Assembly: GCA_963921825.1 (NCBI GenBank)
Contig: OY997596.1
Coordinates: 12,467,001-12,531,000 of the forward strand
Reading direction: 5' to 3'
Origin: Erodium maritimum
Taxonomy: Eukaryota > Streptophyta > Magnoliopsida > Geraniales > Geraniaceae
DNA length: 64,000 nt
Position 1 is the first letter of the stretch. Every line of letters begins with the position of its first letter. The notes below the pieces were generated by a model, which was given only the letters and a program-made list of their open reading frames with translations, ran no database searches and was not told where the DNA came from. Shown here piece by piece: positions 1-64,000 of this stretch. The translations under genes were made by a program, and so were the position numbers.

Positions 1-60
1 TCGAGTAGTGGGAGATGCAAGCTGCAACATCAACACCCTCTACGATCTGGTGATTTAGAA

Positions 61-560
61 TCTTATTTTTGAGGGCATCCGTCATCGAGGGCTGTGGACT
101 TTCAACGGCTATCTGGTGCTCCTTGTTCTTCTTTTTCCATGCATGCAGTTGATTACTATACCATTCCGGTTCATGGAGATTGGAGTCCGGGCTTTTAACG
201 TCTCAGACGATGCAAGGAACGCCCCGATCAGATCCATTTTGGCCAATGCCCTAGGCACTGAGGTAACATTTACCCCTATCCTGACTCCATGTAGACTTGA
301 TGATTTTTTGTGGTTCCGGGTAAGTCTTGATGTGGACAGGCCATTACGACGGAGAATTCGCCTCCGATTCACCCGTCACCTGGTGAATGGAGGTTAGTGA
401 CAATTAGCAGGCGAGGGGTAAAACACACCCACCAAAAGCCATAAGAAGATTCGAAGAGGAGGGAGTGGGATGTTGTGGGCCTATCCCCAAAAGCCCGAGA
501 TGATGGTGCTTGGTCGTCTCGGGAAGAGCTGGGAAGCATTTGGTTTTTCATTCTGTTTTT
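61..560 (+). pseudogene. LINE ORF1 fragment (DUF4283 type)
   Basis: A reading frame from about 80 to 397 contains a GLWTFNGYL stretch followed by a PLRRRIRLR stretch. These resemble the DUF4283 core (GPWTFN-like) and the segment just before the CCHC knuckle (RPLKRGI-like) in ORF1 of many plant LINEs. The expected WVQxHxLP segment between them is only loosely kept, a stop follows at about 397, and no zinc knuckle is recognisable. It is a 5'-truncated, decayed ORF1 piece with no reverse transcriptase nearby. The family assignment rests on motif memory, so confidence is moderate. Confidence 0.5.
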
Positions 561-619
561 GTGATTCCTATTTTGTTGGATATTTGTTTTTCTAAACATT
601 TTTAGGTGTTGGTTTTTCT

Positions 620-1080
620 GTTGTTGCGATGGTTGAACGAGATTTCTCTTCGTACTTTTCTAAGATGCAAATTAGACTTTTTCTACGGGTCCAAAAGTGT
701 CGGGTCACCTACAGGGAGCCTACACAAAATCTGGAGCCCATTGCATATAGTCCTTTTGTAACCGAAATTTGACGATAATGCAATTCAACCTCGTTCCATT
801 TCAAACAAAAAAATATCTCTTTCATTCCTTTTTTTTGATGTAATCAATCTCTTTCATTCTTTTCTTTTTTCGATGTAATTGTTCTCTTTCATTCAATCTT
901 ATATCAATACCTCCTAAATCCTTTTTTTTAATATGGTTTTGCTGTTATGATAAAATTTCAAGTCATATGTTTTATAATTTAGTGTTAAAAAAACAATCTA
1001 ATTGCGTACGGAAGAGAAGAATCAAATAGAACAACGCATGAAGGGAAAGGATCAAACAAGGTGGACCTTCCCGACGTATG
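620..1080. other. No gene seen, AT-rich spacer
   Basis: T-rich sequence with several repeats of a 'tctctttcatt' type between the LINE fragment and the transposase relic. I see no open frame, RNA gene or clear element end. Confidence 0.4.
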
Positions 1081-2220
1081 ATTGACAGAGGTCGTGTGGA
1101 AGCCCACAACCGACTGATGTAGGATTATTTCAGCGAGGACCGTACCTATGGGCCCAATATGTTTAGGAGTCGATTATGTATGTCTCAATCACTCTTTCAA
1201 CGGGTGATGGAAAAGGTAGTGGAGCATCATGATTACTTCATTCAGAGGCGTGATGCTTTAGGACGCATGGGGTTGTCAACGCAATAGAAATGTACCGCCG
1301 CAATACGAATGTTAGTGTATGGGTGCTCGACCGATTCATTGGACGAATCTCTATGTATGGGGGTAAGTACCATAATAGAATGTACTAAATGTTTTTGCAA
1401 GGATATTATTGAGGTTTTTATGGAGGAATACGAGCGTAAACAAACACTTAGGACATGACCCGATTACTCGAATCGGGGTACAACCGAGTGTTCCCCGGTA
1501 TGATTGGTAGTCTTGATTGCATGCATTGGAGTGGAAGAATTGCCCAACCGTATTGCAAGGCTCCCATGGCCGAGGAGACCACCACATGGATCCAATTGTT
1601 ATGCTGGAAGTTATAGCATCCCGTGATTTATGGATTTGGCATTCATTTTTTGGGATTACTAACTCGAACAACGACATCAAAGTCCTCAATGCGGGCCACT
1701 TATTCAAGGATTCTTTTCATGGCCGGGACTTAGTCATAGAGTACGAGATCAATGGGCTTCAGTACGAACGACCTTATTATTTGGTTGACGACATTTACCC
1801 GTCATGGAGTCGGTTTCTTGAAGTCAATTCTCCATCCCCATGCTCGCAAAGAGAAATTATTTTCTAAAGTTCAAGAAGGTTGTCAAAAAGATATTGAACG
1901 GGCTTCTGGGATTCTCTAGAACAGTGGCACATAATTTCCCGGCCTGCTCGTTTTTGGAAGAAGACAACTTTGGTTGATATCATGCACACTTGTATCATTC
2001 TACACAACATGACCGATACGAAGCAAGAGATGACGACTTGTATTACGAGCCACCTCTGGAAATACCAGATTGGACACCACCTGCACGATGGCACCAAGGA
2101 GGGCCCTTGGCCTACCAACAATGTTTGGATTGTCGACTCAGTTTCACAAATGATCTGACCCACCGCCAACTCCAAGATGACCTTGTTAAGCACATATGGG
2201 GTCAGTTTGGAGCTACTTAA
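1081..2220 (+). pseudogene. PIF/Harbinger transposase relic (Plant_tran / DDE_Tnp_4)
   Basis: Reading across frames recovers the order of the plant Harbinger nuclease. FGPNMF-type text lies near 1150, then MSQSLFQRVMEKV near 1180, GLSTQ near 1272, SLDCMHW near 1515 (first D of the DDE triad), ASRDLWIWHSFFG near 1620, SNNDIKVLN near 1665 (second D), KDIERASG near 1890 and DIMHTCIILHNM near 1980. The longest intact part is 1517-1867. Several in-frame stops and frameshifts break the frame, so it cannot make transposase. The N-terminal MSDD start seen in the copies at 5326 and 15923 is not recognisable here. No terminal inverted repeats could be assigned. Confidence 0.85.
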
Positions 2221-2299
2221 TATGACTCAGACGAAGAGTGAGATGATTCCTCTATGTACCGCACTTCTATTGTCACTGGTCGGCCCTAAAAAGAACGCG

Positions 2300-4550
2300 C
2301 ATACACACGCCTGATTCCCGTCCAATTCCGCTCGTTTGTTTGTTGATGACGCCCTGTTCCGGCTCAATTGATTGTCGACGACGTCTGATCTCCAATAGTC
2401 GTTGGTTTTTTCCGGTTCATTTCACGTCTCGCGCCTGATTCCCGTCTAGTTCTGGCTCGTTTCGGTGCAACGGTGCTGGTGAGACTGTTCCGATCTAATC
2501 AGGTGTTTGTTCTCGTTTTGTTTTACGGATTCAAATAAGTGGACATTGTCCCTTTTGGAGAGCTTTTGGGACGGTGAAGTTCTTCATCTCAAAGGACAGA
2601 ATCAGATGGAGAACGCTTTGGTTCCACTATCCTTCACCTCTTTCTGCTCAGGTTTGGTGGCCTCGTACAGAGATTACTGTTCGATCTTCAAAGGACAACG
2701 TGAAGAAGTAATGAAGGGAAAAAAGGTCTCACAGCCGATCTTGAGGAGGAGGAATCGTATATCCTCGGTCAACAAAGCTGTCGGAAAGGACGCTAGCAAG
2801 GGCTCATCGGGCAAAGGAGGCGTCGAATAGAGCCTTCCGGTTACAGGGATGGGGAAGCAGACTTGTGCTCCACGTGAGGCTGCGAATACACCTTCTACTG
2901 AACCGTTAAAGTCAGTAGAGGAAAGGGAGGACTCTGGTGATGTAGGCGCGGACAGAGTACCGGCTCGACGGCAAGGGAAACAGGTTCAATTTATTGTGAG
3001 TGACTCTGAACTTTACCTGAGAAACTTGCCTTATGCTTCATCGAAGGAGTCGTTTCGGGGTATGTTTTCACCTTTTGGTGACATTGTCTCTTCGTATTTG
3101 TTGAGGCGACTAAATAAGAAAGGTTTGACCTTTGGTTTCGTTCGTTTTATGTCACCTATTGCTGCTTCCCAGCAATAGAAACTCTAAATGGGTTTAAGTG
3201 GAACGAACATATCATGTTCTTGGCGTTTTCTCGACGTTTGTTGAGTTCTCCAACGACTGAACCAGTCAATTTCAAAAAATAGAGCATCGGCTCGGTTTTG
3301 AGGATCGACCGGGATCCCTATTCCGGGGATAGTATTCGGACGTTGGGAGCGGGGCTGGAGTCTAGAGTGGTCTCATGTGAAACCAGACTTTCTCCGACGA
3401 TCGCGCCGTCGCCGTCTTAGGATGCCGGCGAGTTGCTCTATTCTGTCTCAGTCTCCCCCGTTGATGGCACTGATTCCTCGATTCAAGGGAGTTTGAAAGG
3501 GTTTCTTACTTTGGAGAGTACGATTCCTGCATAATCGATCTCGATCACGCCGAAGATCATGGATGCATTATCTTCTCCGGGTACGGCAGCGAATAGAGCT
3601 GGAGCTGTCGTGGATGGCTTTGCAAACGGGCTTGAGATTCATGATCTGGGCCTTTTGGCTTGTTAGGTTGGGCCTTCTTCTGAAAGGGCAAGCCAATTCG
3701 GGTTGGGCCTGCCTCAAGGGGAATCTGGTGTTAATGAGCCAGCTGAACATGGCCTAGATTTATCGGACCATGCTCTTTTCGAAAAAGGCTTATCCGAAAA
3801 GGCCCAGAAGTCGGCCAGCAAGGTTCCAAGTCTAGTAGATATTTTTAAACACATTGGTACTGATTTGGGCTCGATAATGGGATCAGGTGAATTCAGTGTT
3901 GTGGAGGGGCCCGTTTGGTCAGCAGGTCAACCCACACAACAGGTGTTCTCGTTTGACAGTGTGAACTCGGTGGTTAGGGCGCAAGGTAGTCCTTGGAAGA
4001 AACCCTTGGCCAAATCCCCGATCTCAGAGGGTGAACCAAAGAAACGTGGACGCCCAAAGAAAGGTCAGCCGAAGAAAATTGTTCCTCCAGTCGTTTTTTA
4101 TCAAACAAGAGCAAGGTCCAGTACTGATAAAGGAGGAAATTCCGGAAGCTTTACGATCGATATCGCAAAAAAATAGTTCGGGTGAGTGGAATTACAGCTC
4201 GAAAGTTGTCAAAAAGGCATTTAGCCTCGGCTCTCGGGTGCTCGATCAGATCAATCCGCATTTAATGCTGAAGGACGTCGAGGGTAGAAAGGCGAGGACA
4301 ACCCTGAACTGACAGGAAAAGCTCTAAGTCCTGTTCCAGTTTTGAACCAGTTTTTTTGCTTGGACCCGTGTATGAAATAGGCTAGGAGGCGTTGCATGCT
4401 CTCTCGCTTGGTTTCTAGTTTTCTTTTTTTCTTTGTTTGTGGCTCTTTTGAGCTTATTTCGGTTTTAGGAAGATCCCTTTCTAAGGTGACTTCTTTCCTT
4501 GTTTTCCTGCCTCTAGAAAGCAATGGATTAATAAATTTTCGTTTATCAAA
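2300..4550 (+). mobile_element. Non-autonomous LINE carrying only an RRM-type ORF1
   Basis: A LINE-like unit has a G+C-rich leader at about 2300-2500, ORF1 sequence to about 4176, a 3' UTR and an A-rich tail at about 4549 (tttatcaaaaaataataa). No endonuclease or reverse transcriptase sequence is present, so it could only move with help from another LINE. The left boundary is approximate and I found no convincing target-site duplication. The RRM-bearing ORF1 relates it in type to the larger LINE at 31137-37785. Confidence 0.6.
2849..4176 (+). pseudogene. LINE ORF1 with RRM domain and AT-hook-like tail
   Basis: The frame at 2849-3178 encodes an RNA-recognition motif. ELYLRNLPYASS is the RNP2 strand, and LTFGFVRFMS is the RNP1 strand about 45 residues later. 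After stops and a frame change, 3703-4176 gives a low-complexity region ending in a basic GEPKKRGRPKKGQPKK segment, whose GRPKK core resembles an AT-hook. RRM-type ORF1 proteins are the RNA-binding partners of plant LINE RNPs. The C-terminal AT-hook-like patch would add DNA affinity; that is inference. At least three stops separate the pieces, so the gene is dead. A short frame at 2507-2830 upstream is probably leader sequence. Confidence 0.6.
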
Positions 4551-4725
4551 AAATAATAATTTAAGTTTAATTATCCATTTTAGTTAATTGTTTTTTTAGT
4601 TAATTAGTTTTGCATTTTAGTTAATAAAAATATGTATTACTTAATTTTATCAATTTTATTTAGTATTTAATATTTTAAATCCAAATTTAATAAATTGAAC
4701 AAAAGAATATTTAATTATTCAGGCA

Positions 4726-4884
4726 GCATCCACTCAACATCTCTACAAATCATGATTCCTATACATGATCGTCACACCATGGAACACAACTTAGTTTAAG
4801 AGGCGCGCATCACAACTCATCCCAGTCACCACATGATTCTCAAGATGTGATCCCCATATGTGATCCTTTCCACTATACATGTTC
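4726..4884 (-). mobile_element. Tourist-like MITE, copy A (reverse)
   Basis: Reverse-complemented, this stretch begins GAACATGTATAGTGG, continues GGATCACATATGGGGATCA, and ends near GAGATGTTGAGTGG. It matches the element starting at 5662 along most of its length but lies in the opposite orientation. The two copies are separated by the Harbinger element at 4888-5658. Confidence 0.65.
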
Positions 4885-5195
4885 TTAGAGCATGTACAAC
4901 GTGGGGGCAGGGTGCAGGATCCTTGTACTGACTGGGATGAATTGTGATCTATCCCCCTAAATCTGAGAGTGTTCCACATCAAGGCAGACATGTATGAGGA
5001 TCATGGTCTGCAGAAGTGCTGACTAGATAATTAATTATGTTTTTGCTGAATTTGTTATATTCATACTTAATTACTTAAATACTAAACAAAATTGAAATAA
5101 AAAACATAAAATTTATTAGTAAATAAATTAATTAACTAAATTGCGAAACTAATTCATAAAATTGAAATTTCATTAATTATCAAATGAACAAACTA

Positions 5196-5326
5196 CAATG
5201 CATTGCTCTTTGTATCGCTCTCTCGTGCCTCCACCGGACTCCTTCCTCCCAAGAACGAATTTCGGCCACGGCCTCGAGACGTTCGGCTTCGTCAATCTCC
5301 ATCGTTTGAGCTTCGTCGTCGGACAT
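5196..5326 (-). pseudogene. N-terminal stub of Harbinger transposase
   Basis: From an ATG at 5326 the minus strand reads MSDDEAQTMEI, then an acidic and arginine-rich stretch. It parallels the MSDDESQ start of the relic at 15923. The frame ends soon after about 44 codons where the internal deletion begins. This is only the leader of the transposase; no DDE residues are present. Confidence 0.7.
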
Positions 5327-5414
5327 TTTTACTCGAAAAAATATGAAAATTGGAGAGAAAATGTAGAGAGAATTTTGAGAGAGGTGTTGTGAAATGGATG
5401 AATGGGGTGAGGGG

Positions 5415-5422
5415 TATTTATA
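5415..5422 (-). promoter_or_regulatory. TATA box of transposase stub
   Basis: The minus strand has TATAAATA about 90 bases upstream of the ATG at 5326. The related relic at 15923 has the same octamer at nearly the same distance (16011-16018), so this looks like a conserved core promoter. Confidence 0.6.
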
Positions 5423-5661
5423 GGTGGGGATTTTTTTTTTGAATTAAATTTGTATTTATTTTTATTTTAAAAAATACCTGTTATTGACCGTTGTTAAACC
5501 CCCTCACCTACGATTCCCATTTCGGGATTGCGGGCCGCACCGGCCTCACGCTCCACGGGATCAAGCTCCGGGGTCCGCGGTTCTAGCACGCCACAACTTG
5601 CGAACCCCGGACCTTGATCCCCCGGGTGCGGCTTCCTGCCCCCACATCGTACATGCTCTTA

Positions 5662-6165
5662 GAGCATGTACAGTGGGTCGGATCACATATGGGGATCATA
5701 ATGTGAAGATCATGTTGTGACTGAGATGAATTGTGATGTGATCCCTTAAAGGGGAAACCCTGTATCCTAACCTCATTTGAGCTTTGGTTTTCAATTCCAA
5801 ACCCAGGTTTACCTTTAGTGACATTTCCCAACTGTCACCTTTCAATTTTTTGCAGAAAGTATCGTTTACCGTTTATTTTGACAATTCTGTTAGTTTTTTG
5901 CCACGTGTCACTTCACCGTGCCGACACGTGGCCGACACGTAGGCAAACAACTGACGGAATCGTCAGTTTTGACGATTTTTGATACTTTCTGCAAAAAAAT
6001 TGAAAGGAGACAGTTGAGAAATGTCACCAAAGGTAAACCTAGGTTAGGAATTGAAAAACAAAACTCAAAGGAGGTTAGGATACAGGGTTACCCCTCCCTT
6101 AAATTGAACTGTGAACCACCGTGTGAGAATGATGTATGAGAATCATAATTTGTAGGGATGTTGGG
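5662..6165 (+). mobile_element. Tourist-like MITE, copy B, split by a Mutator MITE
   Basis: Begins GAGCATGTACAGTGGG directly after the TTA at 5659-5661, runs to TCCCTTAAA at 5750, and resumes at 6104 to end near AGGGATGTTGGG. Joined across the insertion it aligns with copy A at 4726-4884 reversed. The insertion is the 344-bp element at 5751-6094. Confidence 0.7.
5751..6094. mobile_element. Foldback Mutator-type MITE, 9-bp TSD
   Basis: The ends are GGGGAAACCCTGTATCCTAA and, reversed, GGGGTAACCCTGTATCCTAA. The arms stay complementary for more than 100 bp, so the unit would fold into a hairpin. TCCCTTAAA flanks it at 5742-5750 and 6095-6103, a perfect 9-bp duplication as made by Mutator-like transposases. 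It carries no coding capacity. Confidence 0.9.
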
Positions 6166-6320
6166 TTTTTGTTCGTTTTCTCGATTCAAAGTGTAAATAA
6201 ATGTTTTTTTATGATCAAAGACATTAAATAAATTATTTAGAACAATACTAACCTAATGACTATAAATTTATAAATTTTGGACACCGTTTACACAAAATCA
6301 AAATTTTAAAGGTCACGTGG

Positions 6321-6480
6321 CGCGTTTTGGTTGGCTAGCCGCGACTCATGGCTAGCGAATCAACGAACCACAATTGTGAGTCGCGAGTCGTGAGTCACAC
6401 GCTTTTTGCTTCCATAACAGTGCGAGTCGTGACTCACGATTTGCGAGTCGTGAATCATGATGCGTTGGGCTGCATTTTCT
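6321..6480. repeat. Cluster of GAGTCGTGA motifs
   Basis: The words gcgagtcgtga, gtgactcacga and variants recur in both orientations, giving many short palindromes. A looser set of similar words lies at about 16150-16300 beside the other Harbinger relic. No gene is visible. Confidence 0.5.
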
Positions 6481-6659
6481 CTTAGCATAACTATCATATT
6501 ATCTTTTTTACCGATTCACTAATTTAATCTTTCCAGCTTCATTTGAACTTCGATTGGCTTCAAATTTTCACCAATATTTTTGTTTTTTCAAGGGCTTTCT
6601 CTAAAGATGAGTGAATAATATATTTTAAAGCACGAAAAATAATTATTTCGAGGTTGATT

Positions 6660-7130
6660 TAAAAAAAATATATCTAGGTAATTTTTATCAACACTTTACC
6701 CTAATTTTACCAACACTTTACACTGATTTTATCAACACTGAACACTTGTTTTTATCACCTCATTTTCAAAAACTGAACATGATTTTTATTACCTCATCAC
6801 ATGTTTTTTTTATGAACACTGAACTTTAGTTCATCAACACTAAACACTAGGTTTATCACTAAATTACATGCGTTTTATCACCTCATCACATGTTTTTGTA
6901 TCAACACTGAACTCTAGTTTATGACCCTTATTATCAAAATTGAACATGATTTTTATCACTTCATCACTTTTCTTATCACTTCAGCACATGTTTTTTTTTA
7001 TCAACGTTTAACATTAATTTGATCACCCCGATATAGAACATTTATTAGTGAAGATTTATCAACACTCAACATTTTTTTTATCACCAAATATTAATTTTTA
7101 TTTTCATGTTTCAAAATATATTCAATACGC
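6660..7130. repeat. Degenerate AT-rich tandem repeat
   Basis: Two words alternate irregularly: 'tttatcaacactgaacac' and 'tttttatcacctcatcacatg', each with substitutions and T-run length changes. Nothing suggests coding. Confidence 0.7.
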
Positions 7131-7193
7131 TACTTGATAGATATCTGTTGGGAAAACAAAAATATTGGCGCAAGTTTGAAGCTAATCGGAGTT

Positions 7194-7797
7194 CCATGTG
7201 CACAAAATGTGACTCCATTTTTCTAACTTAATACCAATATTATTCTTCTCCCCTTCCTTGCAAACCTATGCACCGTGAAATAATAAATTTTGGTGTTTTT
7301 TTTTTCTCGACCAAATCCTCACTCCACTTCTTCGTTTGTTTCCTAAACCGATTCACATATGACCATGAGAGAGAGAGAGAGAGAGATAAAGATTGCACGA
7401 GTATAATTGGGCTGAAAAGTAAACTATGTTATTACTATGGCGTGCTTACAAATTCCCATCCATGACTTTTGATTTTTTTTTCAAAAAAACTAACAATTCC
7501 CGTTTATTTTGACGGAACAATTACATTGGCACGTCGATTCTCCTCCTCCTTCTCATACATGGCGTCTACTCCTTCTACCTCCCCGTCGTCACTCCTGAGG
7601 ACTTCCAAAAGGTCTACTCTCTATATGCATATGACCCGTACGTAGTTCATAGATAGACCCATACACACGTACGCATACATGTCCATCCCTTTAGAGATCA
7701 AGCTTGATGTGTCCATAAAACTATCCAAATCATTCTTGTAAGAACGCCATAATAATAACATAATTTACTTTTCTGTCCAATTATACTCGTGCAATGT

Positions 7798-7838
<41 letters not shown>

Positions 7839-8098
7839 GGTCATATGTGAATCGGTCTAGCAAACAAATGAGGAGAGTGGAACGAGGATTTGGCCAAGAA
7901 AAAAAGACACCAAATTTTATTATTTCATAGTGCATATGTTCGAAAGGAAGGAGAGAAGGGTAATATTGGTATTAATTTAGAAAAATGGAGTCACATGTTG
8001 TGCACATGAGGTTGTGCACATGAGGCTTAATATAACTGTATTGTCAAAATAGATAGTAATTGTTGGTTTTAAAAAAACAAAAGTCATGGATGGGAATT
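7194..8098. repeat. Interlocked long inverted repeats with captured exon
   Basis: Arm one (7194-7453) and arm two (7733-8009) are inverted copies judged by eye at about 85-90% identity. They share catgtgcaca, ctccatttttctaa, gattcacatatgaccatg and a (GA)n/(CT)n tract of different length in each arm. A second inverted pair, 7453-7512 and 8040-8098 (cccatccatgacttttg), overlaps the first, so one element carries a copy of a neighbouring sequence. The spacer holds a coding-like fragment at 7534-7627. Confidence 0.8.
7534..7627 (+). pseudogene. Possible captured first exon of a TM9SF (EMP70) gene
   Basis: One frame reads a short leucine-rich signal-like stretch followed by GVYSFYLPVVTPEDFQK. Plant transmembrane-9 superfamily proteins begin with a signal peptide followed by a conserved SFYLPGVxPxDF segment, and the match is close. 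The similarity ends right after the AAG, followed by GT, as if at an exon border. No initiating ATG is in this frame and no further exon is found. I read it as a gene fragment picked up by the surrounding foldback element. The identification rests on about 17 residues. Confidence 0.5.
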
Positions 8099-8162
8099 GA
8101 AACAAAATGTCAGAGGGGGTTTAGGATATGATTGTGACGAATAGTTGACTAGAGGGCAATAT

Positions 8163-8460
8163 TGACATTTCACTACTGCTGATCTTGACTTGGCTGACAG
8201 ATCAGATCCGTCACCTAAGTTAGCATATCCGTCGGCTAGGAACTTGGCTGACGGATGTACCAGTCGGCCAAGATTCGTCGGCCAAGTCCCGTCGGCCAAG
8301 ATTTTGGCCAACGGATAAAAATATATGTCACGCAAGTTGTGACTTGGCTGACGGATTGAATCTGTCACGCAAGTTGTGACTTGGCTGACGGATCGCATCT
8401 GTCACGCAAGTTGTGACTTGGCTGACGAATACAATCTGATGGATCCGTCAGAATAAACAG
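8163..8460. repeat. Tandem array, 37-bp units and decayed relatives
   Basis: Three units start at 8326, 8363 and 8400 exactly 37 bp apart (tgtcacgcaagttgtgactt plus ggctgacgga and six to eight variable bases). To the left, 8163-8325 contains looser relatives with cttggctgacgg and gtcggccaag in both orientations. The array is flanked by direct copies (8055-8175 and 8457-8575) of a ttaggatatgattttgac-type segment, which look like old element ends. Confidence 0.8.
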
Positions 8461-8689
8461 TAATTGTTAGTTTTTTAAAAAAATCAAATTCTAGGATGAG
8501 ATTTGAAACAAAAAGTCAGGAAGGGTTAGGATATGATTTTGACTTATATTTGGGGGTTAGGATTGACATTTATCCCTAATATTTATTATATATTTTTGTC
8601 TACTTTTAAACTCAATATAATTTGTGCAACTTCGTGTAGCATTTAACCATGAATCTCAATCCTTTTAAATAACCAAAATAAAGATCACA

Positions 8690-9640
8690 TATTTTTTTAT
8701 CAGCAAAACAGTTTTATAAATCTCTCCCCTTTCAGAGTTTGTAAAAAGTGGACATAAATGATTCTAGCTATAGAAAACCAAAAGAACAAACAAGACTATT
8801 GGCATTCAAAACTCAGCCTCAAACCAGAAAGAAGACTGAGACATACCTCGTCCAAATAAGAGTACAACCAAATACAAATACAAGCCCGAACGCTAACAAG
8901 TAAGCTCAGCCTCAAAATAGAAACAGGGCTGAATCAAACTAAGGCCTTATAACCAAACACAAGCCCGAGTGCTGCAGTGTGTTTTAGACTCACGGTCTTC
9001 CTCTGATACCCATAGTCAGAGGAAGACCGTGGGCCTAAAAAACCATTCACCTGCCTTCCATATACTAGAGCTCCTAGAGGATGTCGGAGCTCCGACGAAC
9101 AGACCAAAATAGAATCGAGACATCACAACCTTGAGGGAAAAAAGTCGGAGAACCCCTAAAACCACCCACGCTCCACCAAGAGACCCACAAGCAAGTTCAG
9201 CCAAGGAAGCCACCGAGCACAGTACTTTCCAGAGAAGCGAGCTTGCAACCCAAGACTAAACCTTATTGAACAAGCTTCCCAGAAAAAACACTAGACGTGA
9301 ACATTATGGAACTGTCATAGAAACGTAGAGGAAAAGAGTCGAAAAGCTAGAACCAAGGTGAGAAGGTAGGGGAGTCAGAAGGGGGAGCGAGGGTGAGAAG
9401 ATCCATCCTCGTCGGGCGGAAGAGACGCCCGACCAGAGAGCAAGGCGAAGCTCCGGTGACAAAGGAGTAGACCTACTGGAGAAACAGAGGAAGAAGCTTG
9501 GAGAAGGGACGAAGAGGAGAGGGGAAAAGGGAAGGGGGTGGAGGTGCCGCCACCGATGACGAGCTTGACCGGATGTCGAAGCCGTCGCCAATAAAATTGA
9601 CGGCCACAAAAGAAAGGATCTACAATTTGGGTTTAGGGGA
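8690..9640 (-). mobile_element. Probable LINE-derived fragment with 3' A-tail
   Basis: Read on the minus strand, the stretch begins with a C/T-rich, G+C-richer leader and ends with tttataaaactgttttgctg followed by an A run at 8690-8700. That layout matches the other short LINE-derived units in this window. There is no recognisable ORF1 or RT. Long open frames at 9304-9678 and 9016-9213 are low complexity and not convincing as proteins. Boundaries are approximate and no TSD was found. Confidence 0.35.
8991..9031. repeat. Perfect 16-bp hairpin
   Basis: CACGGTCTTCCTCTGA (8991-9006) and TCAGAGGAAGACCGTG (9016-9031) are exact inverted copies around a 9-base loop. There is no T-run or gene end next to it. 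Confidence 0.85.
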
Positions 9641-9670
9641 AGACCTAAATTATTATTACAACAATGTTTA

Positions 9671-9714
9671 ACAACCATTCACTTATGAGATTACAACCAT
9701 TCACTTATGAGATT
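9671..9714. repeat. 22-bp tandem duplication at end of DC1 gene
   Basis: Two identical units (acaaccattcacttatgaga plus tt) sit at 9671-9692 and 9693-9714. The stop codon of the DC1 gene (9691-9693, minus strand) straddles their junction, so the duplication shapes the last eight residues of the protein. Confidence 0.9.
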
Positions 9715-10728
9715 ACAACCCACCTGAAGAGTCAGTGATCCTACAATACTACTCATCATCGCTCCTATCTTATTCCACCCCCCTCCTTGAGCGGGAACTG
9801 CCTGGCCCCCTTCATTGTAATGAGTTCCGTACAGATTCATGTGACCTTGTGGAGGGACACCATAATGATATGGATGTGGCACTACATGAGGTTGTGGTTG
9901 TGGCTGTGGATTTGGTCCTCCGGCCACGGCCTGGAAGTTGTAACAATGAGGAGGATAATAAGCACCGTATTGGGGATGTGGTTGTGGCAGTAGAGGAGGA
10001 GGAGGAGGTGGATATACTCCGAGCTGCGGGAAGATATGACCAGCACCATTCCAAGGAAGATAAGGGGACGGTGGTTGTGGCGGCAAGTTGGCCGGAGAAG
10101 CATAACCACCGCCATATGTAGGATAATAAGGTCCTGACGGTGCGGTGGCGGGATAATTACAGCCATACGTATGCCATGGCCCGAGCGAGCGTGAGGCTGA
10201 TTCGATTTTAGCCGTTTGATTTGCAGACACAATACAACCAATGTGAATGCCAACAGTACAGTTACTATCGCACCTGTAATGCCAAGATCTGCACGTCTCC
10301 ATGCAAACGAGGCAGGACGGCGTGCCGACAATGTTCTGGAGCCTCAAGGGGTGATCCCGGTGGAGCGTGAGTCCCACGCGCTCAGGCAACTGGGAGCAGA
10401 TCGGGTGGAGGTAGAACTCACAGAAAGTGCACCCGTAGTATATCCCCTCGACTGGGCCGCCGCAGAGGTCGCAGCAAAGGCGCGTGCCTTCCCCTTTCCG
10501 GACGATGAGAGTGAGCTGGTGGCGGTGGTGCATGAAGGTGGAGAGGGTGTTGGGGCAGGCGGCGCAGGAGTCGTGCAGGTTGAAGTTGCAGGTGCTGCAG
10601 CCGTGCCTGGCGGTGCGGCGATCACCTGGTAACCTGCACCCGCCGCAGACGTAATCTGCGCCGTCGTTGTACCTTGTTAATGGATGGTTGTGCGGGAAGC
10701 TGTACATTGTGCAACTAACTTGGGCCAT
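9691..10728 (-). CDS. DC1-domain (C1-like) cysteine/histidine-rich protein
   Basis: An intact 345-residue intronless frame. Residues about 10-60, 67-115 and 124-167 are three DC1 modules built on HxxP or HRHQL starts with spaced CxxC, HDSC, FYLHPICSQLP and GIHIGC motifs. This is the plant-specific zinc-binding fold related to protein kinase C C1 domains. From about residue 180 the protein becomes rich in P, Y, G, H and Q with PPPPPPLLPQP runs, which is unusual because most family members simply repeat DC1. The family is linked to lipid or redox signalling and defence, but no specific ligand is known for this protein. There is no signal peptide or membrane segment. The ATG at 10728 is the first in frame and lies directly before the first module. 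The C-terminus is set by a 22-bp tandem duplication. Confidence 0.85.
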   Translation of the reverse strand: MAQVSCTMYSFPHNHPLTRYNDGADYVCGGCRLPGDRRTARHGCSTCNFNLHDSCAACPNTLSTFMHHRHQLTLIVRKGEGTRLCCDLCGGPVEGIYYGCTFCEFYLHPICSQLPERVGLTLHRDHPLRLQNIVGTPSCLVCMETCRSWHYRCDSNCTVGIHIGCIVSANQTAKIESASRSLGPWHTYGCNYPATAPSGPYYPTYGGGYASPANLPPQPPSPYLPWNGAGHIFPQLGVYPPPPPPLLPQPHPQYGAYYPPHCYNFQAVAGGPNPQPQPQPHVVPHPYHYGVPPQGHMNLYGTHYNEGGQAVPAQGGGWNKIGAMMSSIVGSLTLQVGCNLISEWL

Positions 10729-11069
10729 CTGGTTCAGTAACGATACAGGATCGGAGTCGGTGACTTCAATTCAATGAGCAAGAGAGCGAGCTCAAACAAT
10801 CATAAAGACGTTCCTTTTTGCTGAAAAGTCGTAGAACTTGCTCGACGACTTTTGTTTGTTCGAGTCTACTAGTCTTGATGAGTTGTCAGATTGTTCCACT
10901 TCTGTCCTTAGTAAGGACCACATTAAGGGCTCGTTGATGGATGAAATTGAAAAAAAATACTCTTAAAGATGATACATTTTCTTTAGAAAACTAGAGTAAC
11001 ATGTATAACATGCGCCCTAGAGATTTAAACTTATTCGTTCTCACAATAGGGAATGTAATTAAAAATTTA
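10729..11069. other. Upstream region of DC1 gene, no feature resolved
   Basis: About 340 bases holding the presumed promoter and 5' UTR of the DC1 gene (read leftward) and the left flank of the 11.07-14.96 kb duplication. A partial copy of the duplicated unit (aaacttattcgttctca) lies at about 11029. No clear TATA box was assigned. Confidence 0.35.
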
Positions 11070-12990
11070 GAGTAATGACATACTTTAAGGATTTAAACTT
11101 ATTCGTTCTCATACTAGATGGAGTGTTTGATGCTGTTATTTCAATGACCAGAATTTCGAAAACAAGATATATCGAATACTACAAAGTAATGTTTACATAA
11201 TTGCAGTCATTATTGAAGCCCCTTTCTCCATCATTGAAGTCCCTGTTTCCACCATTGAAGCCCCTGCTTCCAAGCGCTCTGTCTAACCCTAGGGTTTCGT
11301 CTCTACTGTCGCCGTTCATTTGATCGGAGTCGATCTTCGTCTCAACTTCGCCTTTCTCGTTTAGGCGTGATTACCCGGTCGTGATCTTCGCAGGTCTCGG
11401 GCGTGATCCACCCAGGTTCTGCAACTCCAACGTTTTCAATCAGCATCTGCAACTCCGCCGTCCAGCTGATCTTGCTGTTGAGATCTCGGCCGCTTCTGCA
11501 CCATGGATCCAGGTCACCAGATTTGCTCCAACGCTACCCAACCGCTCGCGTCGACCTTCCATCCCTACGTCCTCTTCTCATCATCGTCGGACGCCTGCCC
11601 CATCCGTCTGTAACGCCCTCGGACTGACCTTCTACGAGGGCCACCATGGCGTATCCATCTGATGCCGGGTTGGCATATGATCGAGCCTTACCGATATGGA
11701 GATCGGCTGATCTCCCCTCCGCATCCGGATGACGACGAAGTCGGCGGACAAATAGGGCCGGGAACGAATGGAGCCCAACTGGGGGCGGGGGTGAACGTTC
11801 TGGGATCCTCTGTGTCGCCGCTGCCGATGCTCTGGATTCCCGTTAGGGTTCCCATTCGTATAGTGTCGCCGCTGGCGTCACCTCTGGACGGAGAGCAGTG
11901 GATCTCGCTGGGACCGGCAAAGGGTCAAGCATCGGGGATAGAGGTTCGTGCAGGAGCAGCTGGAATGCAGTTGGAGGGACTTGACCCTCCGTAGGACGAA
12001 TGATAGGACCCGACGGGGGTGGAATGGTCACACTGGGACCTATATCCACAGACCCGGGGCTACTACTATCGGGGAGTCTCGGGAAATCCGCACCAAAGGC
12101 ATTACTTCCTGATTGTTATTCTGTTTTAGGTCGAATAAATTTTTGGCTAGCTAGGTTGCTTAGGTTTTTTCATTTCATGTCTCGCTGTTTTGAGACGTTG
12201 GTAAGGAGTTGTCTTGAGTTTTTGCCTTCGATGTCAAGAAGGCTACTATTATGGGTCCATGAGCGTTGGGCCTGCTACGGTCGGCTCGGACATAAATCTG
12301 GAACTCGGGGCGGTTACGTCCTATCCTGTTTGATTACCTTTGGGTATTAATGCAATTCTCCGGTTACCCGTTTCAAAAAAAAATACTACAAAGTAATTAA
12401 TTATTAGTTTTGGAGTATCTGTACGGATCAATTGTTGACTAAAACAGTATGCTACGAGAAAAAGTTTGTTAGCATGAACAGTTGAATTTTTTTCTTTGTT
12501 TGAGAAGGCTAATTTAAAAAATACAACTTTTTTAGTTGACATATTAGCTATTTTTTAGCATAACATGAAACTTTTTATTGATACAAAAGATAAGTTTTAC
12601 ATAGATGAGAACTATTACGAATGACACAAAAGTCATAAAATCAAAAGGGTGAGATTTTGTCTTAACCCGTAGGTTTGGAGTGCTCAACCTTGTAACAAAA
12701 TACCTGGTTATGCTACGGAATAAGAGAAAGAGACGGGTCTAGTTGGTGGGACTATACTAAGAGATCCCGCCGCATTTCCTGACTCGACCTAATGCATGTG
12801 GATATAGTATAGTAGTAAGGGAGAACTCTAGGAAACAGGGGGGGCGGTCCAGCGGTCCGGGTTTGCACCGTGCAACGAAGTATGTGTCCCCACACACATT
12901 CCGTTGCACAGGGGGCATTCATTTTTTTAACGAGGCTGCACATACTCGCCTCATCCTGCCACGAGACATTTTGTGCCTTGGCCTTCATGT
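11070..12990. repeat. Tandem duplication, unit 1
   Basis: From agagtaatgacatactttaa to ttgtgccttggccttcatgt, this host segment is repeated at 12991-14961 in the same orientation. Without the LINE-derived insertion at 11191-12381 the unit is about 730 bp. It contains gagatttt..aacccgtaggttt and ccccacacacat landmarks also found in unit 2. I do not recognise a gene in it. Confidence 0.8.
11191..12381 (+). mobile_element. Short non-autonomous LINE-derived insertion, 16-bp TSD
   Basis: AATACTACAAAGTAAT occurs at 11175-11190 and again at 12382-12397, a perfect 16-bp target-site duplication. The 3' end is cggttacccgtttc followed by nine or more A. The 1191-bp insert has an 'accctagggtttcg' leader near 11288 and no endonuclease or RT. 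Its 3' half resembles the opposite-strand element at 13017-14249: both encode a GPDGGG..P.STDPGL..LGSL-like stretch in one frame, and both end in a GTTACC(C)GTTTC plus A-tail. The TSD and tail indicate L1-type target-primed insertion. Confidence 0.85.
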
Positions 12991-14961
12991 AGAGTAATGA
13001 CATGCTGTAAGGATTTTTTTTTTGAAACGGTAACAAGATCAAGATGCATTAATGCAAAAAGAGATTTACAAAGTAGGACCAAGGTCCTGGGCTCTATAAT
13101 TAAGTCCTGGTCCCCCTTAACCTCCACAGACACACAAATAATTGAGATCCTGTTCCACCATCCCAAAACCAAAGGGAAAAGCATACCAAAATAAACGTTC
13201 AAACCATATGGAATCAAACTAATCCAAAGTCCTAACCAAATAAAACTAATCAAAGGTCCTAACCAAAACAAACTAAACTGAGGAACATAAAAACGTAAAG
13301 CTGATAAAAGTGCTCTGATTGCGGCTTTCCTGAGACTTCCCAGCACCGGTAGTCCCGGGTCTGTGGGTATAGGTTCTAAATAGGCTTGCCCACCCCCGTC
13401 GGGTCTTCTCATTTCCCCAAAGGAGGCTGGGGCACCTCCACCTTCAGCTCCTGGGTCTCCTCCATGCCGCTATCTGGGCGCATAACCATGAGTCCTTCTT
13501 TTGCCTCCTCCATCTTTGATCAGTCTAGACTACCTTGCATCTGTACTGGAGCCCCTTGTTCACCTGTAGAGATCTCAGCAGATATGTTTGCCCCATGCAG
13601 GTCCTGATCCCCACCATTACTCTCAATAGGCTTACCCTGTTTCTTTGTCCCAGTCGGGACCGAGGTTGAGGTCTGATCCCCGTTGTCCATCAAAGTAACC
13701 CTCGCCGGTAGATCGGTGTGTGCCCGTACCTACTTTGGAATTTCATCCATTTAGCCATCAGTCGGGTTTCCCTGTCCCTAGAGTCCAAGGGGCGAGGGTG
13801 GTCATTCCCATAGGCACCCCATCTATGTCCGGCGAGAGAGATCGAGGTTGACGTCGCGATATTCCCTGCATGTCCATTGTGGTATTGCCGATCATCCCGA
13901 TTTGATCATTTACCCCTCTAGTCGCCTTTGTGGGGCTCAGGTGAGGATCTGTCATAGGAGGAAATGTTCCGAGGTCGGCGTTTGTTCTCGGCTGCACTGA
14001 AGGTGGAGATGTATTGTGAATGGGTTTCATGGACGTTCGCCGGATAATCTTGATAGTTTGGCTTGATGCGGACGATGTAATCGAGAGAACACTCAATGAT
14101 CGATAGTAGGGGCTAGGTGATCGATAGTGAGGGACGATGATCGAGTAGATGTACTAAGATTTGGGAAGAGACGATGCAGAAGTCGGGAAAAGAAGGGGAC
14201 GACAGCGGTTTTCGAAACCCTAAGGGAGCTTTTTTCAAGCGCTTTTTGCACATGCTGTAAGGATTTAAACTTACTCGTTCTCATACTATATGGAGTGTTT
14301 GATGCTGTTATTTTAATGACAAAAAAAATAAAAAACGAGATATATCAAATACTACAAATAACTAATTACTAGTTTTGGAGTATTTGTATTAGTCAATTGT
14401 TGACTAGAAAAGTATGTCAGGAGAAAAAGTTTGTTAGCATGGACAGTTGAATTTCTTTTCTTTGATGAAGAAGGCTAATTAAAAAAATACAATTTTTTCA
14501 GTTGATGTACTGGTCTAATTTTTTTAGCGTAATATGGAACTTTTATTGATATGAATGACAAGTTATACGTAGATGAAGACTGGTACGAATGACACAAAAG
14601 TCATAAAATCAAAAGGGTGAGATTTTGTGCTAACCCATAGGTTTGAAGTACTCAACCATGTAACAAAATACCCGGTTAAGTCAGGGAATAAGAGAAAGAG
14701 ACGGGCTCCTGTTAGTGGGACTATACTAAGAGATCTCGTCGTATTTCCTGACTCGACCTGACGCATGTGAATATAGTATATGGACATTTTTGGCCTGCAT
14801 GGGGAAGGGGGGGGGGGGGTTCGCACCGAACATAGCAAGGCGGAGTATGTGTCCCCACACACACTCTGTTGCATAGGGGAGCATTCATTTTCCCTGGCAA
14901 GGATGATGAGCAAACCTCTCCTCGTTCTACCACGAGACATTTTGTGCCTTGGCCTTCATGT
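12991..14961. repeat. Tandem duplication, unit 2
   Basis: Starts agagtaatgacatgctgtaa and ends ttgtgccttggccttcatgt, parallel to unit 1 with scattered differences. It is interrupted by its own LINE-derived insertion at a different site and on the opposite strand. It also holds a run of 13 G at 14807-14819. Confidence 0.8.
13017..14249 (-). mobile_element. Short non-autonomous LINE-derived insertion, 17-bp TSD
   Basis: ACATGCTGTAAGGATTT lies at 13000-13016 and 14250-14266. The T-run at 13017 is the poly(A) tail read on the plus strand, preceded on the minus strand by GTTACCGTTTC. The 1233-bp insert begins on the minus strand near cccttagggtttcg and lacks RT. It is related to the element at 11191-12381. 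An open frame at 12951-13412 crosses the insert boundary and is not a gene. Confidence 0.85.
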
Positions 14962-15239
14962 GGGGGTCCCAGTCCTTTAGAAGTTCACTCCGTCTGTCCA
15001 GTGTTGCGGCTGGAGTACCTATCATTATAACCCCTCCATGAGAGGCTTCAGTGGTGCCCTAGGTTGGTCAACCCCGCACGAATCGCCATTGCTCCCACTG
15101 CGGGGGAGACCAGCTTGGGAAATGGAGGTATTTACCGCAATGGGATCCTTGGTCCAGGTTCCAAGGGGCTTCGACATAGAATGTGGAAGGGTCCATCTTG
15201 TTAGTTGGGTCTGAGAATCATGGACCACGGAAAGTCAGC
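14962..15239. other. Unrecognised single-copy stretch
   Basis: Between the duplication and the Harbinger relic. The minus strand shows short frames (DPSTFYVEAPWNLDQGSH, GTPAATLDRRSELLKDW) that look protein-like but are broken by stops, and I cannot place them in a family. It may be a decayed gene fragment. Confidence 0.3.
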
Positions 15240-15923
15240 ACCTACGGAGGCATAGATTCTTCTTTGGTTGGTTTGTTGGCTCCTTGAAATGCGACTGAGC
15301 AATTCTTCCACTGCCAATGCATGCAGTCAAGACTCTCAATCATGACGGGGAACCCTCATTTGTACCCAATTTGAGTAATCGGGTCAAATCCTCCGCTATT
15401 GGTTTACGCTCGTATTCATCCATGAAAACCTCAATAAGGGCCTTACAAAACCGACGTACACATTCGAGTATAGTACTTGCCCTTAATATGTAGGGATTCG
15501 GCCAATGAATCGACCGAGGACCCATACGCTAGCATTCGTAACGCGGCAGTGCATTTCTGGTGCGTTGATAACCCCATACGTACTGCACCGTCCGACTTTT
15601 GAACGAAGTAATCATCATGCTCCGCTACCTTTTCCATCACCTGTTGAAAGAGTGGTCGGGACATACAGAATTGATGCCTAAACATATCGGGCCCATATGT
15701 TGGGTTCTCGACGAAATAATCCTACATCAGTCGGTTGTGGGTTTCGAGACGACCTCTGTTAATATATTGTCGGTAAGGTTCCCTACTTTCGATCATTTGC
15801 CTAAAAGCGTCGATCCTTGGCATTGCTCTCTACCATTCTATTAGTCTTTCGCCGGATTCGTTTCTCCATTACACGAAGGTTGGCTTCCAACTCCTCCCTC
15901 ATTTGAGACTCGTCGTCGGACAT
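15240..15923 (-). pseudogene. PIF/Harbinger transposase relic, 5' half
   Basis: From ATG at 15923 the minus strand reads MSDDESQMREELEANLRVME. After two stops it gives MFRHQFCMSRPLFQQVMEKV, GLSTHQKCTAALRMLAYG, then across a frameshift STILECVRRFCKALIEVF, LTRLLKLG and finally [12 protein letters not shown] near 15317, which holds the first catalytic D. Text fades after about 15245, so the second D and the E are missing. It is closely related to the relic at 1081-2220 but lies on the other strand. The C-terminal half was lost or replaced by the sequence at 14962-15239. Confidence 0.85.
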
Positions 15924-16010
15924 TTTTGATCGAATCTTGTGTGAGAAATTTGGGATTTTGAGAGGAAAGTTGGAGAAAAATGTAGCGGTTTGATGAATGG
16001 GATGAGGGTA

Positions 16011-16018
16011 TATTTATA
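16011..16018 (-). promoter_or_regulatory. TATA box of Harbinger relic
   Basis: TATAAATA on the minus strand, 88 bases before the ATG at 15923. The same octamer stands 89 bases before the related stub at 5326. Confidence 0.55.
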
Positions 16019-16598
16019 GATGGAAATCATAAATCTGATTTTTTTAATTAAAAAATACTCGTTACATGACCGTTAGGAGACAATGGTCATTTTTTTCCTG
16101 CCTTTCCACGTGTCATCCCTTCATTGTGCCATGCCCGACCTGCGTTTCGTGCACCAACGACTCATAAATACGAGTCGGGGTTCAGCCCATGACTTACCGT
16201 CTCACGTTTTAGTGGGTCGGAGTCGCAAACCACGCACACTACAACGTGCGATTCACAACTCATAGTCCAGTAAATCGTGATTTGTAAATCATAAATCGGA
16301 ACGTGATTAGCTTGATGTACTGCTCTGAGAGGTACCGAAAGTAATTAAGCCAAAAATATCTATCAGATGGGTTATACTAGTAAGTTGATCATGCAATTCT
16401 TGGGGAAAGGAAAGTTCAAAGAAAGCCCACTCCATGAAGAAACGGGCCGAGCCCAAAACGAAGACTATTGATCGTCTTGGAAACTGAAACAGGAAAAGTC
16501 CGTATCTTGTTCTAATCTCAAAACTGTGGCATCAATTCATGTCCACACTATCACACACAAACCAGATTGAAAGCACAATCAGTATCACCTTCGGATGC

Positions 16599-19500
16599 AT
16601 GAATATGGCCTGCCGCATTGATTTCCCTCTCCGGTGCCCGTCCGATACGCCGCGTTTCACGCATAAATGTCGCCCCATCAATACCCGGAATCTTCGTCCG
16701 CTGCCTACTTCCGGCCTTCGTTACTTCCCCGATAAGGTAAGCTCATGATTGGCTTCCCAAATTCACTTCCACAAAACCCTAATTGTTTCATCCTCTCCGC
16801 CTTCGTTTTTGGTGAATTATAGCGGCTGACAGTTTCCGGCTGTCGGCGGCGGGGCCTCGTGGCGGTCAGGGCTAACAGCGTGGCCACCGAGGAGAAGCCC
16901 GTTTCTGACAAGAGAATGCTGGTGAGTTCACTCTTTACCTTCTGGTTGGTTACTGCGAAATTTATAGTCTTGCAGCATTATCTATACTGGGTTTTTTTAT
17001 AATTGATGAAAAGCATTTTGTTGAGCCTGATAAGATAATGGAGGTGAGAATGATTGTTGGGTTCTCTTAGTTTTACTTGGCATCGCCTAATTTGGATTTA
17101 AAGCATTATCTTTATGGAATGAAACGAATTCAGGTGTTTGTGCCGCCACATCCACTGATCAAGCACTGGGTCTCCATTCTGAGGAATGAGCAGACTCCTT
17201 GCCCAATCTTTAGTAAGCATCTTTTTTATTTAACTCATTTCTTTGTTGGTAATAATTTTTGTTTTACTTCTGTTTTTTGTAAGCAATGTTGCATAATTCA
17301 AGGAAGGAAGATTTTATTGCCTTTTAAGCTTAAAATGTAACTTTAACTTTGATTTCTTTGCTTATGATCTACAATTTTATGCATCCAACTTGTGAACATT
17401 CCATTGAGTTTCCATCATGACAGAGTCTACTAGATTCTGACAGTGTGAATAGATTTATCTTTATATTTTTGAAAATGTTCCAAAATAGTCGTAAGTTTAT
17501 GAGTTTTGTTCCAAAATATTTTCTAAGTTATGTGTTTTTGTTCCAATTTAGTCTGAAGTTTAAAGAAATTGTCCAAACTTTTAGGACTAAATGGAAACAA
17601 AAATACATAATTTTTTAAGCTAATTCGTAACTGAACGGATAAACGTAGGACTATTTTGGAACAAAATTGTAATGTAGGGCTAAACTGGAACAGAACACCG
17701 GAACTTAGGACTAAATTGGAAAGGGTTTTTGGTATTATCCAAGCTTATATAATCCATCTAATTTCTCTAGGTTGCCAAATTACCTTTTGTCTTTGCCTTA
17801 TCTTCTGTGCTATGTTTGTTTTCATATAACGGGTGTAGGAAAAAGTTGTTAACGGCTGGCCTTTCTTTTCCATTTCTCCTTCTGCAGTACAACAATGACT
17901 ACATTTTACTAGATTAAGATTTCAGGTAGAAAGAAATATATTAAAAGTAGTATTCACCATTATACTATAGAGTTATTAGATTGGAAATTGCTATGAAGTC
18001 GTTTAGTACTCTGCTTTTTAAGTGTAAAATGTCACTGAGCTGAACTTATTTTTCTTTCAACGTCGCCATTTTATATTTGATAAAACCTTCTAAAAGTTGT
18101 TCAACTCAAGGATGACACTGATATGTGAACATAACAAGACTTCTATTTTCTGTAGGGAGCGCCATGGCTGAGTTGGGGAGGCTACTTATCTATGAAGCTG
18201 CAAGGGATTGGCTGGCAAGTCTTTATTTTATATGTGCATTATTGATATGAATATGGTAGCTTGTTTCTTTTGCAATTAATACTGCAAGAATTATTTGCCC
18301 ACAAGTCCAAGCAGTGACACGAACATTAACCATGAAACCCCATCAAGCAAGTCATAACAAGAAATAAATTTTTATTCATGTAGCATTGCCACCACCTTTT
18401 TCATTTTTTTATTTCAGGCAATCACATCTTTTGTGTAGTTTGACCTGACTAGAGAAATCGCCCATTGAAAAGTCTGATACAACTATTTGTAGCATAGCAC
18501 CAGAATAATTTGAGGTTGAATTGTCATAAAGCTATAATTATAGCCCATATCAACCCTGACATACAGAATCTGAATAACCAGACTTATTGGTCTTACCCTA
18601 TTATATCCCATCTAGTGCTGTGTGCTGGACAAGCTTTACTACCTATCATATTCCCAACTCCCCCGAAACCACTTCAGACAGAATAAAAGTAAAGCAATAT
18701 GTTGCTTGTTCTCTATTCATAAAGATTTGTGAAATCAGCTCTTGTATTTGGATGGATATTTTATGAGATACTGCTGGAAGTTTATTGTTGTTAGAAAGTG
18801 AAGAACTGAACTTGTACATGCTTTTAATGCTATATGTCTCTACTGTGTTTTTTGACTGATATTCTGTATGTTGCTACCAGCCAACTGTCACAGGGGAGAT
18901 TCAATCACCAATGGGAATCGCTTCCGTTGAATTCATAGATCCAAGGGAGCCTGTTGCGGTTAGTGTATAGTATCATTTTCTGTGCCTTCATTTTTTTTGC
19001 TTCTTTTGTTCTTTTAGTGTCTGTATGATATTCTATTAAATAATTTGACAAATGATGGTTGCATGTGTAGTCGTTAAAAATTAATGCTATATTGTGGTCT
19101 GAGCTACTTCAGTCTAGGCTGTAAATGTTTCTCTACATATGTCAGCCTTGGTTATTGTAGGATTATATTTAGGTCTTTCTAGGTTCAATTTTTATTGTGC
19201 TTGCTTGTCTGATCAGAGCTGGCATGGACACTAAATTCTTTTAATTTAACAGGTTATTCCTATCTTGAGGGCTGGTCTGGCCCTTGCAGAACATGCATCA
19301 ACAATCTTGCCAGCATCAAAGACATACCATTTGGGTAAGGAAGAGTTCATGCTCTTGAGAGCTGGTTTTTTGTCAGTAGGAAGTGTTTGTGTGTGTGTGT
19401 GTCTATTTGGGCAAGGAGATTTATAGAGGGCTGGTTTATGATCATAACCTGAGAATGTAACTACATGATCAAGGTCTTCTTACTTGAAAATCCATTCATT

Positions 19501-20482
19501 GGCATACATGCATGTCAAAATAATAACCACATAATCGTTTTTCGAAGTTATTTTCTGTTAACTTAGGGGTAACATTAACAATTCCTGACCTGTAATATGT
19601 GTTGGACAAACTAAGGGGTTAGCAGAGACGAGGAGACACTTGAGCCAAATGTATATCTAAACAAGTAAGATATACAAAATTTGCTTGGCATTATTATAAA
19701 CTCTTTTCCCTTCACTTTCATGCTAATCATCCACCCACATTCTGTTGTGTAGGTTACCTGACGAATTTCCTGAAGGGTCTCGAGTTTTTGTGGTAGATCC
19801 TATGCTGGCCACAGGTATTATTTACTATGCTATAATTGCACTTTTCTTCTTTGCATTTTAGTATATATCTATAGATAGACTACTGTATTTGCCAGAATTT
19901 AAATAGTACCCTCTATGCCGCATACTTGATTGTAACACTATTACATATTTGTCTTGGTAATCAATCTTTAGGAGGCACAATAGTGGCAGCTCTCAACCTC
20001 TTAAAGGACCGTGGAGTTAATCCCAAGCAAATGAAAGTGGTAATTTTCAATGCTTGTTTTTCTTATTATCAAATTAGTATCCCCTCCTCTACATTGAGTT
20101 AAACATGAGTGCCATAACGACATTACGCAGTGGCATACATATTTGTGTTCTGATCATCTAGCACGTGCAGATATCTGCTGTAGCTGCTCCCCCGGCCCTT
20201 CAAAAGCTCAGTGAGAAGTTCCCTGGGTAACTGCTGTGATCAGTATTAGCTGTAGGTATGAGTTTGCAGGCTTCATGAATAACTTCTCTTTATCTATGAT
20301 TTGCAGGCTTCATGTGTATACTGGAATTATCGATCCTACCGTCAACGAAAAAGGGTAAGTGACATCAGTTGAAGTTGGTTATGGAAGTGGCTAGCTGTGA
20401 TGCATTTACTGACATGTTTGCTCCCACTAGGTTCATAATTCCTGGCCTTGGGGATGCAGGGGATCGCAGCTTCGGGACCTGA
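16599..20482 (+). CDS. UPP: Uracil phosphoribosyltransferase, plastid type (12 exons)
   Basis: Converts uracil and PRPP to UMP in pyrimidine salvage; the Arabidopsis enzyme acts in plastids. Exons: 16599-16736, 16823-16921, 17134-17212, 18156-18214, 18881-18958, 19253-19334, 19616-19664, 19753-19814, 19972-20039, 20171-20226, 20307-20354, 20431-20482. The phases close without a stop, giving 289 residues. Exons 1-2 are Arg/Ser-rich, fitting a transit peptide. The core starts [11 protein letters not shown] (exon 3). Exon 6 gives [13 protein letters not shown]. Exons 8-9 give the PRPP loop [14 protein letters not shown], split by an intron. The protein ends [10 protein letters not shown]. In-frame ATGs at 16539 and 16605 are alternative starts; 16599 is only the best guess. 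The exon 4 donor is GC (CTG|GCAAGT); the others are GT. The gene looks intact. Confidence 0.92.
17455..17745. repeat. Decayed inverted repeat in UPP intron 3
   Basis: Words such as ttccaaaatagtc, gtttttgttccaatttagtc and their complements (ggactattttggaacaaaa, ggactaaattgga) alternate in opposite orientation around about 17600. It resembles the foldback MITEs elsewhere in the window, but the left end is not identifiable and no TSD was found. Confidence 0.5.
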
Positions 20483-22438
20483 TTTTGTTGTCTAATGTAT
20501 GATTTTGACATGTTGAGTAATATAAAACCAAAGATTTTTTTTAATATCTAAAAATGTATTTAGGTTTTTATTTATTATTTAATCAGGTACCAAACTATTT
20601 GTCGTATGTAGAGTGCTGTCCAAACGTATACCAACATATTACTATGCAGACAATCCCGTAGGAAAAGTTTGTGGAAAAATGTCTCTTGTTCATCACACCT
20701 TTAATTCTCAACTGTCACTGTCTTTCGGTCTAGACTGTTATTATTATTTTCTTTTACCAGGGTAAAGGATCGGCTGTATAATATGTGGATGTATCAAACT
20801 GAATGATAAATACTCTTTACAGGGTGTAAGTCCCTTCAAGACCTAACCTATGTAATAATACTTATAGAATAGATAATCTTCTATAGACAGTAAGATAACA
20901 TCCCTGTGAATATGAATGAAATAAAGACTCATATAGGGTCAATTTTTAAAAGAGTTTTATGTGATGTTATATTTTGATAAAACCTACTCTCCGATTTATT
21001 TTAACAGAAGACCTCTAAATTTTTAAAATACCTATTTTATCCTTTTTTAGATTTTGATTTCACCCATTTTTTAAAATTTGAAAATTCTAAAAAATTTCAA
21101 ATTTTGAGATTCCCGCCCATATTTTTGGGAATGGAATTTGGGACTGATCCGCGGCAGATCAGGCCAATTTGTCGCGGATTGGCCCGATCCGCGGTAGATT
21201 GGCTCGATTCGTGATAAATAGGCAGATCTACGGTGATTTCGTGGCGAGCTCGACGGGGCGGTGACAATGGTTTCGTGACGAGCTCAACGGGACGACGACA
21301 GGTGGAAGTAGGAGAAGTAAGAAGAAGATAGAAGTTTGAAGAGAGAGAAAGAAGATGAAGAGTGGTATTGTGTTGGTTTTGGAGAGTTAAAGTGTTTAAA
21401 TAGAGTAAATGAAAGGTATAACCGTATTTTCGTATGTTTGGAAAAGGTGAAAAAAGACGAAGGCTACCCTTCAAAATAAATTAAAGGAGGGGGTCCTCTG
21501 CACAATTTCCCCTCTCATAGAACAACCCTAAAGCTCTCACACCCACCACTAATTAATTACTGCTCGCTGCCTCCTCTCTAAAAACAAAACCTAAATTCCT
21601 TGTCTAGTCTTGTTCGCCGGTTGAATACCTTCCTCCTTTCCCCCTTCATCCTCTCCTTCACTCCCCCTTCTCATGTGCTTCTCACCGAGGTTGTTTCGTC
21701 CTTTTAAAGGTTGAACCATCAGATCCAATTCCCCACCCGTCGATAGGGTGAGATCTGGTGGTGCGTCGTCGTTTGTACTCGGAATTACAGGTGTTGTTGC
21801 TCGTGGTTGTGTTTGGGAGCGCACCTCTGATGGACTTTCGTCCCGACACGGTTGGGTAAGTCGTTTTCTCTTGGCTTGTTTTGGGCTTGACTCTACAGTT
21901 GTGGCCCCTTTCTTTAGATTTACCTCCTTGTGCTCTCGTCTAGGTAGATATGCCCTCCTCCATTCACGGTGTGGTACAGGCTTGACGGTTCTGGTGTTGG
22001 CCGACGTTGAGGATTATGGCTTTACGCCCTGTTTGTAGATCTTCCAGAAATAGGTTTGAAGGGTTACTCTACCGATGTGGTGTTGGCCATCAACGTGTCG
22101 GGGTTGTTCGTGACTCTGGCGAGTGTTGGGTAAGTTATGGAGTAGGCCGACAATAATGACTTTCGTGCTGGCTGGATCATTGGCGATGGGAAGCTCTCGG
22201 GATCTGAGGAGGTCCACCTTTTACCTCATTATTTTTCGATTTTTAGTTAAGTTTGTTTTTATTATTGCTTTTTTTGGGTTTTGAGATCTGTTGTGTTCCT
22301 ACACCCTTGTTGGTGTTAGAAGTTTGGCCCTTTGTTGAGTTTCTATATTTTCTCCTGGCCGATTGTTTGTCCTTTAACCCTAGTTGAGTGCTCTATGTTA
22401 TGGGGAAGCTCTTGTTTGTAAGGTTCCTTAAAGGATAG
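20483..22438. other. UPP 3' region and unassigned sequence
   Basis: 20483-20900 is A+T-rich and probably includes the UPP 3' UTR. 21000-21490 contains repeated 'atccgcgg(c/t)agat' words. 21550-22430 is a T/C-rich, G+C-richer stretch with broken frames (21748-22038) and the look of a LINE leader or tail, into which the copia element inserted. I cannot name any gene here. Confidence 0.35.
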
Positions 22439-22564
22439 TGTTGGAATAGGTTTTCTGCTATTCTCATTGATGCCAAGTGATTAAATACACGTTAATCTTG
22501 TTTCAAATACAAGATATACATCATATTTGAATTACAAAATATAAACAGATAAGTATATCTAACA
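22439..22564 (-). repeat. 3' LTR of copia element
   Basis: Read on the minus strand it starts TGTTAGATATACTT and ends CCAACA. It matches the 5' LTR apart from about seven substitutions. Confidence 0.93.
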
Positions 22565-22581
22565 CACCCCCTCAGTCTGAG
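22565..22581 (-). other. Polypurine tract
   Basis: CTGAGGGGGTG on the minus strand immediately before the 3' LTR, the expected second-strand primer. Confidence 0.75.
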
Positions 22582-25500
22582 CGGGAGGAGGCAGAACGTT
22601 CAGACTGGTCTTGAAATCAGTGAAGAGGACTTGAGGGAGCCCTTTGGTAAAGATGTCTGCAACTTGGGACCGAGATGGAACATGAAGAACCCGAACATGG
22701 CCTTTTGCAACTTTTTCTCTGACGAAATGGATGTCGAGTTCAATATGTTTCGTTCGCTGATGTTGCACTGGATTACTGGCTAGATAGATGACAATAACAT
22801 TGTCACAATAGACCAATATGGTCCGAGATAAAGGACAATGGAGTTCCAATAAAATATTACGGAGCCAGCAAGATTCAGATACAACATTAGCAACTCCCAT
22901 GTACTCTGCTTCAGTGCTAGAACGCGAGATGGTGGGTTGACGCTTGGACGACCAAGAAACGAGATTATCACCCAGAAAAATGCAATAGCCTGAGGTGGAC
23001 ATGCGAGTGTTTGGATAGCCGGCCCAATCAGCATCAGTATACGACACCTAATCAGATATCCGCGAAGAATATAAATGGAGTCCCAAGTGAAGAGTCCCTT
23101 GCAGGTAGCGAATGATGCGCTTAAGCGCTCCCATATGTGAGTCTCGAGGGTCATGCATGTGAAAACACACTTGCTGAACGGCATAGGAGATATCCGGACG
23201 AGTAAACGTGATGTACTGTAGGGCGCCGGAAAGACTGCGATAAAGAGTCGGGTCAGCAAATGGAGCGCCAACGGTACCACTGACTTTTCCCTTTGTATCG
23301 ACCGGTGTCGCGGATGGGGAGCAAGAACACATGCTGGCACGACAAATGATCTCCTCAGTGTACTTCTTTTGAGATAAGAACATCCCACCCGTATGTTGGG
23401 TGACTGCAATACCCAAAAAGAATGATAACGAGCCAAGGTCCTTCATAGCGAATTCCGAGCTCAGCGAGGCCATAAGAGAGAGTCGAAGATCATGACTCGA
23501 AGTCGTCATTATGATGTCGTTCACATATAACAACAGAAACGCAATATTAGAGCCACAACGGTATATAAAAAATGAATGATCAGATTGACTGTGAGCAAAG
23601 CCAATAATGGATACAAAATCCGTAAATCGCTGAATCCAGGCCCGGGGAGCTTGCTTGAGCCCATAAAGTGATCGTTTCAACAGACAAACATGATCAGGAT
23701 GAGTTTTGCTCCGAAAACCAATGAGTTGATGCATGTAGACCGTTTCTTGGAGATTGTCATGAAGAAAAGCGTTCTTGACGTCCAACTGATGAATAGGCCA
23801 TGACTGAGAGACGGAAAGACTAAGAACAGTCCGGATAGTAGCCGGCTTCACGACCGTGCTAAATGTTTCTTCACAATTAACGCCAACCTGCTGAGAACGG
23901 CCATCACCTACAAGAGGAGCTTTATATCGCTCAAAAGAACCGTCAGAACACCTTTTATGACGAAAAACCCACATAGACTGAATCACATTAGTGTCAGGAG
24001 GACGAGGAACTAATTGTCGGGTCTTATTCTTAATTAAAGCATCAAACTCGTCAAACATTGCTAGTTTCCAGTGGGGATCAGCTAAGGCGAGTATGGGATT
24101 TTTTGGGATAGGAGATGGCTCAAGAGAGGTATGAAGATTAAAAAGGGTACGGGGTTTAACAATACATGTTCGGCCTCTTGTTGTCATGGGATGGATTGGA
24201 CGAGGTGGTGGAGGTGTTGGAGCCGAGGAGAATGGTGGCGTGGTGTGATGTTCTGGAGGTGAAGAAGGGCATGTCCGTGAAGAGGAGGACCCGGGTTGGT
24301 CGGGTGAGGCAGGAACTGGAGAGCCGACGTGGTTAGTGGACTGTGTCGGGACAAATGGGCTGGCCATGACAGATGGGCTGGCTTGGTTAGGAGTGGGAAC
24401 CACTGCTGGTGGGTTGGAAACGCCAACTTGTTGGTCAGTCAAGGAAAGACGAAGCAAGGGTGACGACGAAGGATCCAAAAATGAATAATCATCCTTCGAT
24501 GGGTTAGACAAACAAGAGAACGGGAAAACCGTTTCATCACAAATAACATGTCTACATGTAATGATCTTTTTATGTTGAAGATCAAAGCATTTGTACCCTC
24601 GGTGTTGTGCCGAAAATCCAATAAAGACACACGGTGTTGAGCGAGATTGTAACTTGTGAATTGTAGTGGAAGGAAGAAGTGGGTAACAAAGACATCCAAA
24701 CACGCGAAGATGAGAATAAGTCGGAATTCGATTATAAAGAAATTGAGTTGGAGAAGAAAAATTAAGCAATTTAGAGGGAAGAATGTTATGCAAATACGTA
24801 GACATATGAAGAGAATGATGCCAGAAAGAAGGTGGTAAAGATGTGTGAACTAGTAAAGTACGAACCAAATTATTTATAGCTCGGATTTTGCGCTCAGCGC
24901 GACCATTTTGAGATGATGTGTGGGGACACTAGAAATGAAAAACCATCCATGTAGATGCACAAAATCGATGAAATGACGAGTTATCGAACTCTGTTCCGTT
25001 ATCACATTGAAAACTTTTAATGGAGCAACCAAATTGAGTTTTAACAAATGCACTAAACATAGTGAAAACAGAAAAAACATCAGATTTAGCACCCAAATGA
25101 AAAGTCCATAAGAAATTTGTGTAATCATCAAGAAATAGCAAATAATAACGATGACCAGCCGAGCTTAAAATCGGAGTAGTCCACAGATCAGCATGAATAA
25201 TATCAAACGGAGAGGCAATAGAGTTTGAAGAAGTAATAAAAGGCAACCGAACATACTTGCCAAATACACAAGACTGACAAATAGAATGTTTATAATTGGA
25301 AGAACAAGAAATTAAATGTTGATGACGTAAAGTAGCAAAAACTGGATCACCAGGATGACCTAATCGGGAATGCCAAATCTGAGGGGATAAAGCAGCAAAT
25401 GCCGATGGAGAACCAGAAGACACGGGTGAGGTGACTGGATAGAGATCACTGGAACTGTTACATCTCAACACCGGAGTGCCCGTCCGAAAATCCTTCACAG

Positions 25501-25860
25501 AAAAATCAAACTGGTCAAATTCAACTGTAGCATAGTTATTAGTGACAAAACGGCGAACAGACACTAAGTTTTTAACAATGTTAAGGGTATGTAAAACATC
25601 ATTTAAACGTAATGACTGAGTATGGGGTAATAGGGATGTATGTCTGGAACCAGCAATAGGAATTGTGTGACCATTACCAACAATAACTTGACGAGTAGTA
25701 CTTGAATTAAAATAAGGTTTGAGACTACCTGAATTGGAAGGCATATGGGAAGAAGCTCCCGTATCAATATACCTATTAGGATCTGGTTGCTGCAGGGTCA
25801 TCGTACGCAAGGCTTGATCAATGTCTGTAGGCAAGGAAGAGACTGACATGTCCTGAGGAT
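22565..25860 (-). pseudogene. Copia pol: protease, integrase, RT, RNase H (broken)
   Basis: The minus-strand reading starts with protease YIDTGASSHM near 25765. It continues through a pre-integrase WHSRLGHP segment near 25370, a CQSCVFGK zinc motif near 25270 and integrase HADLW and CDNGTEF, the first two catalytic acidic residues. A frame break falls at about 24930. The next frame (24868-23048) carries the integrase end and RT motifs QLDVKNAFLH and LLKRSLYGLKQAPRAW. The RT catalytic box reads YVND instead of YVDD near 23519. A stop at about 23048 separates RNase H, which resumes at 23047 with TDADWAGYP, SRSSTEAEYM and the KHIELDIHFVRE end. The stops and the altered catalytic Asp mean no active polymerase. 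Confidence 0.9.
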
Positions 25861-27085
25861 GATGGTCGAGTATGCCTTGTTGCTGTCCGGGATGTTGCTG
25901 ACCGGAAGAGGACCTGACAGGTGCTTGAGGTGAAGAAATGGCCCATGTCTAAGATGGATAGGGACATGGAGTTCCATACCAAGGCTGTTGAGGCCAATAT
26001 GCCCACGGGGGAGGAGTTGAGCCGTGTCTAGCGTTGGGTCGGTACTGAGCCTATTGAGACCTGCCACCTCGAAATTTGGAACGACCACGGCCACGTCGGT
26101 TCCCGGAGCCACGACCAGCATGGTCAACAAGAGGAGATTTGGGTCCGGTCAAAGAATCTGAACCCGTGACTGAAAGAGCAGTGGTCGAAGATAAGGTTCC
26201 TGATGATGCCTACTTGAGCTTCCTTGTTTCCTCCATGATTAATTGGGACCTCGCATCATAAAATGACGGTAAGGGATTGCACTTCTGGATGAGAGTTGCA
26301 ATACCATCATAAGCGTCAGATAATCATGTTACAAGCTGGAGAACAAGGCGATAATTGGAGACCGGAGCTCCAACATTAGAAAGCTGATCAGACAACGATT
26401 TAAGCTCTTGGCAATAAGCCGAGACATTCGAAAAATTTTCCAAACGTGTAGAAGAAAATTGATGTTCAAGATAAACAGCACTAGAATGCTTGTTGTCCTG
26501 AAAAATGTTACTCAAGGCTAACCAAGCACGAGCAGCCGTCGTATCAGGCTCTATAATTATTTGCAACAGATCAGGAGAAATAGTGTCGTAAATCCACTAA
26601 AGTAAAACAGCATCTAAACGATACCTGAGAGTGGGAGATACCAAACCTGATACACCAATAGAATCTGGTGCAATTGAACTGGAAGAGGTAATAGCAGACG
26701 CAACAACATGTGTGCCTTTGCCAGAGTCAGAACCTGTTGTTGTGGCCGATCCCTTGCCCTTGTCGGAATCAGGTGCGGGAGTTATGCCTAAGTTCAAGCC
26801 ATCCGTGGCAGCTGCTGTGCCTGGATCAGTAAGTGTGGCTTTGGATGACACATGTGCAGTCGGAGACGTCGGTGCAAGAACCATATCAGCAGCAACAACA
26901 GACGGCGCTGGTGCGGAGAGAGACGTCGGAGGAAGAATATGGTGCAGGACATCATATACACGACAGTTTATTTTGAACAACTCCGACCACGTGCCGTATT
27001 GGCCCTTTTCCATCTCCAAGGTAACCAGAATAGCAGCTCGGATATTCGAGACGAGAAGAGCGGGGTGAAGGTTGTGATCAGCCAT
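25861..27085 (-). pseudogene. Copia gag (broken)
   Basis: Starts MADHNLHPALLVSN at 27085 on the minus strand, with a YGTWSELFKINCR segment typical of plant copia gag near 27010. After a low-complexity Ser/Ala/Thr region it continues at 26566 ([29 protein letters not shown], the retrotransposon gag helices). The tail to about 25900 is Pro/Gln/Gly-rich with no CCHC knuckle visible. Stops occur at about 26597 and in the tail. Confidence 0.8.
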
Positions 27086-27282
27086 GAATGAAGCCAGGTG
27101 CAGGTGAGGAAATCGTAGCAGAGAGAAAACAGAGATCGTGAGTCGCAAAAACGAGATGGGTTGCGATGGGTTGAAGCTGCAGAAACACACGATCGTTGAA
27201 GCCGTAGAAAAAAGAATCGTAGGGAGAGGTTGCAGAAGAAGAAAAACGTGATCGTAAAAAGAAAGAGGTTTATATCGTTAGG

Positions 27283-27294
27283 TATCTAATACCA
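27283..27294 (-). other. Primer-binding site
   Basis: Directly inside the 5' LTR the minus strand reads TGGTATTAGATA. It matches the usual initiator-Met tRNA primer site (TGGTATCAGAGC) at the first six and several later positions. Confidence 0.8.
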
Positions 27295-27420
27295 TGTTGG
27301 GATATGTTTTCTGCTATTCTCATTGATGCCAAGTGATTGTATACACGTTAATCTTGTTTCAAATACAAGATATACATCATATTTGAATAACAAAATATAA
27401 ACAAACAAGTATATCTAACA
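27295..27420 (-). repeat. 5' LTR of copia element
   Basis: TGTTAG at the outer end and CCAACA at the inner end on the minus strand. Followed outward by the GATAG duplication. Confidence 0.93.
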
Positions 27421-27459
27421 GATAGCTCTTGATATGTTCCTTAAACCATAGGATCTATC

Positions 27460-29865
27460 TTTCTTTTTTTGAGAGGAAATGATGATATTATTAAAGTAAA
27501 ATAAACTGGTGCCCACAAACGTAGGGCTCACCATACATAAACCAAGGTAACATAATTGGAAAGACAAGTGCAGAAGAATTAAATGTGCTCTTAGACATAA
27601 TTGCGGTCGGGGGGCGGGACTGCGGTAGCGTCCGAGGACACCGATACAGTATACTCCAACCAGAAGAAACTGATCGAGCATATCAGAGGATAAACAAGCA
27701 GTGGTGGACCAATTACTCCCCCGGTATGTCAGCGTGTGTCGTCCTCCCTTGAATGATAATAGTAGGGCTCCTGAACGCGGGATTGCTGACCCCGAAGTGG
27801 TAGAGAAGTAATTCATCAGCTGTTGGTGATACCAATGCCACCTATACACCAGGGAGAAGGTACAGCCGACCAAACCCTCCCTGGCCCCTTTAATACTCAT
27901 TCCTGGAGGCGAGGGTGCTTGAAGCCCCCCGCCGCTGCATCTGCCACCTCATTCGGCGTCGCCGAGTCCTCATCCTCCTCAGGATCCTCCTCCCTCAATA
28001 TCCTCTTATTTCCAGACAGTGACGGTGTCGGGTCCCTTGGCAACCAACCCCCCGGCCCCTCCTCCTCCCCAGCTTCTTTATGTCCCCACCACCCTGGCCC
28101 TTCCTTCATTGGTGGTGTCCGTGGTACCTCCTTAGATTGGCCACCTAGATAAGTCCAGTTCGTTCCTGGGGTAGCCTTCCCATGTTTCGCTTTCTCTATT
28201 GCTGACCTCGGATCTTCTGGTGCCTTCAGTGAGAACCCCCGAATTCCTCCAACAACCTGAGAAACGGATAGACGGAACCAGATTTGACTCTGCAGAGGGA
28301 CCCTGATATCCAACCTGATTCGGACCTTCATAAAATCCCCCCAGCATAGCCCATCCTTGTCCACATCTACGCCTTGACAGACTCCCAGCGTATTGCCTAC
28401 CCTGAACCCCACATCCCTCGTCAGAGCCCCAACTGGTAAGTTTGACACGCGCGCCCAGACCGAAAAATGATGGAACTTCAGGTCACTAACCTGCATATGG
28501 GCCCTCAGATCTGTAAAGAGGACCAGAGAATCCCAAAAAGACCAGGGTTCCCCAAGCAGAACCATTTCCCTGTCCTTAGCTGATCTGAAGAAGAAAGCGA
28601 CCAGACCTCCTTCCAGTGGTTTAGCCTCGACCTTCATACCCCAAACATCCTCCATTCTTGCCACTACCGATTTCCAGAAGATCTTCCTGGTAGTCAGGAC
28701 CTTGGCTGCTAGTGCGAATCTATACGAGTTCCCACGACAAGTGACCTCTTGGACCGGCACAACTACCTCCTTAATCCTCATTGCCCCCATTTGACGGTCC
28801 AGTGCACCATGTTCCCCCCCGAGAAGCCCAATCTCCCGACGGTGGACCACCCCTGAGGATCGGATCCCTATGACCCGGTTGGACACCTTGAACTATCGGA
28901 TTTGGATCACAACCATACCCCTGACCCGATCCGGCTACTGCCCCGACCCTCGGCCCTGCTCCAGCTCGGTGAGCACACGGTCCGGCCGCCTGAGGTCGAC
29001 CCGACCCAAATCGGGCGGCCCATGTCGTTATGTCACCCTCGCCTCCACGGGTCCAGCCCAGATGATGTCCCGGCCCAGCCCGAGCGCTTCCCCCAGCCCT
29101 TCGGGCGTCACCCATAAACCCCCGGCCCAAGCCCACTTCCTCCCTGGCCCGATTGTCTGAAACCCTAGCATCCAAGACCATTGGTTCCTTCCCCTTTCTT
29201 CGCCGGCAAGTAACCTCTTTCGGCGCTGTCTTCGCCGTAAATTCCGAGCCCGAGGTAACCACCTCCGGTGCCTTCTTCACCGCAAACTCTGAGCCCGAAG
29301 AGACCAGGATCGGAGCCATCCCCTCACCCTCACTCACCGGCTGCTCGAGCTCACGACCATCAACGCCGCCATCCCGATCCTCCGCTCGTCGCCCTGTACC
29401 ACTGCCCAGGCGCCGAGGCCTCGGTCCTCTCGCCGGCGTACGGCGGAGAGTAGCCGGTCCTGATCGAATTCGGCCTCCCACCACCCATCCTTCCTCCTCC
29501 ACGGGAAGGGCCGAGAAACACATCACCGGAGATCCCGTATTCCGCTCCGTCAGCAGCCCCATCGAGATCACCGGACTGGCCTCCCTCTCCGGTTCCTCCT
29601 CCGGCCATAAGGAGCGCGTGTCCTCTGTCTCCCCCTCCGCCACCACGTCCGGCTCCAACCATCCCTGGTCGTGAGACCCGTCACGGTCCTGAGAGGCGGT
29701 CCGGTCATCCAGCTCTGACAGCCTAGGCCCCCGGTGCACCCCGCCATCATCGCCACTCTCTCCGTTCTCCATTGCATGCGTAAGCTCCATGGATCGCGGT
29801 TGTGTTCGCAAAACGTCCTAAACCCTAGCAGAGCAAGTCGGCTGCGTCTTCACTCATTCCCCCAC
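27460..29865 (-). mobile_element. LINE with ORF1 only, TSD AGGATCTATC
   Basis: On the minus strand it starts just after AGGATCTATC (29866-29875), has an accctagcaga-like leader region, a long ORF1, then a 3' UTR ending in an A-run (T-run at 27461-27470). AGGATCTATC recurs at 27450-27459. No endonuclease or RT lies between ORF1 and the tail, so the 2.4-kb unit is non-autonomous. It is G+C-rich compared with its surroundings. Confidence 0.75.
27897..29790 (-). pseudogene. LINE ORF1 protein, DUF4283, one frameshift
   Basis: Frame one (29790-28771) encodes an acidic, low-complexity N-terminus (MELTHAMENGESGDDGG...). Frame two (28886-27897) continues with the DUF4283 core: LEGGLVAFFFRSAKDREMVL, GEPWSFWDSLVLF, FHHFSVWARVSNLPVGALT and VRIRLDIRVPL. 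The usual CCHC knuckle after that is absent. The tail is Pro/Glu/Gly-rich. The two frames overlap at 28771-28886, so one small indel there separates them and the protein is otherwise open for about 600 codons. Such ORF1 proteins bind LINE RNA. Confidence 0.75.
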
Positions 29866-30202
29866 AGGATCTATCAATAACAACTGTTGTATAAAAAAAA
29901 GGTCTCATACAGACAATAAGGTTACATACTGAATACCATTTACTTGAGGACATATGAAAAAGTAAAAACTCAAAACTCTTGTACAAGATCGAAGAATGAA
30001 ACAAGAGTAGCATATATACATACGTAAGAGCATTGGTAGGTGTTAGCAGCAGTCAGAAATTGCAATGCCAGGCATCACTTACATTGGCAATTTCCTTATA
30101 ACCAAATATACAATATTCGTATGTACAGAATCAGAAAAACAATGGTTCAATCAGTTGACATTAGATATGCATGAATGCATCAACTTCACCCTCATTTTAG
30201 TG

Positions 30203-30436
30203 TCAGCCGCCCCCACAGCCGGCTCCGCATCCTCCACCGCCGCAGCCTCCTCCTTCTCCGTCTCCATCTCCGTCTCCATGACCACCGAAGCCTCCCCCTA
30301 CACCTATGACAGTGGCAGCTCTGCCTCTGCCATAGTAGCGCCGATCATGCTGCGGAGGACGCCGACGGCCGCCACCACCGGAGGTTGCACTTGCGCTTCG
30401 AGCTCCACAACAAAACAGGCTCCTAAAAAATCCCAT
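30203..30436 (-). CDS. Small glycine-rich MGFF/CC protein
   Basis: A 77-residue frame. It opens MGFFRSLFCCG, continues with a basic RRRPPQHDRRYYGRGRA stretch and ends in a Gly/Cys repeat (GGGCGGGGCGAGCGGG). Gly2 and the nearby Cys pair could be acylated, suggesting membrane attachment; this is inference. Plants have similar small Gly/Cys-tailed proteins of unknown function. A TATATATATATA tract lies about 80 bases upstream on the minus strand. Codon use is G+C-rich relative to its flanks, unlike random AT sequence here. The low-complexity tail could also arise by chance, so this is tentative. The longer plus-strand frame over the same bases (30065-30454) looks like its shadow. Confidence 0.45.
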   Translation of the reverse strand: MGFFRSLFCCGARSASATSGGGGRRRPPQHDRRYYGRGRAATVIGVGGGFGGHGDGDGDGEGGGCGGGGCGAGCGGG

Positions 30437-30529
30437 AAACTGTGCTCAATTTAAAGGTCAATAACAAATGAAAATGTGTATATAAGTTTCCACTTAATTC
30501 CCAGCGGCTATATATATATATATATGTTC

Positions 30530-31126
30530 GGAGCGGCCACAACACAAGGACTAGCCATGTTCAAATATGAGATTCGGAACGTGCGAAAATGAAGGCACCT
30601 TCGTACTTGTTATCCATATAGGTCGTTATTGCCTTATTTTAACGATATTATGTAGGACAAAATGAACGACTAACCAACTAATGATTCAAACAAACATGTG
30701 TAATGTGTCCCGTGTAAAGTTACGAGAACCAAATGTTTGACTAAACTCTGTCCTTGACCTTCCAACGTAAAATAGAACTCAAATATAATATGAAAAATCC
30801 ATCGTGGCACGAGCAGCAGCACGTCATAGCTGAAACATCCATATCGGTTCCTGCCTTTTTCAGACCACTTTGAAATAATCATGGTGGGCCTTTGAAACTC
30901 ACGTGTTATTCCCATATGACCACTTGTTCACTGCTTCACAGCCGTCCTCTTCTGGCGGCTTCCACCACTTGTCCTTCACGAGATGACTGCGAACTTCTTA
31001 AGGTTGGACTACATACAATAAGACCAAGGAGTGACGGTAGGGTCCAGTTGACATTATATAAAATGTTTTTGCTTTAATACATACGATAAAAAATAAGGTC
31101 GTGAAATAAAATTACGCTTGTTATAC
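30530..31126. other. Intergenic, nothing recognised
   Basis: AT-rich sequence upstream of the small glycine-rich frame. Short frames (30670-30915, 30892-31077) show no family features. Confidence 0.4.
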
Positions 31127-31353
31127 AAACTAAGAATTTCAGTACAAAATAATTTTTTTAATCTCACTTTTTTTGGGGGGTTTTACGGTGTTGTGTTCAT
31201 GATGGCCGCTGGCCACCGAACCACCGTGCTTCTCTCTCACTTCTTCTAACCTTTTTCTGGTCTTTCTAAGCCTTGTTTTTCTTCCTCAAGTTTACATTGT
31301 GAGCTCTAGTTATTGGTCAGAAACCGATCCTCGTTTATACTCTGTTTTTACTC

Positions 31354-33344
31354 ATGGCTTCGTCTTCGGCTTCGGGCCTTCCTCCGGGTTTTGAACATGT
31401 GCTCTCTTGGGTTAGACAACAACCTCTCAGTAATCCGGGTGGACATAGACTTCGATCTGAAGTGGTGGGGGCGCGTGATCCTATCTCGGGTCAGGGGGTT
31501 TTAGATTATTTATACATAACTTACTCCCAAGAACTTCAAACGTTTGGTTACAGAACTTGTTTCTGGAATGTGGAGACATAATCTCTGCTAAGGCGCCACC
31601 CCATCCGAATGCACGAGGGAAATGGTTTGGCTTTATCAGTTTCAGATCCAAGGAGAGCTCTGTGAAAGGCATTCAAATTTTTAATGGGTTTTCTCTGAAA
31701 GGATACAAACTTTTCGTTGTCGAAGCTTGGGAAAAGGGTTCGAGGCACATAAATCCTTCTTCCAAGTTGAAGTGGAGGGAGAAGTTAGTTGAGACACATG
31801 TGTCCTTTCCTAAAGGAAGAGTGGTGGAAGAGCACAGACAATGGTTGGATCGAGGTCATTTGGTTTTGTTGCACACACATCTTTCGGTGGGAGCTGTTAT
31901 GGAAGACATCAAAGTAACCAGAGGTTGCAATTTGATGTTGAAGGCCTTGGGGAATCGAGTTGCTTTAATTTATTTTCCTAGGATGGAAGATGAATTGGAA
32001 GCTTTCAAAGAAGAAGAAGTTTGGTTTAAGCCGTGGATGACAGTTATCAAGCATAATGCTGAGCTATGCAGAAAGGGTGGGAAATTTACTTGGTTAGCTT
32101 TACATGGGATTCCAATTCTGGGGTGATGTGAGGAGACTTTCAAAGCAGTAGTTGAAGACTTAGGGACCTATGTTTGCACACATCCAGCCTCACTTCTCGC
32201 CAACTCATTGGAAGCTGATTTTGTTCTTATTCATGCTCATGAATATCATAGGATGTATAAATAGACTGGAATGTCTCTGGAGGATCAACACTATAATACT
32301 ATGATCTGCTCGGTTGATGTGGCAAGCATTCCTTTGATCCTTCCTGATAAAATTATTGATTTGGAGTTGTCTACCTCTCACAATTCTGATCAATCTGATA
32401 GTCTTAACGCTGAGGAGGTTGGGGGAGACAAAGATCTCACTCAGAGCATTAATGAAGGGAATGTGGGTTTGGAGGTTGGTGATCAGTGTCCACAAAATCA
32501 GTTGCAAGTGTTTGTCCCTTTGCCAGTTAATAACTCACAACAACTCCATACTTTGCTCGTCATTAATTCACAACAACTTAATACTTATGTGTTGGAGTTC
32601 CCTCCTCTAATTGTTGAGAAGGCATTACCTACTAAAGATCCTACTTTTGTCTCCTCTAAATTGCTGTTAACTTTTAAGGAGATTCTTATCGTCCCTGATA
32701 CTCTCCAAAGTGAAAATTTTGCTGTAGTTGACACTGTTCCGGCAAGGGTTGGCATTTCCTCTCTCTTAGCTATTACAGATGGGACTAATTCTGGGTTGGA
32801 AAGGGAGAAAGGATCATTAGGAGCTGCTTACATTAATGAGGAGGAGCTCAAAACCCCCTCTTTGATAGTTTTGGGCCCCATGGTGCAGACACCAGTTCTC
32901 AAAAAATTGGTTTTGGGGGGAATTAATTCAAATCAGGATTTGGAGACTAATTTGACAATTACTCCCTCTATAACCAAGGGTCCTCTAGTCAATAAAAATT
33001 TCATTAGAGGAAGTGCTACTGTGGCATACAACACTAGGTCCAAGACGAAACTACTTCTTCCGACAATCAAACCCTACAGTGGTAACAAAGGTGAGTTAAA
33101 GGAAATTCGGTCTTTCAAGCAAGGTGGAGCAGGGACATGGGATTATTGTCAAGCTATGGGACTGAATGCTTATATTTCAAATGATTTAGTAATCGATCAA
33201 TTTGATAGTTTGGATGTTGAGGTAAACCAAGCAGTGGAGTTGGAAACGAATTCTGATGATGATTTATGTGATCTTGAAGAAGTAGAGGACACATTGGGCT
33301 CACATGTATTGTCCTTATCCACTCAAATATTATCTTCCCCATGA
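31354..33344 (+). pseudogene. LINE ORF1 with RRM domain
   Basis: Begins MASSSASGLPPGFEH at 31354. The RRM is split by a frameshift near 31555: LYITYSQELQ in the first frame, then WFGFISFRSKES (RNP1) and GYKLFVVEAW in the second (31557-32126). A stop at about 32124 interrupts it. A further open frame, 32271-33344, covers a Ser/Leu/Asn-rich C-terminal region. The last codons overlap the ORF2 start by ATGA. Confidence 0.75.
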
Positions 33345-36300
33345 TGATCATCTCATGGAACTTGAGGGGTGTCTCTTCTAGGCAAAAGAGAAGAGCACGA
33401 AGAAACTTGTGTACCAAGCAACGTCCATCAATGGTGTTAATCCAAGAACCTAAGTTATCAGATTTACCTGTTTATTTTCTTAGTAGTTGTGGTTTAAGTC
33501 TGAGTTGGGAGGCAATCTTTTCTCCAGCTATTGGAGCTTCTGGGGGCATCATCACTCTGTGGAACAAAGAAGTTTGGCAGATCATGGACTCCGTTTGTGA
33601 GGAGAGGGTAGTGTATTGGTTTGGTAAGCATTTAAGCACAGATTTAAGTCTTACTATTGCAAATGTGTATGCTCCTTGTTTTGTACCAGATAGAGCTACA
33701 TTGTGGTTAGAAATTGAACAAAGAATCACTTGTTTTTTTTATGTCTGAATTCATTGTGGCTGGTGATTTCAATGCGGTGCTTGATCCTACTGAGAAAAGT
33801 GGATCTTCATTTTTTGGTACTAGCAGTGCAGATTTCAAATCTCTTCTGGATAATGTGGGGCTAGTTGATCTTCAATTGGTGGGGGGGGGGGGGAGTTCAC
33901 CTGGTTTGAGACAAGATCTAGAGCTTCCAGATTGGATAGGTTTCTGGTTACTCCACAACTTCTCTCTACTTTTAGCAACCTATCTCAATCCTGTCACAGC
34001 AGGGGCATTTCAGATCATAAGCCTATCTTACTGGCAAATCATGTGATGGACTGGGGGCCTAGACCCTTCAAATTCATCAATGCTTGGACTTCTCATCCTA
34101 AATTCCTTAAGGATACTGAAGTTTTCTGGAACATAGTTCAGGTTGTTGGTTCTCCTGCCTATATATTATGGTTCAAGCTCAAGGCTTTGAAGGTCTTTTT
34201 GAGGGGTTGGAACCTTGCTACTTTTGGTTGGTTGGACTTGGATATTGACTTGATTACTGAGGAGATCAGTGGTTTGGACAGTCATATTGAATTTAGATAT
34301 CTGTCTAATGTTGAATGTTCTCAGAGGGCACTTTTGTGTGCCAGACTTATTCAAAAATTGAAGCTTCAATCCAAACTTTGGTGCCAGAAGGCTAGACATA
34401 AGTGGAGCAAGGAAGGGGACAGATGTTCAAAGTACATCCATTTGGTGGCCAACTTTAATTAGGCCAGGAAAAAATTAACACAAGTACTGGAGGATGGAAT
34501 TTCCTATTCTACTCCTACAGAGATCAAAGATGTGGCTAAATTACATTTTGCTAAGAGGTTTAAAGTTGAGGATGAGATTTGTATAGATTTCTCTTCTTTA
34601 CCTTTCAAGACTCTTACTTGTTTACAAGCTGAGGGGCTGGAGGCCAGTTTCTCTAAACAAGAAATTTTCTTGGCAATTAAAGCTTGCAATGGAGATAAAT
34701 CCTCAGGTCCTGATGGTTTCACCATGAGATTCTTTCAAGTGGGTTGGGAGTTTTGTCAAACAGGATGTCTTGAACTTGGTACATTATTTTCATGGGGGAG
34801 GATCATTGGGGAAGGGGATCAATTCTTCCTTTATTACCCTCATTCCTAAATGTTCTGCTCCAGTTGAGTTTGAAGACTATAGACCAATCAGTCTCATTAG
34901 CAGCTCATACAAGATCATCTCCAAGTTGTTGGCTCATAGATTAAAGGCAGTGATGAACATACTAGTTAGTGATGTGCAGACTGGTTTCATTGGTGGGAGA
35001 CAGATCTTAGATGGGGTACTCATAGCAACTGAACTCATTCACTCCATCAAATAATCAGGGCAAGAGGTTATAATGTTTAAGGTTGACTTTGAGAAGGCTT
35101 ATGATCATGTACATTGGAAGGCCTTATTGAATGTACTTAAGTCTATGGGGTTTGGATCTATTTGGCATGCATGGATAGCAGAATGCATTAAGGCTTGGTC
35201 TTCCATTTTAATCAATGGCTCCCCTTCTGGAAATTTTCCACTTTTTAGAGGGCTGAGACAAGGTTGATGTCTACCCCCTCCTTTATTTGCTTTGGTGGCT
35301 GAAACTCTTCACCAACTGATGGTGCAAGGGACTAATGTTGGGTTATATAGTGGAGTCGAGTGTAATGGTATTGGCCCTGAGATTTCTCACCTGCAATTTG
35401 CAGATGATACTTTGTTATTCATCCAAGCTGGGAGACAACAATTGATAAATTTGAAACACACTCTTAATGTGTTACAAAGGGCTACTGGTTTAAAGATCAA
35501 TTTGCAAAAGTCAAAGGTTCTGCTATTAAATCCTTCCTCTCTTAATATTTCAGAAGCATCAGATATTTTGGGTTGTTCTTCTACTGTCCTTCCCATTGAA
35601 TATTTGGGTTTTCAACTGGGAGCTAATCTTAGTAGGGAAAAAACTTGGGAACCTGTGGTGAATAAGTTTAAAAAAAACTTGGTTTATGGCAAGCAAAATC
35701 AAAGTCATTTGGTGGTAGAATCACACTCATTAACTCAACTCTAGGGGCCCTGCCTTTGTTTTATATGTCACTTTATAAGGCTCCTAAAGGGGTTTTATTG
35801 GAGGTGGAGAGATAGAAAAGGAGATTTTTATGGAGTGGTAGCATGTCAAGGAAGGTGTTGTATAAAGTCAGCTGGGATTCTATGTGCATACCAAAGAATG
35901 TGGAGGGGTTGTGTATCAAAAGATTACAAATTATGAATTTGGCCCTTTTAGCCAAATGGTGATGGAGGTTTGCTTTGGAAAAAGACTCCTTGTGGAAACA
36001 GTTATTGTGTGCAAAGTATGGTTGGGATCCTTCCTCTTGGGACTTATCTATATTTTTATTACATGATGGCCAGTGCTTCCTTAGACACATTGACTCATTA
36101 CTCTCTATTCCTCAGTTTGCTAATGCTTTTGGGGCTTCTGGTTTAATCTGGGAAGTCAATTCAGGCAAGTCTGTGTTTTTTGGGGGAGGATATTTGGATC
36201 TCTGAAGTCCCTCTCAAAGCTTTATTTCAAAGAATGTATCATCTCAGTAATCAAAAGAAAGCTTTGGTCTCTAACTGTTGGTCAAATGGTGTGTGGGTAC

Positions 36301-37022
36301 TATATTTCAGAAGGGATTTGAGGGGTTGGGAATGAGATCAATTCCATCTGCTTTGTCAACTTATCAATACAAGAGTGGCCCTCAATGAGAATGATGATGT
36401 GGTCTCTTGGGTGGCTGATAAGAAGGGGTTCTCTGTTAAAAAGATGTATCAAATCCTTGACAGGCAACATGACTTGAGTCTGAACTGGCCAAAACTGCTC
36501 TGGACTCCTATTTTACCTCCCAAGGTGGTAGCCTTCTCCTAGCTTGTATGTATGCAGGCAGTCCCAACAAAATGCTTCCTAGGGGCCAGGGGCATTTTTT
36601 CTGATAACACTTGGTGTGCCTATTGTCATGATCATCCTGAAGAATTAGATCATTTGTTTCTGGGGTGCAACTATGCTTGGGAAATTTGGAACTCTATTCT
36701 AAAGTGGTGGATCATAGTAACTATCATGCCAAATAACATCAAAGACTGGTTTTGTGCTTGGAAAAACTTGGGTCCTCAGAAGAATAAATCACACTGGAGT
36801 TGGTTGTGTGCTATTGTTTTATGGAGAATATGGCTTAGTAGGAAGAAGTTAATTTTCAACAAGGTTCTGGATCATCCTGACACTATAGTACAATTGATAC
36901 AACATGATGCTTATCAGCTCTTATGGACTAAATTCAAAAAGGGTCAAACCTTTTCCTTTTTAAATTGGATTGAATCTCCTCAAACTTGTTACTTTAACCA
37001 AAGGGTAGGCTTGCCTGTCTAA
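33341..37022 (+). pseudogene. LINE ORF2: AP endonuclease, reverse transcriptase, zf-RVT
   Basis: Endonuclease motifs: MIISWNLRG at 33344, VLIQEPK near 33436, ITLWN near 33550, VYAP near 33667 and AGDFNAVLD near 33757. RT motifs: PDGFTMRFFQ near 34710, FEDYRPISLISSSYKIISKL near 34870, VDFEKAYDHVHW near 35077, GLRQG near 35252 and the catalytic FADD box near 35400. The zinc-ribbon-like zf-RVT domain ends the protein (CAYCHDHPEELDHLFLGC at about 36620-36670). Breaks include a frameshift at about 33740, a run of 13 G at 33881-33893 in the endonuclease and stops at about 34460, 35053 and 35265. It cannot work without repair. Confidence 0.9.
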
Positions 37023-37799
37023 GCTTTGGGGTTTTGGGGGTGGGTTTGGTTTGGGTGGGTTTGGGGAGTGTGGTGAGGTTGTATCATGTGGGTTTGTTGC
37101 TCTAACTTCTCTAAGGTGTGTGGGTAGTTATTTCAGTTTCTTCTGGAAAGTCTTTGTCTCTGCTTTGAAGTGTGTGGGTAGATCAATCCTAAGTTGAGAG
37201 TGTGTCTGGTTTGGACTTGACTTCTTTCTCAGGAGTTTTTTGTTTGCTATGGAGGTAGTGATCCTGCTGGTTGGTTAAGTGTTTAACAGGTGTTTTGGGG
37301 TGACTGAAACCCCATTTTGCTGGTGTACTGGTTTTAGGCTTGTAGATCATCTTGTAGTGGTGGTGACAGACCTAATTGACTACAATGCTGTGGTGGAACT
37401 TAGTTTGGTGGAGGGTATATGTGCTGCATAATTTTGGTGCTCAATGGTTTGGTGAATGATTTGGGCTGCAGCAGTAGTAATGGATCAAAACAACATATCC
37501 TTGCTAATTTGTTGAAGATTAGTTGCTTGGTTGGGTGCAATTTGATGTCCTGAGTTCATTGTGTTGGGTATCTTGGGGAACAAGTATTGATTTTGAGATA
37601 ATTAGAAATTTTGGTTGTGTAACTTGGGGCTCAAGTCAAATTTTTGTAATAGGTGCTAATTGTAAGGGTTGGGTGGGTGTAGGCTTATCCCGTTTTTAGT
37701 TCTTGTCTTTCGAGGTCTTGGCCCTTTCCCAAGTTTTTAATTCGAAAACTTGGTTTATAAAATTAAAAAAAAATGATGATCAAAAAAACTAAGAAAAAA

Positions 37800-39440
37800 A
37801 AAATTACCCCTCGCCTCTGTCTAGACCTTCCTCCTCGCTTCTATTGAGACAAACCCTAGTCTATGCCTATTTCCGCGTGTGTCGCCGACAACCTGTCGAC
37901 ACCGTTTGGTTATGTCCCATCAATCCTTGTAGCCATGCACACCCCCTCGAAGACCGGGTTGAGGCCATGGCCTTTTATTCATCAGAAGGGCACAAGGCAC
38001 TCATCGGCATCCTTTGTTCTCTCTCCATCCATGATGCAAAGCAGCAGCGTTGTACCGACGAAGGTCCGCTGGCAGGGGCGACCGGGCTCTTCTCACCCGT
38101 GACGGGGCTTTACGTGGGTGCGTCCTTGGGATTTCTCGGGGGTCGAGGCGCCTGCCCTTGGTTTTCAAGTCCTCGTCTGGTGGCTGGCTAGGCGACCCAT
38201 GACCTTGCTCTGGGTCCGATGGAGAGTGGAAGACGCGGACGACAGTTTCGGGTACTCCTTTGCTCTTCTCGCCCTTTCGATTTCCACGGGTGCGGTGTAG
38301 GGGGGACGATTGACCCATGACCTTGCTCTGGGTCTGGTGGAGAGGGGAGGGCGCGGGCGCCAGTCGTGGCTTTCTCCTCCGAACTACCCACCCTGGGCGG
38401 TTTCGCGGGGCTCAGAGCTGGGCCGACCTAGGATTCCGGTTTGGCGATCTCCGGAGTCGGGAAGGTCGGCGGGGTGGATCTCTTCACCCACCAGAGGGTT
38501 CCGGAATAGTCGGACCCGCCTTATTGCATGCACGGCAAGCCTACCGAATCGATCTCGATTTCCGTACAAGGACTTTCCGTTGGCCCGTAGAAGCTTGCTT
38601 TGGAGGTCTGCGGTGACGGGGCCTAGACCGTGCCTTGGTGTAGCATGGTATCTAGGGCGATCAAGGGTTGCATGTGCGCATGGCGGGGACCATTTGTCCT
38701 TAGACCCATTACCTAATCCTGGAGGGTATCGGGGTGGGGTGCCAGCGTATCCCTGAACCCATTACCTAACCCGGGACCCAGTCTTAGCTGGGGGATAAGC
38801 CATCTGGGGAGGTTCTCTGGTGGTTCGATTGCGGCGAGCCGGGGGAACGATTCGGGAAGTTTTGGTGGAAGAGGTCGGGAGTCCCTCGACTCTTGGCCTA
38901 TTAGAATACCATCGTCCTCTACATGGGGAGGAGGGAGGGCTAGAGTTCTGGTGCCGGTGGCAGCACTAGAAGAGAAGAGTAGCCAGCGAGTCACAGTTCG
39001 GGCGAGGGCTGGGATTCAGCCCCGCCGGGCCTCATGAGTCCGCTGGCAGGGCTCAGGGGCAAGAAGGAGTCCCTGAGAATACCTTGTCCACCCTTCACAG
39101 TTCATGGACATAGGTTCGGTTTTATAGCAGAAGAAGAGTGTCGCCCTCGGACGACACAGCGGCATCTAGGCCCTACTTTGAGCAGTGTTCCGTCAGTCGT
39201 CTTTAGTTTCATTTTTAGGAGGTGGTTGTTAGGTCACTCCTGTTTTAGGTTGGTTAACCTTAGTTATTTCAATATTGTTCTAGGTCACTTGGTTTGGTTA
39301 TCAGTTACAGGTCGCCTTTCTGGCATGTCAACAAAACGTCTTCGGCGTTTCTAAGTAGATAGGGTTAGGGTGTTTGGCCCGTCAGGTTTTTCAGGCATGT
39401 ACAAACTCTTTTAATGGAATATATTGCACGTTTACTCAAA
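37800..39440 (+). mobile_element. Probable non-autonomous LINE-derived unit
   Basis: Starts with a C-rich leader holding gacaaaccctag near 37847 and ends with ttgcacgtttactc plus an A-run near 39430. It lacks recognisable ORF1, endonuclease or RT. Open frames at 38310-38756 and 37844-38191 are G+C-rich but resemble nothing I know. A 22-bp word (acccatgaccttgctctggg plus tc) recurs at 38192 and 38310, marking an internal direct duplication of about 118 bp. No TSD found. Confidence 0.45.
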
Positions 39441-40199
39441 AAAAATAGTACAATTGGGATAACCACCTTGTACCGAAATCCTTCGACCTCTAAGGTTTCT
39501 GCCTTTTCTCTATAGAGCTTTTGTGTATTGTCTTCTGCTCTTCAAATGATCACCTCTTTTGTTGCTCACATCGTGCCTTCGCCTGCATCCATGGCCCCTA
39601 CCACCTCTACATATCTCAAGAAGAACGTCAGTCAATCCACCCACGAGAAAGCTGTCAATCCACCCATGTCTCATGGGCTCCCAGCGTCGCTACGAGACTG
39701 TCCCCTACGTGATTCTGTCACTCGGGTTATGACCCAAGCTCGGTGGTCATAAAATTAGTGAGATACTAGAAGAAGGGGAGACCGAAATCTCTTCCTCTCT
39801 ATCCACTCTCTGTCATGTCATCGAGCACCACCCACGATCTTTGACCGGAACGAGTCTCTATCCACGCATCAAATCTGAGCCCGATCTTTGGGGGGTTGCT
39901 GCCCTCCGCAGGAATCACCACGACACTGACAGCCGTCCGACTAGGGGCCACACCAATGACCCTGATCCTGCCTCTCATGTGCAACTTATCAGCGTCGATG
40001 GCCTCTCTTGAGGACATCATACTCCATGTCCCGGTGGACCTGTAACTGGACGGAGTCGCTGCAATTTTTTGTGGTGGTCCTCCGTCGATACGACCCCGAA
40101 CTTGGCTAGAATGAACCGACGTCCGAATGAGGACCCAAACTAGCCTTGTGGCAGATCCCACTCAAGCCGTGCCCAGGGATGATGACGGCGGCATCGAGA

Positions 40200-41000
40200 C
40201 GAAATGATCTCCGATTGAGACTCTCCGGGCACTCCAAGAGGGTTTTGATGCTCTAAATATGGAAGAGGAGGAGGACCAAATCGTTTGCGTCCAAGGAACC
40301 CAATGGAATACTCTAATCCGGGTCGTCCCGCTTTTGGCCTGGCAGGTAGTCGTTTTACCACCCGAAAATGTGAACGAGACTCAACGGAGAGAGTCATGAC
40401 CAAGGTGTGGTAACATGAAAACCTTGTCATTAAGGTCCTAGGATGGGGCATCTCGGGATTTTACTTCACATCTCGCACGGAGAAGTAGAGAATCTGACGG
40501 GGGAAAGCCATGGCCATTCAAGCGACCACCGCTGGTTTTGGAGGATCTCTGAACCGACATTAACCCAACCAACCTTGAAATTCTTGAGGATCAAAATTTT
40601 GGTGGTAGTCTCTGATCTCTCATGGAATGGCCTTACGAAGAAAACTAGCTTCCGGGTGGGAGAAGAACTGGGGGCTTTGTGGACGTCCATACCATTAAGG
40701 CTGTAATGGCATGGGGAGGTAGTTTAAGCGTCTGATTCTGGAAGGGCCTCGCCACATCCCTCTGACGGACGTCCCGGATAATGGTCGAGCGACACCACAC
40801 ACCAACTCATATCCAGCTCAAATACGTCTAACTCCTAGAATTTTGCTTCCACTGTGGTTGTATAGGCCACCAAGGGGCAGAGTGTTGATGAAGCGACCCT
40901 GATAACCCCCAAGTAATACAACACTTTGATCTCTCCTTCATGGCTCCGGAGAGACCCAACATCAACGCAAAATTCGAAGGGACTGGTTGGAACCTAGCTT
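40200..41000 (+). pseudogene. LINE ORF1 fragment with CCHC knuckle
   Basis: Pieces in different frames read LRALQEGFDALNMEEEE near 40222, GGFVDVHTIKAVMAWGGS near 40670, and FCFHCGCIGHQGAEC near 40841. The last is a CX2CX4HX4C zinc knuckle, the type that follows DUF4283 in plant LINE ORF1. Stops interrupt it several times. The segment from about 40660 onward is repeated in reverse at 41350-41650. Confidence 0.65.
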
Positions 41001-41349
41001 AGCCACACGGATGCACCGCTAAGAGTCCTTAGCAAGGACTGAGACCTTCACCCTCGACCTCTCGGTCCCGAGAATCTTATTCCCACCAAGATTCTCCCCC
41101 AATGACCCTCCCAAAACCAAGTTCAGTGCATAACTTTCTATCTACAGTACTGATACAAACATGGAGTCGGCAACTTGTGTCCACTATTTCCAACTCGTTC
41201 ACCCCTGGAGCCCAAGGCCGCAGGACAAAACTAGGCGGTCGTGATAAAGAACTTTCTGCCTAAGTAGGGGCCACCTCTGGTTGGTACGGGGAACTTTCAA
41301 GCCTAAATGGTCACATCCACAGTCCCGATAGGCCGTCACCCGGCGTTGA

Positions 41350-41650
41350 TATTGGGTCTCTCTAGAGCCATGAAGGAGAGATCAAAGTGTTGTATTACTT
41401 TGGGGTTATCATGGTCCATTCCTCAACACTCTGTCCCTTGGTGGCCTATACAACCACAGTGGAAGCAAAATTCTGGGAGTTAGACGTATTGGAGCTGGAT
41501 ATGAGTTGGTGTGTGGTGTCCCTCAACCATTATCCGAGACGTCTGTTAGAGGGGTGTGGCGAGGTCCTTCCAGAATCGGACGCTTAAACTACCTCCCCAT
41601 GCCATTCCAGCCTCAGCGGTACGGACGTCCACAAAGCCTTGAGGTGGGGG
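41350..41650 (-). repeat. Inverted copy of the ORF1 fragment
   Basis: Reverse-complemented, 41350-41650 matches 40660-40960: shared words include gatctctccttcatggctc, ccaccaaggg(g/a)cagagtgt, ttgcttccactgtggttgta and tccggataatggt. With about 400 bases between them the two arms form a large inverted repeat of LINE sequence. Confidence 0.75.
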
Positions 41651-41689
41651 GGGGGGGGGGGTGGGGGGCTTGAGGGAAAGAGAAACCTG

Positions 41690-42520
41690 AAATCCTCTCA
41701 AATCCATTTCCTCTCTAATAAGAGCAGAGAGAACCTCAGCGCAAATAATGAAAAGATATGGAGATAACTGGCATCCTTGCCTCAAGCCTCGAGAAGGCAA
41801 AATCAACCGTTGATTTCTCCATTAAATTTGATACCAAAACTAGAGGAGGAGATAGCAAACTCGGGAAGCCCATCCGACCTTGGACTGCCTCTACACACCC
41901 CACTCTAGCTTATCATAGGTCTTGCTCATATCGAGCTTCAAAGCGAACCAACCTCTATTGACTCTAGTTTTCTGGCGGATAGAATGCATAAGCTCAAATA
42001 TTGTAATGATAGTGTCTGAGATTAAATACTCGGGCACAAAAACACTTTGAGACTCGTCTATAAATGTTGGCAACACTTCCTTAATCTTGTTCGCAACCGC
42101 TTTTTTAAATATCTTGTACAGCACCTTATACAGGTTGATCGGTCTAAACTCTGTCACCTCCTACGGGGATGAAACCTTAAGGATGAGCACCAAGTTTGTG
42201 TGTTTAGCCTCTCGAATGGAAATTTCACCTCGTAGAACCTAGAGACAAAACCTTGTAACCATAGGTCCCACGATATCCCTATGGGACTTGAAGAAGCGAG
42301 CATGAAAACTATCGGGGCCTGAAGCTTTATGCGGGCCCATATCAAAAAGAGTTTTCCTGATATCTATCTCGATGAAGCTTCTTCCAAAATGAACCTTATC
42401 TTCCTAGATGGCACCTCCTTAAAGCTTCAATGGAGAGAGAGGTTGAAGATGAGTTTAATGGGGAAAATTTGAAATACCCTTTTGGATTCCTGAGATGGGT
42501 TCGAATGTAAATTAGAGGAA
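41690..42520 (-). pseudogene. LINE reverse transcriptase fragment
   Basis: On the minus strand it reads FRPINLYKVLYKIFKKAVAN near 42140, ESQSVFVPEYLISD near 42050, ALKLDMSKTYDKLEW near 41930 and [18 protein letters not shown] near 41790. These are RT motifs 1-5 in order. It stops before the catalytic (F/Y)ADD box and runs directly into the reversed ORF1 copy at 41650 across a run of about 15 G. It is a rearranged, non-functional remnant. Confidence 0.8.
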
Positions 42521-44110
42521 GAAAACAAAAATGGGTGTTACAACAAATTCTCAACAAAAATACATATCCAAACCAGAAATTCAAACCCATAGGAATGTGA
42601 GACATGTATGTTTTGTGCAATACCCAGAGGTTTTAGGGTTAGGAGACAAGTGGGTACCCGAACCCAAAATCTATTCACTAAAACCCGAAAAAATGCCCAA
42701 AAAACACCCGATGAAAAATTATACCAACCCGAATATGACCCGAACGGGTTAATAAACTGATACCCAATGGATCCGGGTTTTTTCCCTCTCTAATAATGGC
42801 AAACACGCCAATGTCATCATAGCACATGGAAACTAAAAAAACAAATAGAGGCTCGTTAAGAGAAGAGAAAAGATGTACACATATGATTCGAAGAAAATAA
42901 AATAGAAGATTAATAAATTATTGTAGTATAAACACTTGAAAATAACAAGAAAATAAATAATCAAAAAATACTATCAACATATATGAGGTTGAGCTCAAAG
43001 ATAAGAGAAACGAGAGGTATTTAACTCAAAGATAATAAGTTTGAGTTTCAATAGTTATGAAGAAAGTAGAAGAATATGAAATTACATAAGAATCCACATA
43101 ACTTAAAAAATATTTGGAGTGGCTTTTTTCTATAAAAAAAAATGTGAAATCCATGCCAAGAGATGTAAGAGACTTCATGTACCATCAATATTTTGGAGGA
43201 TTTTTTTAACCTTTCTCTTGCAGCTTTTGCAGTGAACAAAAACTTTGATGACTTAGGTCTAAAATAAATAATAGAGAAGCTCTTAAAATTTCAGAAAAAA
43301 AATATTTTTTTCTGAAATAAACAAAAACACATGCTTGTTTAAACATTTCTGAATGGCCAAAATACCGTCATGTGTTAAGTTTCATTCTCAAATCATAACT
43401 ACTCAACTTTACGCTTTACTAATATATATTTTTTAATTTAATATTTCAAAAAATAAAATATTTATAAATAATTAAAAGCTCTTTTAAAATTTCATAAAAT
43501 ATGTTATTATATATTTATTGTTTCAAAAAAATAATATATAAATAAATAAATCTAATCATTTAATAAAATCATATTTAATTACTTTATATCAGATTTTAAT
43601 TCCTTCTTTTTTTGAATTAAGATTTCAATTATAAAATATATATACAAAAACATATCTTACCTACCTACCTTCAACCATCAACAACATATAAGTAGTGTGA
43701 CTCCTCTCTCCCTCTTCCCCTACTAATCCTCTATTTTCTTCATTCTCTTTTGCTCGCCTTCTTCAAGTTCGCGTCAGAAGCTTTCGCGTTCTCAATCCCT
43801 TCTGGCCGGTCTTATTCTTCCGTTTTTAGATCCGACGTGGTCGGGTCCACTGGCCTTCATCCGAACTAAGTCGTGTTGGTGTTCATCTCGGTCGGAGGTG
43901 GTTGGGTGACCTTCACTCGTCGTTGAGACGCCGAATTCTTTTGTTTGAGCCTCCTGTCACCTCATTGAAGCTACAGCACCAAATGGTCGTCAATAGTTCT
44001 TATTGCTCCATATTGAACATCTCTAGAATTAAAATAACTGATCAATAAGATTTTAAAAAGAGTGACTAAAAATTAATGAACAATTCAATAGTTAATGAAA
44101 ATTATAATAA
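42521..44110. other. AT-rich spacer, no gene seen
   Basis: Very AT-rich with many short homopolymers and a C/T-rich stretch at 43690-43930 that could be a decayed leader. No credible frame, RNA gene or element boundary was found. Confidence 0.4.
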
Positions 44111-44545
44111 GGGATAATTTCACCTCAGTACCCTAAATATTCTATTTTTCATTTAGAGTACCCTAAATCTTTTTAGTATCACCACAATACCCTAAACTTT
44201 CATTATTTCATTTACGTACCCTAAATCTTTTTTGTGTCACCTCAGTACCCTAAACTTTTATTAATTTCATTTTAGTACCCACCGTTAACTTTACCCTAAA
44301 TTTGGTTGTTAATGAGGGGTATTATGGACATTTAACCTGTTTTGAATTGAAAATCAGATGGAAAGTTAACGGTGTGTAGTAAAATGGAATAAATAAAAGT
44401 TTAGAGTACTGAGGTGACACAAAAAAAGATTTAGAGTACTCTAAATGAAATAATGAAAGTTTAGGGTATTGAGATGACACAAAAAAGATTTAGAGTACTC
44501 TAAATAAAGTATGAAAGATTTAGGGTACTGAGATAGAATTACTCC
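44111..44545. mobile_element. Foldback Mutator-type MITE, TSD TTATAATAA
   Basis: Ends GGGATAATTTCACCTCAGTA and, reversed, GGAGTAATTCTATCTCAGTA. TTATAATAA flanks it at 44102-44110 and 44546-44554. The arms pair along most of the 435 bp, with internal tandem copies of 'taccctaaa' words. No coding capacity. Confidence 0.9.
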
Positions 44546-44970
44546 TTATAATAATTATAAACTATAAAAAAAATTATTGAAAAAAATTATTATTATTTCA
44601 GTATTTTTATAAACTGAAACAATAGTATTTACGGATATAATCTGAGAAAATAGAAGTATAGTTTGGAGGGCAAAAAAGTCTATTTGTATACTCCGTTAAC
44701 GCTCCATCCATTTTTGGACGGAATCGGTTAGTTATTAATATTTTTCGTTAGTCTTCCGATGACACTTGAAAAAGGTATATTCCACAAGTGCTGATGTAGG
44801 AATGAAAGGAAAAAAAACAGGTGTCTAATGACGTTTCACCAAGGATTAATTACCTTTAGTACCCCTTTTCTATTGGTAACACTCATTTACTACCATGATG
44901 TATTAGTAACGCTCTGAACAAAATTTTGGTCAAGTTTACACCATTTTGATGATCTATGACCAATTCATAA

Positions 44971-46521
44971 GAGCATCCACAAACATCTGGCCGGCAGCTG
45001 GCGAGATGGCGCTGGCGGGGACAATAAAAAATGGGTTATTTACGATAAGGTACCCTAATGTTTCGTCCACGAACGATAAGGTACCCTAATGATTCGTCTT
45101 TGAACGATTTGGTTTAAAATTGGCATATTCCGTTAAAAACTAACAGAATATTCCTCTAACTTACACATTTTCAGTTAAGTGGGGTGTAAAATGACGATTT
45201 TACCCTTTCTTATTTTAAGCTTATAAATTAGATAGACAAAATTACCATTATACCCTTAATTATATAATACAATAAAAATATAATAAATAAATAAATAAAT
45301 AACTGTAAATTATTTAAATTTAAAAATTAAATTATTTAAAATAATATAAAAAAATAAAAAAATTAAAAAAATTAAAAATCATTTTTATTTTTTTAAAAAT
45401 TTTATTTTATTAAAAAAAAATCGCAGCTCGCGAAATTCGTCTTCTCCGGCCAGCTCCGGCGTGGTCTCCAGCCACCCGTCCTCCGTCGGCGTCGTCCCCA
45501 GCCACCCGTCCTCCTCCGGCATCTTCCCTCCTCCCTCTTCCACCACCGGCGTCGTTGATTTGGTTCAGATTTGAACCAAATCGCGATTTGGTTCAGATCT
45601 GAATCAAATCGCTATTTGGTTCAGATCTGAACCAAATCAACGACGTCGGTGGTGGAAGAGGGAGGAGGGAAGATGCCGGAGGACGGGTGGCCGGGGACGA
45701 CGCCGGCGGAGGACGGGTGGCCGGAGACCACGCCGGAGCTGGCCGGAGAAGACGCAGAACTCGATCTCCGATTTTTTTTTTAATAAAATTAATTTTTTAT
45801 AAAATAAAAATGATTTTTATATATAAAACTGTTTTAATAAAAAATGATTTATATATAAAAAAATTAATTATTAAAAAATAAAACTAATTAAATATAAAAT
45901 CTGATTTTAAAATATAAAAATCTGATTTTTAAAAAATAAAAACTGATTTTTGAAAGAAAAAAATTCAGTTTTTAAAAAATATATTTTTTAAAAATATATA
46001 TAATTTATTTATTTTATTTTGAAAATTAAAAGTAATTAGAAAATATAAATTAAGGAAAAATAAAAACTGAGGGTATAATGGTCATTTCACTATTAAGTCA
46101 AAAGTCAACTGAAATGTCAAAGGGCAAAATAGTCATTCTACATAATTCTGTTAGTTTTTTAACAGCATTAAACCAAATCGTTCGTGGACGAATCATTAGG
46201 GTACCTTATCGTACACAAAATTCATTAGGGTACCTTATCGTTCGTGGACGAAACATTAGGGTACCTTATCGTAAATAACCCATAAAAAATGATTTTTTAT
46301 GGCTTACAGCCAGCACTCCCAGCCAGCGAGCTACAATGGTAAAGCTTTTTTGTTGGCTTTTAGCAGCTCCTTCTATTCACATTTTTGCTCCCCGCCAGCG
46401 ATAAGTGTCGGCCTTAAGCTCCAAGCCAGCACTCCCCGCCTGCTCCCCGCCAGCTCTCAGCCAGCTCCTCGCCGGCGTTTTCTCCCCGCCAGCGCCTTAC
46501 CGCCCATGATTGTGGATGCTC
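44971..46521. mobile_element. Tourist MITE (TSD TAA), middle level of nest
   Basis: Begins GAGCATCCACAAAC and ends GATTGTGGATGCTC, with TAA on both sides (44968-44970 and 46522-46524), the PIF/Harbinger-Tourist signature. Without the insert at 45033-46281 it is about 300 bp, rich in ccagcactccc/ccagcgag words. Confidence 0.88.
45033..46281. mobile_element. 1.25-kb palindromic Mutator-type element, inner level
   Basis: Ends GGGTTATTTACGATAAGGTA and its complement. ATAAAAAAT flanks it at 45024-45032 and 46282-46290, a perfect 9-bp TSD. The whole element is an inverted repeat centred near 45600. The arms continue through AT-rich tracts into a G+C-rich core (45421-45760) where ccggaggacgggtggccgg on one side pairs with its complement on the other. 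The centre repeats 'atttggttcagatctgaa'. The frame at 45687-45881 is part of the palindrome, not a gene. Confidence 0.92.
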
Positions 46522-46716
46522 TAAGAGGTATTAAATGTTCTGTCACCAATACATAAGGGATATTAAATGATCTGTGATAAATTCATAAAAGGTCTAAATG
46601 ATACTTACCAAAACAGAGGGATTGATATTAAACGTTACAAAACGCAAGGGTGCAAAAAATATGTTACCAATAGAAAAGGGGTACAAAAGATAATTAACCA
46701 TATTTAAAAAGAAAAA

Positions 46717-47232
46717 GGGGAAACCTCAAAAACATGCCCTCGAACGACCTTTGTTAGCAAAAACATACTGTGGTTACCTTTCTTTCTCAAAAACATGCTT
46801 ATACCTTTTGTTTATTATCAAAAAGTAGCGACTTATGTTTATTATTTTTATTTTTCCGTTATTTTGGACGGAAAACGAACATGTGCTCGACACACAGTCT
46901 TTATATTTATCATAAATACTGAAATTGTCCATATTCCTCTAGTCTAAATATTGGATATGGTCGTACGAGTGTTCAATTTCTTCTCCGGAATTTCATTTAG
47001 ATGAGAGAAATAGGGACAATTTCAGTATTTATGATAAATATAGACTGTGTGTCAAGCACATGTTCGTTTTCCGTCCAAAATAACGGAAAAATAAAAATAA
47101 TAAACATAAGTCGCTACTTTTTGATAATAAACAAAAGGTATAAGCATGTTTTTGAGAAGAAGAAAAAAAAAGTAACCACAGTATGTTTCCGATAATAAAG
47201 GTCGTTCGAGGGCATGTTTTTGAGGTTTTCCC
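46717..47232. mobile_element. Foldback Mutator-type MITE, TSD AAAGAAAAA
   Basis: Ends GGGGAAACCTCAAAAACATG and, reversed, GGGAAAACCTCAAAAACATG. AAAGAAAAA lies at 46708-46716 and 47233-47241. The arms of roughly 200 bp pair around a centre near 46960. It starts 17 bp right of the outer nested element. Confidence 0.88.
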
Positions 47233-47660
47233 AAAGAAAAAAGTGATAACAACGCATCTGAACACAACGCATCTGTGCTACACACAAAAAATCGCATGAG
47301 TCTTGAATTAAAGCGTGTAAGCATGTCAACTGCAAATGGGCCATTCCTTTCTACTTCAAAGGGAAAGGATTTTACACACCAAACTGACTACAACAAAATA
47401 GATAAACCAAAAATACAACTGCAAATAACCAAATCTGCCGCCTATATTACACACCAAGAACCATACAAGAAAAAGGCATAGCAAGAGTTACATCTAACAT
47501 CTCCATCCTGTTAAACCTCTAAGCTAACTAGCTATCTCTTCAAGTGACACTGCTTAGTTCTTGTAACCGTTCTCTTTTATGGTAGCAACTTCCTCGGATC
47601 AGATATATGAATACGGTTGGGGACATGTCACGAACAAAACTTGACGATATCAGGCATATC

Positions 47661-50600
47661 TTAACCCATTGCCGAAGCTTGTGCGTCATCAGAATCCACC
47701 TTTAGCTGGATAAAGAGATAAATTTTAAATATCTAAAACATGTACCACTTGATTCAAAATAAGAGAAGAATTCATACCAGCTTGAGGTGATTCAGCAGGG
47801 CTCCATGTAATAGCCTTCTGAGCTTATCACATTGATCAGCCATGTGACCCGTGTTCATCAATTCCTCAAGTTGGCACCATAGGCGTTCGATTGTTGTGTA
47901 TGGAAACCAAACTGCAAATGGCTTTTTGCGATTTATTATGCCTGCTGGTCTCTGTAGAAGTTTGGAAACGGTAGCATACTTCAGTAAGCCAAAGACAGTA
48001 ACAGTGTCATGTATCTATATTCAGATTCTCCAATGACAGTTTCTAATATACTTTGCCACATACTTTCACTGAAAAGTTCCTAGTATCCCCATCAGGGTGG
48101 TTACAAGTCCAGTATCAGATTTGTTGGGAACTATTTTTGTCGTACATCTTTTAACTTATTACTTGGCCCAGGTCATTAAATAACTGATATAGATATCATG
48201 TCTAGACCCAGGAAAAGAATTAGCACTCATTCGAGTGCACCTTCATCTGGTTTCAAATCAACACCAAATGATTTGTCACTGTATTTGTCTTCCATTAGAA
48301 CAAGTAATTTATTTCTCAGTCCAGAAGAAGAAAACAATTTACCTGCTGTACTTCACAATTAGGACCTGTTTTACTTTCACAGCAGGACTACAAGGGATAT
48401 CAGTTCATTTAAAATTATATTGATAATAACACGTGTTCATGGGCAATGGGATGGGATCTAGTGATGATTGCACGAAATTGATAGGAAGCGTTACTCCCAC
48501 AAAAATATTCCTCAATATTTACAAGTTTTCTTGCCCACCACCTAAACCATTTTAGCATTCCAAATTGTCTGGAAGAGCCAACACCTATTGGGCAAAGTGT
48601 GTAACTGCTTAGTTTCCTTAAGCATGGGATTGGGTTCACGCTCTTATTCACAATTACTTGCTTGCTCACCGAAATCATTTTAAGATTACAAAATCTATGA
48701 AAGAAACAATAATAGGTGGAAAATAAAGAATGAACCCCGCATAAAATCAGCAGATATATCTAACAGTTCGGGAGAACACTATTGTCTGAAATTCAGTCAT
48801 GACCAAAATACTCTAGTTTACTATATAGGAAGTAATCACCATTCGAGTTAAAAAGTTTTGGTAGAACACAGTCCAAGTGTTCCATATCACAGGCATCACA
48901 GTCCATTTTTAATGAATATTAGATGATAATTATAAATTACTTAAGAAATTAATAATATTATTAAGAATTGATGAATTATTAATGAAATAAGGGGTATAAT
49001 CATCTTTCAGTTCATCATTCAGTTCAAACACAAAAGGGTAAAAATGTCATTTCATGTTGTCCTGTTAATTTTTTCTAACAGACGACAATGGACAATATTT
49101 TGTGCACCTTAAAAGCGTGGACAAAAGATAAGGTCTTTTTTTTGGCCGTGGACTATTTTAGGGTAGGTTTTGGCAATTAACCCTTTATTCTATTCAACAA
49201 AGGTGCACTCATGTTACCACTTCTAGACTCCCCAGACAACATCATGAGTCAAATGTACTACCTTCAAAAGAACAATCTAATTGGGCCAAAACTTTACAAT
49301 TGGCAAGAGTTCAAAATAACAGACATTCAAAAGAACTTCAACAGACACAAGGGAAGAAGCATTTACCATTGAAGCAAATGATTCTGTGTACTCAAGCAAT
49401 AGATTTGTAGCTTCAGTGTATCGGCCATGATCTACATACAATCTAAGCAGAGACGAAGGATTTGATTGCTTGCCAGTCATATCCCAGACCCCTTCCCTTC
49501 GGCCATCCTGTTACAAAAGTAGGAACACATTGACAAGATGGATTGCTAATTAGTTTGCTCACAGGAGCGAAAAGCTATTCCTATAATTGAAGAGCCATTA
49601 AGATTGCTATATATGTAGAAAATGCACAACAAAAATAATCCTGCAAAATAGTGTTGCTACTACTTCTAACCATGAGAATATGGATAAACAATGACTATAG
49701 AAATTATTAAGCACAACATATAAGAAAATCAAGTTATGTGGTCTGACAGGGATTGTAGTCCCCCAAGTCACAAGTTCAGGGTTCTTACAAGTGATGTAAC
49801 AAATATAATTGTGGGATAATTGTCCAAAACTACCCTAAAGTTTCGTCCACATATGAGTTGATGCACAAAGTTCTGTCCACGCTGTGTGGCTACCCTGAAG
49901 TTTTGTCCACGCTTTTGTGGGTGTATTGAAGTTTTGCCCACGCTTTTGTGGGTGCATTGAAGTTTTGTCCACGCTTCTATTCAATCCGGGAAGCACTGCC
50001 CCGAGACCCCAGACCATCATTTTGAACATCCCTATTATGTCAAAACTAAAAAAGTCGTGGACAAAACTTCAGGGTAGCCACACAGAGTGGACGAAACTTT
50101 GTGCATCAACTCGTTTGTGGACGAAACTTTAGGGTAGTTTTGGACAATTATCCCTATAATTGTTGCCAGTTAAGTTACCAATCAATATATGAATGTCATG
50201 AACAGTAATGTATCATTTCTCAAAATTGTCCAAGTGATAAATGCTTTAGCTATATACACTCAAGCCCATCCAGGCCGATTTATTGCCAGAAAATTACCTT
50301 GAACATATGAACAAGCCAAAGAGGCAATTCGATATGAGGATCCGTGCGAAGAAGGGTTTCGGCAACAATTATGGGTAATCTAGCATGAAATACTTTGTAT
50401 TTTCCCTGAAATTCATAAAAACTGCATGAGAATGGAAGATTTGTAAGGACATAAATAAATATTAGCAGTAAAAGAAAAGGTGAAGATGTAATATACAGTT
50501 GTAATTAAACAAGAAAAATAGGGCACCCTCCTCACTACTGTGGTGAAACGTAACCCCAAAAGTGGTAAAAGTTTGGAGTGTGTTTAAATAGTCCAATGTC

Positions 50601-53600
50601 GAATAAAAATAGAAGAAAAAGTTCTACACATAAAAACGCAAGAGTAACCCAACCAATAAGGTTGACATTTTAATGGTGGAGTCCGACCCAAAAATAGTTG
50701 ACCCATTTGACAATTCATGTTATGAAAGTTGGATTGATTTGTACGTGGGCTTTTGTCATGTGGCCCATTTGTTGCCCCCTGTGGCTCTGATCTCTATGCA
50801 GATGGATTACCTACTATGGCAACATGTAAAAGGCTAACCATAAATGTGAGAGGGAGGGCTGAAGTATATAAGTCTCACATCAACAAAAAGGAATTTCACT
50901 AATAAAGTTGACTTTTAGTTGTGAAGCCTGACACGTACTATGAAAGCTGGTAGAAATAAACTGTATCATGATAAAATAAGTACTCCAAGCCAATCAACTC
51001 AGTATGACACAGAATCGGTGGGAGGATCGAACTACAAGGGTTTAGTTCTGACATTGGAAGTTGGAACACCAGAAAATTAACTTAGAGCATGTACGGGTTA
51101 AAACATTGCTAACTCCCGAACACCCTATACTGCACTAATGAAGCAATAAAATTAGATAAGGGTAAAAGGTTGGTAAGCGGTCATCAGCATAAAATGTTCA
51201 ACAGCTAACTCGTAAATAGCTAAACATGCTAATTGTTAGGTTCTCAAACCAGAAAAATGAAATTGGTTTATATTATGATCAAAATACTAACAAGATAAAG
51301 CTCAAGGGTTTCCCATTGACTATTCCCCTTGGATTTTTCAGTTGGGCCCATAGGACTCATATCAAGAGAACCATGGACAGAAGCTTCATCCCTTGATGAT
51401 GTCAGCAAAAGATTCTGGAGTTTGGATCCATTCCTGGTAGTTCACAATTACTCATTACTAAACCATGACAGGACTAATATTTGCAGTTCATCATAAAGAA
51501 AATGAGGAAAGACATCGTACCCAACAAATGAGGAGCCTATGCTATTCAGACAGCATTTCAATGTCATCGTAGAGAAAACTTTTTCCAGCTCCCTGAGCAG
51601 AAAGGTCAATGTTACGCCTCAAGGCACATATGCAAGAAAAAGGATATTAATACGATAAAACTTTTCAACAAGAGTGTAAGAACCGTACCTCTGTAATCCT
51701 GAACCCTTCCAGAATTTTAAGAGAATCGTAAATGTCATGTCATACAAATTTGCCTGGACTAAGAGATCAACCAAATCTGATGGAGCTTTCTCAGTTCCTG
51801 GAAAGGAAAATACAATGAAGCGCACAGAAAGGAATTCATACAAACTATCTTTGAACAAAATTGTGAAGATAGGCCAGATGCACGATGAAAGCTAGCTTAG
51901 ACATCAGTAATATGTTCAAAACTTAGAAACCCTCACGACATTACTAGAACTCATCCCTTAAAATGGGAACCAATGAGTTATGTGCCGGAGAAAATGAAAA
52001 TATGGCAGTCATGAAGCAAATAATGCCAATCAGAAACCTTTCCTGAATACCAGTAATTACTGGCCCAACATATTAATACCATTGGGATCATAAGCAATTC
52101 TTGTTTGGAGACGCATTAGATCATTAAGCAATGCATCGATTAACGACAATGTTGAAACTGGGCAAGAAATTACTGTTGGGGCAGCTATAGTTTATACACT
52201 TCCCACAACAATCATCGTCAAAAGCTATGAAGTCAACAGTTACTCTTCCCTCACTACTATGCAGCAGAAAGGTTAGTTATGATGACTCTAAGGTCCTTAC
52301 TACAGAGTGTTACCATATAAGTTTTATCTAAGAGAATCCATGCTCCTTACTTGGTACACACATATTGTGTCATTTCATATGACATTCTCCACCTATACAT
52401 ACTGATCTAACATGCAGCTAGCTCGTTCAGATCCCTAAAAAATGGAATTATATTATGATGATTGTACAAGATTAACAGATTCAAGGATATAAAATGAGGT
52501 TAAGATGAATGTTTACCGGTAAATGTCCACCTCACATTCACCGATGAAAGCAAGTACTCAGCTGATGTCAGCATAAGCTCATTTTCAAGTTTCTCAATAT
52601 CAACACAGAATTGTGTCTTTCGAGAACAAACTTCGTTAACAGCATCTGCAGCAAAAGTGAAAAATGTAATACTCCATAAGTACTGTAACTAAGGGAAGCA
52701 AAATATAGATAAACAAGTTATGACATCAACAAAAGAACTAATAAGAATAACTTATTGGCTAATGTACTACTCACTCTGTTCTTCTACTGCTTTTCTCAAC
52801 CGTTTACTCGGATAATGACCATTGTGAAGAGAAGTTTCATCAAGGTGAGGATCAATCCATGCATATGAAGGATGAGCAAGATGCAAAGCATTAATAGCAG
52901 TGGAAAGGCCATTCAACCTCTCCTGCAGCACCAGAGAAAGGTGCTGGTTGTCTTTCAGAGCTGCTTCGGTTCTTAGCCGATTTGAATATAGATACATGTA
53001 AGTTGCTGCTTTACGCCAGTTATGTCGGTACATTTCAAACGAGTAAAACACCTTATATGGATTTGGTTTTGCTGAAATATCGGAACGTTCTGCCTATAGA
53101 ACATAGCAAAAAATATCGAGCATATAAAATGTTTACAAATAGAAAAGGTAAACAGTACTTTTTTTTCATTTCAAGAAATATACCTTCCAAGCGAGCTCTC
53201 GCTCAACCTTCTCTGTTAAACCAATAAAAGGTAGTTGGCCATTGCAAAGTATCTACAACAAATAAAAAAACTCCAATGATAACATGCAGATAGTAAAATC
53301 AGTCTTTGAGTAACCAAATGGAAGAAAACCACTCATATCAGCTTTTCCGCAAACCAGAAACGAGTTTCATCACTTTAATCATGGAAAATGAAGCTCATAA
53401 CTCTGACAAATACATGCTAAAAATTGGACACTAGAATGGATATCATTTGATGTTATACACAAAGCGGATGATTTCTGCCTATTAAATTATCCACCTGCCC
53501 AGACAGCTCTACTGCAATTAGGTGTTTAGGAGAGAGTAATCCACTCCAAAGCTTCAAAGAAACATATGGGTTGATTCACCTATCTACCACAAGTTTAAAG

Positions 53601-56600
53601 ACAACCCAAACACACGAAGTACATCTAAGTTACCACCACAATTCATATAAATTAGAAGGAAAACTCGCAGAAAATATGGTAAACAATAAAGTAAGAAAAG
53701 TTTTATTTTACAAACCTTTGTGGCACCACGTTCATTAAGGACTATAAAGAAACGTCTCAAACATATGTACTTGCTCTCTTCATCTGGATTCGAGATAATG
53801 GCACAATACGCATCATAGAAATGATTTAAATCAAGCGTAAATTTGAAGACATTAGCCCAAAGGCGTCCTTTGATAGTAATAGCTGATTCACTGAATGGGT
53901 CTCTCCCATTGGCATCACCATCACGATCTTCCTCAACTTGCTCAAGTGCAGCTAGAGCAAACTGGCAAGCACCTTCATTAATGTTGTACTGCTCAAATAT
54001 CTGCATAGCCCATTGATAGTAAAGAAGCTTCCATCCGGAAGGTGATACAGGACCAGCTGCAGGAAAAGGAAAAAAACAGTTGTAAAACAAAACTATCTAT
54101 GTGTGTTTGAATAGTTGTGATTCTTTCTAAAGGAACTCACTTAAACTAGCAAAGGGAAATCCAAGTGCTGAAGATAACCCCTGCAAAGCCTGTGAAGAGC
54201 CATGTCCAGATGCAGCCCTGAATAAAAATTATATTAACCACAATGACAATTAAAACCCTCATGAGAAATGTAAATAAATCAGGATTCAGAAGGTACGAAA
54301 AAAGGCAGATTTGTGGTAGAATATATGCTGATAACAATACAAAGACTTCTATTAGCAATAAGCACTCATATAAGGCAACCAAATAGCTTACTTCAAATCT
54401 TCAAGCTTCTTTTTTTGAGTAAAAATCTTCAAACTTCTTAAAATGCTATTGATCAAAGAATGCATCTTAGCCCATTTTCTTCTCTTAAGTATAAAATCCC
54501 ATATAGAATAAAAATAGAAAACTTGAGTTACATGTGCCAAATCCAACTATTAAGGCTGACCTCTAAAAGTTGTAATGCCTGACCTGATACATATAGATGT
54601 ATTCAAACATCTACATGGTATCAGAGCCTTGTTGAAAGTGGGGTCCAAATAACGGTCGGACTATTCGACTAAAAAGTCGTGGGGTATAATAATTGGGTTT
54701 GACAGCTCCCTTTACAAACACCTATTTTTTTTCTATGTAATTTGATGTGGGACTCTATACAACACTCCCCTCACAGGTAGAGCTGGACTTTTACATATAA
54801 AACATAGTAACAAAGACATCTGCATATGAGCAGGAAACCACAAATGGAGGAGACAAATCCAAAGCAACCAAGCTCTGATGCTATGAAGAATTTTGATATT
54901 GGGCAACACAAAACGAATCAATATGGAACATTTCAACACTCTTCATCATTATCATTATTTTGCCTCCATAAGGCACATACAGGATAATGATATGGTATTA
55001 AATTTAACTAGGAATAAGTAAAGAATATTGAGTACCTAAAAAAACAGCGAACGGCTTCACATAATTTCTTCTCTTTCTCCATGCCGTGCAATATGCCTTG
55101 TGATTGAATAAGAAGGCAGCATCCTAGAAGATGGTGAAGGATGCACCATTTACCATCAGTGTCTTGAACACTTCCAGAGCTCTTCTCTTTCCAGGAATGT
55201 GCCTCCACAATGTTGAGTAGGCACTTAATGACAAAAGTAATTAGTTTTAGCAATGCCCTCTAAAAAAAAGAACCAGCATTCCATATGAAAGATAAAAGGG
55301 CTAACCTCAACAGCATCACACTGACCATGCCTTAGTAGTGTAAGGGCAAGCTCGGTTGACTGACTCACAAAGGCACGTGACTCTTTTCCGGTGCTACCCC
55401 AAATAATTAAGCTACTAAAGTTCTGCACCAAAGCAATGAAGCTTCTCGGACTGGGGAATCGTTTCAAAGGAAAGTAACACTGATCCCCAGAAGAACTATG
55501 ACTATTGAGCAATAGTATAAAAGCCAATGTGAAATCACATTTGCCAAGCTTCTCATTCCATGAATTTTTTACAAAATCGCTATCTGGATCACAGAAAAAT
55601 GGTAACTATCAGGACAAGGCTAAGTTAATATGTCAATAACCTCGTAACACACAACCAGCATTAAGCAATGGCATACAATATGGATTATGTCCATCTAGAG
55701 TTCATGTATTTGGTTATCTAGCATATTTACATAAACAGAGGTACAAGAATAAGTTCATTTGTTACGATATAAACAAGATTTCAATTTCATAATTTAATAT
55801 AAGTAATAAACATATGAGTAGATTATTTCTATCTGTGCAGAAGAGATGATAAAACAGTTAACAAGAAAATTTTGTCAGAAAAATTGAACACAAACCTACC
55901 AATTTTTAATGACGAAAGTTGAGAGCTGAAGTCTGCATCTGCAGGTGATTCAGATGGTGTGGTGCAGAAGAAATGAATAATAAGCCACTCTGAGATACTT
56001 TCTCGGACCATTGGAATCAACTCACTTTGTATTTTAGATATGTCATCCTGCAGCATATTGATCTGTACTCCAATATTGAAGAAATTGTAAAGTTATCCCA
56101 ACTGATACGTGTTTTTTATTACTATGATGATTTACACCATAATCATAAGGGTTAATTGCTAAAAACTACAAAAAAAATTGTCCACATGCTAAAAACTACA
56201 CTGAGCTTAAAAGTGGACAAAAACATATAATAAGGAATTGTCCACAGTCTTCTGTTAAAAATAATGAACAAAACATTCATTTCTGTTAAGTATTGGCCCA
56301 AATGTTTTGACCGCAGTACTTCAATGCTATATGTATCGTCTACATATCCTGTAGGGGTTAAGAGAACAGAATATTCTGTTCATTATTTGTAACAAAAGAC
56401 TGTGGGCAATACTTATTGTATGTTTTTGTCAACTTTTCAACTCAATGTAGGTTTACAAAACTTTTTGTAGTTTTCAGCAATTAACCCTAATCATAATATA
56501 ACCATCAAGGAACCAAATGAGCAAACATATAGCTATACAATATAAGAAACATGACAACTACAAATGGTCAAATTATGAACATGTTATTTCTAAACGATAT

Positions 56601-59600
56601 AATGCACATATACTATTAACAAACAGTTCAACAACAGAAATGGTTGCCTAATAAGATGATCATACAACAAAGAAAATGAACATACTTGACACATTAAACC
56701 TCAAGTTTTCACTCTCTCTTAATGAAACATGGGCCAAAGAATTCTTCTCGCAACAAAGCATAATAAGAGTACAAAAAAAGACAAATTTCTGCTCAATAAG
56801 AGTTGTGACCTCTAGACAGACAAACCAAACAGTGTAACCACATGTAAAATTCTTTTGTTTACCTACATATAGTTCATAAGTTACTAATAATATATGAAAT
56901 TATAGATCATCAAAAACATATTGAAACTGAAAGGTGTACCAAAATATAAAATCAGCAACTTACTGACCTGTCCACTAATTTTGACCATATAAACCAGAAA
57001 CAGAAGAATGTCCAATGCTGCCTCAAACATCACCTTAGCAACTTGAGAGGACGACTGAACCACAATCGAAGTGTTCATATTAAATAACATCTCAGGCCCC
57101 CCTTTTTGCATTGTTTTTGGTGGGACTAGAAATTTTATGTAGCTTTCAATAACTTCCAAAACTCTATTCCATGAGGTAGCTTTTTCACGCAAAGCAAAAA
57201 GAGACAACAACATGTCAATAGAAAATTTTCTCAAATTTTTGTGATCAGTCAGACCCTTCTCCAAAGCAATATCAGCTCCTAAGTCTGCCATTTGGTGTGA
57301 TGTCACTGATGAGCTATATCCAGTTTCCAGAATTTTCATAAAGCAAAGAACAATCTCTTCAGGTGAGAGGACGGGTATGCTAACAAGTGATTCATAATAT
57401 ATTGGAGAAGCAGTTCTACCCAGCTGTTGGCTGACACTCATAACGCATCTAAGCACTTCAAAAAGAATATCATGATCAAGATCGTCACCAGATAAGCCCA
57501 CTGCAAATGCGCGATCGCTCACTTCATTCGAAGAGCCTATCAAAAAATGCAATGGATGAATTACATCTATCTTTACCATATTTAATTTGGATACTAGTTT
57601 TGTAAACATATATCCTTGACAGCATAGATTTAGATCACCTACCATGAGTAAGCAGCTCAATATTGTCTGAACAACGAAACAAAGAGACAGAGTTCTTCCT
57701 GATTAAGCCAACTGCACCTGTTGATGATTCAAGCAGCAAACCAAATGGTGCATTGTTCTTGCACCAGTAATGAAAATATCGGCTGCAGAAATTTTTCCAC
57801 CAACACAGAATTGAAAGTGGACTTTCCATTGTACCCTGCATATGATGCGCAGTACTATCTTATAGTTACTTCCATCTAGATGATGAAAATATCAAAGAAT
57901 TGTAGGAAAAAAAAGACTATCTATATCTATTACAAGTATAGAAAAACCTCTTGTTCAATCAGCAAAAGAATTTCCTTCTTCAGTACACCAGCTGTTAAGG
58001 ATTGGAACTCGGAATCAGTCCAGTGTCTGTTGTAGTCCAAGAAAGTAGCACGCAAAGCAATATTATGATGAACCCCGGGATGAAGCAGTCTACGTAGGAA
58101 AACAGACAATACAAATGGCACAATACGATCCTGAATCTGTGAAATTTACATTTTGTAATCATAAATGAGAATTCCACGCATACCATCAATGAGCAAACTA
58201 GTCTACAGAAATATGAGGAAGGAATTCAAAGATTACGACAAGGTTTGAGAAACATGAAAAGATAGAGCCATGAAGTACACACTTGCAACTCAGGATGAAA
58301 TAAATTGAGAATCCCTCTCTCATTCCAGCCTTTAGCCCGGTTTTCCTTTCTAGAACATCAATACAATCATATTGAGGATTGGGATTCTCGCCAATCTATT
58401 CACTCCATGAGTAAATCAAGTGCGGTAATAGTAAAGAAATATGCATCTCTAATGAGCAAGCATGCCATTCACTACAGACACACCCCAAGGTGGTAACAGA
58501 AGTTTTTCATCTTCTATAGTTAAGGAGAAAAAAGAATTGCCACACATTACAACCTCTAATTTTGTCAGCAACGTGAATGTGAAATAGCAACGCTGACAAG
58601 TAGAACAACAGTAATAAATGACACATATACAGTACCTTCATCGAAGAAAATATTGAATGAGTCATCCAGAGAAGATCGTCTGAAGAATGTTCTGAGTTTT
58701 GAAATAACTGGTCAGCCACAAATTCTTCCTGCGAAGTATAAAATTGGGCTTCTTCCCTAAGAAGATGATTGCAAAAACAATTACTCATACATCAGAGCTA
58801 TATACTACTACAAAGTGTCAAACTCCAGTAAAGTCAAGAATTACTTTAAAACAATATAACTTAATTTAAAACCAACAGATATACATTTGACTTACACAGT
58901 AGCATTTGCAGCAAGCAAGCTATGATAAACCAATCCATTCTCTTTCAGTACATAGATTTTGTCAGAAGTAATCTTGACATCAATGCACCCCCCCTGATAA
59001 AATTGGAGCGGTGACAAACTAATATCAATGAACAATTTCACCGGAACAGATATAAAAAATCAAGTACAATGTTGAAGGAACATCAGTTACCTCCTCTAAG
59101 AGAACACTCTGCACTGAAGGTTCCACTAACAAAACAATCTTGTCTGCAAAACTATATCGAAGGCTATATACATGAATCCTCTCCAAGTTATCTTCCTTTA
59201 ATTAGGCAAAAAAAAACAATCCATTCATAGCAAACAATGTCAGCACAATGACCAAAAGAAAAGGAACAAAATTGAAGAGAGAAATATCTAATTCTTTGTA
59301 CTGAACAAATACTAAGCTCAGGCGCTTATTAATTGTATTCACAGAGTGAACCTTATAAATAGTAACACTTTAATTTAGTAAGACATAAGAGATCATATCA
59401 TCCATGTAGTTGGACTAAGCAGATAGTAAAAGATTATGCATTCTCTCAACGTCTAGTGCTCTTATGTCAAATATAACCACGGAGATAGACACCTCGTTGA
59501 ATCCCACGAACATTTATAGTCTTTACAGTGAAACGGAACACAGAAATAATAGAGAAGCAAGCAGATACGACCTATTATGGTCAAGAGATACATACCGTGC

Positions 59601-61892
59601 TATGTTTACATAGAATTGCGAACGGAAATATGTTCGAATTGTGCATGACTTCGCTCACCCACAACTGAGCAAATGTAGCTCCTAAAAGCACATGATGAAA
59701 GGAAAGCAAGATATGAATATGCAAGCTACTTCTATATATAAGGGGGAAAACAAGAATAGCCATCACAACAATGTGAACATGCTTAATTGCTTTAGAAGAA
59801 ATAATAGAACATGCCAGATCAGAGTAAACAGATAGCATATAGACAAATGTAACCCTAGGAATGAAATAATATATCACTTAAATAAAATATAATAAAATAG
59901 CAACTACAGATATCACATATGTTGCCATCTCTACATTTAGTAAGAAATCATTAACCCAAAAAGGACCAATTATAAGGTCAAAACTCACAAGCTGACGAAA
60001 AAGGATTTTTTTTACTTATCGGGGAGAAATCGATAAAACTCATTTTGTATTGGACATATATATAAATTAAAGACAAAAATAACAATAGTTTAGTCAATAA
60101 GATAGTTCCAAACAACTTAATGAGCTAAAACAAAAGCACAAACCATATTTCAAACAAAAATAAAATAAGAAACAAAACACTAATAATCGTAAATACAAGT
60201 TTTTTATGCTAAAAAACACAAAATTGACTAGTTTTAGCCAAACCGAATTTTGAGTTCGACCGAGTTTTAGATCGATTTCCACTTATCAAACTCGGTGGTA
60301 ATACAGAACATAAAGAATGAACCCAAATGAAAAATAAAGCATACGAGTAAGAATAATTTAACCAATGGGTTGTCTCTATTCCCTCATGCCAACATCATGT
60401 GTTGTAGGCAAGGTTCTAAATAGCGGTAACGGTCAAAACGTAGTGAGGTGCCAAGTAAGTTTTTCAACTTATCATGGAGATATTGGCAAATCATATTTAG
60501 TATTAAATATATATATATATACATATATTAATAACAATAATAATACCATTGATTTTTCTATGTTTTAATTATTAATAAATATTATATATGTATATATAGA
60601 ATAGGGTTAAATATCGAAACTTACTCTTAAGTATTGGTCACGAATACTACACTACCCACGTTTTCAAAATGAACACTACACTACCCTTAAGTATTGGTCA
60701 CGCGATTTTGTTAGTAAAAATGGACGGAATTTTTCATTCCGTTAGTCATATGACCTCAAGTGTCATACAATGGATGGTAAAATGGTGTTTCCCCTTAATT
60801 ATATGACCTCTACACATTTTATAAGGAACATTACCATTGTACCCTCGTTATTGTTCCTTATAAAATGTACAGAGGTCAAATACTTAAGGGCAAAAAACGC
60901 CATTTTACCATACATTATATGACACTTAAGGTCATATGACTAACGGAATGGAAAATTCCGTCCATTTTTACTAACAAAATCGCGTAACCAATACTTAAGG
61001 GTAGTGTAGTGTTCATTTTGAAAACTTGGGTAGTGTAGTGTTCGTGACCAATACTTAAGAGTAAGTTTCGATATTTAACCCTATAGAATATAAAATATTA
61101 ATACAAAACCCTCTTCATCTCTCTGAATTTTATTGTTAACGGCCCAAGCTCAAGTCCTACTTCAAATCCCAAACCCAATCTATCATTACCTAACCCTATT
61201 TCTGTTTCTCTATTTTAGCGTCTGCTCTTTTCTCTAAAAAAATTTCTCTAAACTAGCATGAGGTTAAAATTTCTCTTTTCTCTAATCTACTCCCCTTCTC
61301 TCTCTAAACCAGATAACCCTAGCCCACTTCAACAATGCCTCCGGCGTCGTTGATAGATTGGTTGTTGTTGGTCTTGACATGGCATTACAAAGACTTCATT
61401 GTTTTTTGGCATGTGTTTCGCAGATATGTGGTCGACGTGAGTAGATCTAACCGAGCTTCTTCTCTCGTCGTCAAGCTTGTGTTTCAGAGAGACGAGGAAG
61501 ATGACCGGGTATGGGGCATCGGACTTCCTCAACGTTCCTCTACCTTGTGTGTTTTGCATTCTTTGATGATTTTTATCAGGATATTGAACCAACGTGAATA
61601 TTCTTGAATCGGTGTTATTGGATGGCTAGCTTGACCCATTGAACGTGTTTTCCACTTATTTCACTAGTTCAATGCACGAGAGACTACAAACCTTTAATGC
61701 ATGTGTGCGAGATGAGCACCAATGACGAATGACTAACACGTGATTCTTGAAGACCTAAAAGGTATGATAGACTGGTGGGGAAACCGAATCACTTTAGTAT
61801 TATTAAACTGAATATTTCATTTGTTGTAACTATTGCAAATCAGTCTCTTAAATTCTTTATGGTGGTCATTAGGGTGTAGTAGTTTGCATCTT

Positions 61893-61926
<34 letters not shown>

Positions 61927-63005
61927 GAGAATCATGGGACATAGGTTATTTTTCAAAGACAAAGGGTATAAAGAGGTCTTTATTCAAATACAGCCTAGGC
62001 AAGACCTCTCTCAAGCTATGATGTAATGATGAATGATAATCTACTCTCTTGGAAGAGTAAAAATAAATTTTTTGTTATATAAAATTTAGAAGTTCAATAA
62101 AAGTTTAGACGTCGGCAACATGCGAGCTCATTTGGATGAGTCAACTACAAAGAACTCTAGTTTGTACAGCTTACTCCTATTGGGAATCAAATAGCATTAC
62201 ACATTGCGTTCAATCCATTATTTCACTAAGGAACCAAGCATGAGCATTTGATCGTCACTTCATTAGCAAGAAGATCGTGCCAAGTTGCATCACAACTAGT
62301 TTCTTTTATTCGAGTGACCCGATGGTAGGTAGGTGTCTTTACCAAATTAATATGAGGACCTAGTGTAAGTTATATTAGTAGCAAGTGTGGTGCATGTGAT
62401 ATGCATGCTCCATGTTAAGGTGAGAGTTAGATGAACATCAAAATAGCCTAACTCAGAAAGAAGTCAAATTGTCCGTAGTTTGTTTCTAGTCACTATTGCT
62501 CATTTTTGTCTTTAATATTTGTATTATATATTTATTGTCAACAAAACTCATTCTCCTAATAAGTTATAAATGCTAATTTTGTGCCCTAAATGACACTACC
62601 TGCACAAAGTTGTATCATAATGTACCATGTATTTAATCGAAAAAGATGGGCAGATTATCATTCATCTTTGCAATTTATTGTTGGTTATGTAAGAATTACA
62701 AGGTATGCCTGCTAAATGTCAAAACAAACAATTAGACAGCATAACTTATTTGCTATCATGTACAAGAATAGACTACTAAAGCAAGGGACACTATACTTAA
62801 AAGTGATATGAATTTCGGAGATGCATGCGAAATAAGAGATAATTTACCTTGAAATGTTGGACTGCTTATGGTATGACTGAGAACCCTGCTATGACTGTAA
62901 AGGTCCCATATTCTAAGAACCCCATCGGAATGAAGCGCAAATACAAGTTTCCTTCCAAACACATCTGATATTACCAAACTTTGTACTGCCCCTACAATCC
63001 TACCC
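47661..63005 (-). CDS. NUP160: Nuclear pore protein NUP160 (23 exons, 5' end outside window)
   Basis: Scaffold of the NUP107-160 (Y) complex; plant NUP160/SAR1 acts in mRNA export and hormone, cold and flowering responses. Exons, 5' to 3' on the minus strand: 63005-62848, 59681-59596, 59195-59091, 58993-58896, 58756-58636, 58130-57948, 57835-57643, 57536-56968, 56062-55900, 55583-55306, 55223-55036, 54217-54141, 54056-53716, 53252-53184, 53093-52775, 52645-52517, 51797-51689, 51592-51521, 51433-51292, 50405-50298, 49507-49367, 47951-47778, 47705-47661. Phases close over about 1288 codons. The first exon has a propeller repeat (LHSDGVLRIWDL). Landmarks are SGWKLLYYQWAMQIFEQYN, VFYSFEMYRHNWRKAATYMY, PFAVWFPYTTIERLW and LLHGALLNHLKL, then stop. 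Family length near 1500 residues implies about 200 missing N-terminal residues, beyond the right edge. The reading is intact. Confidence 0.92.
49813..50154. mobile_element. Foldback Mutator-type MITE in NUP160 intron, TSD TATAATTGT
   Basis: Ends GGGATAATTGTCCAAAACTA and the complement at the right end. TATAATTGT lies at 49804-49812 and 50155-50163. It lies in the intron between exons 50405-50298 and 49507-49367. Confidence 0.92.
50550..51000. repeat. TRIM-like remnant in NUP160 intron
   Basis: Contains 'taaatagtccaatgtcgaat' and 'tataagtctcacatcaacaa', which resemble the ATAAGTCCCACATCGGA motif of small plant LTR elements. Two copies of 'aataa(a/g)gttgac' also occur. A related stretch with a tRNA primer site is at 54530-54880. 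No clean LTR pair was resolved. Confidence 0.4.
54530..54880 (+). repeat. Small LTR-element remnant with Met-tRNA primer site
   Basis: TGGTATCAGAGCC near 54616 is an exact initiator-Met tRNA primer site, preceded by a segment ending ...ACA as an LTR would. There is no gag or pol within the intron, so this would be a TRIM-type miniature element or a deletion remnant. LTR limits are not clear. Confidence 0.5.
56149..56487. mobile_element. Foldback Mutator-type MITE in NUP160 intron, TSD TAATCATAA
   Basis: Ends GGGTTAATTGCTAAAAACTA and, reversed, GGGTTAATTGCTGAAAACTA. TAATCATAA lies at 56140-56148 and 56488-56496. It is 339 bp, in the intron between exons 57536-56968 and 56062-55900. Confidence 0.93.
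60604..61081. mobile_element. Foldback Mutator-type MITE in NUP160 intron, TSD TATAGAATA
   Basis: Ends GGGTTAAATATCGAAACTTA and its exact complement. TATAGAATA lies at 60595-60603 and 61082-61090. The arms run about 200 bp each, including cactaccctta(a) and attccgttagtcatatgacc words in both orientations. Confidence 0.93.
61896..61923. repeat. (TA)n microsatellite
   Basis: About fourteen uninterrupted AT dinucleotides inside the large NUP160 intron. Confidence 0.9.
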
Positions 63006-64000
63006 CTGCATGACATGAAAACAGACACCAGTAAGAATATAACAACTATTTACAAGTGTCATCAGACACTAAAAATTGTTCTGCCATATAAACAACATAT
63101 ATACAAGCAAACTTCAGTACTTCAATACACTTTTGCTATGAGTAATCTTAGCTTCAACGTTCAAGGCCAGTTGAAAAGCACCAACAGCCTTTGGTAACTA
63201 TTTTCATGATTTAAGATGCTAAAGAATACTAATGTAGTGAAGTAGTTTTCCTTTTGGCTTTCTCTAATATCACACCAGGCAAAGGACTTCTTACCGACCC
63301 TAACCAAAATGAGATACCCTTGACGTGGAATTCTGCTTGAACTCAAACATCGTCCAATACATGGAAGACCATTTCTGCAATCTCACTGTATTGTTGGCTG
63401 GTAAAAATACTTTTGCCTACAACTATTCAACCTAGCACAACCCAACTCATTTTGAAAGAAGTCTAGAAGATTAAGCTCCTCATAGCCCAACACAATTCAA
63501 CGACTTGGTGCCACTCTTAACAGCATTCATCTGCTGATTTCCCAGGATAAAAAAATTCGAGATAAAATTGTTCTCCAAATCAACTCAGGTAGAAGAAAAT
63601 CATTTCGACATAAATGTTGAACAATCTCCACTCCAAGACATAAGCCCCTTAAATTGTCTTCAAAACATATAGGATACCCACCCAACATACTAATTTAATG
63701 TTTGAATTAGATAACTTCTAAAAATTAATCAAGTTCACTAAAAATAATCGTGTTGTGAACTTTTCATGTTCATAACCTTTTTTTTATTTCAATGTTTAAT
63801 AGCTTTCTCGTATCCCACAATTGTTAGGCACACAACTATTACAGATACCAAGAGTGAAACATTTTAGACAAGGCAACGCGCATCAAGAACAAACTTTTAA
63901 TGGGTAAGTAATAACAGCTTCAACTCACCCCAAACTAATCCAAAACTACATGGTTCTACTTGCATTACAGTAATTCCATTGCACTATGGTACAACAAAAT
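63006..64000. other. NUP160 intron or upstream sequence, no exon recognised
   Basis: The first exon seen begins at 63005 with an incomplete codon, so more exons must lie upstream. I scanned the minus strand to the window edge and found no stretch with propeller-like coding text. The frame at 63161-63346 is not convincing. Confidence 0.45.

What the first reader, a model, noticed from the sequence alone, without database searches (positions are those of the whole stretch)
5751..61081. Group of seven foldback elements with 9-bp TSDs and GGG(G) ends but unrelated interiors
Elements at 5751-6094, 44111-44545, 45033-46281, 46717-47232, 49813-50154, 56149-56487 and 60604-61081 each have an exact 9-bp flanking duplication. 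They start GGGGAAAC, GGGATAAT, GGGTTATT, GGGGAAAC, GGGATAAT, GGGTTAAT and GGGTTAAA, and are inverted repeats over most of their length. The interiors do not match each other. This looks like one transposase recognising only a very short terminal motif while the body diversifies. I know of no named family with exactly this behaviour, though foldback Mutator-like MITEs are known.
Basis: partly seen in the sequence, partly recalled or inferred. Interest (0 to 1): 0.8.

Follow-up and report, generated by a model that had tools for sequence, protein, structure and literature searches.

The report
Jumping-DNA families sharing 30-base end code
A plant chromosome carries seven hairpin-like jumping DNAs from different families, and although their middles look unrelated their ends follow one spacing code (a 9-letter cap, then a short motif repeated about every 30 letters), which suggests how one kind of transposase could move many dissimilar elements.

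Summary
In detail: all seven elements lie at the stated coordinates with exact 9-bp duplications, and a blind scan returns exactly these seven. They are Mutator-type (MULE) foldback MITEs. Each of the six that could be searched belongs to its own high-copy family in this 763-Mb plant genome; 33 of 48 loci examined carry exact 9-10 bp duplications. Across nine families the ends share a 9-bp cap (about GGGDWAAHY) and TACCCT at positions 19-24, and the motif recurs about every 30 bp, though two families fit the pitch poorly. Genome-wide, one cap plus ACCCT occurs 1,380 times against 64 for its reversed control, and the two-unit pattern 381 against 0. Duplications share a T...A edge bias. An abundant MULE with a transposase ORF has the same pitch but another cap. 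The autonomous partner of the GGG elements was not found. Best reading: units are transposase footprints; common descent and anti-silencing sites are rivals.

The parts
5751..6094 (.). Foldback MITE, family E5751 (cap GGGGAAACC; AACCTC at 19-24, family majority AACCCC); duplication TCCCTTAAA
44111..44545 (.). Foldback MITE, family E44111; TACCCT at 19, 49, 78, 107, 136 and TACCC at 166 of the left arm; duplication TTATAATAA
45033..46281 (.). Large foldback element, family E45033; units at 19 and 50; palindromic G+C-rich middle; duplication ATAAAAAAT
46717..47232 (.). Foldback MITE, family E46717 (cap GGGGAAACC; TGCCCT at 19-24); duplication AAAGAAAAA
49813..50154 (.). Foldback MITE, family E49813; TACCCT at 19 and 79; duplication TATAATTGT
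56149..56487 (.). Foldback MITE E56149 (TACAAA at 19-24); lies between two NUP160 coding blocks, probably in an intron; duplication TAATCATAA; copy number not obtained
60604..61081 (.). Foldback MITE, family E60604; TACTCT at 19, TACCC at 50 and 79; duplication TATAGAATA
44843..44907 (+). Left end only of a relative of L048:1208-1478 (GGATTAATTACCTTTAGTACCCCT...); no right end identified
49104..49183 (-). Right end only (read on the minus strand GGGTTAATTGCCAAAACCTACCCT...); no left partner with a matching duplication found within 8 kb
8517..8576 (-). Right end only (minus strand GGGATAAATGTCAATCCTAACCCC...), beside an older foldback region; no left partner identified

Best explanation
The seven are non-autonomous Mutator-superfamily elements (MULE-type MITEs of foldback type) from separate high-copy families. 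Their ends share a positional code: a 9-bp cap of about GGGDWAAHY at the cleavage site, then units of about 30 bp in which TACCCT sits at 19-24 and recurs near 49, 79, 108 and so on. I propose that each unit is one footprint of a MULE transposase DNA-binding domain. The transposase reads cap plus in-phase units rather than a long fixed sequence, cuts next to the GGG, and inserts into AT-rich 9-bp sites that tend to read T-N7-A. Bodies and unit spacers are then free to drift and turn over, so families look unrelated but stay mobile. Shown: ends, 9-bp duplications, many copies, cap, position-locked TACCCT, pitch of about 30 bp, T...A bias, MULE transposase genes with open frames, one such MULE with the same pitch. 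Inferred: that the units bind transposase, and that one or a few transposases serve several families.
For: Blind scan returns only these elements at 9 bp. Duplications at copies: exact 9-10 bp in 33 of 48 loci of three families, within 6 bp of the matched ends. TACCCT at 19-24 over nine families, C21 in 9 of 9; 0 of 2,000 rotations reach the best column or best 6-column window. Self-similarity at lags 60, 31, 30, the top three of 63. 24 of 32 later ACC motifs in phase, rotation null mean 3.8, maximum 16 of 5,000. Whole genome: 1,380 matches against 64 reversed control, 381 against 0 for two units; of the first 100 listed, 95 have pitch 30 or 31. T at duplication position 1 in 26 of 35 and A at position 9 in 28 of 35. 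MULE domain: 1,627 first-look candidates, 150 scored, all 150 over the cut-off. Family-A MULE units at offsets 2, 31, 61, with MULE, DBD_Tnp_Mut and SWIM domains. MURA of maize binds a conserved ~32-bp TIR motif (PMC3310237, passages); [quoted passage not shown]
Against: No element with GGG-type ends and a transposase was found; family A has another cap and its right end was not reached. Within families, units are no more conserved than other parts. Families are not independent: five are alignable in part, so shared position may be descent. The pitch is not seen at lags 29-31 in E60604 (rank 17 of 63) or E56149 (rank 11), none of the ACC motifs of E46717 or E56149 is in phase, and E56149 lacks CCC at 22-24. 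The period 29.7 and the motif were chosen after seeing the arms. The genome-wide counts are dominated by a few families (9 of 15 listed end pairs are 494-499 bp).
Confidence: 0.55

Rival explanations
1. Common descent with separate partners: the families descend from one ancestral MULE with a 30-bp array, and each is or was moved by its own related autonomous element. The code is inherited, not a shared recognition signal.
For: Five of seven arms are partly alignable. Each of six searched bodies is its own family. Many diverse MULE-type genes exist.
Against: E5751 and E46717 are not alignable with the others yet carry NACCTC/TGCCCT-type blocks at 19-24; cap, position and pitch persisting while spacers diverge suggests constraint.
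Confidence: 0.25
2. The arrays are binding sites of a sequence-specific anti-silencing protein (VANC-like) rather than of the transposase; only the cap and first unit serve transposition.
For: VANC proteins bind short motifs that form rapidly evolving tandem repeats in VANDAL MULEs, and VANC6 motifs also occur in AT9TSD1 elements unrelated to VANDAL (PMC5735166, passages). Several arms contain GTTTTGTCCAC or ATTGTCCAC strings, which resemble the VANC6 motif AGTTGTCC.
Against: Here the array is phase-locked to the element end and confined to inverted ends; nothing seen requires a second protein. No VANC gene was searched for.
Confidence: 0.1
3. The arms are slippage or minisatellite by-products of hairpin replication, with no function beyond the cap and first unit.
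For: Replication slippage was proposed for tandem TIRs of a tomato MULE family, with a tree test that did not support it clearly (PMC3310237, section 3.3). Units are no more conserved than spacers within families.
Against: Similar pitch and phase occur in families with different unit sequences and in the family-A MULE; slippage alone predicts family-specific unit lengths.
Confidence: 0.1

Closest known systems
Maize Mutator (Mu) elements
   Same: 9-bp duplications and varied internal regions; MURA binds a conserved ~32-bp TIR motif and acts in trans (PMC3310237 and PMC3909067, passages; PMC2774946, search listing). Cap resembles the recalled Mu terminus GAGATAATTG.
   Different: [quoted passage not shown] here the TIRs themselves differ between families and share only cap, position and pitch.
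MuTAnT of Medicago truncatula
   Same: Mutator-type foldback MITEs; search mask for the ends GGGGTTTGCTAGAACA, so GGGG start (PMC4486113, part 1 of 4 of the text)
   Different: Targets TA microsatellites; an autonomous partner was identified there
Ac-mMITEs of pineapple
   Same: Abundant Mutator-like MITEs, some with 9/10-bp duplications, autonomous partner sought and not found (PMC8449440, passages)
   Different: Associated with (TA)n microsatellites; passages seen describe no unit array
[quoted passage not shown]
   Same: Long, internally repetitive TIRs with several transposase binding sites (PMC3688188, abstract)
   Different: P superfamily, not Mutator
SIRC cassettes of Arabidopsis
   Same: Short direct repeats separated by diverse sequence, thought to come from MITEs (PMC10342631, passages)
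   Different: Defined by repeats and low-copy spacers; passages seen describe no fixed phase to an element end
VANDAL MULEs and VANC targets
   Same: MULE-associated tandem short motifs that diverge rapidly between relatives (PMC5735166, passages)
   Different: VANDALs lack TIRs or have short degenerate ones (PMC6446971, passages); VANC motifs lie in non-coding regions through the element

Membership tests
Mutator superfamily (MULE) | Target-site duplication of 8-11 bp | tested here: met
   9 bp exact in 7 of 7 window elements; exact 9-10 bp in 33 of 48 loci. Range from PMC6446971 (passages)
Mutator superfamily (MULE) | Long terminal inverted repeats | tested here: met
   Arms of about 100-200 bp for most
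Mutator superfamily (MULE) | MULE transposase encoded between the same ends (autonomous partner) | tested here: inconclusive
MITE | Short, without transposase, many similar copies | tested here: met
   Six of seven are 339-516 bp, one 1,249 bp; no transposase frame in them among ORFs of at least 150 aa; family searches. E56149 copy number not obtained
Foldback element | Inverted repeats over most of the length with internal tandem units | tested here: met
   unit pitch weak in E60604 and E56149 at lag 29-31
VANC target arrays | Bound by a VANC protein and hypomethylated by it | not testable with these tools
   Needs binding and methylation data
Pack-MULE (for 45033-46281) | Captured host gene fragment inside | not tested
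   G+C-rich palindromic middle seen but not compared with genes

The most novel reading that the evidence does not exclude
Plant MULE-MITEs obey a general positional end code (9-bp GGG cap plus TACCCT-type sites at 19+30n) that lets one or a few transposases mobilise many families with no alignable sequence. The 'family' in such systems is set by spacing rather than by sequence, and bodies and spacers turn over, perhaps to escape small-RNA silencing.
Probability: 0.35. Interest if true: 0.75.

Novelty: new variant of a known kind. Interest (0 to 1): 0.55.

Why it matters
How MITEs with no recognisable autonomous partner are mobilised is an open question; in pineapple the partner of Mutator-like MITEs was sought and not found (PMC8449440, passages). 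A spacing-based end code would make this testable: it predicts which transposases cross-mobilise which MITEs, gives an annotation pattern that groups many copies now split into unrelated families, and predicts that moving a unit by half a pitch harms transposition.

Tried and rejected
Within-family conservation of units: one search seemed to show conserved arms and a variable centre, but the fetched loci had not been turned to one orientation. After orientation conservation is flat along the element in all three families examined, so I drop that argument.

Highest-copy MULE (family A) as direct partner: its conserved left end, TTAAAAAGGCCTTCTGAGG, has no GGG cap. The scan of M73 for duplication plus inverted ends gave nothing, but M73 does not reach the right end, so that scan says little.

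Four 8-kb windows around PF10551 hits: one hit only, a G+C-rich 1,783-bp pair with a 10-bp repeat and 14 of 20 matches in L082, taken as chance. Three strong PF10551 hits tested (ranks 1, 7 and 8: L049, L055, L056) are FAR1-type host genes.

A regular-expression count of cap-like strings in the window and loci (180 matches, 118 clusters) is a poor test: ACCCT comes first at position 20 in 37 of 57 matches that have one within 60 bp, but those are mostly copies of two families; by cluster it is 3 of 12.

Listed GGG ends on contig C1 were compared by eye with listed transposase hits: none flanked, but only 100 of 1,380 and 100 of 381 places were listed.

Literature: the string GGGTTAATT with 'transpos' gave 38 papers; of the 15 listed, no title or abstract start concerns a plant element of this kind. 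Searches with foldback, Mutator, MITE, tandem-repeat, TIR and MURA terms (0 to 326 papers, 5 to 20 listed where any) listed no title or abstract start about a phase-locked 30-bp end code. The library lacks most subscription journals, so this is weak evidence of absence.

Resemblance of the cap to the maize Mu terminus (GAGATAATTG...) is recalled; a look for that string in PMC3909067 found none.
Full report
OBSERVATION. The seven elements are real and exact. A blind search of the window for an exact 9-bp direct repeat bounding at least 15 of 20 matching inverted ends returned these seven and no other; ten shuffled windows (mononucleotide shuffles in 500-bp blocks) returned none. Repeat lengths 8, 10 and 11 returned 13, 4 and 0 hits, none with GGG ends. 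A relaxed scan (8 of 9 duplication, 16 of 24 ends; 50 hits, those with low-complexity flanks not printed) showed no further pair with the cap at both ends among the rows printed.

SETTING. The window is G000:C9:12467001-12531000 of a 763-Mb assembly of 40 contigs. It is evidently a plant: LTR-retrotransposon and LINE reading frames recognised by eye, a C1-domain protein and two NUP160 coding blocks on the minus strand. Element 56149-56487 lies between the two NUP160 blocks (53587-54096 and 56884-57699), so probably in an intron.

FAMILIES. Six of the seven were searched in the whole genome, and each is its own high-copy family: 1,581 first-look candidates (49813), 678 (5751), 3,106 (44111), 2,297 (60604), 4,572 (45033) and 403 (46717). 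These are candidates, not verified copies; 40 per search were scored, and the best of these run at about 94-97%, 93-94%, 86-89%, 95-97%, 83-92% (full-length ones) and 92-95% (then 84-88%) identity respectively. The search with 56149 did not complete in nine tries. Of 48 loci holding three of the families (the three window copies included), 33 have an exact 9-10 bp direct repeat within 6 bp of the matched ends (7 of 8, 12 of 20, 14 of 20), 3 have 8 bp, 2 have 9 bp with one mismatch and 10 have none. In 288 kb of fetched loci the blind scan gave 32 hits at 9 bp, 29 with a GGG end on at least one side; 8, 10 and 11 bp gave 12 (1 GGG), 5 (0) and 0. That count is biased because most hits are the copies fetched on purpose. 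Five lie elsewhere: L014:830-1491 (ends GGT/GGA), L046:2642-3047 (GAG ends, a 44111 relative), L048:1208-1478, L081:7467-7975 (a 60604 relative), and one non-GGG hit in M73.

SHARED TARGET. Among 35 exact 9-mers (7 from the window, 28 from copies and flanks; four further ones, from L005, L040, L042 and L045, were not typed in), 88% of bases are A or T against 59% in the window, position 1 is T in 26 and position 9 is A in 28.

THE HIDDEN CODE. Local alignment of arms beyond the first 9 bp links 44111, 45033, 49813, 56149 and 60604 (7 of 21 pairs with at most 2 of 100 shuffles as good); 5751 and 46717 stay unlinked. With the ends put in register instead, nine families with verified ends (seven from the window plus L048:1208-1478 and L014:830-1491) show a second conserved block: TACCCT at 19-24, with C at 21 in 9 of 9. 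None of 2,000 random rotations of the arms reaches the best column or the best 6-column window. The arms are self-similar at lags of 60, 31 and 30 bp, the top three of 63 lags tested over ten families; the left-arm best mean, 13.4 matches of 30 at lag 60, exceeds the maximum of 11.9 in 1,000 shuffles. By family, the best of lags 29-31 ranks first in five of ten, second in two, fourth in one, 11th in E56149 and 17th in E60604. ACC-type motifs after the first fall in phase with 19+29.7n in 24 of 32 cases (rotation null mean 3.8, maximum 16 in 5,000); left arms alone give 14 of 18; 46717 and 56149 contribute none. Motif and period were chosen after seeing the arms. Laid out by eye as a 9-bp cap followed by 30-bp frames, 46717 and 56149 also show repeated strings in register (CAAAAACAT, GCTAAAAACTAC).

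GENOME-WIDE TEST. GGGTTAATTD followed within 0-20 bases by ACCCT occurs 1,380 times against 64 for the reversed control. Of the first 100 listed, 70 put ACCCT at position 20 and 21 at position 19. Requiring a second ACCCT 12-40 bases further on leaves 381 against 0; of the first 100 listed, the pitch is 31 in 79, 30 in 16, 29 in 2, and 25, 28 and 33 in one each. A few families dominate: 9 of the 15 plus/minus end pairs listed are 494-499 bp long. So the counts show that the code is real and abundant, not how many independent families use it.

INNER MOTIF. CYGTTA/TAACRG occurs in the left half of 7 of 9 families against 1.9 expected from mononucleotide shuffles. Its meaning is unknown.

TRANSPOSASE. 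The genome has 1,627 first-look candidates for the MULE domain and 843 for the MuDR DNA-binding domain, 150 scored in each. Three of the strong MULE-domain hits tested are FAR1-type host genes. The most abundant MULE among the 30 fetched loci ('family A', 11 of 30 loci, about 97% alike) has a 691-aa frame with DBD_Tnp_Mut, MULE and SWIM domains. Its left end, aligned over six copies, begins TTAAAAAGG and carries AAAAAGRC units at offsets 2, 31 and 61. So it shows the same pitch without the GGG cap. Its right end and duplication were not reached. No element with GGG-type ends and a transposase was found.

MECHANISM. The maize transposase MURA binds a ~32-bp conserved TIR motif (PMC3310237, passages), and Galileo transposase has several sites in the tandem repeats of its long ends, which its authors suggest provide specificity from a short motif (PMC3688188, abstract). 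By analogy I infer that each ~30-bp unit here is one transposase footprint and that cap plus in-phase units define an end. This would explain why families with unalignable spacers keep similar spacing, 9-bp duplications and target preference. It is not proven: common descent, and anti-silencing sites like those of VANC proteins (PMC5735166, passages), remain live rivals.

WHAT CUTS AGAINST IT. Units are not more conserved than other parts within families. Families are partly homologous. Two families fit the 30-bp lag poorly, two contribute no in-phase motif, and 56149 lacks CCC at 22-24. The partner is missing. In family 45033, 20 other copies listed keep the terminal 60 bp at 100%, 12 of them among the 23 full-length copies of 83-92% identity. 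That fits end constraint, but the listing was cut and sorted by score, so worse ends may be hidden.

VERDICT. The finding is correct in its anatomy and understated in its key point. These are Mutator-type MITEs, a known kind, with a position-locked end code that I did not find described in the papers listed by my searches.

Noticed in passing
L073, L082, L085-L088 (family-A MULE): The 9 bases just before the conserved left end read GGACGAATT, GGAGGTTTT, GGATGTTTT, GGATGAATT and GGACAAATT in five of six copies: either a target preference GGANNWWTT or a degenerate cap. Counted with these 9 bases, its units would fall at the same positions as in the GGG elements.
   Followed up: partly
G000:C1:45074378-45077468: Two cap-type ends in opposite orientation 3,091 bp apart, a possible larger GGG element; sequence not read.
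   Followed up: no
L014:830-1845: Two different elements sit side by side with the same 9-mer TTCTTTATA to the right of the first, between them and to the right of the second, as if the second had inserted into the duplication of the first.
   Followed up: no
window 6400-8576: Large older foldback region with repeated CGTCAG/GACTTGGCTGACGGAT units next to the single end at 8576.
   Followed up: no
window 40673-41638: Longest inverted repeat of the window: arms of 296 nt, 92% complementary, 374 nt apart, not GGG-ended.
   Followed up: no
window 45354-45838: G+C-rich palindromic middle of the 1,249-bp element, unlike the other bodies; could be a captured and inverted gene fragment.
   Followed up: no
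arms of 49813, 56149 and the end at 49183: Units contain strings such as AAGTTTTGTCCAC or AATTGTCCAC, reminiscent of the VANC6 motif AGTTGTCC reported in PMC5735166.
   Followed up: no
window 22559-25948 and 31479-37022: Frames that look like a Copia-type LTR retrotransposon (minus strand) and a LINE (plus strand), recognised by eye.
   Followed up: no
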